From Nanobdellota archaeon (GTDB lineage: Archaea > Nanobdellota > Nanobdellia > Pacearchaeales > GW2011-AR1): a stretch of 49,076 bases of DNA. Both the position numbers and the translations under genes were made by a program. The notes under the pieces are model-generated. The model saw only the letters and a program-made list of their open reading frames with translations. It had not been told where the DNA came from and did not search any database. This document shows positions 1 to 49,076 of the stretch, piece after piece. Every line of letters starts with the position of its first letter. Position 1 is the first letter of the stretch. The stretch lies in NCBI GenBank assembly GCA_013329055.1, contig DUKY01000023.1, forward strand, positions 1 through 49,076, written 5' to 3'.

Positions 1-181
1 TCGGTGGGGGCGTTTATTTTCTATCTCTAATTCAAATTATAAAAGATATAGAAATAACCTTGATGTTGGCAAGATTCAAACTTTCTGTCCTTTATTCGAA
101 TTCGAAAATTTTTTGAGATTATTGAAAAAGAAATAAAAAAATCTCTCTCATTTAACTGAAGTAATAAATAGAATAAAAAAC

Positions 182-529
182 TTATAAATTAATTTTTTCT
201 GCGTATTTACCGACAATAGGAGTTTCGTACATCTTACCAGATAATGAATTAATAAGTCCGATTATCCATAGTATAATATAACCAATCCATAAGGTAGGAA
301 TCGCCAAAAGACCAATTATTGTTTTTCCAAGTAAACTAGTTATAGCTTCAACAAAAACTCCTGTAATGAATAAAATCAAACTTTGTTTAGCATAAAACAT
401 AATATATTTATTATCTCTTCGTAATCCCAATGCAAGTAAAAATCCAATAACACTCAGCAAAACTGCTAAAAATGCAAAAAGTTTATGATCCTCTATTCTT
501 TTAGGATTTGTCGCCTCTTTCTTTTTCAT
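182..529 (-). CDS. Small Tic20/DUF4870-like membrane protein
   Basis: A 115-residue protein with a basic N-terminus and three to four hydrophobic segments (roughly residues 17-36, 45-63, 68-80, 81-97). The layout, with a charged DNKYIMFYAKQS stretch after the first segment and a C-terminal TPIVGKYAEKI motif, resembles the DUF4870/Tic20-like family of small membrane proteins common in archaea and bacteria. No biochemical role is established for these archaeal members. It sits alone at the left end, 34 bases downstream of the thymidine kinase gene on the same strand, so co-transcription is possible. The family call is from motif memory; the membrane location is directly visible. Confidence 0.6.
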   Translation of the reverse strand: MKKKEATNPKRIEDHKLFAFLAVLLSVIGFLLALGLRRDNKYIMFYAKQSLILFITGVFVEAITSLLGKTIIGLLAIPTLWIGYIILWIIGLINSLSGKMYETPIVGKYAEKINL

Positions 530-563
530 AAAAATATAAAATCAAATCAGTATTTAAAAGTAA

Positions 564-1151
564 TTATTTTTCACAAATATGATGTTGTAAACATCTAGGT
601 TCATATCCTTCCTTTTCATCACCAATTAAAATAATTGGTGCGTTATATGGGGCAGGAATACCATCAATTAATCTTTGAGTTCGTGTTGCATCTCTTCCGC
701 AATTATTATACATACACACTGCAGAAAGCTTTGTAACTGAATTAGCCAAACTCATTAAATAAGGCATTATCCCAAAAGGCTCACCTCTAAAATCAGTATC
801 TAAGCCAGAAACTAAAATATTAATCTCTTTTTTCAATAAGCTTTCAAGAACTTTAATAAGACCTTTATCAAAAAATTGAACTTCATCAATTCCTAAAACA
901 TTATATCCATTCATTAAATTTAAAATTTCTTCTGGCGTGTCATAATTAATAATCTGGCTGAATAAATAATCTCCCCCTCGGGATTTAATCCCGTTATCTC
1001 TGGTATCAAGCGAAGGTTTAACCAAAAGACTTTTACATCCGCTAATGTATTTAATTCTATCCAAACGATTCAGTAATTCTTTACTTTTTCCGCTTTTCAT
1101 TGGACCGCAATATACCTCTAAAAATCCTGGTTTAAAACCCGAGTTAATCAT
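564..1151 (-). CDS. tdk: Thymidine kinase (type II, zinc-binding)
   Basis: Phosphorylates thymidine or deoxyuridine with ATP in the salvage of pyrimidine deoxynucleosides. The 195-residue protein has the family P-loop GPMKSGKSKELL (residues 16-27), the DEVQFF segment near residue 90 that carries the Walker B acid, and the C-terminal zinc ribbon with CMYNNCG and CLQHHIC cysteine pairs. The length matches bacterial and archaeal type II enzymes. A TATA-like AT stretch lies 15-30 bases before the ATG, as expected for a leaderless archaeal gene. With Apt, DeoC and two deoxyribosyltransferase-like genes in the window it points to dependence on nucleoside salvage. Confidence 0.93.
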   Translation of the reverse strand: MINSGFKPGFLEVYCGPMKSGKSKELLNRLDRIKYISGCKSLLVKPSLDTRDNGIKSRGGDYLFSQIINYDTPEEILNLMNGYNVLGIDEVQFFDKGLIKVLESLLKKEINILVSGLDTDFRGEPFGIMPYLMSLANSVTKLSAVCMYNNCGRDATRTQRLIDGIPAPYNAPIILIGDEKEGYEPRCLQHHICEK

Positions 1152-1220
1152 AATAAAAAAATTAACTTTTATTTTAAATAGTTTGATAATTCCTTAAAGG
1201 TAATTAATTTTTTAAAATTC

Positions 1221-1241
1221 AAGATTTACTTTGTAAATCTT
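1221..1241. repeat. Palindrome AAGATTTAC...GTAAATCTT
   Basis: A near-perfect inverted repeat in the spacer between the thymidine kinase and gatE-like genes. A related palindrome lies at 1313-1339, and both share the AATCTTTATA/AAAGATT vocabulary of the hairpin array at 28820-29158. They lie downstream of gatE on its strand and may act as 3' RNA structures. Confidence 0.5.
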
Positions 1242-1312
1242 TATATCTTCAAAATATAAGCAGAAATTCATTTATAATTTTTATAGCTTCAAAATATATT
1301 GTTTTGAATGAG

Positions 1313-1339
1313 TCAAAGATTTACTTTGTGAATCTTTGA
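1313..1339 (-). repeat. Inverted repeat at the gatE stop codon
   Basis: TCAAAGATT and AATCTTTGA arms flank a short loop and overlap the last codons of the gatE-like gene (stop at 1321-1323). It would form a hairpin at the 3' end of that transcript. No long T-run follows on the minus strand, so termination is uncertain. Confidence 0.45.
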
Positions 1340-2760
1340 ATAAGAATCATAGCATCCTTACCTGAAATCTTTCCATTAAACTCTTTCATGATTAAACCCA
1401 TGTAAGCATTAGGATTCAGCCCAGGTTTTTCATTAATAATTTTCATAACTTTTTCTTCAATAACACTTGAATCTTCTTTCTCAATATTTAATGCTTCATT
1501 AATATTAATACCCTTAGCAATTTTATCCATAACATCTTTAATATCTCCTTCTTCAATTTTTTTCTTGTGGAGTGCAATTAAAATCTCAGACAAAATATCC
1601 TGATTAAAAATTTCATTAATTTCAAGTAAAGAAATATTATTTTTTGTAGCAATTTCTTTTGGAAGAATTAAAAGAATTTTAGCGATTAATTGTGGTTTAT
1701 CAATAATATAAAGTAAATCTTTATAATCATTAAATCTATCTGATTTAAATAACATTTTGATCATATCCTGAGTTAATCCCTGTTTTTTCAAATCCTCTTC
1801 AATTTCACTTTTCAACTTCGGTAAATTTTTTTTAACATCATTAATCATATCTCTTGAAATCTTTAATAGTTCTAAGTCTGTTTCAGGATACATCCTTGCA
1901 CTCCCCGGCAGGGGCCTTAAATATTTAGTGGTTTTATCCGGCATTGCATTTCTTACTTCCATATTTGTAGGAGTTTTATTATCTGATAATTCCATTTGTC
2001 GTATAATCTCATTATCTATTGTTTCAACAAAAATATCCATATCTTGCATACCCTTAATTTCAACTCTATTTTCTCCACGAATAGAAACATTAACATCTTG
2101 TCGGATTGTCCCGATACCCCTTCGAACTTTACAACTTCGTAAAATATCCCCAATTTTTAAAGCAACTTCTTTAGCATGTTTAGAATCTTTAATATCAGGA
2201 GAAGTAACAACTTCAACTAATGGGATACCTAATCTATCCAATCTGTAAACTTCAACATTTTCTTCTCGGGAAATATTTCTTGCAGAATCTTCTTCTAAGA
2301 ATAGTCCATAAATTCCAACTTTGCCTTTTTCCGTTTCAATATATCCATCTCTGGCAATCATAACTGTTCTTTGAAAACCTGAAGTATTTGAGCCATCAAT
2401 AACTGTTTTTCTCATAATTTGAGTGATTGGAACAATTTTCATATTCATAAGTAGTGCAATTTGCATGGCAATTTTTAATGCTTCAAGATTAATTTGATGA
2501 GGAGGTTCTTCATCAAGTTCAATTAAACAAGTTGAATCATATCCTTGATAAATAAATTCTTTATCTTTTTGCATTTGATGTTTTACAGAAATATCAATTT
2601 CTCCCCCTTCACCCGCAACAGCATGAAGTTTTCGTTTAACAGTATATTCCGGTTCATCTTTTCTTAAAACCGAATCACAATTACAAAATAATTTTTTAGT
2701 ATCAAGTTGCTGGTGTATCTCCAATCCTGCTTTAAATTTTAATTCTTTATAATTAATCAT
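1321..2760 (-). CDS. gatE: Glu-tRNA(Gln) amidotransferase subunit E, short form
   Basis: GatE with GatD converts Glu-tRNA(Gln) to Gln-tRNA(Gln) in archaea, GatE being the kinase-like tRNA-binding subunit. The N-terminus GLEIHQQLDTKKLFC is a GatE signature rather than GatB, followed by DSTCLIELDEEPPH, SRNISREENVEVYRLDRLG, IPLVEVVTSPDI and, later, KYLRPLPGSARMYPETDL. The C-terminus holds a helical YqeY-like tail. At 479 residues it is much shorter than typical GatE (about 620): the AspRS-like GAD insertion expected between EIKGMQDMD and the RPLPGSARMYPETD block appears absent. GatB is the alternative, but the signature favours GatE. No gatD gene is in the window. Confidence 0.85.
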   Translation of the reverse strand: MINYKELKFKAGLEIHQQLDTKKLFCNCDSVLRKDEPEYTVKRKLHAVAGEGGEIDISVKHQMQKDKEFIYQGYDSTCLIELDEEPPHQINLEALKIAMQIALLMNMKIVPITQIMRKTVIDGSNTSGFQRTVMIARDGYIETEKGKVGIYGLFLEEDSARNISREENVEVYRLDRLGIPLVEVVTSPDIKDSKHAKEVALKIGDILRSCKVRRGIGTIRQDVNVSIRGENRVEIKGMQDMDIFVETIDNEIIRQMELSDNKTPTNMEVRNAMPDKTTKYLRPLPGSARMYPETDLELLKISRDMINDVKKNLPKLKSEIEEDLKKQGLTQDMIKMLFKSDRFNDYKDLLYIIDKPQLIAKILLILPKEIATKNNISLLEINEIFNQDILSEILIALHKKKIEEGDIKDVMDKIAKGININEALNIEKEDSSVIEEKVMKIINEKPGLNPNAYMGLIMKEFNGKISGKDAMILIQRFTK

Positions 2761-2869
2761 AAAAAATTGAAGAATAAATAAGTTAAAAATGTTTGTTTGG
2801 AATAGAAATTTGCAAATAAAAATAAAGTATATTCTACAAAGTATATATTAAAGTATATATATAATTTGC

Positions 2870-2932
2870 AAAAAAAAAAGATTAACCAAACGAGCATTTT
2901 CATCTATGAAAAGATTACTTTTGCTCGTTTGG
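2870..2932 (-). terminator. Hairpin with U-run after apt
   Basis: CCAAACGAGC (2886-2895) pairs perfectly with GCTCGTTTGG (2923-2932). On the minus strand the stem is followed after a few bases by a run of ten T (the A-run at 2870-2879), the form of an intrinsic terminator for the leftmost gene of the minus-strand array. A related hairpin lies at 3535-3580. Confidence 0.75.
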
Positions 2933-2968
2933 TCATGATTATCTCATCTAATTGTTAGGGCGGGAGAA

Positions 2969-3514
2969 TTAACTGACCCCAGGAAAATCTACAACTGAAA
3001 AAACTGAATAACCCTGAAGTTGTAGTTTTTTACTCCCCTTTAAATCCGGAAGGTCGATGATGAAATTGCATTCAGCTACTTTTCCTCCCAACTTCTCGAC
3101 CAAGAGGCATGCGGCTAGTGCAGTACCACCGGTGGCGATGAGGTCATCAACAATTAAAACTTTTTGTCCTGGCAGAATTGCGTCCATATGCATTTCTATG
3201 GCGTCAGTGCCATACTCAAGAATGTATGTCTGGCTAACTGTTCTGTAGGGAAGCTTTCCTTTCTTTCGTATAGGGACAAAAGGTTTTCCCAATCTGTTTG
3301 CCAGGATGGCCCCAACAATGAACCCTCGTGCCTCAATGCCGGCGATGACATCTATCTCTTGGTTCTTGTACCTCCTTAAGAGAATTTTGATAACTTTTCT
3401 CATAGCCTTGGGACTCTGAAACAAGGTAGTGACGTCCTTAAACAGGATTCCTGGTTTAGGAAAATCTGGGACGTCTCTGATTTCATCCCTGATAAACTCT
3501 AAATCTTTTTTCAT
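2969..3514 (-). CDS. apt: Adenine phosphoribosyltransferase
   Basis: Makes AMP from adenine and PRPP (purine salvage). The 181-residue protein matches bacterial Apt in length and layout: PDFPKPGILFKDVT near the N-terminus, AGIEARGFIVG, RKKGKLPYRTVSQTY, and the PRPP-binding loop VLIVDDLIATGGTA near residues 118-131. An AAGGAG Shine-Dalgarno site lies just before the ATG, unlike the leaderless genes elsewhere. It is the last gene of the minus-strand array and is followed by a terminator-like hairpin. The sequence looks bacterial-type, consistent with transfer. Confidence 0.95.
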   Translation of the reverse strand: MKKDLEFIRDEIRDVPDFPKPGILFKDVTTLFQSPKAMRKVIKILLRRYKNQEIDVIAGIEARGFIVGAILANRLGKPFVPIRKKGKLPYRTVSQTYILEYGTDAIEMHMDAILPGQKVLIVDDLIATGGTALAACLLVEKLGGKVAECNFIIDLPDLKGSKKLQLQGYSVFSVVDFPGVS

Positions 3515-3534
3515 TTTTACTCCTTGAGTTTAAG

Positions 3535-3580
3535 CCAAATGAGCAATTTCAAGTTACAAAATTTACTTTTGCTCGTTTGG
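3535..3580 (-). repeat. CCAAAYGAGC...GCTCGTTTGG hairpin, second copy
   Basis: CCAAATGAGC (3535-3544) pairs with GCTCGTTTGG (3571-3580) with one G-T pair. It lies between the stop of the 3587-4024 gene and the start of apt, and shares both arms and the trailing GGTCATG with the hairpin at 2886-2932. It may be a processing or termination structure. Confidence 0.6.
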
Positions 3581-3586
3581 TCATGG

Positions 3587-4024
3587 CTATATTGCCTGTT
3601 GAGTTGTTGAAGCTTTTTCCTTTTCTTTCGGAGTTGAGCATCGAGGGTAAGCGTTCACAATGAACAGATAACCTGTCAGGAGTTGATCCTCGAAGAAATA
3701 TACTGCTTCTCCCTCCTGAATCTTAATCATGCATGATGCTCCAAGCTTCCGAGCCTCGATTTTAACTTCGCTCCAAGCTTCTTCCTTTGTTGGCAGGATT
3801 ATCTTAATCTCCCAACCACTCAGTTTTGAGATCTCTTTTCCTACCTCATAAGGCATTGTCCGATATTCCATAATCTGGAATTCTTCATCTGCCGGAACTG
3901 GTACTGATGCTTCCTCTGTTGCTGGTTGTTGAATGGTTTCTTCGCCTCTGGTTTTGTTCACAAATACGGCTAAAAGAATCAGAAGTAAAAAACCGATGAA
4001 CCTCCAAAAATTTTTATTACTCAT
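3587..4024 (-). CDS. Small membrane-anchored extracytoplasmic protein, Cys-pair family
   Basis: I do not recognise a named family. The 145-residue protein starts with KNFWRFIGFLLLILLAVFV, a single N-terminal membrane segment or uncleaved signal, then a Pro/Glu-rich linker and a small alpha-beta domain. The domain has a helix ending in ARKLGASCMIKIQ and a terminal strand ending in AYPRCS, giving the two cysteines shared with six neighbours (4109, 4579, 5006, 5390, 5990, 8614). Its N-terminus is almost identical to that of 5990-6364, and their upstream leaders are alike, so they are recent paralogues. AGAGGA precedes the ATG. Confidence 0.75.
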   Translation of the reverse strand: MSNKNFWRFIGFLLLILLAVFVNKTRGEETIQQPATEEASVPVPADEEFQIMEYRTMPYEVGKEISKLSGWEIKIILPTKEEAWSEVKIEARKLGASCMIKIQEGEAVYFFEDQLLTGYLFIVNAYPRCSTPKEKEKASTTQQAI

Positions 4025-4069
4025 GACGTCCTCTCTATTTTATTGTTCTTTAATGATTAATATTCAGTT

Positions 4070-4094
4070 TTAATTTTGCAATGGTGTATCCTCC
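4070..4094 (-). promoter_or_regulatory. Degenerate copy of the GGAGGATAC-type leader motif
   Basis: On the minus strand this reads GGAGGATACACC followed by ATTGCAAAATTAA, matching six other leaders where the second part is ATGCAGAATTAA. Here the ATG is lost, suggesting that conservation is not only for a peptide. It lies about 45 bases before the 3587-4024 gene. Confidence 0.5.
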
Positions 4095-4108
4095 TTACAT
4101 TGAATTAC

Positions 4109-4483
4109 TTATCCTTTTTTCATACACCATTGAATCATTGTAAATCCCATCACCAAATTTCCTTTTTCACTACGGCATTCATTTCCTTTTATTTTGCAAC
4201 TTTCTCCTTTATATTGCAGTGATTTTTGTTGAGTTGTTTTTAAATCTTGTACCAATAAACAAGCATAGTCATTTTGTGCTGCGATATTTTTTGCAACTCC
4301 TATTAAGTCTTTTTTTGTTCTCTGTGAATTTCTTCCTTCTAAGCCAAATTCAAATGGTTTACCTCCGATTAAACCTTTTCCGATTTCATACACTTGAACT
4401 TCTGAAGGTTCAATTGCAAATGATACAAAGAATATTGCAACTGAAAAAATTGTAACAACTGAAATTACTGATACTTTTCTCAT
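4109..4483 (-). CDS. Small secreted protein, Cys-pair family
   Basis: A 124-residue protein of unknown function. Residues 4-24 form a signal peptide or anchor (VSVISVVTIFSVAIFFVSFA). The mature part carries helix-like KKDLIGVAKNIAAQNDYAC followed by a strand (LLVQDL) and a final strand ending MIQWCMKKG, the same helix-Cys-strand-Cys arrangement as its neighbours. Two further cysteines occur near residues 96 and 103. AAAGG precedes the start. It is preceded by a GGAGG-type leader motif near 4533. Confidence 0.72.
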   Translation of the reverse strand: MRKVSVISVVTIFSVAIFFVSFAIEPSEVQVYEIGKGLIGGKPFEFGLEGRNSQRTKKDLIGVAKNIAAQNDYACLLVQDLKTTQQKSLQYKGESCKIKGNECRSEKGNLVMGFTMIQWCMKKG

Positions 4484-4532
4484 GGTGTTTCCTTTAATTT
4501 ATTTTTGGAATGAAATTTTTATCTCGTTTTTT

Positions 4533-4560
4533 AATTCTGCATTGGCGTATACCCCTCTTG
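4533..4560 (-). promoter_or_regulatory. Leader motif with three-codon ORF (MQN)
   Basis: On the minus strand GGGGTATACGCC is followed by ATG CAG AAT TAA. The same unit recurs at 6411, 15590, 16837 and 17487, with variants at 4070 and 17835, always 45-80 bases upstream of the next start codon. It could be a translated attenuator or a conserved RNA element. Confidence 0.55.
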
Positions 4561-4578
4561 ATGAATTCTCTGTTGTGC

Positions 4579-4971
4579 TTAATGGCGTTTCACGCAATCC
4601 TCGGCAATGAATGCATCAATTTTCATTTCTGAGAAAAATACGATGTTTGTTTGATGCAGGTCCTTGGCAATAATTACACAATTCCCTCCGGCAACCACAG
4701 TGATTTTTTTAAGGTGAGTGATATAGGGTTCTTTTTCATCATTGCTCCTCTCTGAGATGACCGATCTTTTAAACACCCAACCTTTGAAAGTATGTTCGCC
4801 GAGATTAACAACTTTAATTCTCTTGAGTTGTTGAGGCGTAACGCGATTGTATGCCTCTTTGATTTCTCGAAAGTTGTTTTCTTCATCTTGAAACAGCAGA
4901 TGGTTATCATCTTGTGCATAAGATAAAGATGCCAAGTTGACAAGTGTAAAAAGTATAATAACAAGTTTCAT
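4579..4971 (-). CDS. Small secreted protein, Cys-pair family
   Basis: A 130-residue protein with a clear signal peptide (KLVIILFTLVNLASLSYAQ, cleavage likely after Ala19). The mature protein has an acidic helix, a GEHTFKGW segment, then ITVVAGGNCVIIAKDL and a C-terminal strand ending IAEDCVKRH. The two cysteines correspond to those of the neighbouring family members. Not similar to any enzyme I recognise. An AAGGAG site sits 6-7 bases before the ATG. Confidence 0.72.
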   Translation of the reverse strand: MKLVIILFTLVNLASLSYAQDDNHLLFQDEENNFREIKEAYNRVTPQQLKRIKVVNLGEHTFKGWVFKRSVISERSNDEKEPYITHLKKITVVAGGNCVIIAKDLHQTNIVFFSEMKIDAFIAEDCVKRH

Positions 4972-5005
4972 GATTTTTCTCCTTAATGAAATGGTTTGTT
5001 AAAGA

Positions 5006-5371
5006 CTATTCATCCACGATTGGTTCTGGCAAAGGTTTACATTCTCCCCATATAAGGAGTCCATAGATATATGGATATTTTATCCCGGGAAAATACTCGA
5101 ACATACCTTTTTCCAAGACATAAATACAATGAAGATTGTGTGTATTTTTGACCTTTTCAATCCAGAGTCTTTCAATTTCTTCAGGGGTAATGTCTTGTCT
5201 TGTAATGCCCCATTCAGAACGCATAATCACTTCTTGCTTATTGTAAGTTGCTTCACCAAAGTGAAACACCTGAATGGTCTCGCCTTTAGAGTTTTTAATT
5301 TCATACGGCTTTGCCATAGAAATTGAAGCTGAAAAGACAATTGCCAGCAAAATTATTACTGTAGTTTTCAT
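5006..5371 (-). CDS. Small secreted protein, Cys-pair family
   Basis: A 121-residue protein with a signal peptide (TTVIILLAIVFSASISMA). The mature domain begins with YEIKNSKGETIQVFHFG, has a helix EEIERLWIEKVKNTHNLHC leading into strand IYVLEKG, and ends in YGLLIWGECKPL. The Cys-strand and terminal Cys positions match the paralogues on either side. AAGGGG precedes the start. It lies 18 bases downstream of the 5390-5905 gene, so the two are probably co-translated from one transcript. Confidence 0.72.
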   Translation of the reverse strand: MKTTVIILLAIVFSASISMAKPYEIKNSKGETIQVFHFGEATYNKQEVIMRSEWGITRQDITPEEIERLWIEKVKNTHNLHCIYVLEKGMFEYFPGIKYPYIYGLLIWGECKPLPEPIVDE

Positions 5372-5389
5372 ATGTACCCCTTAAGTAGA

Positions 5390-5905
5390 TTATTTCACAG
5401 GTTGACTTGATTCTTCAGATATCTCTGGGCAAGTTTCAAAACCGATTGTTTTAATTTGATTCAAAAGGTCACCTGTGCTCAATTGAACTACATTGCTTTT
5501 TTCAATGGTCAAAATACATTTTTTCCCGTTGATCTTGGCAATTTTTTGTGCAGTATTAAGAACATCGTTAGCTTCTGTATCAACAACAATTATTCCCAGT
5601 CTTTCTTTTTTAGGTGCAAAGATAAAAATTGATATCTGTGGAGAGTTTATGTCAAGGTCATAGACCCTCACTCCTTTTGCATCTTCATCAGAGATTTTAG
5701 CCAGCTCTTCCTTTGTATATTCTCTTACACTTCCTCGGTCAGTAAATGATTTTGCGAAAAATTTTGTTGATGTTTCTATTGTCCGCAAAGGAATCATCGA
5801 TGCATTGGCTGGTGGAAGGAAATCCCCGATAAAGAACCAGGAAAAACTAATAATGATTGTTGAAATAACGATGAACCATCCTATGCAATCTTTTAACTTT
5901 TCCAT
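5390..5905 (-). CDS. Membrane-anchored small extracytoplasmic protein, Cys-pair family
   Basis: A 171-residue protein with one N-terminal membrane segment (about residues 9-28). The external part has a Thr/Ser-rich region, EEL/DED acidic turns, strand ISIFIFAPKKERLGIIVVD, then VLNTAQKIAKINGKKCILTIEK and a terminal IGFETCPEIS. The AKINGKKCI motif closely matches IANANGRKYIVI of 8614-9039, which supports common ancestry. A hairpin repeat (5939-5976) lies between its start and the upstream gene. Function unknown. Confidence 0.72.
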   Translation of the reverse strand: MEKLKDCIGWFIVISTIIISFSWFFIGDFLPPANASMIPLRTIETSTKFFAKSFTDRGSVREYTKEELAKISDEDAKGVRVYDLDINSPQISIFIFAPKKERLGIIVVDTEANDVLNTAQKIAKINGKKCILTIEKSNVVQLSTGDLLNQIKTIGFETCPEISEESSQPVK

Positions 5906-5938
5906 GATGTTTTCTCCAAACTAAAATTGTTGTAGTTA

Positions 5939-5976
5939 AGGCAACCTATAATTTAGCTTCAAATCAAAGGTTGCCT
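5939..5976. repeat. GGCAACC...GGTTGCC intergenic hairpin, copy 1
   Basis: First of 14 full copies of the array's recurrent hairpin: AAGGCAACC and GGTTGCCTT arms around an AT-rich inner stem and loop. It lies about 33 bases upstream of the 5390-5905 start codon on the minus strand. This is a more diverged copy than those after 14 kb. Confidence 0.75.
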
Positions 5977-5989
5977 TTGGCATTGATGG

Positions 5990-6364
5990 TTATTTCGCAG
6001 GTGTTACAGCATCGACTTTTTTGTGGCATTCCATAGCCAACCCGAAGTAAATCCATGCTTTTCCTTCTTTGTCTTTTCCCTCAGCAAGGCGGACTATACA
6101 TTTGGGCTTGAACGAGAATTTTTTTGTTTTTTCAACAATCTCTTCAATCATCTCGTTAATGGTTATGCTTTTGTCTTTGGCAAGCATTCGATAAGCCCCG
6201 ATCTTTCCGGTAATTTCAAGACCTTCTACGTCAAAGACTTGAACTTCCGTTTGTGGTGCCGGTACGATTTCTTCGCTTCTGGCCCTGTCGATAATCAGTG
6301 TAGCCAACATTGCCAACAGAACAATGATTAAGAAACCGATAAATCTCCAAAAATTTTTATTCAT
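5990..6364 (-). CDS. Membrane-anchored small extracytoplasmic protein, Cys-pair family
   Basis: A 124-residue paralogue of 3587-4024. Both begin KNFWRFIGFL and have a hydrophobic anchor followed by a charged external domain; here VEKTKKFSFKPKCIVRLAEG carries the first Cys and YFGLAMECHKK the second. The 50-base leaders of the two genes are also nearly the same, including GAGAGGACG before the ATG, so gene and leader were duplicated together. No known enzymatic motif. Confidence 0.74.
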   Translation of the reverse strand: MNKNFWRFIGFLIIVLLAMLATLIIDRARSEEIVPAPQTEVQVFDVEGLEITGKIGAYRMLAKDKSITINEMIEEIVEKTKKFSFKPKCIVRLAEGKDKEGKAWIYFGLAMECHKKVDAVTPAK

Positions 6365-6404
6365 AACGTCCTCTCTATTTTTATTGTTCTTTAATGATTA
6401 ATTA

Positions 6405-6437
6405 CTCAATACTAATTCTGCATTGGCATATCCTCCT
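6405..6437 (-). promoter_or_regulatory. Leader motif with three-codon ORF (MQN)
   Basis: Minus strand: GGAGGATATGCC then ATG CAG AAT TAG. It lies about 45 bases upstream of the 5990-6364 gene and matches the units near 4533, 15590, 16837 and 17487. Confidence 0.55.
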
Positions 6438-6462
6438 GCTGATTATTGCTTTTCTGCGGGAT

Positions 6463-6534
6463 TTAGAGATAATACCCTAAGATAATCAAGGACATTAGAA
6501 TCATAAGTACAGTCATGATTTTGAAAATATACAT
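6463..6534 (-). CDS. 23-residue membrane peptide
   Basis: A very short ORF encoding MYIFKIMTVLMILMSLIILG plus YYL, almost wholly hydrophobic and long enough to span a membrane once. A GGAGGAGGA Shine-Dalgarno run lies just upstream, which makes translation plausible. Its position between a leader motif and the PLP enzyme gene matches other peptide genes in the array (10682, 12295, 16660). Function unknown. Confidence 0.5.
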   Translation of the reverse strand: MYIFKIMTVLMILMSLIILGYYL

Positions 6535-6561
6535 CTTTTGTCCTCCTCCTCTTTTTGAATT

Positions 6562-7746
6562 TTATATAAAAGACAAACCTCCTCGTAAATCGTTGATGAT
6601 GTCCCGAGCATTCTCAAGACCTACCGAGAGTCTGACCATGTTCGGAGTAATTCCTGCACGCTTTAATTCTTCATCAGTATATGACGAGTGTGTCATCGAG
6701 GCTGGATGTTGAATGAGCGTGTCGCAGTCTCCAAGGCTTACGGCAATTGTGCAAAGATACAAATGATTGCAGAAATATGCGGCATCTTCTTTGGTTTTTC
6801 CTACTTCAAAACAGATTAAACCCCCTCCAAGTTTCATCTGTTTCTTGAAAATGTTAAACTTCGGGTTTGTTTTAAGAAGACCTGGGTAGCGGACATTTGA
6901 GACCTTTGGTTCACGAAGAAGCAATTGAGTAATAATTTTCGCATTCTTTGAATGTTGCTCCATTCGTATTGCCAAGGTTTTAAGACCACGTGAAATTAGC
7001 CAGGCATCGCTCGGAGATAAAATTCCTCCAAGATGGATTTGGGTTTCAAGCCGTAGCGATTTCAGGAGGTCTTTTTTTCCAACGATAAAACCAGCAATAA
7101 CATCGCCGTGACCGTTGAGATACTTTGTTCCGGAATGCATGACCAAATCTGCTCCCAGTTTCAACGGTTGCTGAATGTATGGTGAACAGAAGGTATTGTC
7201 TACACAAAGTAAGATGCCATGCCTTTTGCATACCTTAGATACAGCATGGATATCAATGAGTTTCATTGTCGGGTTCGCCGGAGTTTCCAGAAAAACCAGT
7301 CTGGTCTTTTCATCAATCAGGCTCTCAAGTTCACCCATTGAGTCACCAGTAAAAAACCTCGCACCGATATTATATTTTGGCAAGGTTTCTTTGGCAAGAC
7401 CCATTGTCCCACCATAAATAATGGTGTTATAGATAACATTATCTCCGGCTGAACATAAATGCAAGATTAAACTTGCTGTCGCTGCCATACCAGAACCAAA
7501 AGCCACGCAGTCTTCTCCACCTTCAAGCGATGCAACGATTTGCTCTAAGGCTCTGTTGGTAGGGTTAGATAACCGAGTATATATGTATCCTTCTTCCTCA
7601 CCAGCAAAGCATCTTCCTCCCTGTTCAGTTGAATCAAACCCGAAAGTGGAAGTCCTGTATATCGGTAATGTTACTGCATTATACTGGTTCTTAAATTGAT
7701 GTGCGTGAATCGCCCTTGTTTCAAAATCATAATTTTTCTTTACCAT
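6562..7746 (-). CDS. Methionine gamma-lyase / cystathionine gamma-synthase family PLP enzyme
   Basis: PLP enzyme of the Cys/Met metabolism family (394 residues). Visible motifs: YTRLSNPTNRALEQ, AFGSGMAATAS (PLP phosphate binding), ETPANPT, VDNTFCSPYIQ, the Schiff-base lysine in MHSGTKYLNGHGD and the SLGDCDTLIQHPASMTHS region. That last block is most like methionine gamma-lyase, which splits methionine to methanethiol, 2-oxobutyrate and ammonia. However, the active-site Cys after the YG dipeptide of classical lyases is Gly here (IIYGGTMG), so a cystathionine synthase/lyase role is possible. Strong GGGAGG site. No other methionine genes are nearby. Confidence 0.88.
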   Translation of the reverse strand: MVKKNYDFETRAIHAHQFKNQYNAVTLPIYRTSTFGFDSTEQGGRCFAGEEEGYIYTRLSNPTNRALEQIVASLEGGEDCVAFGSGMAATASLILHLCSAGDNVIYNTIIYGGTMGLAKETLPKYNIGARFFTGDSMGELESLIDEKTRLVFLETPANPTMKLIDIHAVSKVCKRHGILLCVDNTFCSPYIQQPLKLGADLVMHSGTKYLNGHGDVIAGFIVGKKDLLKSLRLETQIHLGGILSPSDAWLISRGLKTLAIRMEQHSKNAKIITQLLLREPKVSNVRYPGLLKTNPKFNIFKKQMKLGGGLICFEVGKTKEDAAYFCNHLYLCTIAVSLGDCDTLIQHPASMTHSSYTDEELKRAGITPNMVRLSVGLENARDIINDLRGGLSFI

Positions 7747-7775
7747 TTTTTCCTCCCTAAATAAATTTAATGATT

Positions 7776-7812
7776 AGGCAACCTTCAATCAAACAACAAT
7801 TAAAGGTTGTCT
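7776..7812. repeat. GGCAACC...GGTTGCC intergenic hairpin, copy 2
   Basis: AGGCAACCTTCAAT pairs with ATTAAAGGTTGTCT around a short loop. It lies about 30 bases upstream of the PLP enzyme start. Confidence 0.75.
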
Positions 7813-7820
7813 TCTTTTGG

Positions 7821-8153
7821 TTATTTACGAAATGATTCAAACCACATCTTGAATGTCTTGGCACGACTTTTGATCTTGTTCGAGTCAGTCATGTTCAGGT
7901 CTTCCAGAACTTTCTCAGTTTTCGGCGAAAGCTTGCAGGCCTCCTCGGAAAAGTCATACTGGCCTCCTTGCGACTTGTCCATGTCCATGATTTCCTTTGA
8001 CCTTTTGGCAGTTATAACTCTCCAGAGTGATTGAAGATGACCCCCGCAAAAACCAAGGTACAAGAACCAAATTCCTACTCCAATGATTCCTGCAATGATT
8101 ATCCAAGATAAAATTTTAACGAATAGAATTAATGCCATAGCCGAATTGCTCAT
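7821..8153 (-). CDS. Single-span membrane protein of unknown function
   Basis: A 110-residue protein with one long hydrophobic segment (about residues 7-33) followed by a Cys-Gly-Gly turn and a charged, helical cytoplasmic or external tail (RVITAKRSKEIMDMDKSQGG, later KVLEDLNMTDSNKIKSRAK). No recognised domain. GAGGAG precedes the start by about 7 bases. It follows 8192-8602 on the same strand and precedes a hairpin repeat. Confidence 0.68.
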   Translation of the reverse strand: MSNSAMALILFVKILSWIIIAGIIGVGIWFLYLGFCGGHLQSLWRVITAKRSKEIMDMDKSQGGQYDFSEEACKLSPKTEKVLEDLNMTDSNKIKSRAKTFKMWFESFRK

Positions 8154-8191
8154 GATGTTCTCCTCGAATTTTTGATTCTCAAATCAAATTG

Positions 8192-8602
8192 TTAATGCCT
8201 TGTAATGCAACACTGTCCCTTCCCTCTCGATGGGGGCTCATATTCTCTTGCAATGAAACTCCTGTAAATGAAATAAGGCCATGAGATATAAATAACCCCC
8301 ATGCTAATTCCAGAGGCAATAACATTCCAATCAAGAAGTAGATTGTAATAAATGCTTATGCCGAGTATAAATATAATCACTCTGTAAATCACTTTGCTGT
8401 TATAGTAAAGTACTACCTGCAACAGCAGTGGTATCCATAAATTCTGGATAATCTGCAGGGTAATGATTATCATCCCTACAAAAATCGTAGTTCTCTCACT
8501 AGAGAATGGTTGATAGAAATAGAGATAACAACCGGTGGTAAACGGAATAGACCAGATACCAGATGCAACTCCGACAGCTAATGATTTCAAAATATTTTTC
8601 AT
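8192..8602 (-). CDS. Small polytopic membrane protein
   Basis: A 136-residue protein with about four membrane segments (starting MKNILKSLAVGVASGIWSIP). I chose the ATG at 8602 because an AAGGAG site lies just upstream; a longer reading from 8665 would run into the neighbouring gene and lacks a ribosome site. No known family. Its start lies 12 bases after the stop of 8614-9039, so the two are co-transcribed. Confidence 0.65.
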   Translation of the reverse strand: MKNILKSLAVGVASGIWSIPFTTGCYLYFYQPFSSERTTIFVGMIIITLQIIQNLWIPLLLQVVLYYNSKVIYRVIIFILGISIYYNLLLDWNVIASGISMGVIYISWPYFIYRSFIAREYEPPSRGKGQCCITRH

Positions 8603-8613
8603 GATGTTTCTCC

Positions 8614-9039
8614 TTAGATAGGTTTTAACCATGGGAGTTTGGTATGAGTAACAGTTGATATCCAAATATATGGAATCTTGCTATCATAGAAAACTCCTTC
8701 ATTTAGAATCACAATGTATTTTCTTCCGTTGGCATTGGCAATTTTTTTTATGAATTCCAGTGCAATTTCTCGCGATCTTGCAAAGGATCGAATTGCAACA
8801 AAATCATTAGTTTTTTTTACATATTGAGTAAGTTCAGACATTTTCATGTCATCAAACTCGTCAATATGAAAGACAATAACTTCTTGTGCAGGTTTTACAA
8901 GCTTTTGTATAGAATCATCATTATAACCTCCAATTCTCTGTCCTGATTTATCATACATCGTGGCAACTTCCAGATTATCAGAATATGCCGCTCCTGAAAA
9001 CATCAACGCGATTAAAGTAATCACAACAAGATTTTTCAT
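8614..9039 (-). CDS. Small secreted protein of the array's alpha-beta family
   Basis: A 141-residue protein with a signal peptide (KNLVVITLIALMFSGAAYS). The mature part has a helix EIALEFIKKIANANGRKYI leading into VILNEGVFYDSKIPYIW, the same fold pattern as 5006-5371 and 5390-5905, but both family cysteines are replaced (Tyr and Thr). It is therefore a Cys-less member. AAAGGAG lies before the start. It lies 18 bases downstream of the SbmA-like gene. Confidence 0.72.
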   Translation of the reverse strand: MKNLVVITLIALMFSGAAYSDNLEVATMYDKSGQRIGGYNDDSIQKLVKPAQEVIVFHIDEFDDMKMSELTQYVKKTNDFVAIRSFARSREIALEFIKKIANANGRKYIVILNEGVFYDSKIPYIWISTVTHTKLPWLKPI

Positions 9040-9056
9040 AGTATTTCTCCTTTTGT

Positions 9057-10019
9057 TTAATACCCAATGTTATGCTCGAATTCCTTTAATCGTTTATGAA
9101 TTGAGCGAAGTTCAGTAATGGTAGTCCAGTTGCCGATGAAAATAGAAAATGATTCACGTACTTTGCTGAAAGCATTGGATACTTGAACCAGCATGCCCAA
9201 TGTAATAAGACCTGTAAACAATCCTGGTCCCATAATTAGGTAAGGAACAATGACCATCAGTTGCTCGAAGAAGTTAACCCATACGTCAAAGTAGCCGTAG
9301 TGGAGAAACAACCGGTTATAGTTGAATTTTAGTCCGGTGAATAGCTGGATTATGGTCTCTGTTTTTCCATAGTTTATCTTGTCGTCCTCGGCATATACCA
9401 ACTCTTTACGAAACGCCGCCTCCACCTTTTGGTTATTGTATTCAAGTCCAGGCAGTTTTATTCCGACAAACCAGGAAATAAGTAATCCCCCTATTGAAAC
9501 GACGAGGGCAACCCAGACAAGGCTTCCAGGAATATCTTTTATCCTCTCAATTTCAACTCCTTTACTGAGTCCCCAAAGAATCGGCAGAAAAGCCAAGAGA
9601 GTCATAATTGCTCGGATGACTTGTAAACCAAGACTCTCGACAATCCTCGCAAATCGATAGATGTCTTCTTGAATACGCTGACTTGAACCTTCCACTTCAC
9701 CTTCTACTTTCTGCCATCTGGCGACATATGAAAACGTCATCGCCTCTCGCCATTTAAAAGAGTAGATGCGGGTAAAATATGACGTTACAGTAGCAATTAA
9801 AACATAAGGAAAAGCAATTTTTGCAAACTGTAACATCGAAGCCCAAAACTCTTCTACTTTGTGTTCAGTAGCCTTTTGGAGAATATTGTAAAAGGCACCG
9901 TACCATTCGTTGAGTAAAACAGAAAGCTCAACTTGAACAAGTAGTGCAATGAATAAGAACAAGCAACCGCCATAAGCCCAGAACATCCATTTTCTTGATG
10001 CAAAAAACGATTTTAACAT
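9057..10019 (-). CDS. SbmA/BacA-like peptide transporter
   Basis: SbmA and BacA are inner-membrane proteins that use the proton gradient to import peptides such as microcins and Pro-rich or NCR antimicrobial peptides. The 320-residue protein keeps the family core: LLNEWYGAFYNILQ, FKWREAMTFSYVARW, QRIQEDIYRFARIVE, IMTLLAFLPILW, VGIKLPGLEYNNQKVEAAFR, KELVYAEDD and the C-terminal WTTITELRSIHKRLKEFEH. It is about 80 residues shorter at the N-terminus than enterobacterial SbmA, as in some BacA-like forms. GGGAGG precedes the start. Such genes are bacterial; its presence supports transfer or a non-archaeal origin for this region. Confidence 0.88.
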   Translation of the reverse strand: MLKSFFASRKWMFWAYGGCLFLFIALLVQVELSVLLNEWYGAFYNILQKATEHKVEEFWASMLQFAKIAFPYVLIATVTSYFTRIYSFKWREAMTFSYVARWQKVEGEVEGSSQRIQEDIYRFARIVESLGLQVIRAIMTLLAFLPILWGLSKGVEIERIKDIPGSLVWVALVVSIGGLLISWFVGIKLPGLEYNNQKVEAAFRKELVYAEDDKINYGKTETIIQLFTGLKFNYNRLFLHYGYFDVWVNFFEQLMVIVPYLIMGPGLFTGLITLGMLVQVSNAFSKVRESFSIFIGNWTTITELRSIHKRLKEFEHNIGY

Positions 10020-10140
10020 AATTACCTCCCTGCAAAATTGAACAAAGTTTATTGATTAACTCAAGTTGTTTTAATCAATTAAAAATTAAACCTTCTAAAT
10101 TATTCGCTGATTAAAACCTCTTGAGGTTTAATCATTTTTT

Positions 10141-10178
10141 AAGCCAGATAACATCGCAACTGACTATTATCTGGCTTA
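10141..10178. repeat. AAGCCAGATAA hairpin
   Basis: AAGCCAGATAA (10141-10151) pairs with TTATCTGGCTT (10168-10178), a perfect 11-bp stem between the 56-residue protein gene and the SbmA-like gene. A smaller AAACCTC/GAGGTTT palindrome lies just to the left. Probably an RNA 3' structure of the upstream minus-strand gene. Confidence 0.6.
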
Positions 10179-10192
10179 AAGTTAAGGTTTAG

Positions 10193-10363
10193 TTACCTCG
10201 GCAAATAGGAGTTTTCATCACTTGCCGTCGGAATGGTCTGTTCTTGTTGTGTTTCAGGTGCTTGCATTAATTGCAGGATATTTGTTGCAATCACAAGAGC
10301 ACCGAGAATGATAATGATAACAAAACTAAATCTTACCCATTTTTGATTTGTGCCGTTTTTCAT
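10193..10363 (-). CDS. 56-residue single-span membrane protein
   Basis: Encodes a peptide with a basic start (KNGTNQKWVRF), one membrane span (FSFVIIIILGALVIATNILQ) and a Gln/Glu-rich external tail ending EQTIPTASDENSYLPR. GAGGAAAG precedes the ATG. The EQTIPTA tail, together with 24 bases of identical DNA, recurs at 10682-10792, showing a duplicated and decayed paralogue. Function unknown. Confidence 0.6.
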   Translation of the reverse strand: MKNGTNQKWVRFSFVIIIILGALVIATNILQLMQAPETQQEQTIPTASDENSYLPR

Positions 10364-10432
10364 ACTTTCCTCATTTGTTTTTGTTGTTGTTAAGGCAACC
10401 CTTAATCCTTCTTGCCGTTGGTGGTGGGTAGG

Positions 10433-10558
10433 CTAAATGCCGTGATTGTAGTAGGAAATTTCCTGATTCAAGCTAGGTTCTTCAATGGCAGGATTTTCAA
10501 TAACAATATTTCCCCAGATAATGATTGTTGCAAATACTAATGCGAAAATTTTGGACAT
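10433..10558 (-). CDS. 41-residue secreted or anchored peptide
   Basis: Starts MSKIFALVFATIIIWGN, a short hydrophobic signal or anchor, followed by a polar tail with NPAIEEPSLNQE. GAGGTAAAAG lies before the ATG. A half copy of the hairpin repeat (left arm only, near 10392) lies just beyond its stop. Too short to classify. Confidence 0.5.
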   Translation of the reverse strand: MSKIFALVFATIIIWGNIVIENPAIEEPSLNQEISYYNHGI

Positions 10559-10681
10559 ACTTTTACCTCATTATAGTTTTAGTGTTTTGGAATTTTGTTG
10601 ATTAATCACAATCTTATTTATTCGATAAAATCACCTCCTTTAACTTCTAATTTAGATTCATCTTTGGGCATTTCTGCTGGT

Positions 10682-10792
10682 TTATCCCGGTATTTGATAT
10701 TCTGTTGCCGTCGGAATGGTCTGTTCTTATATTATTGATATAATAACACAGAAGATGATAATAAAGATAAGAATATCATTTTCGTCATACAT
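10682..10792 (-). pseudogene. Broken paralogue of the 56-residue membrane protein
   Basis: An ORF starting MYDENDILIFIIIFCVIISI, with a GGAG site upstream, ends at TAA (10727-10729) after 21 codons. The same frame continues after that TAA as EQTIPTATEYQIPG, matching the tail of 10193-10363, to a second stop at 10682-10684. The simplest reading is a nonsense mutation between membrane span and tail. The 21-residue peptide may still be made; stop readthrough is the less likely alternative. Confidence 0.55.
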
Positions 10793-10824
10793 ATTATTTT
10801 CTCCTTCATTTTAATGATTGTTTA

Positions 10825-10863
10825 AAGGCAACCTTTAATCATCTTGCAATCAAAAGTTGCCCT
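10825..10863. repeat. GGCAACC...GTTGCC intergenic hairpin, copy 3
   Basis: AAAGGCAACCTTTAAT pairs with AATCAAAAGTTGCCCTT. It lies about 33 bases upstream of the 10792 start codon. Confidence 0.7.
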
Positions 10864-10881
10864 TGGTTTTGGCGATTAACT

Positions 10882-11121
10882 TTATTTAATCTTTTTCAAT
10901 CCGGCACTATTTTTATAGGAGAGCAAAATAGTGCCTAGAATAGTTATGGGCAAAAACATCCATGTCAGTAAGGGGGTAATGATCGCGAGCACAACATCCA
11001 TTGTCGCTTCTGCAAGGTTTTTTGGATCATTTTTTTTAACGCAGGTATCCCAGATTTTAATAGGATTTAGAAATTCATTCAAATTCTTTTTAAAAGATTC
11101 TTTATCAAAAGAGTATTTCAT
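10882..11121 (-). CDS. 79-residue membrane protein
   Basis: A charged helical N-terminal half (KESFKKNLNEFLNPIKIW, KKNDPKNLAEATMDVV) followed by one or two hydrophobic spans (VLAIITPLLTWMFLPITILG, then TILLSYKNS). AAGGAG before the start. Unknown function. Lies between hairpin copies 3 and 4. Confidence 0.62.
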   Translation of the reverse strand: MKYSFDKESFKKNLNEFLNPIKIWDTCVKKNDPKNLAEATMDVVLAIITPLLTWMFLPITILGTILLSYKNSAGLKKIK

Positions 11122-11153
11122 GATGTTTCTCCTTTTAATGAAATAATTGTTTT

Positions 11154-11192
11154 AAAGACAACCCTCAATTAACCTTCAACCAAAGGTTGCCT
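11154..11192. repeat. GGCAACC-type intergenic hairpin, copy 4
   Basis: AAAGACAACCCTCAATTAAC and CAACCAAAGGTTGCCTT arms; the left arm has one change (GACAACC). It lies 33 bases upstream of the 11121 start. Confidence 0.7.
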
Positions 11193-11224
11193 TCTTTTTA
11201 GTTAGCGAGTTGCCGGCGAGGATG

Positions 11225-11527
11225 CTATTCCTTCAGCGGAAGATCCATATCAGTATGAAGTTTATGATACATTTCTGGTGTAACCTCGTAAATCATCACC
11301 TTTCCCTGATATATTACCTCGATGCGATATGATGCCAGATAGAGGTTTTTTTGCATACCGACAATCTTTCCCCCAGGAACTTTTTGCAATTCTTCTATCG
11401 TTAAGCTTTCTCCAAAAGGGAAACCTTCTGATGGTCCAAAAAAATATGGGTATGCGGTTAAAGTAGCTATGCCGATAATAGCAATAACAATCAACAGCTC
11501 AATAAGAGTAAAACCTTTTTTATTCAT
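11225..11527 (-). CDS. Type IV pilin-like N-terminus fused to a small beta domain
   Basis: A 100-residue protein starting MNKKGFTLIELLIVIAIIGI, the classic type IV prepilin cleavage site (after Gly, before Phe-Thr-Leu-Ile-Glu) and hydrophobic spine. Instead of a normal pilin head it carries a domain IEELQKVPGGKIVGMQKNLY followed by a VTPEMYHKL segment, matching 16081-16338, which has no pilin part. So the pilin leader has been joined to a domain that also occurs alone. Its start overlaps the stop of 11527-11721 as TAATG, indicating coupled translation. A PilD-type peptidase would be needed; none is in the window. Confidence 0.72.
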   Translation of the reverse strand: MNKKGFTLIELLIVIAIIGIATLTAYPYFFGPSEGFPFGESLTIEELQKVPGGKIVGMQKNLYLASYRIEVIYQGKVMIYEVTPEMYHKLHTDMDLPLKE

Positions 11528-11721
11528 TATGTTTCCTCCGTTGGAATGATTTTAACATTCTTGCGAATGTCAGAAGAAAGTGCATTAAACTCCTCCATGG
11601 TACAGAGCGAAGGAGTTTGGCACCATTTGTCAAGATAAATCTTTCCATCTTTTTCATAAACGATTGTTTGGCGATGGGTTCCAAATAACCTCCTCATGAA
11701 TTTCTCTTGTTTTTTATCCAT
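11527..11721 (-). CDS. 64-residue basic protein
   Basis: Small soluble protein (KKQEKFMRRLFGTHRQTIVY, then DGKIYLDKWCQTPSLCTMEE) with two cysteines and no signal peptide. AAAGGTG precedes the start. It overlaps the pilin-like gene by one base (TAATG), so the two are translationally coupled. Function unknown. Confidence 0.6.
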   Translation of the reverse strand: MDKKQEKFMRRLFGTHRQTIVYEKDGKIYLDKWCQTPSLCTMEEFNALSSDIRKNVKIIPTEET

Positions 11722-11737
11722 GGTTTCACCTTTTGCA

Positions 11738-11776
11738 AAGGCAACCTTTAATCATCTTGTAATCAAAGATTGCCTT
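11738..11776. repeat. GGCAACC-type intergenic hairpin, copy 5
   Basis: AAAGGCAACCTTTAATC pairs with AATCAAAGATTGCCTTT, with one mismatch in the right arm. It lies 17 bases upstream of the 11721 start. Confidence 0.7.
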
Positions 11777-11797
11777 TGTTCGTTGCCGGTGGTGGAA

Positions 11798-12070
11798 TTA
11801 TTGAAATGCCTTTCTCGGAAAGCCGTTGGGATTCCCACGTCGACAGGCTTTTTCCGAAACTGTTTTTCTTGTAATCAGCTCAGCAGGGGTGATAATTGTA
11901 AATCCCCAGTTCAAGACAGTTTCAAGGGTTACACATGGGGTTAAAATGAGAGCTGCCAAGCCGTTACACGTCCTGTCAGAATAAAGGCAATTATTATTCG
12001 GATTAAAATAAAACCCTATTAATCCCTTATCCTCTTGTATTGCTTGAAGTAATCTGTGTGTCATGTTCAT
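11798..12070 (-). CDS. 90-residue soluble protein
   Basis: Starts MNMTHRLLQAIQEDKGLIGF and contains FNPNNNCLYSDRTCNGLAAL, a Cys-bearing hydrophobic segment TPCVTLETV, and a basic C-terminus ending KACRRGNPNGFPRKAFQ. Four cysteines. AAGGAG lies about 8 bases before the first ATG, which I prefer over the ATG two codons later. No signal peptide. Not recognised. Confidence 0.6.
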   Translation of the reverse strand: MNMTHRLLQAIQEDKGLIGFYFNPNNNCLYSDRTCNGLAALILTPCVTLETVLNWGFTIITPAELITRKTVSEKACRRGNPNGFPRKAFQ

Positions 12071-12101
12071 GGTAATTTCTCCTTACTAGTTTTTTAGGCT
12101 T

Positions 12102-12281
12102 TTAAAACCGAATCTTCCAGCCCTTTGTCTGAAGTTCCCGAATAGAAACCGGAAGCTTCTTCAAGTTAATGGCTTTGCCAATTTTCGGAATGAGTTTATT
12201 TTCCCTCAAAATGTAAAGTGTTGCCTGAGGAATAATCTCTCGCATTTCTTCCCATTTGGCTCTGGAATTTACTTTTGCCAT
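12102..12281 (-). CDS. 59-residue basic protein, possible DNA-binding
   Basis: MAKVNSRAKWEEMREIIPQA followed by TLYILRENKLIPKIGKAINL and a tail ending KGWKIRF. The order of short helices and the basic net charge (IPQATLYILRENKLIPKIG reads like a helix-turn-helix or excisionase-type fold) hint at nucleic acid binding, but this is weak. GGAGAAGAG before the ATG. The only candidate regulator in the array. Confidence 0.5.
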   Translation of the reverse strand: MAKVNSRAKWEEMREIIPQATLYILRENKLIPKIGKAINLKKLPVSIRELQTKGWKIRF

Positions 12282-12294
12282 AGCTCTTCTCCGG

Positions 12295-12396
12295 TTAATT
12301 TTTTTTGAGAATCTCTTTCCAACTCATTGCCAGAAAAAACAACACCAAGGCAAGTGGACCATACTTAAACAGCAATAGGAAAATAAATTCAAGCAT
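12295..12396 (-). CDS. 33-residue membrane peptide
   Basis: MLEFIFLLLFKYGPLALVLF then FLAMSWKEILKKN: one membrane span with a short basic tail. GGGAGG precedes the ATG by about 7 bases. It lies 13 bases upstream of the start of 12102-12281, probably one transcript. Function unknown. Confidence 0.5.
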   Translation of the reverse strand: MLEFIFLLLFKYGPLALVLFFLAMSWKEILKKN

Positions 12397-12407
12397 GTTC
12401 TGCCTCC

Positions 12408-12797
12408 CTAATCAATTTGAATAAAATTTTTGTCATGGGTAAGAGGATCATAATCTAAAAAGATATACCTCTGCATGAGTCCTTCTTCTTGCCGGCGAAG
12501 TTGACGTTCTTCCTTTGCAGTAAAACATCCTTGCCATGCTATTGCCATATGAGCTGTTGTACTCTCAAAAGAATTTTGAACTTTCAACATGGCAGAGTAC
12601 AGTCGAAGATCTTTTTCCGGTGTAAACTTTTTAGGATATTTTGTGTTTACTGGAAAAGGAAATGCCGGATTCGATGGATAATCTGGTTCGTCATCATCAT
12701 TGAACCAATCATCTCCCCAACCGTCATCGTCGCAGAAGTTTGCAGGTTCATCCATTGCAAGGTCTTCCTGAGGACAAATATCTTCTTGCTGGTACAT
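12408..12797 (-). CDS. Acidic 129-residue protein
   Basis: The N-terminal third is very acidic and aromatic (DDDGWGDDWFNDDDEPDY), followed by a Pro-rich stretch (NPAFPFPVNTKYPKK) and a helical C-terminal half (KDLRLYSAMLKVQNSFEST, KEERQLRRQEEGLMQRY). No signal peptide. The asymmetric acid/basic makeup suggests a protein- or DNA-mimic-like binding role, but this is speculation. GAGGAGG before the ATG. Confidence 0.62.
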   Translation of the reverse strand: MYQQEDICPQEDLAMDEPANFCDDDGWGDDWFNDDDEPDYPSNPAFPFPVNTKYPKKFTPEKDLRLYSAMLKVQNSFESTTAHMAIAWQGCFTAKEERQLRRQEEGLMQRYIFLDYDPLTHDKNFIQID

Positions 12798-12829
12798 ACT
12801 TTTACCTCCTCATTGATTGATGTTATAGA

Positions 12830-12967
12830 TTACTTTTTCTTTCTTTGTTTTTCCCTTACTTCTATAAACTTCACGATGCTCAAGCTGATAACCAATGCGA
12901 GGATTATGCTCGCAGGAATTAACGCCCCAATCAGCAAGTTCTGGTTCTCAAGAAATTCTTGAAACAT
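12830..12967 (-). CDS. 45-residue membrane peptide
   Basis: An amphipathic start (MFQEFLENQN), one membrane span (LLIGALIPASIILALVISL) and a strongly basic tail (EVREKQRKKK). GGGAGGAAC lies upstream. It lies directly downstream of the 12980-13465 membrane protein gene (13-base gap). Unknown function. Confidence 0.5.
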   Translation of the reverse strand: MFQEFLENQNLLIGALIPASIILALVISLSIVKFIEVREKQRKKK

Positions 12968-12979
12968 AATAGTTCCTCC

Positions 12980-13465
12980 CTAAATTGAAATTGATAAAAA
13001 AATTAGGAATAAGATTGTACTTGTTCCTAAAATAATTTGAGTCAGCAAGTTTTGTTTGTTCTGAACTTCCTCCTCAATTTCCTCCATAATCTTTACTCGG
13101 CCGTATTTTGGGGATTTTCCCTCTAAATTTTTTATTAGCCCAGAACTCACAATTATCCCTTGAATTCTGGAATAGATGAACAACAAATTATCTGTCATTA
13201 CTGTAAGAATAATAAGATAATCTCTTGTTTCCTCTTTGTAAATTTCCGGGCTTGAATGGATAATCCACGAAAACATAATGCAGGTTATAAAAAGGGGTGA
13301 GCTACTCCAGATTAATTGCTTTATTCCTCCTGAAATGTTTGGAGTATCTTTAATAATCAAAAATCCGATAATTATTCCCAAAAGAATAATCTCTCGATAT
13401 CCTGGGATTACACACAAAAAGGTATAACCTCCAAATCCTGCAAGCAATAGGTTTATTTTTTTCAT
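12980..13465 (-). CDS. Polytopic membrane protein, 161 residues
   Basis: About four membrane spans (residues 5-22, 25-38, 51-72, 140-160) with a charged middle region KNLEGKSPKYGRVKIMEEIE. Not recognised. AAGGAGG before the ATG. A ten-base gap separates it from 13476-13991, another membrane protein, so they probably form a pair in one transcript. Confidence 0.65.
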   Translation of the reverse strand: MKKINLLLAGFGGYTFLCVIPGYREIILLGIIIGFLIIKDTPNISGGIKQLIWSSSPLFITCIMFSWIIHSSPEIYKEETRDYLIILTVMTDNLLFIYSRIQGIIVSSGLIKNLEGKSPKYGRVKIMEEIEEEVQNKQNLLTQIILGTSTILFLIFLSISI

Positions 13466-13475
13466 AGCATCCTCC

Positions 13476-13991
13476 TTATTGTTTAACTTTGTACATCAAA
13501 AGCACCATCCCTATTACAACAAGAATAATCCCCAGAAAATTGATTGGAGTAAAAACCATCTTGTTAAAGTATCTCGGGAGTGCAATTGCTAACATTGGAG
13601 CAAGAATATATGCCCATGCTCCATAAGAATTCATAATTGTTAATGGTAAGGCCAAATTAGGACAGGTTGAATCGGTCAGCACTTGAGAATAAAGAACATT
13701 CGCAAGTGTACCAACGAAAAATCCTAAAAATATCACGATGAGTAGCGGTATTAAAGGATGATATAAATCTTCTATTTGGAAATTATTAAACTTCCCAAAA
13801 GAAAAAATAACCATCCCTAAGATTGCTCCAACATTCCAAGCAAAGATAAGAGATTCAGACTTCATTCCCCAACCTTTTCCAAAAAAACTGAACAAGAATG
13901 GAAAAGGAAGAAAACATATTAGGACGATAAATGATTTTGTTATCCATCCCAGATTCATGAGACTGTTCATGGCATTAATAAAGTAATTCAT
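13476..13991 (-). CDS. Five-span membrane protein, EamA-like half transporter (tentative)
   Basis: A 171-residue protein with about five membrane spans; the C-terminal pattern LTIMNSYGAWAYILAPMLAI followed by a short loop and INFLGIILVVIGMVLLMY resembles the last spans of EamA/DMT-type transporters, where single-domain forms dimerise. Similarity is by pattern only. AAGGAGG precedes the start. Confidence 0.6.
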   Translation of the reverse strand: MNYFINAMNSLMNLGWITKSFIVLICFLPFPFLFSFFGKGWGMKSESLIFAWNVGAILGMVIFSFGKFNNFQIEDLYHPLIPLLIVIFLGFFVGTLANVLYSQVLTDSTCPNLALPLTIMNSYGAWAYILAPMLAIALPRYFNKMVFTPINFLGIILVVIGMVLLMYKVKQ

Positions 13992-14057
13992 AATGTTCCT
14001 CCTTAATTTAGAGATTAGAATTTTTTGTTCATTAATAAAAAAATAATTTTATTTTAT

Positions 14058-14190
14058 GTGATATCCTCGAAGGCCGAAAGTTTACACTTACATTAATCCC
14101 GAAGGTAAAGATAAAAGCTGTAAGTGTGGGCTTGAGTTTAGAGATATCACCGCTCCGCAATTTGAGGAAGCTTAAAAGAAACCAGCGGGT
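14058..14190 (+). pseudogene. Remnant homologous to the gene at 48872, with nested palindromes
   Basis: On the plus strand, opposite to all array genes, codons 14062-14175 read YPRRPKVYTYINPEGKDKSC, KCGLEFRDITAPQFEEA, stop, preceded directly by TGA and with no start. The gene at 48872 ends in the same sequence (KCGLEFKDTTEPQFEEA), about 80 percent alike at DNA level. The segment also contains GTGATATC/GATATCAC and CACTTACA/TGTAAGTG arms that could pair; both vary in a compensatory way in the other copy. It occupies a slot between an array hairpin (14221-14262) and the 13476-13991 gene. Likely a truncated 3' end of a mobile or duplicated gene, possibly a structured RNA. Confidence 0.6.
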
Positions 14191-14220
14191 GTCTTTTATT
14201 TTTTTAATAATATTCAAAAA

Positions 14221-14262
14221 AAAAGGCAACCTTCAATTAAACAAACAACCAAAGGTTGCCTT
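14221..14262. repeat. GGCAACC...GGTTGCC intergenic hairpin, copy 6
   Basis: AAAGGCAACCTTCAATT pairs with CCAAAGGTTGCCTTT. Unlike other copies, no minus-strand gene starts just downstream; the plus-strand remnant at 14058-14190 occupies that slot. Confidence 0.75.
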
Positions 14263-14290
14263 TCTTAATCATGTGGTGCCGATGACGTTA

Positions 14291-14551
14291 TCAGCTTTTT
14301 TTGTCGCCGTTATCGTAGGTGTTGGGCAGGTCACCGAATGGATTGATAATAATAATAATTGCTTGGCGTTCGGGTTTGAGCTCAGGATGTTTCTTGATGA
14401 GTGCCGTGATCATTTCTTCTTCGGTGGCATAGCTGACAGATTCAATATCCTGAGCAAATTGTCTGATGTTTCGACAATTTTTGCATTGGCACATTGTTTT
14501 TGAAATTTCAATAATTCTCTGGTAAATAGGCCATCCTTCAAATTTTTTCAT
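14291..14551 (-). CDS. FEGWP-family small Cys protein
   Basis: An 86-residue soluble protein beginning MKKFEGWPIYQRIIEISKTM, with a compact cysteine motif CQCKNC near residues 21-26, then QFAQDIES, YATEEEMITALIKKHPEL and a hydrophobic IIIIINPFGDL. It is a clear paralogue of the next gene (14650-14979). The CxCxxC motif suggests metal or iron-sulfur binding. GAGGTG before the ATG. Function unknown. Confidence 0.7.
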   Translation of the reverse strand: MKKFEGWPIYQRIIEISKTMCQCKNCRNIRQFAQDIESVSYATEEEMITALIKKHPELKPERQAIIIIINPFGDLPNTYDNGDKKS

Positions 14552-14581
14552 ATTTCACCTCATTATTCTGTTTGTGGTTTT

Positions 14582-14619
14582 AGGCAACCTTCAATTAAAC
14601 AACAATCAAAGGTTGCCCC
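14582..14619. repeat. GGCAACC...GGTTGCC intergenic hairpin, copy 7
   Basis: AGGCAACCTTCAATT pairs with AATCAAAGGTTGCCC. It lies 30 bases upstream of the 14551 start; on the plus strand a pyrimidine run follows. Confidence 0.78.
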
Positions 14620-14649
14620 TTTCTTCTTCAGGCATTGGTGCCGATGGCG

Positions 14650-14979
14650 TTATCGGTTTTTGTTGTCAAACTTCTTGGGGTTATCAAGCCGATCGAACAG
14701 CTGTCGCAAATCTTCTCTCTGAACCGTATTGTTTGTGAGGTCGTCGTCGAGGTTTATTTCCATAATCGTTAATTTGATTAATTGGAACTGGTCGGGATAC
14801 TTCTCTATCAGTGCCATGGTCATTTCCTGCTCAGTAGCATAAGTACTGACGCCGGATTCAAGATCCTGGAAAAATTGCCTTATGTTCTGGCACTTTTGGC
14901 ATTGGCAACATCCATTTGCAATCGTTTTCATTTCTTTGTAAACAGGCCATCCTTCAAATTTCTTTTCCAACTTTTCCAT
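14650..14979 (-). CDS. FEGWP-family small Cys protein, longer paralogue
   Basis: A 109-residue paralogue of 14291-14551: KKFEGWPVYKEMKTIANGCC, CQCQKCQNIRQFFQDLES and YATEQEMTMALIEKYPD align without gaps for about 55 residues, then the tails diverge (here basic, ending NPKKFDNKNR). The cysteine cluster is CCQCQKC. GAGGTG precedes the start. Same hairpin upstream as its paralogue, so the unit of duplication was probably gene plus hairpin. Confidence 0.7.
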   Translation of the reverse strand: MEKLEKKFEGWPVYKEMKTIANGCCQCQKCQNIRQFFQDLESGVSTYATEQEMTMALIEKYPDQFQLIKLTIMEINLDDDLTNNTVQREDLRQLFDRLDNPKKFDNKNR

Positions 14980-15010
14980 GTTTTCACCTCGTTATTCTGT
15001 TTGTGGTTTT

Positions 15011-15050
15011 AGGCAACCTTTAATTAAACAAACAACCAAAGGTTGCCCCT
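15011..15050. repeat. GGCAACC...GGTTGCC intergenic hairpin, copy 8
   Basis: AGGCAACCTTTAATTAA pairs with CCAAAGGTTGCCC, followed on the plus strand by CCTTTTTC. It lies 31 bases upstream of the 14979 start. Confidence 0.78.
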
Positions 15051-15073
15051 TTTTCTTATTCAGGCATCCGGTG

Positions 15074-15247
15074 TTATTTGTCCTTCTTCTCGTTATCTTG
15101 ACCGAAATTTTCCTTGCCTGTTTCATCGGTCTGAGGTTTTTTATTACGATTGCAGTTGCAATTACATTTACTACAATCTCCCAATTTATTTTCTTTTGAC
15201 TTTCGCCAATGAAGAGAAAAGAAATCCCTTCGTGACATCTTCATCAT
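15074..15247 (-). CDS. 57-residue Cys/Asn-rich basic protein
   Basis: Starts MMKMSRRDFFSLHWRKSKEN and contains CSKCNCNCNRNKK, then a polar tail ending DNEKKDK. The SRRDFF start looks like a twin-arginine motif but no hydrophobic segment follows, so Tat export is not supported. Four cysteines within eight residues suggest metal binding. I chose the ATG at 15247 because AAAGGAG lies immediately upstream. Unknown function. Confidence 0.6.
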   Translation of the reverse strand: MMKMSRRDFFSLHWRKSKENKLGDCSKCNCNCNRNKKPQTDETGKENFGQDNEKKDK

Positions 15248-15267
15248 GTTCTCCTTTCTGCGTTTCA

Positions 15268-15306
15268 AAGGCAACCCTCAATTAAACAACAATTAAAGGT
15301 TGCCCC
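15268..15306. repeat. GGCAACC...GGTTGCC intergenic hairpin, copy 9
   Basis: AAAGGCAACCCTCAATTAA pairs with AATTAAAGGTTGCCC, then CCCTTTTTT on the plus strand. It lies 21 bases upstream of the 15247 start. Confidence 0.8.
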
Positions 15307-15352
15307 CTTTTTTATTTAGGTGCTAGTGCAAACTGCACATTTAATTGCTGAA

Positions 15353-15514
15353 TCAACCTTTCTTTTTGGAGCCACCGGCATCAGCAGGTTTCTGCGTGTT
15401 CTTATCCGCCTGATCTTGATCCTTGTCATCATGACATCCACCGCAACATCCATCATCGTCTTCCTTGTCATGACATCCGCCACATCCCTTGTTTTTGTTC
15501 TCGTTCTCGTTCAT
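15353..15514 (-). CDS. CGGCH-repeat metal-binding-like protein
   Basis: A 53-residue, extremely hydrophilic protein: MNENENKNKGCGGCHDKEDD, then DGCCGGCHDDKDQDQADKNT and a basic end. Two CGGCH motifs with Asp-rich surroundings look like a small metal-binding peptide. A near-copy with the same leader lies at 17234-17410. No signal peptide. The start has GAGGCAATGCC before it. Function unknown; metal storage or delivery is inference. Confidence 0.65.
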   Translation of the reverse strand: MNENENKNKGCGGCHDKEDDDGCCGGCHDDKDQDQADKNTQKPADAGGSKKKG

Positions 15515-15579
15515 GGCATTGCCTCATAAAGAATTTTTTTGATTGCACTCACTATTGGCACAATCGATTCTACTTCTTA

Positions 15580-15612
15580 CAACTTTTAATCCTGCATTGG
15601 CGTATCCTCCTC
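15580..15612 (-). promoter_or_regulatory. Leader motif with three-codon ORF (MQD)
   Basis: Minus strand: GGAGGATACGCC, ATG CAG GAT TAA, then AAGTTG and a conserved stretch with AATCGATTGTGCCAATAGTG running to the CGGCH gene start. The same leader occurs before the paralogue at 17234-17410. Confidence 0.6.
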
Positions 15613-15651
15613 TATTTGATTGCTAACTATTTGGTGCCGGCAGTGGCGATG

Positions 15652-15999
15652 TTATTCAGATAAAGGGCATCCGCTGAGATCTGAGAGTTTTTGCAAAGAA
15701 CGTTTTCCCCCATATCGTTGACCATCCTTTGAAATCCATGTAGGATAAGCTTGAATCTTTGCATCATTGCAAGCTTTTGGCGATTGCTCGCATTCTGTAA
15801 AGTCAATATACTGGAATGATTCGCCGAACAACTCTTTCTGGCTGAGACAGTGCTGGCACCAGTCGGCACCATACATTTTGAAGCCTTTGTCAGTCAAGCA
15901 CTTGGCGAACTCGTCAAGGTTTGAATCTTGGGCAGTAACAGTACCTGCGATGAACAGGGCAAAGAAAATTCCCGTGACTATTATTGTGATTCTTTTCAT
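15652..15999 (-). CDS. Secreted thioredoxin-fold protein (VKOR-associated type)
   Basis: A 115-residue protein with a signal peptide (ITIIVTGIFFALFIAGTVTA) and a compact thioredoxin-like domain: FAKCLTDKGFKMYGADWCQH and C, giving a WCQHC redox motif, then YIDFTEC, ACNDAKIQAYPTW (with the cis-Pro loop AYPTW) and a closing GGKRSLQKLSDLSGC. This matches the small thioredoxin domain often fused to VKOR, which oxidises or reduces disulfides outside the membrane. No VKOR is nearby. It could act on the Cys-containing secreted proteins of the array. GAGGAAAA before the ATG. Confidence 0.85.
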   Translation of the reverse strand: MKRITIIVTGIFFALFIAGTVTAQDSNLDEFAKCLTDKGFKMYGADWCQHCLSQKELFGESFQYIDFTECEQSPKACNDAKIQAYPTWISKDGQRYGGKRSLQKLSDLSGCPLSE

Positions 16000-16032
16000 C
16001 GTGTTTTCCTCATTTTGTGGTTTGTTTTTGTT

Positions 16033-16072
16033 AAAGGCAACCCTTAATTAAACCTCAATCAAAGGTTGCCCC
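16033..16072. repeat. GGCAACC...GGTTGCC intergenic hairpin, copy 10
   Basis: AAAGGCAACCCTTAATTAA pairs with AATCAAAGGTTGCCC, then a T6 run on the plus strand. It lies 34 bases upstream of the 15999 start. Confidence 0.8.
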
Positions 16073-16080
16073 TTTTTTAC

Positions 16081-16338
16081 TTAGGCGTTAGTGCCGGTGA
16101 AGGATGGAGGAAGTGGAAGATCCATGCCAACGCTGATATTCATGCCAATGCTGAGCTGATAATATGTTTCTGGGGTAACTGTGCAAGTTCGCACTTTATG
16201 CTGAAACAGAATATCAATGAGGTATGAATGATGCCTGAGATTTTTTTCCATCCCGACAATTCTTCCCCCTTTTGTTACATTTTTTAAGTTTTCTATTGTT
16301 AATTTATCATTCATGATAAAGAGTTCTGCGTATTCCAT
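16081..16338 (-). CDS. Small beta-domain protein, stand-alone form of the pilin-fused domain
   Basis: An 85-residue protein without signal peptide: LTIENLKNVTKGGRIVGMEK, then HSYLIDILFQHKV, VTPETYYQLSIGMN and DLPLPP. The core aligns with residues 42-100 of the pilin-like protein at 11225 and, more loosely, with the secreted proteins at 16907 and 17547 (shared Y.QL..GM.LPL ending). The pattern suggests a five-strand OB-like barrel, by inference. A GAGG site lies 9 bases before the ATG. Confidence 0.65.
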   Translation of the reverse strand: MEYAELFIMNDKLTIENLKNVTKGGRIVGMEKNLRHHSYLIDILFQHKVRTCTVTPETYYQLSIGMNISVGMDLPLPPSFTGTNA

Positions 16339-16370
16339 TTTTGTAACCTCTTATTATGCTTTGTAGTTTT

Positions 16371-16410
16371 AGGCAACCCCTAATTAAATATCAATTAAAG
16401 GTTGCCCCTT
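16371..16410. repeat. GGCAACC...GGTTGCC intergenic hairpin, copy 11
   Basis: AGGCAACCCCTAATTAA pairs with AATTAAAGGTTGCCC, then CCTTTTT on the plus strand. It lies 33 bases upstream of the 16338 start. Confidence 0.8.
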
Positions 16411-16444
16411 TTTATCTAGGCGTTAGTGCCGGCAGAATGGTTAT

Positions 16445-16564
16445 TTACGATGTTCTGGGTGGCCTCGTCATGATCCATTCGATATCTTTGTCAATAGCAG
16501 AAAACATCATTTTCGCTGAGGCAATCTTTAAAATACAAATTGCCAGAAAACATATTCCTAACAT
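16445..16564 (-). CDS. 39-residue secreted or anchored peptide
   Basis: MLGICFLAICILKIASAKMM followed by a polar tail ending TRPPRTS. The start resembles a short signal peptide with an ASA cleavage site. GGAG lies 8 bases before the ATG. It sits between hairpin copies 11 and 12. Function unknown. Confidence 0.5.
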   Translation of the reverse strand: MLGICFLAICILKIASAKMMFSAIDKDIEWIMTRPPRTS

Positions 16565-16587
16565 AATGTAACTCCAATTTTTTGTTA

Positions 16588-16626
16588 AAGGCAACCTTCA
16601 ATTAAATATCAATTAAGGGTTGCCCC
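16588..16626. repeat. GGCAACC...GGTTGCC intergenic hairpin, copy 12
   Basis: AAAGGCAACCTTCAATTAA pairs with AATTAAGGGTTGCCC, then a T6 run on the plus strand. It lies 24 bases upstream of the 16564 start. Confidence 0.8.
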
Positions 16627-16659
16627 TTTTTTACTCAGGCTTTGGTGCCGGGCGACAGG

Positions 16660-16779
16660 TTACTTAAATATAGTACGGCCGAAAGCCTTGCCAATCAATT
16701 GTACCGCTCCCATTGCCAAAGGAAGAATGATTTGGAAGAAAGGGAGTGCGATAATTCCTACCACGATTGTTGTTGCCAT
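16660..16779 (-). CDS. 39-residue membrane peptide
   Basis: MATTIVVGIIALPFFQIILP then LAMGAVQLIGKAFGRTIFK: a hydrophobic hairpin or single span with a basic amphipathic end, a form typical of membrane-active peptides. GAGGCAC before the ATG, as in the genes at 16907 and 17547. Activity is speculation. Confidence 0.55.
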   Translation of the reverse strand: MATTIVVGIIALPFFQIILPLAMGAVQLIGKAFGRTIFK

Positions 16780-16836
16780 AATTGTGCCTCATTTGTTTTT
16801 TGTTGTTTGTTTACTTATCTCTTCATCTCTTACTGG

Positions 16837-16866
16837 ATTTTAATTCTGCATTGGTGTATTCTCCTC
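16837..16866 (-). promoter_or_regulatory. Leader motif with three-codon ORF (MQN)
   Basis: Minus strand: GGAGGAGAATACACC, ATG CAG AAT TAA, AA. It lies about 60 bases upstream of the 16660-16779 peptide gene. Confidence 0.55.
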
Positions 16867-16906
16867 CATTTGTGTGTTAACTATTTGGTGCAGGCCAGGG
16901 CGATGG

Positions 16907-17128
16907 TTATTGCTGAAGTGGGAAAGTCATGCCGACGGCAAGTTGGGAATAGACTTTCTGGCTAGTGCGGAATGTGATGTTGTTCACCGTGATGTAGCGT
17001 CCGAAGAAGGTTTCATATTTTCCCGTGACCTTCCCGTTCTGAATGGCTTCCAACCGTTCCTGTGCTTTCGAAGTCAAGCAGAAAAATCCAAATGCCAAAC
17101 CAGTAACTGCGATAAATGCTAATGTCAT
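16907..17128 (-). CDS. Small secreted beta-domain protein, paralogue A
   Basis: A 73-residue protein: signal peptide TLAFIAVTGLAFGFFCLTSK with a Cys near its end, then ERLEAIQNGKVTGKYETFFG and a strand-rich region ending YSQLAVGMTFPLQQ. I prefer the ATG at 17128 because the GAGG ribosome site overlaps the ATG four codons upstream. It is about 75 percent identical to 17547-17768, a tandem duplicate. The FCLTSKAQ region might be a lipobox-like site, but it does not fit the consensus well. Confidence 0.7.
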   Translation of the reverse strand: MTLAFIAVTGLAFGFFCLTSKAQERLEAIQNGKVTGKYETFFGRYITVNNITFRTSQKVYSQLAVGMTFPLQQ

Positions 17129-17157
17129 TTTGTGCCTCATTTGTTCTTTTTGTTGTT

Positions 17158-17196
17158 AAGGCAACCTTCAATTAAACCTCAATTAAAGGTTGCCCT
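17158..17196. repeat. GGCAACC...GGTTGCC intergenic hairpin, copy 13
   Basis: AAGGCAACCTTCAATTAA pairs with AATTAAAGGTTGCCC. It lies 29 bases upstream of the 17128 start. The paralogue at 17547-17768 lacks this hairpin upstream and has the other leader type instead. Confidence 0.8.
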
Positions 17197-17233
17197 TTTT
17201 ACTTGCTAGTGCAAACTTGCACGTTGAAGATTA

Positions 17234-17410
17234 TCAGCTTCTCTTTTTGGAGCCGTCGGCAGGTTTCTGCGGTTTCTGCGTGTTCTTATCCGCCTGATCT
17301 TGATCCTTGTCATGATCATGGCACCCTCCGCAACATCCATCATCATCGTGACCATGTTTTTGATCCTTGTCATGACATCCGCCACATCCCTTGTTTTTGT
17401 TCTCGTTCAT
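17234..17410 (-). CDS. CGGCH-repeat metal-binding-like protein, paralogue
   Basis: A 58-residue paralogue of 15353-15514: MNENKNKGCGGCHDKDQKHG, then HDDDGCCGGCHDHDKDQDQA. It has gained His residues between the two CGGCH motifs and a QKP duplication in the tail (TQKPQKPADG). Its leader is nearly the same as that of the first copy over about 100 bases. Function unknown; metal binding inferred from Cys/His/Asp content. Confidence 0.65.
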   Translation of the reverse strand: MNENKNKGCGGCHDKDQKHGHDDDGCCGGCHDHDKDQDQADKNTQKPQKPADGSKKRS

Positions 17411-17479
17411 GGCATTCCCTCATAAAGGATTTTTTTGATTGCACTCACTATTGGCACAATCGATTGGTACTGCATGGTA

Positions 17480-17510
17480 CAACTTTTAATTCTGCATTGG
17501 CGTATCCTCC
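17480..17510 (-). promoter_or_regulatory. Leader motif with three-codon ORF (MQN)
   Basis: Minus strand: GGAGGATACGCC, ATG CAG AAT TAA, AAGTTG, matching the unit before the other CGGCH gene. Confidence 0.6.
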
Positions 17511-17546
17511 CTCATTGGTTAACTATTTGGTGCCGACAGGGCGAGG

Positions 17547-17768
17547 TTATTGCTGAAGCGGAAGAGTCATGCCGATGCTGAGTTGAGCGTATACATCATG
17601 GCTAACATGGAATGTGATGTCGTTTACAGTAATGTATTTCCCGAATGAGTTTTCATACTTGCCGGTGACTGTTCCGTTCTGAATGGCTTCCAACCGTTCC
17701 TGTGCTTTCGAAGTCAAGCAGAAAAAGCCGAAGAATAAGCCGGTTACTGCGATAAATGCTAATGTCAT
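17547..17768 (-). CDS. Small secreted beta-domain protein, paralogue B
   Basis: A 73-residue tandem paralogue of 16907-17128, with TLAFIAVTGLFFGFFCLTSK as signal and the same ERLEAIQNG start of the mature part, ending YAQLSIGMTLPLQQ. The ribosome site GAGG overlaps an upstream ATG as in paralogue A. The two three-gene blocks (this protein plus a CGGCH protein nearby) suggest segmental duplication inside the array. Confidence 0.7.
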   Translation of the reverse strand: MTLAFIAVTGLFFGFFCLTSKAQERLEAIQNGTVTGKYENSFGKYITVNDITFHVSHDVYAQLSIGMTLPLQQ

Positions 17769-17829
17769 TTTGTGCCTCATTTGAAGAATGATTTTGATTA
17801 CGTTTTTGCTATTGCTAAACGCGATTTTT

Positions 17830-17870
17830 TTAAAACATTTTAATTGCCCATTGGTGTATCTCCTTTTTTG
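17830..17870 (-). promoter_or_regulatory. Leader motif with three-codon ORF (MGN)
   Basis: Minus strand: GGAGATACACC, A, ATG GGC AAT TAA AAT. A variant of the MQN leader, about 65 bases upstream of 17547-17768. Confidence 0.5.
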
Positions 17871-17886
17871 CGGTTGTTGTTTGTCA

Positions 17887-18027
17887 TCATTGATCTTGAG
17901 CCGGCTGAGTGACCTGTATAGGTACTTGCTGAATCTCGGGCTCATGACCAAAATAGATGTTAATTGCAATGATAAAAGGTATGAGCGTTAATCCGATAAG
18001 AACTCCCATAATAATTTTGTAATTCAT
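17887..18027 (-). CDS. 46-residue membrane-anchored peptide
   Basis: MNYKIIMGVLIGLTLIPFII then AINIYFGHEPEIQ and a Gln/Pro/Val tail (VPIQVTQPAQDQ). I chose the ATG at 18027 since AGGAGG lies right upstream. One membrane span plus an extended external tail, like 10193-10363. Unknown function. Confidence 0.55.
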   Translation of the reverse strand: MNYKIIMGVLIGLTLIPFIIAINIYFGHEPEIQQVPIQVTQPAQDQ

Positions 18028-18053
18028 GTTCCTCCTATGTCTTATTTTGTTAA

Positions 18054-18091
18054 TGCAACCTTCAATTAAACTCAACTAAAGGTTGCCCCTT
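18054..18091. repeat. GGCAACC...GGTTGCC intergenic hairpin, copy 14
   Basis: ATGCAACCTTCAATTAA pairs with AACTAAAGGTTGCCC, then a T6 run on the plus strand. The rightmost copy; none occurs beyond it toward 49 kb in this form. Confidence 0.78.
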
Positions 18092-18118
18092 TTTTACTTA
18101 GGCGTTAGTGCCGGCAGG

Positions 18119-18487
18119 TTACTCAGATTTGTAAATCAGTAACTGATAAAACTGAAAGGCGAAGACTGCGTGTTGTTCTCTGTGCTTCTCTACGGAAAAA
18201 ATAATCAAGCTTTGATCATCATTGGCGAAAGTGTATTGTTTTTCGTCAGAGAAGTACGATGTGTCATAATCGTAGTTTGAAGCTGTGAAGGCATTTGCAT
18301 CTTTTGGGATGAATGCTGAATTTTCTTTGATGAGATTGTCAATTACTTCTTGAATCTCACAAGGGATTTTCACTGTCAGGGTTTTCATCCTGCTGACCTT
18401 AAATGCAAGGAAGTTCGGAAAAGGTTCCCCGTTTTCCCTAAAGAGTTTCCCTTGTTCGTCTTCTTGCAGATGTTCTAATGTTCTCAT
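18119..18487 (-). CDS. 122-residue soluble protein
   Basis: Starts MRTLEHLQEDEQGKLFRENG, has a basic segment FKVSRMKTLTVKIPCEIQEV, an aromatic region and an FAFQFYQLLIYKSE end. No signal or membrane segment. Not recognised. AAAGGAG precedes the ATG. It opens the hairpin-separated part of the array. Confidence 0.62.
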   Translation of the reverse strand: MRTLEHLQEDEQGKLFRENGEPFPNFLAFKVSRMKTLTVKIPCEIQEVIDNLIKENSAFIPKDANAFTASNYDYDTSYFSDEKQYTFANDDQSLIIFSVEKHREQHAVFAFQFYQLLIYKSE

Positions 18488-18609
18488 TTTGTTCTCCTTT
18501 GAATTGTTTTTTGTTTACAGGACTGACAACAGATGAAATACTTTATTTTTATTTATTTTACCCTCCTGTGAATTTTTTTTATCTTCTCTATTATATTAAA
18601 GAGAGAGAT

Positions 18610-18706
18610 AGCAATAAAGAAATGTTAAAGCTACACTTATTAGACGATTCGAAAGAAAATTATATAACTAATTAAGCAATAAAGAAATGCTAAAGCTATA
18701 CTTACC
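18610..18706. repeat. Direct repeat of about 30 bases
   Basis: AGCAATAAAGAAATG, then T/C, then TAAAGCTA and C/T and ACTTA occurs at 18610 and again at 18675, a period of about 65 bases. The repeat overlaps the 3' half of the 36-residue peptide gene. It marks a local duplication near the right end of the array. Confidence 0.65.
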
Positions 18707-18750
18707 AAACAGCATACGACTCTTAATGCAAACTTTACATTCGTGAACAT
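18640..18750 (-). CDS. 36-residue membrane peptide
   Basis: MFTNVKFALRVVCCLVSIAL then AFLYCLISYIIFFRIV: one or two membrane spans with three cysteines. AAGGAGG lies about 9 bases before the ATG. Its stop lies inside the direct repeat, so its length may have been altered by the duplication. Confidence 0.5.
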   Translation of the reverse strand: MFTNVKFALRVVCCLVSIALAFLYCLISYIIFFRIV

Positions 18751-18766
18751 TATTATTGTTTCCTCC

Positions 18767-18943
18767 TTAAGAATCAAATCTAATTCGATTTAGTTGACCC
18801 TCTGTTTTGACTTCCTTAAAGATGTCTCTAAAAATTGTGTAAACGCCGTAAGCGAAACAGAAGATAAAGAATATGATTCTAATTACTATTATAACGAATA
18901 TAGTAAATAATAGGATAATGAAGAGATATAAGAAAAGTTCCAT
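18767..18943 (-). CDS. 58-residue membrane protein
   Basis: A long hydrophobic segment (FLYLFIILLFTIFVIIVIRI and following) then a charged tail (FRDIFKEVKTEGQLNRIRF). GAGGGAAAG before the ATG. It lies 17 bases upstream of the 36-residue peptide gene. Unknown function. Confidence 0.52.
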   Translation of the reverse strand: MELFLYLFIILLFTIFVIIVIRIIFFIFCFAYGVYTIFRDIFKEVKTEGQLNRIRFDS

Positions 18944-18961
18944 ACTTTCCCTCCTCTAAGT

Positions 18962-19072
18962 TTAGGCACGTTTAAGTTTTATCAGTAAAAAAATCACTGC
19001 ATAAAACCCGACCAATCCAGTTATTGCAATTATTGAAAGATCTTTAATGATTTCCCAATCAAAGCTTTCCAT
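18962..19072 (-). CDS. 36-residue membrane peptide
   Basis: MESFDWEIIKDLSIIAITGL then VGFYAVIFLLIKLKRA: an acidic start, one membrane span and a basic end, consistent with a C-in small membrane peptide. AAGGAG precedes the ATG. First gene of the minus-strand array. Confidence 0.52.
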   Translation of the reverse strand: MESFDWEIIKDLSIIAITGLVGFYAVIFLLIKLKRA

Positions 19073-19116
19073 AGTTTATTCTCCTTATGATTTTGTTATC
19101 TTTTTTTCTTGTTTGA

Positions 19117-19250
19117 TATATAAAAATTCAAGGTATTCCGTGTTTTTCCGCCTTAAATTTGAGTTTTAGAATTAAATATATATTATTAAATAAAATTAAA
19201 TACCAGTACTAATGAAATGCCCTAAAAGAGGGTATTCCGGGGTTTTTCGT
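19117..19250 (-). promoter_or_regulatory. Spacer with TATA-like box and repeated GGTATTCCG element
   Basis: GGTATTCCGTGTTTTTCCG (from 19132) and GGTATTCCGGGGTTTTTCG (from 19229) are near-identical direct repeats about 97 bases apart. Reading toward the array, a TATATATC-type box at about 19117-19128 follows the first copy, so this is the likely promoter and operator of the array. The repeat could bind a regulator or mark an element boundary. Confidence 0.45.
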
Positions 19251-19291
19251 TGTTGTTTTTATTGTGTTTTATATATTAAATATGATGGTGA

Positions 19292-21439
19292 TTATATTTG
19301 AGGCGAAATTCTGATAACCTTTTTCCAGCCTTTATCGTTTTTTTCTTCTTGAATGAAAATGAGATTCTTTTCCAAAAGCTCATTCTTAATCTTATTTCCT
19401 TTTCTTGACGAAAATCCAAGTGTCCTGTAAATATTTACAGTGCCTGTATCTTCTTGATTTTCTTCTAAAAATCTCAGGAACATTTTTTGTTCTCTATCAA
19501 GATTAAAATTATTAAAATGTTCGACTTTATAATTATTTTGTTTTTCTAAAGTAGTAACGCCATGAGAGTTTAACCTTTTAACAAGGACTGTATTAATAAC
19601 ACATGCAATATCTTCCAAAGAATAATTCCCTTCATCTTTTCCCTGTTCTAAAATATTTTCAATCTGTTTAAGTTCATAACCCTTATCCAATTTATCCTCG
19701 ACAAATTCAAATAATATTGACTGAATCTTAGTTAAGTTATGTAAACTATCCTCTTTCACTTTCTGTCTAGACGCATCCTCTTTTTGTAATTCAGAAGGCT
19801 CAATTGCTGTAAACTGTAAAACCGGCTGAATTGCTTCAATTTTTTTCTCCTCATATGGTGAAGGCCTTTCAATTGGATTAACATTAACAACTTCAGCTCT
19901 ATCATGATAGTTTAACTCCTCAGTATTTTTTTCTATGTAAGGTGATTCTTTATTTAATTTATTCGCTTTCACCACCTCAACTCTATCATGATAATTAATA
20001 AATTCAGGCTCTGCAGCAATTAATCTCTCATTAAATTCAGGATCAATGCCTTTTTTAAAACCCATGTTCATAATCATATTTTGTGCTCTTTTCCTAACTT
20101 CATTATCCGTAACTTGCCCTTCTCTTAATTTTAATGGAGAAGTTTTAATTAAAAAAGGAGAATTATATCTCTCAGATAATTTAACAATAGCATAACCCAC
20201 AGGAAGCATAGAAAAATATTGTCTTTGATCCTTTAACTGCATAAGATAACTAACATCCATAATATCTGCCGGCAATTGCTGTTGAAATGCGATATTACAG
20301 GCACTATTACCTTTAACAGTATCACTTAATTTAGAGCAATGCTGATCTAGACAAATTAAACTAGTACCATACTCACGCATCTCTCGATAAATCATATCTG
20401 TAACAGATTCTTTTGAAAAATTAGTTCCTGTTTTTAAAAAAATATTATGAGCTTCATCAACTAAAATAGCATGATCAAACCTTCCACCGGCATTTTTTTC
20501 TTGAGATTTCTTCAATTTGTAAATATAAGTCAAAACAAACTCACAAAAAAACTTTTTTTCAATATTCCCTAAGCCATTTAACTCTAAAATAACTTTTTTA
20601 TCTAATAAATCTTCAACACTCAAACTATCAGATTCTTTATAATTGCAGACAGTACCAAAATTACCGAATGTTAAAACACTAGCAATACGTAAAGCACTCT
20701 CGATCCATCCCCCTTCACGTCCTTTAGTTTTACTTAATTTCTCTTCTAAATACCATTTAATATGATTCCATGTAGGATAATTTTCAGAACCCTTGTAAAC
20801 TCCCCATTCTTCATACGCCTCATCTAATGTCTCTAATAAGACTTTATGGACTCCGTACGAAACGAAAAAACTTTCAGTAAGTAAATCACATAAAACATTA
20901 ATCCACTCTTTAGGCTCCACACCTTTAGGAGGACAATTAATGTTCATCTTAAATAAATTGCTAACTTTTTCCTGACCTACTGTAAAACACATAACATCAT
21001 CGCCGGCTAAAATTAATGGTCTAAAACTTTTTTTCCAATCAAAAACTAAAAACGGTTTGTCTTTTTTAATAAAATTATCAAGAATTCTCAAAGCCAAAGT
21101 AGTCTTACCACTACCACTCATACCACTAATACAAACATGTCTTGGCCAATCATGTTCTCTAAGGCTAAAATCATAAACTTCTTTATCTGCATAACTAACT
21201 TTCGCAATAGGGTACTCTCCTTGCATACTTTCAAATTTAGGAGGTTCAAGTAAAACTCTTTGATCCAATAATTCCCCTAAATTTTTATAATATAATGCAT
21301 TTAAGATATTAGCAATTTCTGATTTCTCATCAAGACTCGACGACATAGCATAACGTAAATAAATATCATCAACTTTCTTTCCAAGTAAAGGTCTTAATTT
21401 GTTACATAACTGTTCAATAGATAAAGATTGATTTAACAT
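19292..21439 (-). CDS. HerA/FtsK-like ATPase with C-terminal winged helix
   Basis: A 715-residue P-loop ATPase. Walker A is GMSGSGKTT (residues 106-114), preceded by a short beta stretch PRHVCIS; FLVFDWKKSF follows as in HerA, VirD4 and VirB4 relatives; Walker B is ILVDEAHNIF (about 325-334); a downstream LDQHCSKLSDTV region fits the sensor and arginine-finger area. After residue 470 comes a low-complexity linker with two near-repeats (NYHDRVEVVKANK and NYHDRAEVVNVNP), then a winged-helix-like end (FLRFLEENQEDTGTVNIYRT). Such proteins pump DNA in conjugation, virus packaging or end resection. AAGGAG precedes the start. Its start overlaps the next gene by 7 bases. Confidence 0.82.
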   Translation of the reverse strand: MLNQSLSIEQLCNKLRPLLGKKVDDIYLRYAMSSSLDEKSEIANILNALYYKNLGELLDQRVLLEPPKFESMQGEYPIAKVSYADKEVYDFSLREHDWPRHVCISGMSGSGKTTLALRILDNFIKKDKPFLVFDWKKSFRPLILAGDDVMCFTVGQEKVSNLFKMNINCPPKGVEPKEWINVLCDLLTESFFVSYGVHKVLLETLDEAYEEWGVYKGSENYPTWNHIKWYLEEKLSKTKGREGGWIESALRIASVLTFGNFGTVCNYKESDSLSVEDLLDKKVILELNGLGNIEKKFFCEFVLTYIYKLKKSQEKNAGGRFDHAILVDEAHNIFLKTGTNFSKESVTDMIYREMREYGTSLICLDQHCSKLSDTVKGNSACNIAFQQQLPADIMDVSYLMQLKDQRQYFSMLPVGYAIVKLSERYNSPFLIKTSPLKLREGQVTDNEVRKRAQNMIMNMGFKKGIDPEFNERLIAAEPEFINYHDRVEVVKANKLNKESPYIEKNTEELNYHDRAEVVNVNPIERPSPYEEKKIEAIQPVLQFTAIEPSELQKEDASRQKVKEDSLHNLTKIQSILFEFVEDKLDKGYELKQIENILEQGKDEGNYSLEDIACVINTVLVKRLNSHGVTTLEKQNNYKVEHFNNFNLDREQKMFLRFLEENQEDTGTVNIYRTLGFSSRKGNKIKNELLEKNLIFIQEEKNDKGWKKVIRISPQI

Positions 21440-22020
21440 ATTAATTCTCCTTGTTCATTTAAATGAGGGATTATAATTCCATTTGTTGTTCCCCAAAAAT
21501 CAAAGTCAAAAAATATACCTTGTTTTTTAGTCTTATCAAATTTAAAATTCTTTCCAGACCAAACATCCCAGCTTGGGATATATCCTATTTTATTTTCAAT
21601 TTCTTTTTTTCGAATTTCAAATTCTTGATCCAACCTTTTTTTTTCATTTTTTGTTAATTGATTGTAACTGACTAAATCACATTTTTCCATAACTAAGAAT
21701 GGTTTTTCTGTTTCTTCACCAAAATATAATCCTTGCATTTGCATATCATTAAGTCTATTTGTAAATAAATTATTTCCAATTAAAAAATTCTTTAAATTTT
21801 TATCTGCATAATAGAATTTATTATCCTCATTTCGCTGAAATCTAATTGCATAATTTTCATGAAAGAAAACAAAATTATTTCCTCCAGTATCATCATCAAC
21901 TTTTTCTCTATTTACCATCTTTGAATATCTTTCAATCTCTTCATCAGTTAATGTTCCTACTAAACCTTTGTCTAAATCTATTGGATAATTTTGTCCTAGA
22001 TAAGTTATTTTATTTCTCAT
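21433..22020 (-). CDS. Kinase-fold-like protein, paralogue 1
   Basis: A 195-residue protein paralogous to 22017-22676. Shared blocks: YPIDLDKGLVGTLTDEEIER, DDDTGGNNFV, ENYAIRF, LKNFLIGNNLFTNRL, GEETEKPFLVMEK and GIFFDFDFW. The order (beta strand with IRF, hinge-like LVMEK, then IFFDFDFW) resembles a reduced protein-kinase or aminoglycoside-kinase fold, with FDFDFW in the place of the DFG metal site, though a clear catalytic HxD loop is not visible. So it may be a pseudokinase. Function unknown. Overlaps its neighbours by 7 and 4 bases. Confidence 0.62.
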   Translation of the reverse strand: MRNKITYLGQNYPIDLDKGLVGTLTDEEIERYSKMVNREKVDDDTGGNNFVFFHENYAIRFQRNEDNKFYYADKNLKNFLIGNNLFTNRLNDMQMQGLYFGEETEKPFLVMEKCDLVSYNQLTKNEKKRLDQEFEIRKKEIENKIGYIPSWDVWSGKNFKFDKTKKQGIFFDFDFWGTTNGIIIPHLNEQGELIC

Positions 22021-22676
22021 CTTATTAATTCTCCTTCTTGTTTATTTCTTTGAGTATTTCTAGAAAACATTCTCACGGGGTTTTGCGTGATTAATTCTCC
22101 GTAATTTAATTGTGGAATAAAGTGTTCTGATTTCCAGTCATCAAAATCAAAGAATATCCCGGATTTCTTTATTGTATCAAATTCAAAATTTCTTCGAATG
22201 CTTGTATCATTAGAAATATTATTATATCCTAATTCTTGAATTTTACTTAAGCTATTATAATAATCATTGAGTAATATTCTTTTTTCATTGGCAGTCAAAA
22301 AACCAATTTTCTTTAAATTAAGTTTTTCCATTACTAAAAATGGTTGTTCAGTTTTTTTTCCAAAATATACTCCCTGCATTTCAGGAGCACCCAATTTATT
22401 TGTAATTAAATCATTTCCAATAAAAAAGTTTAAGAGGCATCGGTTTAATTGATCTATTCGTGAAGCATATCTTTCTTGAATTATTGGTTTTGAAAATCTA
22501 ATTGCGTAATTTTCATCATAACAAATATAATTACCTGTTCCGGTATTATCATCAATTTTTCTTTTATTTACCTTCCATGAATATTTTTCAATCTCTTCAT
22601 CTGTTAATGTTCCTACTAACCCTTTATCTAAATCAAAAGGATAACTTTGTCCTCGATAATTAATCTGCTGAATCAT
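22017..22676 (-). CDS. Kinase-fold-like protein, paralogue 2
   Basis: A 219-residue paralogue of 21433-22020 with the same N-terminal block (YPFDLDKGLVGTLTDEEIEK, YICYDENYAIRF), hinge PFLVMEKLNL and metal-site-like GIFFDFDDW. The C-terminus is extended by about 25 residues and repeats the final GELI motif twice. An ATGA overlap joins it to both neighbours, so the three genes are translationally coupled. GGAGG lies before its start. Function unknown. Confidence 0.62.
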   Translation of the reverse strand: MIQQINYRGQSYPFDLDKGLVGTLTDEEIEKYSWKVNKRKIDDNTGTGNYICYDENYAIRFSKPIIQERYASRIDQLNRCLLNFFIGNDLITNKLGAPEMQGVYFGKKTEQPFLVMEKLNLKKIGFLTANEKRILLNDYYNSLSKIQELGYNNISNDTSIRRNFEFDTIKKSGIFFDFDDWKSEHFIPQLNYGELITQNPVRMFSRNTQRNKQEGELIR

Positions 22677-23044
22677 TTTATTAAACCTCCAAAATAAAAA
22701 TTATTTACATCTTTTGGAATTAAATCCAAAGGTTCTGAAAGTATTTTGATAAAACGAATTCCATCAATTATAATCTCATTTTTGTACAATCCATCTTTTT
22801 GCCTTTTACAATTCTTTCTTAAATCTGTATCTTTGAGAATTTTTTGTAGGTCAAAGATGTTCTTTCTTAAATGATTTGATTTGTCTTCCGACATATAATC
22901 ATTTTGTATCTTTCTCACAGAATCTTTTAATTGTCGAATGGTCATATCAATTAATTTTAATTGATATAATACTATCTCTTCATGAGGATTGTAAACTATC
23001 TTTGCATAATTCTCTTCATTTGTTGTTTTTTCTGTCATTTTCAT
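22673..23044 (-). CDS. 123-residue helical protein
   Basis: Soluble, charged and mostly helical (EEIVLYQLKLIDMTIRQLKD, KSNHLRKNIFDLQKILKDTD), ending in IIDGIRFIKILSEPLDLIPK. No recognised family. ATGA overlap with 22017-22676. No good ribosome site, which may mean leaderless or coupled translation. Probably part of the HerA-containing module. Confidence 0.6.
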   Translation of the reverse strand: MKMTEKTTNEENYAKIVYNPHEEIVLYQLKLIDMTIRQLKDSVRKIQNDYMSEDKSNHLRKNIFDLQKILKDTDLRKNCKRQKDGLYKNEIIIDGIRFIKILSEPLDLIPKDVNNFYFGGLIK

Positions 23045-23137
23045 CTTTGTTGTTTTTCAAAATTATATTTGAAACTTTTGAAAAATCTATGATTTTTCTT
23101 ATAATTGAAATAAATAAAAAAAATAAAAAAATAAAAT

Positions 23138-23368
23138 TTATAGTGCCTTTTCAAGGAAACTGCTTCTTAAATTATCTCTCCAAGATCTTTGTTTTCTAAC
23201 ACTATCAATTGCTTCATACCATACCAATTCTAATGCATCTGTTGAAAGACCCATATTTTTGCCCATTTGATAAAGCTGTAAAGCATCTTTTTCAGTTCTG
23301 CAAACTCCTGCAGTTTTAAGCACTTTAGAAAGTTCATCTTCTGGAGTAGAAATTCTATAGTTAATCAT
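23138..23368 (-). CDS. 76-residue helical protein
   Basis: MINYRISTPEDELSKVLKTA, then RTEKDALQLYQMGKNMGLST and WYEAIDSVRKQRSW. Small soluble helical protein, possibly a regulator or binding partner. It starts one base after the stop of 23370-24137, so it belongs to the same transcript. Unrecognised. Confidence 0.58.
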   Translation of the reverse strand: MINYRISTPEDELSKVLKTAGVCRTEKDALQLYQMGKNMGLSTDALELVWYEAIDSVRKQRSWRDNLRSSFLEKAL

Positions 23369-23369
23369 T

Positions 23370-24137
23370 TTAATTTAGACCTCCTTGTAAATTATATGAA
23401 TTTAATTTCATATTATCTTTTGTATAACTAAAATAATCACTTGGTTTGTTAGATTTACTTTCTGATTTTCTTTTCCAATACTCAAAATCAATAATATAAA
23501 CTTTTCCCGTGCTTTCTTCAACAATAATATTTCTATCTTCAAAATCAACAGGAATAAATCTTTGTGTTAATTTCCTTAATTCTTTTCTAGATTGTTTTTC
23601 TAATCTGTTGTATAAATCTGATTTTTGCTTAAGACCTTTTTCTGTTAATTGCACTAATGATTTTCCATTAATTTTTTCAAGGACAAAAGCAGGTCTAAAT
23701 TGTTTTTGTGTTAAATCATAAACATTAAATATTCCATACGGTTTTGTGATATTTGCATTTAAATTATAACTTTCTTCATAAACTGGGCAATGATCATTAT
23801 ATTCATTAGTTAAGGCTGTTTTTTTATTTGGAGTTACAAGACGAGAATCACTATTTCCTAACTTTGCAACTAAATTTTGTGTTATTGAACAAATCGGAGA
23901 AACATTTTTTGCTACATCAGAATAGTCTTTATGACCTAAAAATTGATCTCCTCTGATTATATATTTGAAAGGCAAATTTAAATTAGCTTTATTAGCACCA
24001 CCAAGCATTTGTGCTTCTTTTAAAGATAATTCTTCTTCTTTTACAAGTTTTCTTAGAAGGTTTTTTCTTAATTTTGGATCTTCCTTATTCCAAAATTTTT
24101 GTAATTGATACCATCTTAATAATAACTGTTTTTTCAT
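23370..24137 (-). CDS. Kinase-fold protein with catalytic-loop-like motifs
   Basis: A 255-residue protein with a hinge-like PAFVLEKINGKSLVQL, a catalytic-loop-like FIPVDFEDRNIIV (Asp and Asn placed as in HxDxxxxN) and a metal-site-like KVYIIDFEYW. This order matches aminoglycoside phosphotransferase and RIO-type kinases, more convincingly than the two paralogues at 21433 and 22017. The N-terminal half is basic (KKQLLLRWYQLQKFWNKED). Substrate unknown. An AAGGAGG site precedes the start. Confidence 0.62.
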   Translation of the reverse strand: MKKQLLLRWYQLQKFWNKEDPKLRKNLLRKLVKEEELSLKEAQMLGGANKANLNLPFKYIIRGDQFLGHKDYSDVAKNVSPICSITQNLVAKLGNSDSRLVTPNKKTALTNEYNDHCPVYEESYNLNANITKPYGIFNVYDLTQKQFRPAFVLEKINGKSLVQLTEKGLKQKSDLYNRLEKQSRKELRKLTQRFIPVDFEDRNIIVEESTGKVYIIDFEYWKRKSESKSNKPSDYFSYTKDNMKLNSYNLQGGLN

Positions 24138-24138
24138 T

Positions 24139-24582
24139 TTAATTTAGACCTCCTTTCATAAGATTGTCAAGCATAATTGCCCTGCCTTCTTTTTCGCTAA
24201 GTTCTTTTTGCTTATCCCGAAGTTCTCTTTTAAGTAAAGCAACATCTCTCCAACAATTTAATTTTTCATTTAATTGTAATTCAGAAATTTCAATTTGTTT
24301 TTGTCGAAGACCATTTCTTTCTTTAAATCCATCAGAATCAACTGCAGTATTAATAAGTAAAAAATTCGTAATCTCAGTTTTCATTTTATCGCATTCATTG
24401 ATAATAATCTTGCTCAATTCTTCCCTTTGTCGAACCATATCTTGAATTTCATCTATGAATTCTTTTAAAGAATCAAGTTTTTCTTTGCCAATCCCTTTAA
24501 CTGAATCTTCTTCAAAAGAAGGGTTTTTCTGGTTTTCCCAACTTAAAAAGGGTTTTCCGCTTTGCATCATATTTAGTTCCAT
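24139..24582 (-). CDS. Coiled-coil protein, 147 residues
   Basis: Charged, heptad-rich protein: LDSLKEFIDEIQDMVRQREE, QKQIEISELQLNEKLNCW, LLKRELRDKQKELSEKEGRA. It ends MLDNLMKGGLN, and the downstream kinase-like protein also ends LQGGLN. First gene of the HerA module. Its start faces valS across a 150-base divergent promoter region. Confidence 0.6.
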   Translation of the reverse strand: MELNMMQSGKPFLSWENQKNPSFEEDSVKGIGKEKLDSLKEFIDEIQDMVRQREELSKIIINECDKMKTEITNFLLINTAVDSDGFKERNGLRQKQIEISELQLNEKLNCWRDVALLKRELRDKQKELSEKEGRAIMLDNLMKGGLN

Positions 24583-24735
24583 AAAAGTAGTGACATAATC
24601 TAATATTTAAATGTTTCTATTTGTTGTCACTTCTAAGTTATAAGAAAAGCTAGAAATATTTTAAAGCTAAAATCAAAACTCCTCAACAAAGCACATAAAC
24701 TAAAACTTTAAAAAATTCTTTATTCATTTCTAATA

Positions 24736-27075
24736 ATGGCAAAAATAGATATAGAAGAAATAGAAACAAAATGGAAAAAGTTTTGGGAAGAAGAACAAAT
24801 CTATAAAGCAGACTTAACTGTTAAGGAAATTTTTTCAATTGATACTCCTCCTCCAACAATTTCAGGGCACATGCATATTGGTCACGCATTTTCATATTCT
24901 CAACAGGATTTTATTGCACGATTTAGAAGAATGTATAATGGAAGTGTATTATATCCATTTGGAACAGACGATAATGGCTTGCCAACAGAAAGATACGTTG
25001 AAAAAATTCATAATTTAAAAAGCGAAAGTATGTCAAGAGCAGATTTTATAAAATTATGTTCAAAAACACTCAAAGAACTTACCCCGGATTTTATTCAGGA
25101 TTGGAAAGATATTGGAATGTCATGCGATTTTGAAGTCTACTATTCAACCATTGACAAAAATTCACAAAAAATATCACAGGCATCATTCATTAATTTATAT
25201 AAAAAAGGTTATGTTTACAAAAAATCATTCCCAACATTATGGTGTACTGAATGCAAGACCTCAATTGCTCAAGCGGAGTTGGAAGATAAAGAAGGCAAAA
25301 CATTATTTTCGACCTTAAAATTCAAAATACAAAATAAAGACCTATTAATCGCAACAACACGTCCGGAATTATTGGGTGCCTGCACTGCAATCTTTGTGAA
25401 TCCAAAAGATACCCGATATAAAACTTTCATTGGAAAAAAAGCAATAGTCCCATTATTTAATTTTGAAGTCCCGATAATCGCTGACGATTCAGCACAAATT
25501 GATAAAGGAACAGGTGCATTAATGATTTGCTCATATGGAGACAAGTATGATGTTGAAGCAATTAATCGTCATGGATTAAAACCAAGAATAATTATTAATC
25601 TTGATGGAACATTAAATATAGAACCATATAAAGGATTAAAAATAAAAGACGCCAGAAAAAAAATTCTTGAAGATTTAAAAAATGCTGGTTTAATATACGA
25701 ACAAAAAGAGATTAATCACATCGTTAATGTTCATGATAGATGTTCTAATCCTATAGAATTCATCGCTACAGAACAATGGTTCATTAAATTGCTTGATTAC
25801 AAGAAAGAATTAATCAATCAGGGAAACAAAATTAAATGGTACCCTGAATTTATGAAAAAACGTTATGAAAATTGGGTTAACGGTCTTGAATGGGACTGGA
25901 GTATCTCTCGGGAAAGACATTTTGGAGTACCGATTCCTGTTTGGACATGCAAAGAATGTAATGAAATAATTTTACCTTCAGAAAATAAACTTCCAATTGA
26001 TCCTCTGGAAATAAAAAAAATATGTCCAAAATGTAAAAAAGAAGCTATCGGAGAAAACAGAGTATTTGATACATGGATGACCTCTTCAGAAAGTCCTCAG
26101 ATTGTTTCTTCATTAACTAATAATAAAATTAAAATCCCATTTTCATTTAGACCACAAGCACACGATATTATCAGAACTTGGGCATTTTATACAATTGTAA
26201 AATCTTTCTTGAATGAAAATAAACTTCCATGGAATGATATTGTGATCTCCGGACATGTAACACTCAAAGGAGAAAAAATGTCCAAAAGTAAAGGCAATGT
26301 TATCGCCCCTAAAGATATAATAAAAGAATATGGCGTGGATACAATGAGATTTGCTGCAGCAAGTTCAAAATTAGGAAATGACTCAGATTATTCTGAAAAT
26401 GATTTAATTACCGGGAAAAAACTCGTTAATAAGTTATTAAATGCTTCACGGTTTGTATTCATGAATTTAAAAGATTTTAACAATACAAGACCAAAAACCT
26501 TTGAAAAGCTTGATGAATTATTCCTTGAAAAATTAAATATCCTCATCAATAAAACCACTGATGATTTTAAAAATTATGAATATTCAAAAGTAAAACAAGA
26601 AATAGAACAATTTTTTATGAATGATTTTTGTAATAATTATTTAGAAATTGTAAAAAAAAGAGTTTATCAAGGATCTGTAAATGAAAAGCATTCAGCACAA
26701 TACACCCTTTATACTTCTTTACTTGCAATGCTAAAAATCTTTGCCCCAATTATGCCTTTTATTACTGAAGAGATTTATCAGGAACATTTTCGAATTTTTG
26801 AAAAATCAAAAAGTATTCATGTTACATCTTGGCCAAAATATAAAAAATCTTCAAAAGATGCTTTAGATGAATTGCCGAAATATCAATCTTTAATTGATGT
26901 ACTTGAAGATGTGCGAAGAGAAAAAACAAATATGCAAAAACCAATGAATGCTGAATGTAATTTAATCATCTCTGAAAAAACTTACGATAAAATAAAAGAT
27001 ATGATCGAAGATTTGAAATCTGTAACAAACGCCCAAGAGATAAAAAGCGGTAAAGAATTTAAAATATCTTTTTAA
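24736..27075 (+). CDS. valS: Valyl-tRNA synthetase
   Basis: Charges tRNA-Val. 779 residues with the class I signatures: HIGH in DTPPPTISGHMHIGHAF (about residues 36-52) and KMSKS in GEKMSKSKGNVIAPKD (about 513-528). DDNGLPTERYVEK and WCTECKTSIAQAELED are typical of archaeal ValRS, and the editing domain (IATTRPELLGACTAIFVNP) is present. It is on the shorter side for the family and lacks a long C-terminal coiled coil. The gene is monocistronic or followed by the 27129 gene. No Shine-Dalgarno site. Confidence 0.96.
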   Translation: MAKIDIEEIETKWKKFWEEEQIYKADLTVKEIFSIDTPPPTISGHMHIGHAFSYSQQDFIARFRRMYNGSVLYPFGTDDNGLPTERYVEKIHNLKSESMSRADFIKLCSKTLKELTPDFIQDWKDIGMSCDFEVYYSTIDKNSQKISQASFINLYKKGYVYKKSFPTLWCTECKTSIAQAELEDKEGKTLFSTLKFKIQNKDLLIATTRPELLGACTAIFVNPKDTRYKTFIGKKAIVPLFNFEVPIIADDSAQIDKGTGALMICSYGDKYDVEAINRHGLKPRIIINLDGTLNIEPYKGLKIKDARKKILEDLKNAGLIYEQKEINHIVNVHDRCSNPIEFIATEQWFIKLLDYKKELINQGNKIKWYPEFMKKRYENWVNGLEWDWSISRERHFGVPIPVWTCKECNEIILPSENKLPIDPLEIKKICPKCKKEAIGENRVFDTWMTSSESPQIVSSLTNNKIKIPFSFRPQAHDIIRTWAFYTIVKSFLNENKLPWNDIVISGHVTLKGEKMSKSKGNVIAPKDIIKEYGVDTMRFAAASSKLGNDSDYSENDLITGKKLVNKLLNASRFVFMNLKDFNNTRPKTFEKLDELFLEKLNILINKTTDDFKNYEYSKVKQEIEQFFMNDFCNNYLEIVKKRVYQGSVNEKHSAQYTLYTSLLAMLKIFAPIMPFITEEIYQEHFRIFEKSKSIHVTSWPKYKKSSKDALDELPKYQSLIDVLEDVRREKTNMQKPMNAECNLIISEKTYDKIKDMIEDLKSVTNAQEIKSGKEFKISF

Positions 27076-27128
27076 TAGTTGAAAAATATCTCCTAAAAAC
27101 TTAAAAAATAATTTGTAATCTACTTTAG

Positions 27129-27533
27129 ATGGAAAATTTCGGGATTTCAATGTTTAGATATAGAAATGGTTTTTTTAGACCGGATGTTAAGAAAAAAGTT
27201 CTTTTAATTGAAGATCAATTAGAGGAGAACTTTCCGAATTCGAAATTTTTTCCTCCTGTAAGGGGATATTCTTTTTTTGACGAAGATAATTTTGTTTTAT
27301 TATTATATCAACATGACTTATATAAAAAAGAAATATACTCTTTTTTATTTAATCCTGACTTAGTGAACCTTTTTCCGGATTTTATGTTATCAATGGATAA
27401 AAACGATTATTCATTAATTGAGGATTTATTAAAAACACAAATTAATCCTTCTTCAAGATTAAAAGATACCGATGGTCTTTTTAAAAAAATTGAAATCCCT
27501 TATGTTGATTTTTTGTCCTATCCTTTTGGATAA
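27129..27533 (+). CDS. Hypothetical 134-residue protein
   Basis: Soluble acidic protein (FRPDVKKKVLLIEDQLEENF, NPDLVNLFPDFMLSMDKNDY) without recognisable domain or membrane segment. It lies 53 bases after valS on the same strand. Codon use matches the surrounding AT-rich genes. Confidence 0.6.
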   Translation: MENFGISMFRYRNGFFRPDVKKKVLLIEDQLEENFPNSKFFPPVRGYSFFDEDNFVLLLYQHDLYKKEIYSFLFNPDLVNLFPDFMLSMDKNDYSLIEDLLKTQINPSSRLKDTDGLFKKIEIPYVDFLSYPFG

Positions 27534-27610
27534 TTCTATTAGCAGTTTTGGTACAAAAGGAAAGTTAGGATTCAATCAAGCTTTCAAAATTATTTTTTAG
27601 CATTGAAAAG

Positions 27611-27618
27611 TATATAAA
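27611..27618 (+). promoter_or_regulatory. TATA box of the enolase gene
   Basis: TATATAAA lies 22-29 bases before the ATG at 27640, the classical archaeal spacing for a leaderless transcript. It also argues against a start at the TTG further upstream. Confidence 0.6.
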
Positions 27619-27639
27619 CTAAATTTGGTTAAAACATCT

Positions 27640-28806
27640 ATGATAGTTCAAGGAGTCAGTGCTAAAGAGATTCTGGACTCAAGAGAAGAAAAAACAATTT
27701 TTGTAACGATAAAAACTAATCTTGGGGATTTTTCTGCAAGTGCACCTAATGGAAAATCAAAAGGTAAATTTGAAAAAAAGATTTACAAAAAAAATCTTGA
27801 AACAGACATAAAAACCCTTGAAAAATTTAACGATTATTTTACTGAAGAAATCATTGATAAATTTGATGATTTAAGAAGAATAGAAGACATTTTAGACGGG
27901 CATGTAGGAGGAAATACCATTTTAGCGTTTGAATTTGCTTTATTAAAAGCATTAGCAAAAGAACAAAAAAAAGAAATTTGGGAATTAATAAATCCTAACG
28001 CAAAAAAATTCCCCCGATTAGTAGGTAATTGTATTGGAGGAGGATTGCATTCAAACATTAAAGGTGCAAAAAAACCGGATTTTCAGGAATTTTTATTAAT
28101 TCCCGATACAAAAACCGTCAAAGAAGCATGGGAATTAAATAAAAAAGCAAAAAAAGAAGCTGAAGAATTATTAAAAAATGCAGATAAAAAATTTAAAAGT
28201 GAAAAAAACGACGAAGATGCTTGGATAACTTCATTAAATGAAAAACAGGTTTTAGAAATTTTATCAAAATTAAACTTACCAATCGGTTTAGATCTTGCCG
28301 CTTCAAGTTTTTATGCAAGAAAAAATTATAATTATTCAAATCCTATGTTAAGACGAAGTTCAGATGAACAAATTGGATATTTAACAAATCTAATCAAAAA
28401 TTATAACTTATTTTATATAGAAGATGCATTTGAAGAACAGGATTTTTCTGGTTTTGCAAAATTAACAAAATTATTCCCGAACCGTTTAATTGTCGGAGAT
28501 GATTTAACTGTAACAAATCAAAAACGTCTTGAACAAGCAATAAGAGAGAAAAGTATTAATGCTCTTATTGTAAAACCTAACCAATGTGGTTCCTTAATTG
28601 AAGTAAAAAATGTTGTAAAATTAGCTAGGAAAAATAACCTTAAAATAATTTTTTCTCACAGAAGTGGCGAAACAGAAGAATCAATTTTAGCAGATTTAGC
28701 ATTTGGTTTTCAGGCAGACTTTTTTAAATCAGGAATAACCGGAAAAGAAAGAGAAGTAAAAATCAAACGATTAATCGAAATTGAAGATTCTTTAAAGAAT
28801 AAATAA
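27640..28806 (+). CDS. eno: Enolase, divergent
   Basis: Converts 2-phosphoglycerate to phosphoenolpyruvate. 388 residues, shorter than the usual 410-430. Conserved family blocks are visible but altered: GGGLHSNIKGAKKPDFQEF (normally GGSHA...QEF), LDLAASSFY, YIEDAFEEQDF, VGDDLTVTNQKRL, NALIVKPNQCGSL, FSHRSGETEESI and FKSGITGKERE. The metal acids, both catalytic lysines (in VKPNQ and FKSG) and the SHRSGE loop remain, so activity is likely. The ATG at 27640 is chosen for its TATA spacing. Confidence 0.9.
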   Translation: MIVQGVSAKEILDSREEKTIFVTIKTNLGDFSASAPNGKSKGKFEKKIYKKNLETDIKTLEKFNDYFTEEIIDKFDDLRRIEDILDGHVGGNTILAFEFALLKALAKEQKKEIWELINPNAKKFPRLVGNCIGGGLHSNIKGAKKPDFQEFLLIPDTKTVKEAWELNKKAKKEAEELLKNADKKFKSEKNDEDAWITSLNEKQVLEILSKLNLPIGLDLAASSFYARKNYNYSNPMLRRSSDEQIGYLTNLIKNYNLFYIEDAFEEQDFSGFAKLTKLFPNRLIVGDDLTVTNQKRLEQAIREKSINALIVKPNQCGSLIEVKNVVKLARKNNLKIIFSHRSGETEESILADLAFGFQADFFKSGITGKEREVKIKRLIEIEDSLKNK

Positions 28807-28819
28807 AGATTGTGGATAC

Positions 28820-29158
28820 AATCTTCATAGCTTATTTTTCTTGCCAATAATCAAAGAAGTTTGAAAAATAAGTCTTAAAGATTTTGATTAATCCTATCAA
28901 ATATTTTGATTAATCAAAATCTTTATAGAAGATTTTATTTGTCTTTTCATCGTTTATAAAATCTTTCTTAAAGATTGTGAATACAATCTTTATAGTGTAT
29001 TTTGATTGTTGGTCGTTTCAAAATACCTCTTAAAGATTTGATTTTTTTATTTAAGATTTATTTAGAAATCTTTATAGCTTATTTTGATTGCTGGTCGTTT
29101 CAAAATAAGTCTTAAAGATTTTGATTCTTTTTTCTTAAAAAAAGAATCAAAATCTTTA
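28820..29158. repeat. Array of six stem-loop repeats
   Basis: Between enolase and rpsB, six adjacent inverted repeats share outer arms AATCTTTATAG and CTTAAAGATT: about 28820-28883, 28879-28923, 28918-28976, 28985-29038, 29066-29121 and 29117-29155. Inner stems differ yet stay paired (CTTATTTTTC/GAAAAATAAG; AAGATTTTAT/ATAAAATCTT; CTTATTTTG/CAAAATAAG), and units four and five share the loop ATTGYTGGTCGTTT. Adjacent units share arms, so alternative foldings are possible. This accounts for the 378-base gene-free spacer; no ORF or tRNA is seen in it. Confidence 0.75.
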
Positions 29159-29184
29159 TAAAGCAAAATTACCCCTCAATTCAT

Positions 29185-30033
29185 ATGGTAAAAGAAAAGA
29201 AAGAAGAAATCAAAGATGAAGACAAAGACGAAGAAGTTAGTAAAGAACTAATCAAAAAAGCAAAAAAAGAATCTTTGGATACAAAAAAAGTTAAAAAAAC
29301 AAAAAAAGAAGAAGCTTCTCCAAAAGATGGTGAAAAAACACTTGCAGAAAAGAAAAAAGCACTTTTAGAAAAAGTAGCAAAACTTAAAGAAAAAGTAGAA
29401 GAAACAAGTACAGAAGACTTAAAAGAAAAAGTTAAAGCTAAAAAGAAAACAGATATGTTAATCCCCCTTGAGGATTATGTAAAAGCAGGAATTTATTTAG
29501 GAACAAAAGCAGTAACCCCTGATATGAAACCATTTGTTTATAGAAGAAGAGCTGATGGATTAGCTATTTTTAATACAGACTTAATTGATGCAAAATTAAA
29601 AGAAGGAATTGAATATTTAAACAAATTTGAACCGGAAGACGTTATTTTAGTTTGTAAAAGACAAGCTGGATGGAAAGCAGTTAAAATGTTTTCACATTTA
29701 ACCGGGATAAAAGTTTTCACTAAAAAATATCCTGCAGGAATTTTAACAAATTCTCAATTACCAGACTTTTTTGAAAATGAATTAACAATTGTAGCAGATT
29801 CATGGCTAGACAAAAATGCATTAAATGATACATTAAAAGTAAATAAAAAAGTATTAATGATTTGTGATACAAACAACTTTGCAAAAGGAGCAGATCAAAT
29901 AATTATCGGTAACAATAAACACGTTAAAAGTCTTGGAGTAATCTTTTATCTTTTAGCAAGAGAATATTGCAAAGCAAAAAAGATTCAGGCAGAAATTCCA
30001 GACCTTGAATGGTGGACTGGCGAAACAGAATAA
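29185..30033 (+). CDS. rpsB: 30S ribosomal protein uS2 with long charged N-terminal extension
   Basis: uS2 binds the small-subunit head-body junction. From about residue 92 the protein is a normal archaeal uS2: LIPLEDYVKAGIYLGTKAVT, YRRRADGLAIFNT, PAGILTNSQLPDF, ICDTNNFAKGADQIIIGNN and the archaeal ending EWWTGE. It is preceded by about 90 residues of Lys/Glu repeats (KKTKKEEASPKDGEK), uncommon for the family. CTTTATAAAG near 29153 is the likely TATA box, merging with the last hairpin of the upstream array. Confidence 0.95.
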   Translation: MVKEKKEEIKDEDKDEEVSKELIKKAKKESLDTKKVKKTKKEEASPKDGEKTLAEKKKALLEKVAKLKEKVEETSTEDLKEKVKAKKKTDMLIPLEDYVKAGIYLGTKAVTPDMKPFVYRRRADGLAIFNTDLIDAKLKEGIEYLNKFEPEDVILVCKRQAGWKAVKMFSHLTGIKVFTKKYPAGILTNSQLPDFFENELTIVADSWLDKNALNDTLKVNKKVLMICDTNNFAKGADQIIIGNNKHVKSLGVIFYLLAREYCKAKKIQAEIPDLEWWTGETE

Positions 30034-30043
30034 TTTTTATAAA

Positions 30044-30280
30044 ATGACCACACAAGAAAGAGATTTATTTTGTGAATATCAAGGTTTATGTTGCAAAGGA
30101 AAAATATCTGATGGAAGACCAGTATTAATAACTACTTCTCCAGGTTATTTTCCGATGTATGAATGTATGTATTCTAATAATTGTTCATTAATTGTTGAAC
30201 TAAATCAAAATAAAGATATGAGTGATAAATTAGAAGAAAGATTAGCGAATTCTCGATTAACCCCTAAATTTTTACAATAA
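30044..30280 (+). CDS. 78-residue Cys-containing protein
   Basis: MTTQERDLFCEYQGLCCKGK then a segment with TTSPGYFPMYECMYSNNCSL and a polar end. Five cysteines suggest a small zinc or iron-sulfur site. The ATG is 11 bases after the rpsB stop, so co-transcription is likely. A longer reading would overlap rpsB and is not preferred. Unrecognised. Confidence 0.6.
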   Translation: MTTQERDLFCEYQGLCCKGKISDGRPVLITTSPGYFPMYECMYSNNCSLIVELNQNKDMSDKLEERLANSRLTPKFLQ

Positions 30281-30337
30281 TTATTAATTCAAAATATTCA
30301 AGATAAAATTTATAAACTATAGTCAATCTATAGTCTA

Positions 30338-30583
30338 ATGGTAACAACAATTCAATTAAGTGAAGATGTAAAAAATGCTCTTGGAAAAATGAAAGAAACA
30401 TCAAGAGAAAGTTTTGAAGATGTAATTGTTAAATTAATTAATATTGTTCAGGAACAAAAAAGATTAAATGAAGAATTATTAATTGAAGGATGTAAAGAAA
30501 TGGCAAAAAATGATTTAAAGATTTGTGAAGAATTTAAATATGCTGAGGCAGAAATTGAGTGTGAGTGGGATGGAGATTTATAG
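30338..30583 (+). CDS. Antitoxin of a MazF-type pair
   Basis: An 81-residue protein starting MVTTIQLSEDVKNALGKMKE and continuing TSRESFEDVIVKLI, a pattern common in archaeal antitoxins of the ribbon-helix-helix or VapB-like kind. The C-terminus is acidic (EFKYAEAEIECEWDGDL), as expected for toxin wrapping. It overlaps the toxin gene by 14 bases. A TATA-like TTTATAAAC lies about 25 bases upstream. Confidence 0.78.
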   Translation: MVTTIQLSEDVKNALGKMKETSRESFEDVIVKLINIVQEQKRLNEELLIEGCKEMAKNDLKICEEFKYAEAEIECEWDGDL

Positions 30584-30914
30584 AGGAGATATTTTAGTTG
30601 TAAACTTAAACCCCGTTGTTAGGTCTGAACAAGGCGGAAAAAGACCTGTTTTAGTTTTGCAAAATAATTTAGCAAACAAATATTCTCCTGTTGTTATAGT
30701 TGCGGCAATAACCTCTAAAGAATTTTCAAAAGAATTTCCTACCAACGTTTTTTTATTAAAACAAGAATCTAAGTTAGATAAAGATTCAACAATTTTATTA
30801 AATCAAATAAGAACAATTGAGAAACAAAGAATAATAAAAAAAATTTCTTCATTAGATATTTCAAGCATGAAAAAAGTTGATATGGCTTTAAAGATTAGTT
30901 TAGGTTTAGATTAG
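30570..30914 (+). CDS. mazF: MazF/PemK-type mRNA endonuclease toxin
   Basis: A 114-residue protein with the family core YRGDILVVNLNPVVRSEQGG, KRPVLVLQNN, SPVVIVAAITS and DSTILLNQIRTIEKQRI. MazF toxins cut mRNA at short sequences; the catalytic Arg (in KRPVLV) and Thr/Ser (ITSKEF) are present. I chose the ATG at 30570, which starts just before RGDI as in other MazF proteins; an earlier ATG would add residues not seen in the family. Coupled to the upstream antitoxin. Confidence 0.9.
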   Translation: MEIYRGDILVVNLNPVVRSEQGGKRPVLVLQNNLANKYSPVVIVAAITSKEFSKEFPTNVFLLKQESKLDKDSTILLNQIRTIEKQRIIKKISSLDISSMKKVDMALKISLGLD

Positions 30915-30916
30915 TT

Positions 30917-31375
30917 TTACAATAATCCCCGCATATCTTCAAATTTAGGATCATCAGCAACCTGATATAACTCAAAATCTTCAAGATAATTTGGAACATA
31001 ATTCTTTATTTTTTCAATTATCTCATTTAAGTGCTTTGTATCTTTGTAAAGAATTGCACAATAAAAATCATACTTGCCAATAAGTTTGGAGATATGCACA
31101 ATATATTTTGTCTGAATTAATTTATTAAGAAATTTTTCTTTTTGTGAATCATTGCCCGTTTTAGTTTTTAAAAGTAATAAAGAAATATTTGGATAACCTA
31201 ATGAAGAAGGATTAATTATCGGAGAAAAACCCAAAATCGTTTTTTCATTAATCATTTTTTTTAAACGCCTGGCAACAGAATCTCTTCGTATTTTAGTCTT
31301 TTTTTCAATTTCTGCAACAGACATTCTCGCATCATCAAAAAGGGAATTTATTATTTTTTTATCTTTTGAATCCAT
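30917..31375 (-). CDS. Lrp/AsnC-family transcription regulator
   Basis: 152 residues: an N-terminal winged helix (IINSLFDDARMSVAEIEKKT, RRDSVARRLKKM) and a C-terminal RAM ligand-binding domain (GFSPIINPSSLGYPNISLLL, KYDFYCAILYKDTKHLNEI). Archaeal Lrp-like proteins commonly sense amino acids and regulate metabolism. It converges with the toxin gene, 2 bases apart. Its target is unknown. Confidence 0.88.
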   Translation of the reverse strand: MDSKDKKIINSLFDDARMSVAEIEKKTKIRRDSVARRLKKMINEKTILGFSPIINPSSLGYPNISLLLLKTKTGNDSQKEKFLNKLIQTKYIVHISKLIGKYDFYCAILYKDTKHLNEIIEKIKNYVPNYLEDFELYQVADDPKFEDMRGLL

Positions 31376-31469
31376 TTAGCAAAAAAATAAGTTTATTTTA
31401 TAAATATTATGCTTATTTTAAGCATTTATTTGCAGATTCTTTTAAATATTAATAATTATTCAATAAAGT

Positions 31470-31727
31470 ATGATTGAAATAATCAAGACAGGAATTTATT
31501 TGAATGAAGATGAATTATTAGAATTGACCATGTGTAATTTTAATCCTACTTCTTTAATGTACGGTCCCAAAGAAAAGAAAGAACCCTATGAAATTTTACA
31601 GGAAATCGCTAAAAGATATGGATTACCTGAAATTACAGATATGTATGGCTTAGACAATAATGAAATAATTTATAGAAATCTTCCTGAAAATAAAAAAAGT
31701 TTAGAAAAATTTCTTAATCAGTCTTAA
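31470..31727 (+). CDS. Hypothetical 85-residue protein
   Basis: Small acidic soluble protein: MIEIIKTGIYLNEDELLELT, NFNPTSLMYGPKEKKEPYEI, ending KKSLEKFLNQS. No recognised family. It overlaps the 3' end of the convergent LigD-type gene by 14 bases. The upstream AT-rich promoter region is shared with the Lrp gene. Confidence 0.55.
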   Translation: MIEIIKTGIYLNEDELLELTMCNFNPTSLMYGPKEKKEPYEILQEIAKRYGLPEITDMYGLDNNEIIYRNLPENKKSLEKFLNQS

Positions 31728-32163
31728 TTAATAACCAATTTTTCTCATTCCCATTTAACTTAGCATTAACCAAAACATAAGTACCCCTCAAAACTTTTCC
31801 ATGAACAATAAACTCAATCTTTTCTGAATCCTTATGAATTAATTCAAAAGTCCCTTTATCCCAAATTTTAACTGTCCCTTTGCCATATCCCTCTTTAATC
31901 TCCCCTTCAAAATTTGCATAACCCAAAGGATGATCTTCAACCTGTACTGCCAAATGTTTTATGTTCTTGCTTCTCGGAGGAGTTTTAGGTAACGCCCATG
32001 ATTTTAGAACCCCACTTAATTCAAGCCTTAAATCCCAATGCAAATGTGAAGCCTGATGTTCCTGAATAACATAAATTCTTTTGCTCGACGAAGTTTTAAC
32101 AATCGCATTAGGTTCCCCGGATTTACTCAAATCTCTTTTTTGTTTATAATTTTCTAAAGACAT
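31714..32163 (-). CDS. Stand-alone LigD-type 3'-phosphoesterase
   Basis: The 149-residue protein is the phosphoesterase domain of bacterial non-homologous end-joining ligase LigD, which trims 3'-phosphates and ribonucleotides at DNA ends. Visible motifs: YVIQEHQASHLHWDLRLELS (metal-binding His), SWALPKTPP, HLAVQVEDHPLGYANFEGEI and GTYVLVNAKLNGNEKNWLLI. It has no ligase or polymerase domain; such single-domain forms occur in archaea. It overlaps HepT by 10 bases and the plus-strand 31470 gene by 14. Confidence 0.88.
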   Translation of the reverse strand: MSLENYKQKRDLSKSGEPNAIVKTSSSKRIYVIQEHQASHLHWDLRLELSGVLKSWALPKTPPRSKNIKHLAVQVEDHPLGYANFEGEIKEGYGKGTVKIWDKGTFELIHKDSEKIEFIVHGKVLRGTYVLVNAKLNGNEKNWLLIKTD

Positions 32164-32573
32164 TTTTTTATTACCTTTTCAATCTGTTTAATAAATTCAT
32201 AAGAGTCAATGATTAATTCTTCTGTTAAAGAATGAAAAATTAATTCGTCATCAACTTTGCCATATTCGTGGGCAATTATATTTCTCATCCCTTTAGCATC
32301 TTGCAATTTTAGAGATAATTCTTGAGAGATTATTTTGTTATTAAAAAGAATATCAAAAACTTGTTTTTCATATTCTGGTTGTTTTAAATTTTTCTCTTTA
32401 ATAATTAAAAAAGCAATATCGATAATTGCTTCAATAATTTTTTCAAAATATCTTTCTCCAATTGCCCGAATTTTAAAATCTTGTTTATATTCTATAAAAT
32501 CATCTGGTAAACAAGATTCTAATTCTTCTAAAAATTGTTCTACTTCAATAATTTTTTCATTTATTCTATTCAT
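32154..32573 (-). CDS. hepT: HepT-like ribonuclease toxin
   Basis: A 139-residue helical protein with the HEPN motif RNIIAHEYG (Arg-x4-His-x-Tyr) near residue 100, in the HepT/DUF86 family. HepT cleaves RNA and is controlled by its MNT partner, which modifies the conserved Tyr with AMP. I chose the ATG at 32573, which gives the normal length and overlaps the MNT stop by 8 bases. A longer in-frame reading adds a basic segment not typical of the family. Confidence 0.82.
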   Translation of the reverse strand: MNRINEKIIEVEQFLEELESCLPDDFIEYKQDFKIRAIGERYFEKIIEAIIDIAFLIIKEKNLKQPEYEKQVFDILFNNKIISQELSLKLQDAKGMRNIIAHEYGKVDDELIFHSLTEELIIDSYEFIKQIEKVIKKCL

Positions 32574-33078
32574 TTTTCTTTTTAATATAAAGTATTTTTC
32601 CTTTTTTATTAATTTCCTGTTGAATTTTTTTAGGTAAGAAATTAAATACTTGTATATCAAGATTATCCGGGACTTGACCAAGAATTTTTTTTCTAAAATT
32701 AAAAGCTTCTTCCTTAGTTAGTTCATCAAATATTACTGCAATATCAATATCTGATCTGATTGTTATTTTATTTTCTGCAACAGAACCAAATAAAATTATT
32801 TTGTCAATTTTATTCCTTAAATTATTTTCTAAAATAATTCTGATTGTTTCTTTAATTTTTTTGTTAATTTCTTCTCCTTTTTTTAATCCAAATTGTTCTT
32901 TAAAATTTTCAATTTCTTTTATAAATTGTAATTTTTTTCTTATGTCTCTTGATAACCTATTTTTTTCTGATTGTGTTAAATTAATTCCATTTAATTGTTT
33001 TTCAATTATTTTAATCTCTCTTTGCCCAAAAATCTTTCTTGTATTTTCATTATCTTTTAAAAATTCAATGAAGTTCAT
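32566..33078 (-). CDS. mntA: MNT-type nucleotidyltransferase antitoxin
   Basis: 170 residues. The polymerase-beta-type core is KIILFGSVAENKITIRSDID followed by IAVIF: the GSxAx(10)DxD signature of MNT antitoxins. It is preceded by about 90 helical residues, longer than usual MNT (about 100 residues in all), perhaps a DNA-binding or dimerisation part. It pairs with the HepT gene downstream. A palindrome overlapping the TATA box points to autoregulation. Confidence 0.82.
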   Translation of the reverse strand: MNFIEFLKDNENTRKIFGQREIKIIEKQLNGINLTQSEKNRLSRDIRKKLQFIKEIENFKEQFGLKKGEEINKKIKETIRIILENNLRNKIDKIILFGSVAENKITIRSDIDIAVIFDELTKEEAFNFRKKILGQVPDNLDIQVFNFLPKKIQQEINKKGKILYIKKKNE

Positions 33079-33092
33079 ATTTTAATAATATA

Positions 33093-33134
33093 AATAACCT
33101 ATATAAAGGTTATTATAACCATAAAGATGGTTAT
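33093..33134 (-). promoter_or_regulatory. MNT/HepT promoter with two palindromes
   Basis: AATAACC (33093-33099) and GGTTATT (33108-33114) flank TATATAAA, the TATA box about 25 bases before the MNT ATG; directly beside it ATAACC (33115-33120) and GGTTAT (33129-33134) form a second palindrome. The placement over the promoter fits operator sites for autorepression. Confidence 0.6.
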
Positions 33135-33137
33135 TTT

Positions 33138-33239
33138 TTAAAATAAATAATTTTTAATCTTTTGAGAAACGTACCAACTAATAGATTTTGCTTTAATCAA
33201 AAGAGATTTTCCCGTTTCAAGTTCAACTTCATAAAGTTT
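33138..33239 (-). pseudogene. Start-less fragment of a small protein gene (tentative)
   Basis: A 33-codon open stretch reads KLYEVELETGKSLLIKAKSI and SWYVSQKIKNYLF before TAA, with a stop at its left border and no start codon. The composition is protein-like, so it could be the remnant of a gene, or a gene with an unusual start. Weak evidence; the rest of this 200-base spacer shows nothing else. Confidence 0.3.
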
Positions 33240-33277
33240 CTAATGATGATTAATGCCCCATAGAATAATTTTTATCC

Positions 33278-34057
33278 TTATAATTTCATTTGCTCATTAA
33301 TTAATAATTCTTTTATTAATCCGCTCTCGCCTATTCTGATTTTCATTGGATTTAAATCTATATGCCCGTCATCTCTTTCAACAGCTGCAGAAAGTAATGG
33401 TCCGACATTTTTAGTATTAACTCCTCCGGAAATTTTAATCCCTCTTGAAAAATTTTCTCTCATAATTTTTAAATTTTCAACTGTTGCCCCATACTTGCCA
33501 AAACCAGTAGAAGTTTTAATAAAATCAACATCTGTTTCTTTATCTGCTAATTCTGAAATCGATTTTATTTGCTTTTTATTTAATGCTGAAGTTTCAAGGA
33601 TTAGTTTTACTATTGCCCCTTCTTTATGTACAAAATTTGCAACTTTTGTTATGTCGTCTAGAGTTTCCTGTGTTTTTCCGCTTTTAAATAATTCATAATT
33701 TAAAACCATATCAATCTCATCTGCACCATTTTCAAGAGCAATTGTCGTTTCGAAAATTTTATGTTTTGTTGAATATAAATTACCATTTGGAAAACCAATA
33801 ACTGAAGCAATTTTAATGTCCTTTTCATTTAAATATTCCTTAGCTTTTTTAACATCCCCAGGATAAACACAAACAGCATAAGGTTTAGGAATATGAATAA
33901 TCTCTTTTAAAAATCCTTCATAAGCCTCTTCTCTTAAATAAACTGCCCCTTCTTTCTGTCCTTTAAAAGAATCAACTGTTTTTAGAAAAGTATGGTCGCA
34001 AATAGAAGCAATTTGTTGAATGCTTAAATCAACAATTTCAACTAGTTTATTGTTCAT
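33278..34057 (-). CDS. deoC: Deoxyribose-phosphate aldolase
   Basis: Splits 2-deoxyribose-5-phosphate into acetaldehyde and glyceraldehyde-3-phosphate, feeding deoxyribonucleosides into glycolysis. 259 residues with CDHTFLK near the start, YAVCVYPGD, KIASVIGFPNG, GADEIDMVLNY, LILETSAL and the Schiff-base lysine in DFIKTSTGFG (about residues 178-187), then IKISGGVNT. The length is that of the longer E. coli-type form. It is divergent from the 34198-36636 operon, which also encodes deoxynucleoside-related proteins. Confidence 0.93.
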   Translation of the reverse strand: MNNKLVEIVDLSIQQIASICDHTFLKTVDSFKGQKEGAVYLREEAYEGFLKEIIHIPKPYAVCVYPGDVKKAKEYLNEKDIKIASVIGFPNGNLYSTKHKIFETTIALENGADEIDMVLNYELFKSGKTQETLDDITKVANFVHKEGAIVKLILETSALNKKQIKSISELADKETDVDFIKTSTGFGKYGATVENLKIMRENFSRGIKISGGVNTKNVGPLLSAAVERDDGHIDLNPMKIRIGESGLIKELLINEQMKL

Positions 34058-34197
34058 AAAAAAAATAAACCTTTGCTATTTATAAACCTCTTCAAAATTT
34101 AATCTATATATTTAAATAGTTCTTTTACTAAGTTTATATTAGAGAATATATATTTAAAGCTAAAGATATTTAAAAAGAAAATATTCTCAACTTTATT

Positions 34198-34659
34198 ATG
34201 GTGAGAGGTAAAAAGGTGAGTCCAGTTCTTGAAGAAAGGTCAAAAAAAGCTCTTTCTATGATTCAGCCAAATTCTATCTATTTTGCCCACCCTATTAACT
34301 TTTATAATACTCCTCATGAAAGAGATTTAATAAAAAAAATTACTGAATTTTTTCCGGAATATCATATTGAAAACCCGAATCAAACTCATCATCAGGAAAA
34401 TTATCCCATTTGGAAACAAGAAACTGGCTCAGGAATGAATTATTATTTTGATATTATTTTACCTGAAATGCAAGCAGGAATTTATCTCCCTTTTCAAGAT
34501 GGGATGATCGGAGCTGGAATTTTTGGAGAAATGCAATTTTTATCTGATTCTGGGAAAAAGATTTGGCAGATTAATCATTATAAAGAAATCTCAAGAATTT
34601 TCAATTTAGATTTAACTAAAAAATTATCTGTAGAAGATACAAGAAAGAGAGTTTATTAA
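34198..34659 (+). CDS. Nucleoside 2-deoxyribosyltransferase-like protein, first
   Basis: A 153-residue protein with SIYFAHPINFYNTPHERDLI at the N-terminus, IENPNQTHHQENYP, YYFDIILPEMQAGIYLPFQD and GAGIFGEMQF. The arrangement (first strand with HP, a Pro-rich binding loop, Asp before the central strand, a Gly-rich turn with Glu) resembles nucleoside 2-deoxyribosyltransferases, which swap bases between deoxynucleosides. The exact family is uncertain. It overlaps nothing but ends one base before the next ATG, so these genes form an operon. Confidence 0.6.
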   Translation: MVRGKKVSPVLEERSKKALSMIQPNSIYFAHPINFYNTPHERDLIKKITEFFPEYHIENPNQTHHQENYPIWKQETGSGMNYYFDIILPEMQAGIYLPFQDGMIGAGIFGEMQFLSDSGKKIWQINHYKEISRIFNLDLTKKLSVEDTRKRVY

Positions 34660-34660
34660 A

Positions 34661-36265
34661 ATGGTCAAATATGAACCTAAAACATATGTTATAACAGCAG
34701 CACAAGGAATTCAAAATCCTTACTCTGCAAAAATGTATGGGAGAGATGAAACAAAAGGAAGTCCGAATATACCCTTAATAAAAAATATTGAAAATTATGT
34801 TGAATTTAATAAAGGAGAACTTCAGATTTGTGGTATTGCTGGTTCTTATGTAAATGAAATAGATTTGCATGAATTTTTTCATACTCGTGATGATGTTTAT
34901 ATTCATATTAAAGCTAAACAAAGAAATGAACAACATAGAAAAACAGAGCAAGTACAAAGAGATTTTTGGGAAGAGCAAAAAGCTGAAGTTGAAGCTCAAG
35001 GAAAGACATTTAGAAGACCTTATCCCATGTATTATTTTTGGGAAACTATTCCCAATGTTGATTATAAAATAACTGGTAAAAGATTAAATACAAATGTTAG
35101 AATTGTTGGAAAACAAGGTGCTTCTCAAAATCAAAATCCTCTGTCTGGCAAAAAGCGTTTAACTAAAAAATATGGGGGAAATTCTATTATATTACCTGCG
35201 ACAAAACAAAGGCTTGAAACTGTGGCAAGTGGGCAAGCTGGAGAATATCCAAAATTAATGTTAACTTCCGGATCATGTACTTTTTCAAGTTATAATTCCT
35301 CAATTGATAGAGGAGAAGATGCAGAAGAGATGCATCAATATGGATTTGTTACAGTGAATGTATTAAATGATAAAATCTTTTTACCACGAATTGTGAATGC
35401 ACAGAAAAATGGAACTTTTATTGATTTGGGAATTAAATATATTCCAGGGAAAGAACCTAAGAAGGCAAAAACAACAGCAATGGTTATTGGTGATTCACAT
35501 GTGTCAGAAATTAATCCCAAAGTTGAAACAGTAAATAGAGAAATGATACAATTGCTAAAACCAAAACATATTCATTATAATGATGTTTTTAATGCTAGAT
35601 CAATTAATCTTCATGAACTTGATGACGATATTGAAGAATCAAATAAATTTGTGCAGGGTATAAGTAGTTTAGAAGAAGAATTGGTCTTAACTGGGAAATA
35701 TATTAAAGAAAATGCTTTAATTGCAAAAGAATTTTTGGGAGAAGTTGTAATTAATTATTCTAATCATGATGATATGCTTTATAGATATCTTTCTGGAAAT
35801 AAATTTAAGCATGATAAAGAAAATCGTATTATTGCATACAAAATTTTAAGTTTAGGAATTGATAGATATAATACTTTTGAAAAAGCAATTAAATATTTAA
35901 TTAATGATTTACCTGATAATGTTACTTTCTTAAAACCTGGGCAAGATAGAATTTATTGGGGGATTCAGTGTGCAGCTCATGGGCACTTAGGTAAAAATGG
36001 TACAAGAGGGACTTTAAAAAGTTTAATGGAAGGGTATTTGAAAGTAATGATGGGGCATACCCATACATTAGGGGTGGATGAAGATGGGTATAATGTTGGA
36101 ACAAGTTCAAAAATTCCATTAAAATATCAATTAGGACAACCTTCAACATCTATGGCGGGTAATGGGGCTATTTACGACGGGGGATTAGCTCAAATAATTC
36201 CAATAATTAAATCTCAATGGGCCCCAAAGAATGTTATTGAATTTTTAATGAGAAATAAAATCTAA
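34661..36265 (+). CDS. Metallophosphoesterase with T5 A1-like layout
   Basis: A 534-residue protein whose C-terminal half has calcineurin-type metal motifs in order: GDSH (277-280), NDVFNARSINLHE (307-319), NYSNHD (365-370), AHGH (439-442) and GHTH (465-468). The N-terminal half (about 1-270) is unlike standard phosphatases. The layout brings to mind A1-type DNases of T5-like phages, which break down host DNA, but this is from motif memory and needs a search. It is enclosed by two deoxyribosyltransferase-like genes, with gaps of 1 and 5 bases, so a joint role in DNA or nucleotide breakdown is likely. Confidence 0.68.
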   Translation: MVKYEPKTYVITAAQGIQNPYSAKMYGRDETKGSPNIPLIKNIENYVEFNKGELQICGIAGSYVNEIDLHEFFHTRDDVYIHIKAKQRNEQHRKTEQVQRDFWEEQKAEVEAQGKTFRRPYPMYYFWETIPNVDYKITGKRLNTNVRIVGKQGASQNQNPLSGKKRLTKKYGGNSIILPATKQRLETVASGQAGEYPKLMLTSGSCTFSSYNSSIDRGEDAEEMHQYGFVTVNVLNDKIFLPRIVNAQKNGTFIDLGIKYIPGKEPKKAKTTAMVIGDSHVSEINPKVETVNREMIQLLKPKHIHYNDVFNARSINLHELDDDIEESNKFVQGISSLEEELVLTGKYIKENALIAKEFLGEVVINYSNHDDMLYRYLSGNKFKHDKENRIIAYKILSLGIDRYNTFEKAIKYLINDLPDNVTFLKPGQDRIYWGIQCAAHGHLGKNGTRGTLKSLMEGYLKVMMGHTHTLGVDEDGYNVGTSSKIPLKYQLGQPSTSMAGNGAIYDGGLAQIIPIIKSQWAPKNVIEFLMRNKI

Positions 36266-36270
36266 TAAAC

Positions 36271-36636
36271 ATGGTAAAAAATATTTATTTAATTCATCCT
36301 ATAGAAAATCTTACACAAAAAGAAAAAGATTTTCTCGACGATTATGTTCTGGAATTAGAAGCACACGGCAATCGTGTTCATTATCCCATTCGTGATGTAG
36401 ATCAAAATCAAGATGGTTTTAAAATTTGTCTTGAGCATCGTAAAGTAATAAAAGAAGTAAAAGAAGTACATATCTATTGGACAAAAAAAAGTCGGGGAAG
36501 CTTATTTGACTTTGGTATGGCATTTTCAATAGGTAAAAAAATCGTATTAATAAATAAAAATCAAGTCAAACGAACAAAAAATAAAAGCTATGAAAATTTA
36601 CTTCTTGACTTGCATGATTTAAGTAATAAAAAATAA
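36271..36636 (+). CDS. Nucleoside 2-deoxyribosyltransferase-like protein, second
   Basis: 121 residues: IYLIHPIENLTQKEKDFLDD, HGNRVHYPIRDVDQNQ, CLEHRKVIKEVKEVHIYWTK and GSLFDFGMAFSIGKKIVLIN. The HYPxRD loop, the CxxHRxxI helix followed by a strand with an acidic partner, and the FDFGxAxxxGK turn are characteristic of the nucleoside deoxyribosyltransferase-like fold. It is not a close copy of 34198-34659. Third gene of the operon. Confidence 0.7.
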   Translation: MVKNIYLIHPIENLTQKEKDFLDDYVLELEAHGNRVHYPIRDVDQNQDGFKICLEHRKVIKEVKEVHIYWTKKSRGSLFDFGMAFSIGKKIVLINKNQVKRTKNKSYENLLLDLHDLSNKK

Positions 36637-36672
36637 CTAAACTTATTTAAAATCTAAATCTTTATCCTTTCT

Positions 36673-36888
36673 ATGGACGATAAAGAACTTAATTTAAAAA
36701 TTGCATTATCCCAAATGAAGAAAGGAAAAGATTTAGTCGATGAACTTAAAAGTAAAAATTTTGAAATCCCAAAACAACAGGAATTTTACAAACCAAAAGA
36801 AATGACTCCTGCAGAAGAAAAAGCATATTATCAGAACCTTGGAGCAATGTGCTATTCTTCAAAAGATAATAAAAAATTAAAGAGATAA
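36673..36888 (+). CDS. Hypothetical 71-residue charged protein
   Basis: MDDKELNLKIALSQMKKGKD followed by a Lys/Pro-rich middle (EIPKQQEFYKPKEMTPAEEK) and a basic end. Soluble, partly disordered. It follows the deoxyribosyltransferase-like gene by 36 bases with its own AT-rich upstream. Unrecognised. Confidence 0.55.
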   Translation: MDDKELNLKIALSQMKKGKDLVDELKSKNFEIPKQQEFYKPKEMTPAEEKAYYQNLGAMCYSSKDNKKLKR

Positions 36889-36920
36889 TAATCCTTTCAA
36901 GAAATATTTAAAAAAAATAA

Positions 36921-37307
36921 TTATTCTAATTCTTCTTTAGAACTATCTATATCCTCTTCTAAAATATCCTGTTCTTCTTCAAGATTAGTAAGACCCATGA
37001 TTTCCCCTTCTTTAGTAATTTCTTCTTCTTCTTCTTTTTCAAATTCTTCTTTTTCTTCTTCAGAAATTTTAACTTCTTTAGCCCTCTTTAATTTTTCAAA
37101 TTTCTTTTGAGGAAGAGGTTTATGAATTGAAATAGGCAATGCTTCTGAATTAAATTCAACTTCAGCAATTTTTAAAGCATCAAATTTAATTTTTTCTAAA
37201 TCTTCTTGACTAATCTTTATCAAAAGTGGTGCATTCATTGAAATCTGTAATGCTCTAGCTCCAAGAACTCTTGCTTTCTCATATTTTGTAAATTGATCTG
37301 CTTTCAT
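36921..37307 (-). CDS. rpoK: RNA polymerase subunit K (omega) with acidic tail
   Basis: The first 60 residues match RpoK/Rpb6: FTKYEKARVLGARALQISMN, then APLLIKIS and a conserved EFNSEALPISIHKPLP motif, which helps assemble the polymerase. RpoK is usually 55-80 residues; here a very acidic C-terminal extension of about 60 residues (EEKEEFEKEEEEEITKEGE) follows. It lies at the 3' end of the proteasome-exosome operon, 8 bases after rrp42. Confidence 0.9.
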   Translation of the reverse strand: MKADQFTKYEKARVLGARALQISMNAPLLIKISQEDLEKIKFDALKIAEVEFNSEALPISIHKPLPQKKFEKLKRAKEVKISEEEKEEFEKEEEEEITKEGEIMGLTNLEEEQDILEEDIDSSKEELE

Positions 37308-37314
37308 TTTATAT

Positions 37315-38112
37315 TTATTTTAAAAATTTTTCTAACTTTTTAAATACTTCTTTATGTATTTTTTCACTAAAATCTAACGCTTCATAAAATTCTTCCATAG
37401 TTAAACTTCCGGATTCACCTTTTTGCATTGAATTAATAGTACTATCATGACCCCCAATAGTAATTCTAGCATCAATAGCATCTTCTTCTTCTCTTGTAGG
37501 ATCAACAATAAAATGTTTTCCAATTTTATACATTGTCAATGACAAGGGGATTTCTTTTGTTAAACTTAATTTTTCATCAGTATATTCACCCCATAATATT
37601 TTATTTTCTGCTTCATCATATTTTGGGATTTTAACATCTTTTAATGCAGCAACTGCACCAATACCCGCAGCATCAAATAAATTTCCATCGTCATTAATTG
37701 CATAAACATCAACAAATAAAGTCCAAACTTTTTCTCCTTCTTTAATACATAATTTTTTTAAATCAATAAAATGACTTTCTCTTAAAACTCTATCAGTAAC
37801 TCTTCCAATTTCAATAGAATTAAACTTTGGAGGTCCATTTTCAAATCTAGGGGAACTAATAGGTCTTAATTCTGCTGAAACCATCAAATTACCTTCATCA
37901 GCTGAATCAGGGTATGGTTCACCAACAGTCATTTTAACACCAACTAATACTTCTGTGTTTCCAATTTTTACTCTTGCACTACCATCAGCATTTTTAGCAA
38001 CACCTCGTTCTATAATTACTTCTCTATAATCATTAGCTTTTCTTCCATCAAATCTTTTACCCTCACCTAAATATTGAATTATTCTATCTTTGATTATCTT
38101 CGGCGTGTTCAT
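37315..38112 (-). CDS. rrp42: Exosome complex subunit Rrp42
   Basis: Rrp42 is the inactive RNase PH-fold partner of Rrp41 in the hexameric ring of the archaeal exosome, which degrades and tails RNA. 265 residues with KDRIIQYLGEGKRFDGR, GNTEVLVGVKMTVGEPYPD, SSPRFENGPP, DRVLRESHFIDL and AKIGKHFIVDPTREEE-like IGKHFIVDPTREEEDAID. The ATG overlaps the stop of the small 38109 gene (ATGA). Confidence 0.95.
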   Translation of the reverse strand: MNTPKIIKDRIIQYLGEGKRFDGRKANDYREVIIERGVAKNADGSARVKIGNTEVLVGVKMTVGEPYPDSADEGNLMVSAELRPISSPRFENGPPKFNSIEIGRVTDRVLRESHFIDLKKLCIKEGEKVWTLFVDVYAINDDGNLFDAAGIGAVAALKDVKIPKYDEAENKILWGEYTDEKLSLTKEIPLSLTMYKIGKHFIVDPTREEEDAIDARITIGGHDSTINSMQKGESGSLTMEEFYEALDFSEKIHKEVFKKLEKFLK

Positions 38113-38324
38113 TGTTTTTCTCCATAAAATAAATTTTTAATTGATAATTTTGGAATTGATAATTTTGGTGTTCTATCGAATATATCCTGATAAAAAACTG
38201 CACCAGTCATACCGATATATTGTGTTAGCTCTCCTAATTCCGGGAAAGCTTGTCCAGCACATCCAATTAATGCTAAAAGTCCGCTTCCCATAAGTGCATT
38301 ATCTGGTTTCATTTCTAATCTCAT
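38109..38324 (-). CDS. Small gene between rrp41 and rrp42
   Basis: A 71-residue protein: MRLEMKPDNALMGSGLLALI, GCAGQAFPELGELTQYIGMT, then a basic end with two near-repeats (KLSIPKLSIK). The Gly-rich hydrophobic start could be a membrane anchor or fold piece. It is joined by ATGA overlaps to both rrp41 and rrp42, so it is translated with the exosome core although no such gene is standard in archaeal superoperons. Confidence 0.62.
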   Translation of the reverse strand: MRLEMKPDNALMGSGLLALIGCAGQAFPELGELTQYIGMTGAVFYQDIFDRTPKLSIPKLSIKNLFYGEKQ

Positions 38325-39040
38325 TTTAAATCTCCTAAACTGTCTTTTAAAGCTTGTTTTTGAATTTCATGAATCTTTTTGCATGCTTCTCTAGCCATTT
38401 TTACAACTTCTTTTAATTGTTCTGTTTCGATTTTACCATCAAGTTGAATATGCGTAATTTCACCCTTGCCTGTAAATGTAAAAGGAATATCAGTAGAGCC
38501 TTCACCTTCGTGGAAAACACAATCTTCATAACTATTAAGGTCAAGAACCAAATTTTTATCAATTTTACCTGTAGAAACACTTGAAGCTAAATCTTTCATA
38601 GGAATACCTGCATGTGCTAATGCCAAAGCTGCAGCATTAATTCCAGCACATCTGGTTGAAGCATCTGCTTGCAAGATAAAAATATGAACATCAATAACCA
38701 TATTTTTGAATTCATCGACCAATAAAAGAGGTTCAAGAGCCCATTCAGTAATTTTACTAATCTCTGTACTTCTTCTGTTTGGACCAGTTCTCATTCTTTC
38801 ATTAGTTGAAAAACTAACCATACTATAATCACATCTTAATGTACATTTTGATGGATCCTGAGAATGTTGTGGATGCATTTTTTTAGGACCATAAACTGCA
38901 GCAATAGCCATTGTTTTATGGTCACCTTTTCCAAAACTAAACATTGCACTGCCATCAGCATTAGGAATAATTCCAACTTTTGCCTGAATTTCTCTTAATT
39001 CATTCAACTTTCTTCCGTCTGCCCTTTTATATTCTGTCAT
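38321..39040 (-). CDS. rrp41: Exosome complex subunit Rrp41
   Basis: The catalytic RNase PH-type subunit: phosphorolytic 3'-5' RNA decay and tailing. MTEYKRADGRKLNELREIQA, AMFSFGKGDHKTMAIAAVYG, RCDYSMVSFSTNER, ALEPLLLVDEFKNMVIDVHI and DASTRCAGINAAALALAHAG match the family. I prefer the ATG at 39040 (239 residues): it aligns with other Rrp41 starts and lies just after the 39042 stop. A longer reading from 39097 would overlap that gene by over 50 bases. Confidence 0.94.
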   Translation of the reverse strand: MTEYKRADGRKLNELREIQAKVGIIPNADGSAMFSFGKGDHKTMAIAAVYGPKKMHPQHSQDPSKCTLRCDYSMVSFSTNERMRTGPNRRSTEISKITEWALEPLLLVDEFKNMVIDVHIFILQADASTRCAGINAAALALAHAGIPMKDLASSVSTGKIDKNLVLDLNSYEDCVFHEGEGSTDIPFTFTGKGEITHIQLDGKIETEQLKEVVKMAREACKKIHEIQKQALKDSLGDLK

Positions 39041-39041
39041 T

Positions 39042-39383
39042 TTATTTTTTTTCTCCATTTTCAAAAGGAATAAATTTTCCTTTATATCTTTTTTCATAAT
39101 CTTGCATTTGATTTCTTCTTACTAAATTCTGTGTTATAGGTTTTGAAGAAATAAATATTCCTTCTAACGAGCCAATTGTTCGTGATTCATCGGGTCTAAT
39201 TTTATTATATATAATCACATCATACTCTCCATCTTCTGAAGGTATTCTTTCTTGATCTGCATTATAAAATTTTCCATAAAGATAATGTTTTTCTTCTGAT
39301 TCTAATTTTGTAACTCTTTCCTGTAATTTTTTCATTTGCTCTTCTTTGATTTGTTTTTCTCTCAGATGTGTTATTGCTAACAT
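39042..39383 (-). CDS. Small gene between rrp4 and rrp41
   Basis: A 113-residue protein with a helical N-terminus (LREKQIKEEQMKKLQERVTK) like a short coiled coil, then a strand-rich region (YLYGKFYNADQERIPSEDGE, YDVIIYNKIRPDES, IFISSKPITQNLVRR). Not recognised. Its position within the exosome operon and one-base gaps to both neighbours suggest a link to RNA decay, by context only. Confidence 0.6.
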   Translation of the reverse strand: MLAITHLREKQIKEEQMKKLQERVTKLESEEKHYLYGKFYNADQERIPSEDGEYDVIIYNKIRPDESRTIGSLEGIFISSKPITQNLVRRNQMQDYEKRYKGKFIPFENGEKK

Positions 39384-39384
39384 T

Positions 39385-40047
39385 TTATTTTTTTTCCTCC
39401 TTAAACCATTCTTGAATTTTTTCAGTTAAACCTTTTTTAAAAGAATTTTCTGCAATAAACATAATTGCTTTTTTTGCAAAAACTTCGTCATCAATTTTCT
39501 TTCCTTTAATCCAGATTATTCCGTTTTGCCCAACTGTAATTTGGCATCCTGTTTCTTCTTTAATTAAACTAATCATGCTACCTTCTTTTCCAATAACTCT
39601 CGGAACTTTATTTGAATTAATATGAACTAAAATCCCCTCATCAATCTTTCCAAGTCCTCTGGACTTTAAACTTAAATCAACTCCTCTCTTGTTAATTGCC
39701 CAAATTTTTAAAACAACCATCTCCCCAAGATTCAAAACTTCATCCAAAGCATCCTTATTAACAAATCTTGGAACTTCCATTAACGATAAAAAACCATTGT
39801 CAGAAGCACCAATATCAATTACCCAGCCATTAAAAGTAATATTCTCAACTTTACCGATAACAATATTTCCTCTTCGGGGATAATAAACACCTGTTAATGG
39901 GATAACCTTAATTAAATTATTAGATTCTTCAGCTAAACCATATCTTAATGCAACAATTCCTTCACTAGTTTTTGTAGTTCCTTCTCCGGGTAAATAACTA
40001 TCTCCTTCAATGATTACTTCGCCGGGAATTATAATTTTTCTTTCCAT
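39385..40047 (-). CDS. rrp4: Exosome cap subunit Rrp4
   Basis: Rrp4 is an RNA-binding cap protein of the archaeal exosome. 220 residues in the expected order: N-terminal domain (IIIPGEVIIEGDSYLPGEGT), S1 domain (GNIVIGKVENITFNGWVIDI, DLSLKSRGLGKI) and KH-like domain (NKVPRVIGKEGSMISLIKEE, IWIKG). No CSL4 gene is seen. It lies between two small unknown genes in the superoperon. Confidence 0.95.
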   Translation of the reverse strand: MERKIIIPGEVIIEGDSYLPGEGTTKTSEGIVALRYGLAEESNNLIKVIPLTGVYYPRRGNIVIGKVENITFNGWVIDIGASDNGFLSLMEVPRFVNKDALDEVLNLGEMVVLKIWAINKRGVDLSLKSRGLGKIDEGILVHINSNKVPRVIGKEGSMISLIKEETGCQITVGQNGIIWIKGKKIDDEVFAKKAIMFIAENSFKKGLTEKIQEWFKEEKK

Positions 40048-40048
40048 T

Positions 40049-40291
40049 TTAAAATTCTGTTATTTGTACTCCTTCTTCTAATCTTGAAATATGTCTTTTT
40101 ATTTCTTCGTTTTTTCCAATCATTGTTAAAATCATTGATTCTGATGTATTACTCTCTTTTTCAATCATTGCAATAGTACCATTTATATCATACACTCTTG
40201 CTTGTGTTAAATCAACATAACTTAATACTTCTGAATAATTATCTAAAACTTTTTGAATCTCATAAGATGTTTGGTATTTTTGACTTTTCAT
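40049..40291 (-). CDS. Small gene between SBDS and rrp4
   Basis: An 80-residue protein: YQTSYEIQKVLDNYSEVLSY, VDLTQARVYDINGTIAMIEK, ILTMIGKNEEIKRHISRLEE, GVQITEF. The strand-helix-strand pattern resembles a small ferredoxin-like fold (ACT or NIL type), or a diverged Pcc1-like protein, which is part of some superoperons; I cannot decide. Co-transcribed with SBDS and rrp4. Confidence 0.58.
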   Translation of the reverse strand: MKSQKYQTSYEIQKVLDNYSEVLSYVDLTQARVYDINGTIAMIEKESNTSESMILTMIGKNEEIKRHISRLEEGVQITEF

Positions 40292-40293
40292 TT

Positions 40294-40965
40294 TTATTCT
40301 TTAATATTTTCTGTAAGTGCGCTTCCACGCGTTATTGAGTTTAATTTATCAAAGAAGCTCATAATCATTCCCGCAGGAACGTTAACAATAACTTCAAGGC
40401 TTCCATCATTAAGCCATTTTTCTTGGTCTTTATATTGTGCCATCATACCATAAGCTTGTCCTGTATATATTGCCGGAACAACAATCTTGACTTTTTTAGT
40501 CTCAATTTTTATTGGTATAATTTGGCTAACTTTAGCAAGAATATCATTAATTTGATTTTCTATTGCTGTATTTTTTATGATTATATGAGATTGTTCCAGA
40601 GCGTTTTTAATCCTTTCGGTTGTAAATGGATTTCCTGTTTGAGGATCAATAGCATTTTTAACAAGAAAATCAACAGCCTGTTTAAACCTTTTTTCGTGTT
40701 CTTCATCACGATATTCTTGATTAACTTGCACTTCTCCCTCTTTAACAATTTTTTGAACAATAGTATTAACATCTGTTGTTTTGAATGCTTCTTCTAAATC
40801 TGCTCGCGACGGAATATCTCCTTTTTTTGAATCTCTAAAAATCCTGTCTCCTTCTGCTTCAATATACGAAATTTCACCTTTTTTAAATTTTAAAGCATTT
40901 TCTAAATCTACAATAATCTCGAAATGTTTCCCTGCTTTTTTAATTCGTGCAATAGTGTTTGGCAT
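40294..40965 (-). CDS. sbds: Ribosome maturation protein SBDS
   Basis: The Shwachman-Bodian-Diamond protein homologue acts late in large-subunit maturation and, in archaea, is encoded with the exosome. 223 residues with the usual start (ARIKKAGKHFEIIVDLENAL), FRDSKKGDIPSRADLEEAFK, FLVKNAIDPQTGNPFTTERI, and a C-terminal domain (VVPAIYTGQAYGMM, DGSLEVIVNVPAGM). The three-domain length is normal. Confidence 0.95.
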   Translation of the reverse strand: MPNTIARIKKAGKHFEIIVDLENALKFKKGEISYIEAEGDRIFRDSKKGDIPSRADLEEAFKTTDVNTIVQKIVKEGEVQVNQEYRDEEHEKRFKQAVDFLVKNAIDPQTGNPFTTERIKNALEQSHIIIKNTAIENQINDILAKVSQIIPIKIETKKVKIVVPAIYTGQAYGMMAQYKDQEKWLNDGSLEVIVNVPAGMIMSFFDKLNSITRGSALTENIKE

Positions 40966-40971
40966 TTTTTA

Positions 40972-41229
40972 TTATGGAAATTCAATATAATCTTTATATA
41001 CTGTTTCTTGAAGATAAGGACATTTATTCATCTTTTGAATATTAGTATTCTGACCAATTAAAAGTAAATCATAAACTATTGTTTTATATTTTACATCTAT
41101 TCCATCTAACCCATTTTTTGCAAAATCTACAGGATCACGAGAATAGGGAAAATTTCCAATTCTTTGGAAAAAATGTTCCAAATTATTTTTATCTCTTTTT
41201 GTTGTGACTAAAACAGTTATTGATATCAT
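40972..41229 (-). CDS. Small superoperon gene, paralogue of 41454
   Basis: An 85-residue protein starting MISITVLVTTKRDKNNLEHF, then GLDGIDVKYKTIVYDLLLIG and NKCPYLQETVYKDYIEF. It shares the start ITVLVTTxRDKxNxxHxF and overall layout with 41454-41699. I prefer the ATG at 41229, one base after the upstream stop, over a longer reading that overlaps that gene. Function unknown. Confidence 0.58.
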   Translation of the reverse strand: MISITVLVTTKRDKNNLEHFFQRIGNFPYSRDPVDFAKNGLDGIDVKYKTIVYDLLLIGQNTNIQKMNKCPYLQETVYKDYIEFP

Positions 41230-41230
41230 T

Positions 41231-41452
41231 TTAAATTTTATCCGGAGTAAATTTTCCAAGTAAATTTCCTTTCAATCCTCCTTTTATTCTCATCTCAAAA
41301 AGTTTATTCAAAAATCTTAATTCTTTTTGAACTTCTTTTGACCAAGGAGTTTTATCTAATTCTGTGTAAGTAACTCTTGGATTATTTTTATCATAATAGA
41401 TTATTTTACGTTCGTCATCCAGAATAGTGCATTCAATAATATAGTCTGTCAT
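41231..41452 (-). CDS. Small superoperon gene, 73 residues
   Basis: MTDYIIECTILDDERKIIYY then NPRVTYTELDKTPWSKEVQK and a basic end with RIKGGLKGNLLGKF. Strand-rich start like its two neighbours but otherwise different. One-base gaps on both sides. Unrecognised. Confidence 0.56.
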   Translation of the reverse strand: MTDYIIECTILDDERKIIYYDKNNPRVTYTELDKTPWSKEVQKELRFLNKLFEMRIKGGLKGNLLGKFTPDKI

Positions 41453-41453
41453 T

Positions 41454-41699
41454 TTAAATTTTATAACTCATTTTAACTGTGAATTCAGTAAGAAAAGGAT
41501 GTTCTTTTAGATCTTTAATATTCCTTCCAGCAGAAACATTTAATAAATCATCAAGTCCTTTAGGAATATTTCCCTTAAATTCAGCTTTAATAAACTCTGA
41601 TGCTCCATTATATCTTTTAATACTTTTTTCTTTTCCAAAATAATGTACCATATTGTCTTTATCTCTTATTGTTGTAACTAAAACTGTAATTTCTGTCAT
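41454..41699 (-). CDS. Small superoperon gene, paralogue of 40972
   Basis: An 81-residue protein: MTEITVLVTTIRDKDNMVHY then GLDDLLNVSAGRNIKDLKEH and PFLTEFTVKMSYKI. It is paralogous to 40972-41229 (shared start and PxLxExxxK end). It begins one base after psmA. With the two following genes it forms a block of three small proteins found only here between proteasome and SBDS genes. Confidence 0.58.
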   Translation of the reverse strand: MTEITVLVTTIRDKDNMVHYFGKEKSIKRYNGASEFIKAEFKGNIPKGLDDLLNVSAGRNIKDLKEHPFLTEFTVKMSYKI

Positions 41700-41700
41700 T

Positions 41701-42420
41701 TTATAATTCTTTGATTTTTTCTCCTTCTAAATATTTTAATTTTGCTTCTTCACTTTTAATATAAGTTAATTCAAAATTATCAATCTCAAACTCTTTTTCC
41801 TTAATCTCTTTGTAAATCTCTAATGTTAAATGAACTCCTTGTTTAATTGTTAAATTTTTCTTATATTTCTCTCGGAGTATATTTTTTATTCTGTTATCAT
41901 TCTCTCCAATTGCATTAGCATAATAAGAAAAATAATTTCCAGTAATATCACTTGTAAAAAGTTCAGGGATTTTACCATTAATGCCTGCAATCATTAACGC
42001 TACACCAAAAGGTCTTGCCCCGCCATATTGCGTAAATTGTTGTTTAATATTAGAAATTTCTTTAATAATTAATTCTGGTTCAATAGGAGAATCATAAGTA
42101 AGTCTGTTTTGTTGAGCTAAAACTTGTGCTTTTTCAACCAAAACTCTTGCATCAGCCATAATTCCGGCAACACTTGTAATAATATGTGAATCAATTTCAT
42201 AAATTTTATTTGTAGATTTTTCAACAATTAATTTGTCTTTAATTCTTTTATCAGCAATAATAAATACCCCGTCAGAACAAACCATTCCGATACTTGAACT
42301 TCCAAGTCTAACTGTTTTTTCTGCATATTCAACTTGAAGTAAATGTCCTTCAGGTGAAAACATAGTAGCAGTTCTATCATATCCCATCGCTTGGTGCTGC
42401 ATATCTGTTGGCATATCCAT
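41701..42420 (-). CDS. psmA: Proteasome subunit alpha
   Basis: Alpha subunit of the 20S proteasome, forming the outer rings and gate. 239 residues from the ATG at 42420 (MDMPTDMQHQAMGYDRTATM), with FSPEGHLLQVEYAEKTVRLG, the family signature. GVFIIADKRIKDKLIVEKST, THIITSVAG-like HIITSVAGIMADARVL and YGGARPFGVALMIAGI follow. I prefer 42420 over an ATG 30 bases upstream because GGAGGA precedes it and because two micro-ORFs with the same start context lie in tandem before it. It opens the superoperon. Confidence 0.93.
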   Translation of the reverse strand: MDMPTDMQHQAMGYDRTATMFSPEGHLLQVEYAEKTVRLGSSSIGMVCSDGVFIIADKRIKDKLIVEKSTNKIYEIDSHIITSVAGIMADARVLVEKAQVLAQQNRLTYDSPIEPELIIKEISNIKQQFTQYGGARPFGVALMIAGINGKIPELFTSDITGNYFSYYANAIGENDNRIKNILREKYKKNLTIKQGVHLTLEIYKEIKEKEFEIDNFELTYIKSEEAKLKYLEGEKIKEL

Positions 42421-42421
42421 G

Positions 42422-42493
42422 TTAATTGAATCCTCCGCTTGGTTTAACATGGATGCTCAAAAATTTATTTTTTTGAATTTTTGTTGTATCCAT
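42422..42493 (-). CDS. 23-codon micro-ORF 2 upstream of psmA
   Basis: Reads MDTTKIQKNKFLSIHVKPSG and GFN before TAA, which is one base before the psmA ATG. GGGAGA lies about 10 bases upstream. It is one unit of a 73-base tandem repeat whose last start codon became the psmA start. The substitutions between the two units keep the reading frame and mostly similar residues. Confidence 0.5.
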   Translation of the reverse strand: MDTTKIQKNKFLSIHVKPSGGFN

Positions 42494-42494
42494 G

Positions 42495-42566
42495 TTAATT
42501 GTATCTCCCGTTTGGTTTAAAATGGATGCTCAAAATTTCCGTTTTTTTAAATTTTGTTGTATCCAT
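42495..42566 (-). CDS. 23-codon micro-ORF 1 upstream of psmA
   Basis: Reads MDTTKFKKTEILSIHFKPNG and RYN before TAA, one base before the ATG of micro-ORF 2. AAGGAGAT precedes its ATG. Together with micro-ORF 2 it makes the leader of psmA a chain of three start sites 73 bases apart. Confidence 0.5.
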   Translation of the reverse strand: MDTTKFKKTEILSIHFKPNGRYN

Positions 42567-42636
42567 AATTTTTATCTCCTTAGAATTTAATAATAATTTT
42601 AATTCTTTGATTTTCTTGTAAAAATTTAATGGTCTA

Positions 42637-42650
42637 TTTATTTATAAATC
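42637..42650 (-). promoter_or_regulatory. TATA box of the psmA superoperon
   Basis: The minus strand reads GATTTATAAATAAATA here, about 75 bases before micro-ORF 1. A start site near 42615 would leave a 50-base leader before the first micro-ORF, which is unusual for a genome with many leaderless genes. Confidence 0.5.
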
Positions 42651-42664
42651 TTTTTAAGAACCTT

Positions 42665-43294
42665 TTAACATCTAGATAGGTCTTTTGGAACATTTAATAT
42701 CTGTCTAATGTATTTCTTTTGACCAGTAAATTGTTTACGAATTCTTTCCTCAATTTCTTCTTTATTTAAAGGTTTTTTATAACATCTTTTACTTGCCAGT
42801 GCATCATACATGTCACAAATTGAAAGTATCTCTGCTAACTTTCTAATTTTATTATCTTTTTTTCTTCTCTCAATATTTAGTCTTTGTTCTTTTCTTCTAT
42901 CGCTATTTGTTCTAGGATATGATTTTGTTTGAAATTCATGATGAGCTACTATAATTTTTCGAATTTCTTGAAATTCTGGATCATTTAACCGTAAGAAACT
43001 TAATCTTGGATGTTCCTGAACAATTTTTTTTTCTTCATCGGTTAATTTTCTTTTACGATGTAAAATTTGAATAGGAATATCTAATTTTCCAATATCATGC
43101 AATAATCCTGCATAACCCAACATTTTAATTTCTTCTTGAGAGAATGAATTTTTGTAAGCCAAATACATAGAAAGAATGCTCAACCTCACGCAATGTTCAT
43201 AAGTATTCTTGTCAAAATCTTTAATTTTTTTTAAATAACCTTTAACTTTCTTGTCATTCATTAATGGATTAATAATTTTATCCTCATGTAACAT
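42665..43294 (-). CDS. HD-GYP-like phosphohydrolase
   Basis: 209 residues with the HD-domain metal motifs: EHCVRLSILSMYLAY, GLLHDIGKLDIP, IVAHHEFQTKSYPR and EILSICDMYDALASKRCYKK. This matches HD-GYP phosphodiesterases, which cleave cyclic di-GMP in bacteria; here the GYP region is SYP and is followed by a basic insertion (RRKEQRLNIERRKKDNK). HD-GYP proteins are rare in archaea and no GGDEF cyclase is in the window, so the substrate may be another nucleotide. It overlaps cysS by 11 bases and is probably co-transcribed. Confidence 0.85.
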   Translation of the reverse strand: MLHEDKIINPLMNDKKVKGYLKKIKDFDKNTYEHCVRLSILSMYLAYKNSFSQEEIKMLGYAGLLHDIGKLDIPIQILHRKRKLTDEEKKIVQEHPRLSFLRLNDPEFQEIRKIIVAHHEFQTKSYPRTNSDRRKEQRLNIERRKKDNKIRKLAEILSICDMYDALASKRCYKKPLNKEEIEERIRKQFTGQKKYIRQILNVPKDLSRC

Positions 43295-44633
43295 CTTTTT
43301 TAATAATTGCTCCCTCTTTTCTATCCTCTAAAGAATAACCTAATTTATTAATCTTATCTCTTAATTCATCTGATTTTTTCCAATCTTTATTTTCACGAGC
43401 CTTTTCACGTTCTTCAACTAATTTTTGAATTTCATTAGGGATTTTAATTTTTTCTTGTTTAAATAAATCTAACCCAAATACTTTATCCATTTCTTTAATT
43501 GTTTTATATTTTCCTTCAGCATTTTTATCACGAACAAGTTTCCATAAAACCTGCAAGGCATTAGGAATATTCAAATCGTCATCAATTGCTTTTTCAAATT
43601 CTTTTAAATATTTTTTATTTTCTTTATCATCATCTTTCAATTCTAAAACAATATTTTTTAATCTTTCAAGAGTATTCTTTGCAGAATTCAAATTTTTTAA
43701 TGTAAAATTAAGCTTTTGTTTATAGTGTGTAGTTAAAAAAAGATATCTTAATTCAAGAGCAGTATAGCCTTTATCTTCAATCTCTTTTAACCTATAAAAA
43801 TTTCCTAATGATTTAGACATTTTTTTTCCATCAACTAACAAATACTCTGCATGCAACCAATAATTTACAAATTTAACGTCATTTACAGCTTCGCTTTGAG
43901 CAATTTCATTTTCATGATGAGGAAATAAATTATCAATTGCACCAGTATGGATATCCAAAGTTTTTCCTAACATTTTCATCGCCATTGCTGAACATTCTAT
44001 ATGCCAGCCTGGTCTGCCCTTGCCTAATTCTGTATTCCAAAAAACATCTCCATCTTCTTTAGTATAAAATTTCCATAATGCAAAATCGCTTACATTTTCT
44101 TTATCATATTCATCTGCTCCGACTCTGTTGCTTGCACCAGCTTTAAGATTTTTTAAATCAACTCCGGATAATTTACCATAACTTTTAAATTTTTTAACAG
44201 AGAAATAAATCCCGTCATCTGTTTTATATGCATAACTTTTATTTAATAAAATCTTAATTATCTCAACCATTTCTTTTATTGTTTCAGTTGCTTTAGGGAA
44301 AATTTCTGCTTTATCAATATTTAATTTATCTAAATCCTGCATAAAACCTTTTGTATAAAATTCAGTAAATTCTTTTAATGGTTTATTCTGTTTTTGTGAA
44401 TCTCTTATTGTTTTATCATCGACATCTGTAATATTCATTACTTGTAAAACTTCAAATCCTTTAAATTTCAAAACTCTTTTAATTAAATCTGCAAAAATAT
44501 ATGTACGATAATTTCCGATATGCGGATAATTGTAAACAGTCGGACCACAATTATACATCTTGACTTTTCCTTTTTCAATTGGTTTAAAAATCTCTTTTTT
44601 TTTAGTTAGCGTATTAAAAAACTTTAAAGTCAT
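43284..44633 (-). CDS. cysS: Cysteinyl-tRNA synthetase
   Basis: Charges tRNA-Cys. 449 residues with HIGH-type CGPTVYNYPHIGNYRTYIFA, the zinc site cysteine in the same block and GRPGWHIECSAMAMKMLG, HHENEIAQSEA and KMSKS in GKKMSKSLGNFYRLKEI (about residues 269-285). The class I catalytic and zinc parts are complete. The C-terminal helical domain is shorter than in E. coli. The HD-GYP gene follows with an 11-base overlap. Confidence 0.95.
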   Translation of the reverse strand: MTLKFFNTLTKKKEIFKPIEKGKVKMYNCGPTVYNYPHIGNYRTYIFADLIKRVLKFKGFEVLQVMNITDVDDKTIRDSQKQNKPLKEFTEFYTKGFMQDLDKLNIDKAEIFPKATETIKEMVEIIKILLNKSYAYKTDDGIYFSVKKFKSYGKLSGVDLKNLKAGASNRVGADEYDKENVSDFALWKFYTKEDGDVFWNTELGKGRPGWHIECSAMAMKMLGKTLDIHTGAIDNLFPHHENEIAQSEAVNDVKFVNYWLHAEYLLVDGKKMSKSLGNFYRLKEIEDKGYTALELRYLFLTTHYKQKLNFTLKNLNSAKNTLERLKNIVLELKDDDKENKKYLKEFEKAIDDDLNIPNALQVLWKLVRDKNAEGKYKTIKEMDKVFGLDLFKQEKIKIPNEIQKLVEEREKARENKDWKKSDELRDKINKLGYSLEDRKEGAIIKKDVT

Positions 44634-44770
44634 GAAATTTTAAAGTAAAAGTTATTTATAAAATTTGGTTTTGAAGAATCTTGATGAAGATATCTCTTTC
44701 AGTTTTCTAAAAACTAAAAAAGACAAGGCTTTTCGAAACATTTAATAAATATAGCTTAATAATGTATTTT

Positions 44771-45466
44771 ATGGCTAAATTTTTAGATACTACTGGTGTT
44801 TCAAATGAACTTGCTCAGATAATAAAAGGTGCAAAAGAAAAGTTAATTCTTATAAGTCCTTATTTACAAATTTCTGATAGATTTAAAGAAATGTTAGAAG
44901 ACCAAGATAGAATGAAGTTAGATATAAGAATTATTTATGGTAAAAGCGAACTTCAACCACAAGAAAGCAATTGGTTAAAATCGTTAAAATCTGTAAGAAC
45001 TAGTATTTGTAAAAATTTACATGCAAAATGTTATTTAAATGAAAAAGAGGCTTTAATCTCTTCTATGAACTTTTATGAATTTTCTCAGATGAATAATAAT
45101 GAAATGGGAATTGTGGTATACAAATCAGAAGATGCCCAATTATATAGTGATGTTAATGAAGAAGCAAGAAGATTAATCAGAATTAGTGAAGAAATTAAAG
45201 TAACTGTTGAAAAAGTAATCCCTAAAGAAGAATTGAGTAAAAATGGTGAAGGTCATTGTATCCATTGTGGAATTAATATAAAGATGGATCCAGAACATCC
45301 CTATTGTTTAGCTGACTATCAAAAATGGAAGAAACTTGAAGATAAAGCATATGTAGAAAAAACAGGTTTCTGTCATATTTGTGGTAAACCTCACACTTCT
45401 TCAATGGAAAAACCAGTTTGTATGGATTGTTATAAAAAAAATAAAAAACTTTTTAAGAATTTCTAA
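44771..45466 (+). CDS. PLD-like protein with two zinc motifs
   Basis: A 231-residue protein with a single phospholipase D-type motif NLHAKCYLNEKEALISSMNF (the HxK form) after IKGAKEKLILISPYLQISDR. The C-terminus has two Cys clusters, CIHCGINIKMDPEHPYC and CHICGKPHTSSMEKPVC with MDC, that look like zinc ribbons. PLD-fold proteins with one motif act as dimers, often nucleases. The ATG at 44771 is preferred for its TATA spacing (TTTAATAAATA about 25 bases upstream); an ATG three codons earlier is possible. Confidence 0.75.
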   Translation: MAKFLDTTGVSNELAQIIKGAKEKLILISPYLQISDRFKEMLEDQDRMKLDIRIIYGKSELQPQESNWLKSLKSVRTSICKNLHAKCYLNEKEALISSMNFYEFSQMNNNEMGIVVYKSEDAQLYSDVNEEARRLIRISEEIKVTVEKVIPKEELSKNGEGHCIHCGINIKMDPEHPYCLADYQKWKKLEDKAYVEKTGFCHICGKPHTSSMEKPVCMDCYKKNKKLFKNF

Positions 45467-45645
45467 GCCCTGGCCTTTAAATTATAGTTTGCTTCGCAGA
45501 ATTGATAGAAATGGAAATTTTACTTTGATTTTTTCCCTTCGGCACTGTCACATTTTGCTCTGCCTAATTTTTCTTTCCCCCTTCGGTTAAGCCCGATGTT
45601 AAGCTGTTCAAAATATTTATATAATTTATAAATTTATTTTAAAGT
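45467..45645. other. Spacer with no gene seen
   Basis: About 180 bases between the PLD-like gene and GDPD. It contains two C-rich stretches (CCCTTCGG near 45537 and 45578) unlike the local AT-rich DNA and no credible ORF. The right end carries an AT-rich TATTTATATAATTTATAAA promoter region for the GDPD gene. Confidence 0.4.
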
Positions 45646-46326
45646 ATGGTTATGAAGATTGGTCACAGAGGTGCTATGGGTTATGCACCCGAAAACACAC
45701 TTAAATCTTTCAAAAAAGCTCTTGAATTAAATGTCGATGCTGTTGAATTAGATATTTATGTATGTAAATCCGGCGAATTAGTTGTCATTCATGACGATAA
45801 AGTGAATAGAACTACTAATGGAAAAGGATATGTAGTCGAAAAAACATTTGAGGAATTAAGTACTTTAGATGCCGGAGAAGGCGAAAAAATTCCAAAATTA
45901 TCAGAAGTTTTAGATCTTATCGATAGAAAAGTTAAAGTTAACATTGAATTAAAAGGAGTAAAAACTGCAAAACCAGTTCATGAATTAATTGAAAAATATG
46001 TGAAAAATAAAGGATGGGAGTATGACGATTTTTTGATATCATCTTTTAATCACTATGAATTAAAAAAATTCAGAAAATTAAATCCAAAAATTAAAATTGG
46101 GGCTTTGATTTCCGGAATCCCTATCGGTTTTTCAAAATTTGCTAAAATGCTGAATGTAGATTCGGTTAATTTATGTTTTGAATTTATTAATCAAGAATTT
46201 GTTGATGATGCTCATAATCGTAATTTGAAAGTTTATGTCTGGACTGTAAATGATTCAGATGACATAGAAAGGATGAAAACTTTTGGTGTTGATGGGATAT
46301 TTTCTAATTTCCCTGATAGATTATAA
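45646..46326 (+). CDS. Glycerophosphodiester phosphodiesterase
   Basis: Hydrolyses glycerophosphodiesters to an alcohol and glycerol-3-phosphate. 226 residues with the family start IGHRGAMGYAPENTLKSFKK, VDAVELDIYVCKSGELVVIH and HDDKVNRTTNGKG, later VNIELKG and VYVWTVNDSDD. The metal-binding Glu, Asp and His residues are in place. Cytoplasmic, without signal peptide. Possibly used on scavenged lipid head groups. Confidence 0.93.
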   Translation: MVMKIGHRGAMGYAPENTLKSFKKALELNVDAVELDIYVCKSGELVVIHDDKVNRTTNGKGYVVEKTFEELSTLDAGEGEKIPKLSEVLDLIDRKVKVNIELKGVKTAKPVHELIEKYVKNKGWEYDDFLISSFNHYELKKFRKLNPKIKIGALISGIPIGFSKFAKMLNVDSVNLCFEFINQEFVDDAHNRNLKVYVWTVNDSDDIERMKTFGVDGIFSNFPDRL

Positions 46327-46344
46327 CTATAAACTTTTTTTATT

Positions 46345-46725
46345 CTATTTAATAAATTCACTAATACTCGTCCTAAACTCTTCATATTCTTTTAATGTCT
46401 GCGAGTCTAAACTATTTTTTGCATAATCTTTATCATATTTCATCGCAGTTTTATGTGCATCACTTTTAGGAACCTTTTGGTGCAAGAATAAGTCTGCTTC
46501 AATAACTTCATGCAAAATCATTGGACGTCTAAATTCACGTCTTACTTTATTCCATATGTAAATATCAGCACCATTATAAGTTCCCGACGGAAAAAATTCT
46601 GCTTCAGGGCCTTCTCTTCCATTCGGTTCAATAAAATAGATTCTGTCTTCATATTGAATTTTACTCCTCTTAGTAAGACTAATAGCATCAATAAGTTTTG
46701 CGAGTTCATCAAACTTGACTTTCAT
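46345..46725 (-). CDS. Hypothetical protein with HExxE motif
   Basis: A 126-residue soluble protein: IYFIEPNGREGPEAEFFPSG, a metal-site-like MILHEVIEADLF (HExxE) and AHKTAMKYDKDYAKN. The HExxE with a downstream His recalls small metalloenzymes, but I cannot place it in a family. Convergent with the GDPD gene, 19 bases apart. Confidence 0.58.
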   Translation of the reverse strand: MKVKFDELAKLIDAISLTKRSKIQYEDRIYFIEPNGREGPEAEFFPSGTYNGADIYIWNKVRREFRRPMILHEVIEADLFLHQKVPKSDAHKTAMKYDKDYAKNSLDSQTLKEYEEFRTSISEFIK

Positions 46726-46816
46726 GTTAAATCTTAAATCTAATTTTTTATAAAACTTCTCATAATTTTTTCAAAATAGAAAACTTTATAAATGGTCAAT
46801 TTAATTATTTACCATC

Positions 46817-47173
46817 ATGGAAAATTTAGCACCAAAAATTTATCGTCAAAGATGCGTTGTTGAAGGGTTATACACTGCAGACATAACACCCTCAAAATTA
46901 AAGAAATTTATGAATGATCTTTCTGTAAAAGTTGGAATGACAATTATCTATGGACCAATTGTAAAAAATTTGGCTGGAAAGGTTAATCCAAAACATAAAG
47001 GTTTTGAATGTATTTTAATTTGGGCAGAATCCGGTGCTTCAGTTTATACTTGGGAAAATGAAAAATTTTTCACTTTAGATCTTTATTCTTGTAAAAAATA
47101 TGATATAAACGTTGTTGTAGAATTTACAAAAGAATTTTTTAAAGCTACAAAAATTGTTTATAAAGAAGCATAA
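46817..47173 (+). CDS. S-adenosylmethionine decarboxylase-like protein
   Basis: A 118-residue protein with the SpeH/SpeD-like core LIWAESGASVYTWENEKFFT followed by LDLYSCKKYDINVVVEF. In SpeH, the Ser after Glu in the AES motif becomes the pyruvoyl group after self-cleavage; ES and the downstream Cys are present here. AdoMet decarboxylase makes the aminopropyl donor for polyamines. The N-terminal part differs from standard SpeH, so a related non-decarboxylase role is possible. A TTTATAAATGG TATA box lies about 25 bases upstream. Confidence 0.72.
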   Translation: MENLAPKIYRQRCVVEGLYTADITPSKLKKFMNDLSVKVGMTIIYGPIVKNLAGKVNPKHKGFECILIWAESGASVYTWENEKFFTLDLYSCKKYDINVVVEFTKEFFKATKIVYKEA

Positions 47174-47205
47174 ATTCTTATAATTTTTAATCAAAAAATA
47201 AAAAT

Positions 47206-47787
47206 TTAATCAGATTTGATTTCAACATCTACATCAACAGGAGGAGAATATGGTGTTTTTCCTTCGTGATATAATTGAATCTGATATCTAATATTGCAAG
47301 GTGGAGTTGTTTCAGGAACATCAAATCTTACAAACATTGGTTGATCCATAACTGTTCCTGGAGGAAGTTCAATATTACTTCGTGATTTACCCAAAACAAT
47401 TAAATCATCTGCTTTAGCAAGTCTAAAATTATCACTACAGCTTAATTCAACTGCAGAAATTTCATATGAAAATTTATCATTAACTTCTTGTATATTTCTT
47501 ATTGAAAAACCAAATCCTAAATTATCAGTTCCTTTTTTAATAATAATCTGTCTTGTTGGAGGATAAACAACTATTTTTCGAGTATCATCATCACTAAAAA
47601 GTTTGTTAATCTCGTTTTTTACTGCTTGATCAATACCCTCAATACTTGTAGTTGCACCACTGAAAATTTGTCTTACAAAATATCCCCCTAAAATTAAAGC
47701 CATAGTTAAAAGAACAATAGTCACTAAAGTACCCATAGTCATTTCCATTTGGGCTTTTCTTGAATTTTTTATTAATAGAGATCTCAT
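47206..47787 (-). CDS. Archaeal class III-type prepilin
   Basis: 193 residues. The N-terminus SRKAQMEMTMGTLVTIVLLT and following ALILGGYF is the class III signal with a short basic leader and a hydrophobic spine, as in archaeal pilins and archaellin-like proteins processed by PibD/EppA-type peptidases. The rest is a strand-rich external domain with two cysteines near residues 117 and 169. It lies 8 bases downstream of the 47796 membrane protein gene. Confidence 0.78.
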   Translation of the reverse strand: MRSLLIKNSRKAQMEMTMGTLVTIVLLTMALILGGYFVRQIFSGATTSIEGIDQAVKNEINKLFSDDDTRKIVVYPPTRQIIIKKGTDNLGFGFSIRNIQEVNDKFSYEISAVELSCSDNFRLAKADDLIVLGKSRSNIELPPGTVMDQPMFVRFDVPETTPPCNIRYQIQLYHEGKTPYSPPVDVDVEIKSD

Positions 47788-47795
47788 TTTTTAAA

Positions 47796-48074
47796 TTAAT
47801 TAAGAGCCAGACCTTGTATTCCTAATTTTGTGAAATAAATCGCAACAGCAATTTGAATTATAAATAAAATTGTACTTAGAACAATTCCCCAAATATTTAA
47901 CTTTTTAGAACTTGTTGAAAATTCATTAACTTGTTTTTTACTAAGAACTAATCCGGTAATTCCAAAAATTAATCCTGGTAATGGGCTAAAAAAAGCCATG
48001 ATAACACTAATGATACCTAAAGTATAACTTATCATCCCAAAATCCTTTTTATTTTTCCCTTTTTCCTCTTTCAT
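47796..48074 (-). CDS. DUF4190-like small membrane protein
   Basis: A 92-residue protein with a charged start (KEEKGKNKKD) and two to three membrane spans (FGMISYTLGIISVIMAFF, PLPGLIFGITGLVLS, WGIVLSTILFIIQIAVAIYF). The LGIISVIMxxxxPLPGLIFGITGLVLS pattern is like the DUF4190 family. No function known. Co-transcribed with the pilin gene. Confidence 0.65.
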   Translation of the reverse strand: MKEEKGKNKKDFGMISYTLGIISVIMAFFSPLPGLIFGITGLVLSKKQVNEFSTSSKKLNIWGIVLSTILFIIQIAVAIYFTKLGIQGLALN

Positions 48075-48278
48075 AGATTATTAAATAAAATCTTATTTAT
48101 AAAAGTTTTGTAAATTTTAATTTTAAAAATTTTATTGCAATTATGATCCGTGCTAAAAAATTTCTTATGAAATTTTTGGCAACTTCAACTCCATTGGAGA
48201 TTGAAGCTCAAAGAATCAAAGATTCTTTGGGACACAAAACTTAACTTCGCCTTCGCTCAGATTAGAATTAAAAGTTTT

Positions 48279-48495
48279 GTTGCATTTGAACCTCGAGCTC
48301 GGTAAAAATTCCAAGAATTTTATAAGGTTGCTTTAATGCAACCTTATGATATGATCCTGCTGGCACTAAAAAATTTCTTTGAAATTTTTGGTGGCACAAA
48401 AAGCTAAGCTTTTTGTTGCATTTGAACCTCGAGCTCGGTAAAAATTCCAAGAATTTTATAAGGTTGCATAAAGCAACCTTATGATATGATCCTGC
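48279..48495 (-). repeat. Duplicated tRNA 3'-flank unit
   Basis: An 82-84-base unit occurs at 48279-48362 and 48414-48495: GTTGCATTTGAACCTCGAGC, TCGGTAAAAATTCC, AAGAATTTTATAAGGTTGC, GCAACCTTATGATATGATCC, TGCT. The second copy runs into the 3' end of the tRNA-Ile gene, so the tRNA end and trailer were copied. Each unit holds ATAAGGTTGC/GCAACCTTAT, AAAATTC/GAATTTT and GAGCTC palindromes, and a more degenerate end (ATGATCCGTGCT) occurs at 48142. Between the copies an AAAAAGCTTAGCTTTTT palindrome is seen. Confidence 0.75.
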
Positions 48496-48601
48496 TCGGA
48501 TTTGAACCGAGGACCTCTGCCTATCTAATTATCAACATTGGTTTTATCCGAATGTCAATCATTATCAGAGCAGCGCTCTAACCAGACTGAGCTACAAGAT
48601 C
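48487..48601 (-). tRNA. tRNA-Ile (GAT) with 40-nt intron
   Basis: The minus strand folds as a complete tRNA: acceptor GATCTTG pairs with CAGGATC, discriminator A; D-arm GCTC/GAGC; T-arm CTCGG-TTCAAAT-CCGAG. The 5' exon is 48563-48601, the 3' exon 48487-48522. The anticodon GAT (48564-48566) lies in loop CTGATA-A, split at the canonical 37/38 site by an intron at 48523-48562. The anticodon stem CTGCT/GGCAG pairs with one G-T. The intron contains an ACATT/AATGT hairpin, suited to a bulge-helix-bulge splicing site. No CCA is encoded. Confidence 0.9.
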
Positions 48602-48798
48602 TTATTGATTTCTCAGGCTGGTTAACCAGACCGAGACATTACGCGAGTATTCCTATAGCCCCTGATTCGAGCGTGGTGTCGAGTTGAGCTACAAGATCTT
48701 ATTGATTTCTCAGGCTGGTTAATCAGACCGAGACATTACGCGAGTATTCCTATAGCCCCTGATTCGAGCGTGATGCTGAGTTGAGGCTACAAGATCGT
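48591..48798 (-). repeat. Tandem 97-base repeat copying the tRNA 5' end
   Basis: GCTACAAGATC, the first bases of tRNA-Ile on the opposite strand, occurs at 48591, 48688 and 48786. Between the copies two nearly identical 97-98-base units contain CTCAGGCTGGTTAACCAGACC, split as a near-palindrome, and ATTACGCGAGTATTCCTATA. On the minus strand the palindrome CTCGGTCTGGTTA resembles the D-arm CTCAGTCTGGTTA of the tRNA itself. The transcript from the TATA box near 48835 would run through both units before the tRNA. Confidence 0.75.
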
Positions 48799-48828
48799 AG
48801 TAAAAGATCTTAAAGTTTCTAAAATATT

Positions 48829-48841
48829 TTTATTTATAAAA
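48829..48841. promoter_or_regulatory. Divergent TATA-like box
   Basis: TTTATTTATAAAAG is nearly palindromic and can serve both ways: about 35 bases before the first tRNA-like 5' end on the minus strand and about 33 bases before the ATG at 48872 on the plus strand. Confidence 0.5.
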
Positions 48842-48871
48842 GTTGTGTAAAACCCGATTTTTACAGATTTT

Positions 48872-49053
48872 ATGTTATATCAAAGAGGTATCACCCTTCA
48901 ATGTTTAGAGGAGGTTCAAAAGGAACCAAGGGGTGGTATCCCAAGAAGGCCGAAAGTTTACACTTGCATTAAATTCTGAAAGCAAATTTTAAAAGTTGCA
49001 AGTGTGGGCTTGAGTTTAAAGATACCACCGAACCGCAATTTGAGGAAGCTTAA
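48872..49053 (+). pseudogene. Small Cys-containing protein gene with two apparent frameshifts
   Basis: The ATG opens MLYQRGITLQCLEEVQKEPR, GGIPRRPKVYTCI, then meets TGA at 48977-48979. The homologous remnant at 14062-14175 shows that the original frame continued as INPEGKDKSC KCGLEFRDIT to a stop; here a 1-base gain and another 1-base gain (near 48973 and 48988) break it, and KCGLEFKDTTEPQFEEA follows in the restored frame to TAA at 49051-49053. The small CKCGLEF part might bind metal. The breaks may be real, or sequence errors near the end of the window. Nested palindromes run through the segment. Confidence 0.55.
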
Positions 49054-49076
49054 AAGAAACTAAGGGGTTCACATTC

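Follow-up and report, generated by a model that had tools for sequence, protein, structure and literature searches.

Repeated extragenic palindromes (REP/BIME) can stabilise the mRNA that lies upstream of them. Punctuation of mRNA by stem-loops has been described mainly in bacteria. In the SRPS of Clostridium, the stem-loops have folding energies of −14.1 and −24.3 kcal/mol, occupy intergenic segments of 92–116 bp and are mostly without U-runs (PMC4423207). Integron cassette arrays and CALINs occur in archaeal MAGs, Nanoarchaeota among them (PMC9668308).

The window, the whole 49,076-nt stretch of DNA that was analysed, comes from the chromosome of a DPANN-type archaeon (Nanobdellota archaeon, GCA_013329055.1), and this contig carries an accessory array of small genes (Table 1). 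The host's own genes are mostly leaderless. The array genes are foreign in composition, with a codon GC3 of 0.38 versus 0.17 for host genes, and foreign genes that are unrelated to each other have a common flanking module. A chimeric assembly was judged unlikely because a repeat dispersed through the genome sits within the array and because analogous arrays follow the same ATPase in relatives. A megablast search of the island against phage and plasmid records gave zero matches.

Table 1. Features of the window discussed in the text (positions on the contig; SD, Shine–Dalgarno).
Feature	Position	Strand	Remark
Accessory array	2969..19072	-	Some 40 small genes in one orientation, each preceded by an SD
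End-of-array hairpin	2870..2940	-	CCAAACGAGCA...TGCTCGTTTGG, then T10
Second, internal copy of end-of-array hairpin	3528..3586	-	Without T-run; precedes 2969-3514
Hairpin copy 1	5940..5975	-	34 nt ahead of ATG of gene 5390-5905
Hairpin copy 2	7777..7811	-	30 nt ahead of ATG of 6562-7746 (methionine gamma-lyase-like)
Half copy	10394..10406	-	Gene-strand 3′ arm and leader left; precedes 10193-10363
Hairpin copy 3	10827..10861	-	Precedes short ORF with start near 10790
Hairpin copy 4	11157..11191	-	Precedes 10882-11121
Hairpin copy 5	11740..11774	-	Precedes 11527-11721
Hairpin copy 6	14225..14260	-	Gene-strand T9 after stem; sole terminator-looking copy
Hairpin copy 7	14583..14617	-	Precedes 14291-14551
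Hairpin copy 8	15012..15047	-	Precedes 14650-14979
Hairpin copy 9	15270..15304	-	Precedes 15074-15244
Hairpin copy 10	16036..16070	-	Precedes 15652-15999 (thioredoxin-like)
Hairpin copy 11	16372..16406	-	Precedes 16081-16338
Hairpin copy 12	16590..16624	-	Precedes short gene at about 16445-16564
Hairpin copy 13	17160..17194	-	Precedes 16907-17140
Hairpin copy 14	18054..18087	-	Precedes 17887-18027
Type-B intergenic motif	17484..17510	-	GGAGGATACGCCAATGCAGAATTAAAA
Further type-B motif copies	4068, 4529, 6410, 15584, 16838		Variant near 17850
AT-rich region with TATA-like stretches	19073..19291	-	Candidate array promoter
HerA/VirB4/CedD-like ATPase	19292..21439	-	Array directly downstream
147-aa coiled-coil-like protein	24139..24582	-	Conserved partner upstream of ATPase in the relatives examined

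With 26 occurrences of the heptamer GGCAACC, the window is well above the expectation of 1.8, and none of 100 shuffles reached this count. Within 12 kb lie 14 complete GGCAACC/GGTTGCC hairpins and one half copy, an abundance far above chance that bears out the number given in the initial annotation. Many array gaps are without this hairpin, and the copy at 10394 has lost one arm. The initial annotation had also called for a genome-wide covariance search and for a check of the same element in related genomes. A covariance model built from the 14 copies recovered exactly these 14 in the 1.19-Mb genome, all on the minus strand and with zero further loci; among 370 other genomes of the phylum the element is absent, save for one single marginal match (E = 0.004) that was inspected and judged to be a chance hairpin. 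Exact pattern scans returned five single chance matches in 84,980 species genomes and one in IMG/VR, all in unrelated contexts. The sole match in the window to pass the Rfam gathering score was a tRNA, and relaxed Rfam thresholds gave only chance-level matches over the hairpins. A multi-copy palindrome in intergenic positions might suggest a dispersed REP/MITE-like repeat with no expression function, but this is extremely unlikely given that all 14 copies share one 12-kb array and one orientation, with none elsewhere in the 1.19 Mb, and that maintenance of the stem is strand-specific.

Variation in the stem had been described as partly compensatory, which holds for one of 15 stem pairs, changed on both sides; almost all the remaining variation is one-sided, between Watson–Crick and G·U pairs on the gene strand. 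Across 17 pairs in each of the 14 copies, the gene strand has 174 Watson–Crick pairs, 56 G·U, 2 A·C and 6 other combinations. Counted as distinct wobble states, there are 12 G·U versus 2 A·C (one-sided binomial p = 0.0065), an outcome that would be the same for an RNA or a single-stranded DNA role of the gene strand. In a shuffled-pairing control, the observed value for stem variation was not above the control; the copies share ancestry, so independent change events are few. All 14 copies fold as gene-strand RNA at −14 to −22 kcal/mol and more weakly as the complement, at −5 to −15 kcal/mol, the plus-strand fold of every copy being weakened by A·C mismatches. The hairpin stem is maintained on the gene (mRNA-making) strand only. 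Because its variation is nearly all from Watson–Crick to G·U on that strand, the structure appears to be maintained as gene-strand RNA. A DNA operator was ruled out, since the wobble pairing is strand-specific.

In 13 copies, the hairpin lies 18–37 nt from the next start codon (mean 29, sd 6), close to the 17–34 bases first reported for every copy; the copy at 14225 departs from this, with its next start 233 nt away. The distance from the preceding stop codon to the hairpin is looser (9–48 nt, sd 11). The hairpin flanks comprise A/C-rich leaders carrying the SD; from hairpin to SD, this leader sequence is conserved across unrelated genes. This tight start spacing and conserved leader would suit a 5′-leader element of the downstream gene that shields the processed mRNA 5′ end, insulates the ribosome-binding site from what lies upstream or binds a regulator with joint control over the array genes, and structure in gene-strand RNA is equally compatible with such an element. 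However, the copy at 14225 has T9 yet no gene within 230 nt, the array-end hairpin is likewise at a 3′ end, and sequence conservation reaches upstream of the hairpin too; we consider a 5′-leader role unlikely.

Archaeal intrinsic termination depends on T-runs and not on hairpins. Array gaps of 40 nt or more number 26; TATA matches are absent from all of them, and only two contain a run of five or more T. Sigma-70-like sites are at chance level. On the gene strand, where a weak T-run was noted at the outset, 13 of the 14 copies have one to three T after the stem; the only real T-run is that of the copy at 14225, the last of the upstream block, which has a 20-bp extended stem and then T9. This split is common to two hairpin families, with U-tracts at block-end copies and none at internal copies. 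The C/T-run reported on the plus strand is real, chiefly in copies 14583–18054. A repeated transcription terminator, partial or bidirectional, could be read from the extended stem and T9 at 14225 and from CCCTTTTTT on the plus strand in several copies. However, 13 of the 14 copies have at most three gene-strand T, and the plus strand, which bears the T-run, is the one on which A·C mismatches break the stem in every copy, so the bidirectional terminator proposed initially is unsupported as a general role. Moreover, no promoter signal follows the hairpins, and genes beyond full terminators would therefore be silent. We regard a terminator as quite unlikely.

Kept on the mRNA-making strand only, the hairpins most likely mark off and stabilise pieces of a transcript. 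We propose, at a probability of roughly 55%, that the hairpins are gene-strand RNA separators between the cistrons of one long polycistronic transcript. The 14 copies of one RNA hairpin would partition the transcript of the accessory array, which would be cut near the hairpin, or decay from the 3′ side would be halted there, or both. The upstream cistron would thereby retain a protected 3′ end, and the A/C-rich leader downstream of the hairpin would remain open to ribosomes. A hairpin with a T-run, as in the copy at 14225 and the unrelated array-end hairpin, would instead form a true transcript end. Of the roles suggested in the initial annotation, a site of RNA processing or stabilisation agrees best with the data: a stem on the gene strand only, gaps that lack promoters and terminators, and U-tracts at block ends only.

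A cassette boundary, also suggested in the initial annotation, would in the integron sense be an attC-like recombination site in DNA for capture and shuffling of array genes. Such a site is favoured by the flanking module common to unrelated foreign genes, by the different upstream modules of the paralogous genes at 16907 and 17547, and by relatives' arrays that differ almost wholly (24 of 395 proteins in common with another array) and have genome-specific modules. By contrast, a search for complementary R″ (RYYYAAC) and R′ (GTTRRRY) boxes 35–145 nt apart gave 0 pairs in the array, whichever strand was read (0.7–0.9 in shuffles), and no integrase lies nearby, the genome's single tyrosine-recombinase match (PF00589) being short, partial, stop-interrupted and on another contig (C15). 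A missing IntI is by itself weak evidence, given a MAG completeness of 85% and the fact that CALINs are defined as lacking it. IntI recombines the bottom strand of attC, whereas the structure here is maintained, with its G·U pairs (56 versus 2), on the gene (top) strand. A boundary in the integron sense is thus very unlikely. The wider setting, a hypervariable array with repeated modules specific to each genome, does resemble cassette arrays, so a role at the DNA level keeps a small probability.

We did not expect to find the array downstream of a conserved HerA-like ATPase operon. Homologues of the ATPase occur in 52 of 371 genomes of the phylum, the window's own counted; IMG/VR holds no relative of it, and phage and plasmid records gave weak matches only, at 24–28% identity over half of the protein. 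In relatives, arrays of small genes also come after this ATPase; they are unrelated to the present one, and their gaps show an enrichment of other repeated modules, specific to each genome. With this window counted in, repeated modules are present in 59 of 223 array gaps, as against 12 of the 208 gaps used as control (p = 4e-9); with it removed, they are present in 40 of 197 array gaps (p = 1e-5). A fold z below −2 is found for 44% of array gaps versus 16% of control gaps. At least two of the relatives' modules have compensatory changes, and one, the module of G273, has two-sided changes in 5 pairs and 18 G·U to 0 A·C. One repeat family (L063) has no clear hairpin, so not all array modules are hairpins. 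A proviral origin was rejected: 79 proteins of the relatives' arrays are without structural viral families, with one weak spanin-like match.

These arrays might tentatively be seen as part of a conserved chromosomal platform of DPANN archaea, in which the genes for a HerA/CedD-like DNA-translocase ATPase and its coiled-coil partner are followed by a same-strand, hypervariable foreign array with genome-specific structured separators, together forming an integrase-independent, cassette-type system of capture and expression. It is possible, though doubtful, that the array proteins of such a platform are largely secreted or membrane small proteins and that the hairpins seen here are the separators of one particular genome. 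The same ATPase, differing foreign arrays and genome-specific separators hint at how such archaea may collect and express bacterial genes. If the transcript-separator reading is true, an archaeal operon is partitioned by a repeated RNA hairpin, and this in minimal archaea of the symbiont type, about the RNA biology of which very little is known.

The hairpins resemble REP/BIME in being repeated extragenic palindromes, but all 14 copies lie in one array and in a single orientation, without genome dispersal. With integron arrays and CALINs, the locus shares tandem short co-oriented ORFs, foreign genes, and repeated structured intergenic sites that are alike within an array and different between arrays; unlike them, it has no attC boxes and no intact IntI, its structure is on the gene strand, and it is linked instead to a HerA-like ATPase. 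The stable G+C-based stem is that of an intrinsic terminator, and the copy at 14225 with its T9 fits this class fully, whereas the gene-strand U-tract that defines it is missing in the other 13. An SRPS is a stable stem-loop in a co-transcribed gap, with an endonucleolytic processing site beside it and uneven transcript levels; here, the stem and co-oriented, promoterless gaps are seen, and co-transcription is predicted. In contrast to the individual stem-loops of the Clostridium cellulolyticum cip-cel SRPS, the array is archaeal, its genes are unrelated and its hairpins are 14 homologous copies. Like that system, it has stable stem-loops, of similar energies, in the gaps of what would be one operon (gaps of about 90–115 bp in cip-cel), with U-runs mostly absent and internal promoters absent (PMC4423207).

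GGCAACC occurs 26 times in the window against 1.8 expected, and its arms build 14 complete hairpins plus a half copy of which a single arm is left, bearing out the repeated hairpin described in the initial annotation. The genome that holds the window comprises 1.19 Mb in 26 contigs, the window being the whole of contig C2. A covariance model was made from the copies, as that annotation had proposed; it recovered the same 14 on the minus strand and no further locus in this genome. In the 370 further phylum genomes its one match was marginal (E = 0.004), a lone hairpin separating two unrelated genes. Scanning 84,980 species and viral contigs for the exact pattern yielded single chance matches only. 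By all these scans, the hairpin family is private to this stretch.

The array consists of about 40 small genes, every one on the minus strand and all preceded by Shine–Dalgarno (SD) sites. Its GC content reaches 48%, and its GC3 is 0.38 versus 0.17 in the host genes. The host part of the contig has archaeal gene content (GatE-type amidotransferase, exosome RNase PH protein, proteasome alpha, and leucyl- and cysteinyl-tRNA synthetases) and a GC of 25–32%; its gene starts are mostly leaderless, directly after a TATA-like box, with some SD sites within operons. Several array genes look bacterial, encoding an SbmA/BacA-like transporter (about 44% identity to proteobacterial proteins and not found in the 370 other phylum genomes), a methionine gamma-lyase and a protein with a prepilin-type N-terminus. 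A hydrophobic N-terminus is present in about half of the array proteins versus 16% of the window's host genes. As far as can be told, the array belongs to this genome and is no assembly chimera, because it contains a structured repeat that is also scattered across many other contigs of the assembly. This repeat family, which had no Rfam match at gathering score, occupies at least 10 contigs, in tandem in places; its two copies in the window have a long hairpin in common, in which one pair differs on both sides, and one of them interrupts the array.

Coordinates and strands of the features discussed
Feature	Position	Strand	Remark
Small-gene array	2969-19072	-	
GGCAACC hairpins (14)	5940-18087	-	copy 6 at 14225-14260
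Half copy	10394		
Second hairpin family, CCAAACGAGCA...TGCTCGTTTGG	about 2870-2940		array-end copy, then T10
Second hairpin family, CCAAACGAGCA...TGCTCGTTTGG	near 3550		internal copy, without T-run
Second intergenic repeat	4068, 4529, 6410, 15584, 16838, 17484	-	variant near 17850
Dispersed structured repeat	14060-14193, 48945-49068	+	
Coiled-coil and HerA-like ATPase operon	19292-24582	-	
Intron-containing tRNA	48487-48601	-	
Tandem 97-nt partial duplicates	48588-48781		alongside the tRNA
tRNA-like genes of a relative's array (L060)	7278-7351, 10134-10204, 10866-10936	-	locus positions

The strand on which the hairpin acts was assessed from its stem, on the premise that a double-stranded DNA palindrome, or RNA of either strand, would show equal G·U drift on both strands. 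Read on the gene strand, the 17 bp of the 14 copies comprise 174 Watson–Crick, 56 G·U, 2 A·C and 6 other pairs. Counted as distinct states, 12 G·U stand against 2 A·C (one-sided binomial P = 0.0065, with independent events limited by the common ancestry of the copies), and a rough tree count finds mostly Watson–Crick/G·U changes. The gene-strand RNA folds better than its complement in 14 of 14 copies. Only one pair shows a two-sided change, and the evidence is therefore the G·U/A·C asymmetry, not classical covariation. This asymmetry speaks against both an operator and a terminator on the plus strand, and fits RNA or single-stranded DNA of the gene strand alike. An integron attC site was tested because integrons are known in archaea, Nanoarchaeota among them (PMC9668308), and failed the tests.

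All copies follow the preceding stop codon by 9–48 nt, and in 13 the next start codon lies 18–37 nt downstream, after an A/C-rich leader with an SD site; the main competitor of the reading preferred below is that the hairpin acts in the leader of the downstream gene. Array gaps of 40 nt or more number 26; a TATA match is absent from all of them and only two contain gene-strand runs of at least five T, so a terminator at every gap fails; sigma-70-like sites show no excess over shuffle level in the array. The bidirectional terminator suggested initially is not supported as a general role, given this result and the plus-strand one, although a gene-strand T9 directly after copy 14225, one of the two T-runs, speaks for a terminator there. 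Together with the T10 after the array-end copy of the second hairpin family, this T9 places a termination tract on block-end copies and none on internal copies. Most simply, the hairpin would protect an RNA end or define it, and the T-run, where present, would terminate. A second intergenic repeat lies 50–100 nt upstream of a gene with its own SD site and comprises a strong SD, the spacer ATACRCC and ATG CAG AAT TAA, with the variants TTG CAA AAT TAA, ATG CAG GAT TAA and ATG GGC AAT TAA; this may be a three-codon ORF (M-Q-N-stop) and might serve as a minimal leader.

Directly upstream of the array is an operon encoding a HerA-like ATPase, which weakly matches solved HerA structures and the NCBIfam model of CedD (E = 2.7e-14, far below the cut-off). 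CedD itself belongs to the DNA-import system of the Sulfolobales, as a HerA/VirB4-like component (PMC11868833). ATPase homologues occur in 52 of 371 phylum genomes, the window's own included; in the relatives fetched, a conserved gene for a 147-aa coiled-coil-like protein lies upstream, and in many a same-strand run of small genes lies downstream. This operon followed by hypervariable arrays, of mostly orphan proteins often with a hydrophobic N-terminus, recurs across DPANN genera (loci L060–L090). The arrays have hardly any genes in common: 24 of 395 proteins are homologous to one from a different array. In one relative, G330, the array is followed by a gatB/gatE-type gene, as it is in the window. 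A cassette-like capture platform tied to the ATPase seems to us rather unlikely.

Structured modules recur in the related arrays. In arrays of at least eight genes, repeated modules occupy 59 of 223 gaps versus 12 of 208 control gaps from the same genomes (P = 4e-9), and 40 of 197 with the window left out (P = 1e-5); a fold z below −2 is found in 44% of array gaps versus 16% of control gaps, using a simple ORF caller, mononucleotide shuffles and loci cut at 20 kb. Module sequences vary from genome to genome. Structures here were predicted for the gene strand, a choice that favours G·U on it; on this basis the G273 module (locus L062) has five two-sided pairs, 18 G·U and no A·C, and one G362 module family (L060) has six two-sided pairs. 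A G322 repeat family (L063) gave no clear hairpin, and in several arrays no repeated module was found at the sensitivity used. In the L063 array, TTTCTAAA often precedes genes in place of an SD site; other arrays differ. The L060 tRNA-like genes lie in sense orientation between array genes, one of them within a duplication about 470 nt long, and could act as transcript punctuation.

On the best-supported reading, the hairpin acts as gene-strand RNA that punctuates one long polycistronic message, where it stabilises RNA ends or sets their position. The array genes would be co-transcribed as one long RNA, which would then be cleaved, and the hairpin would give protection. Such an arrangement would resemble the SRPS stem-loop system of Clostridium (cip-cel operon), in which stem-loops stabilise or define RNA ends, with similar gap lengths and energies and with U-runs generally absent (PMC4423207).
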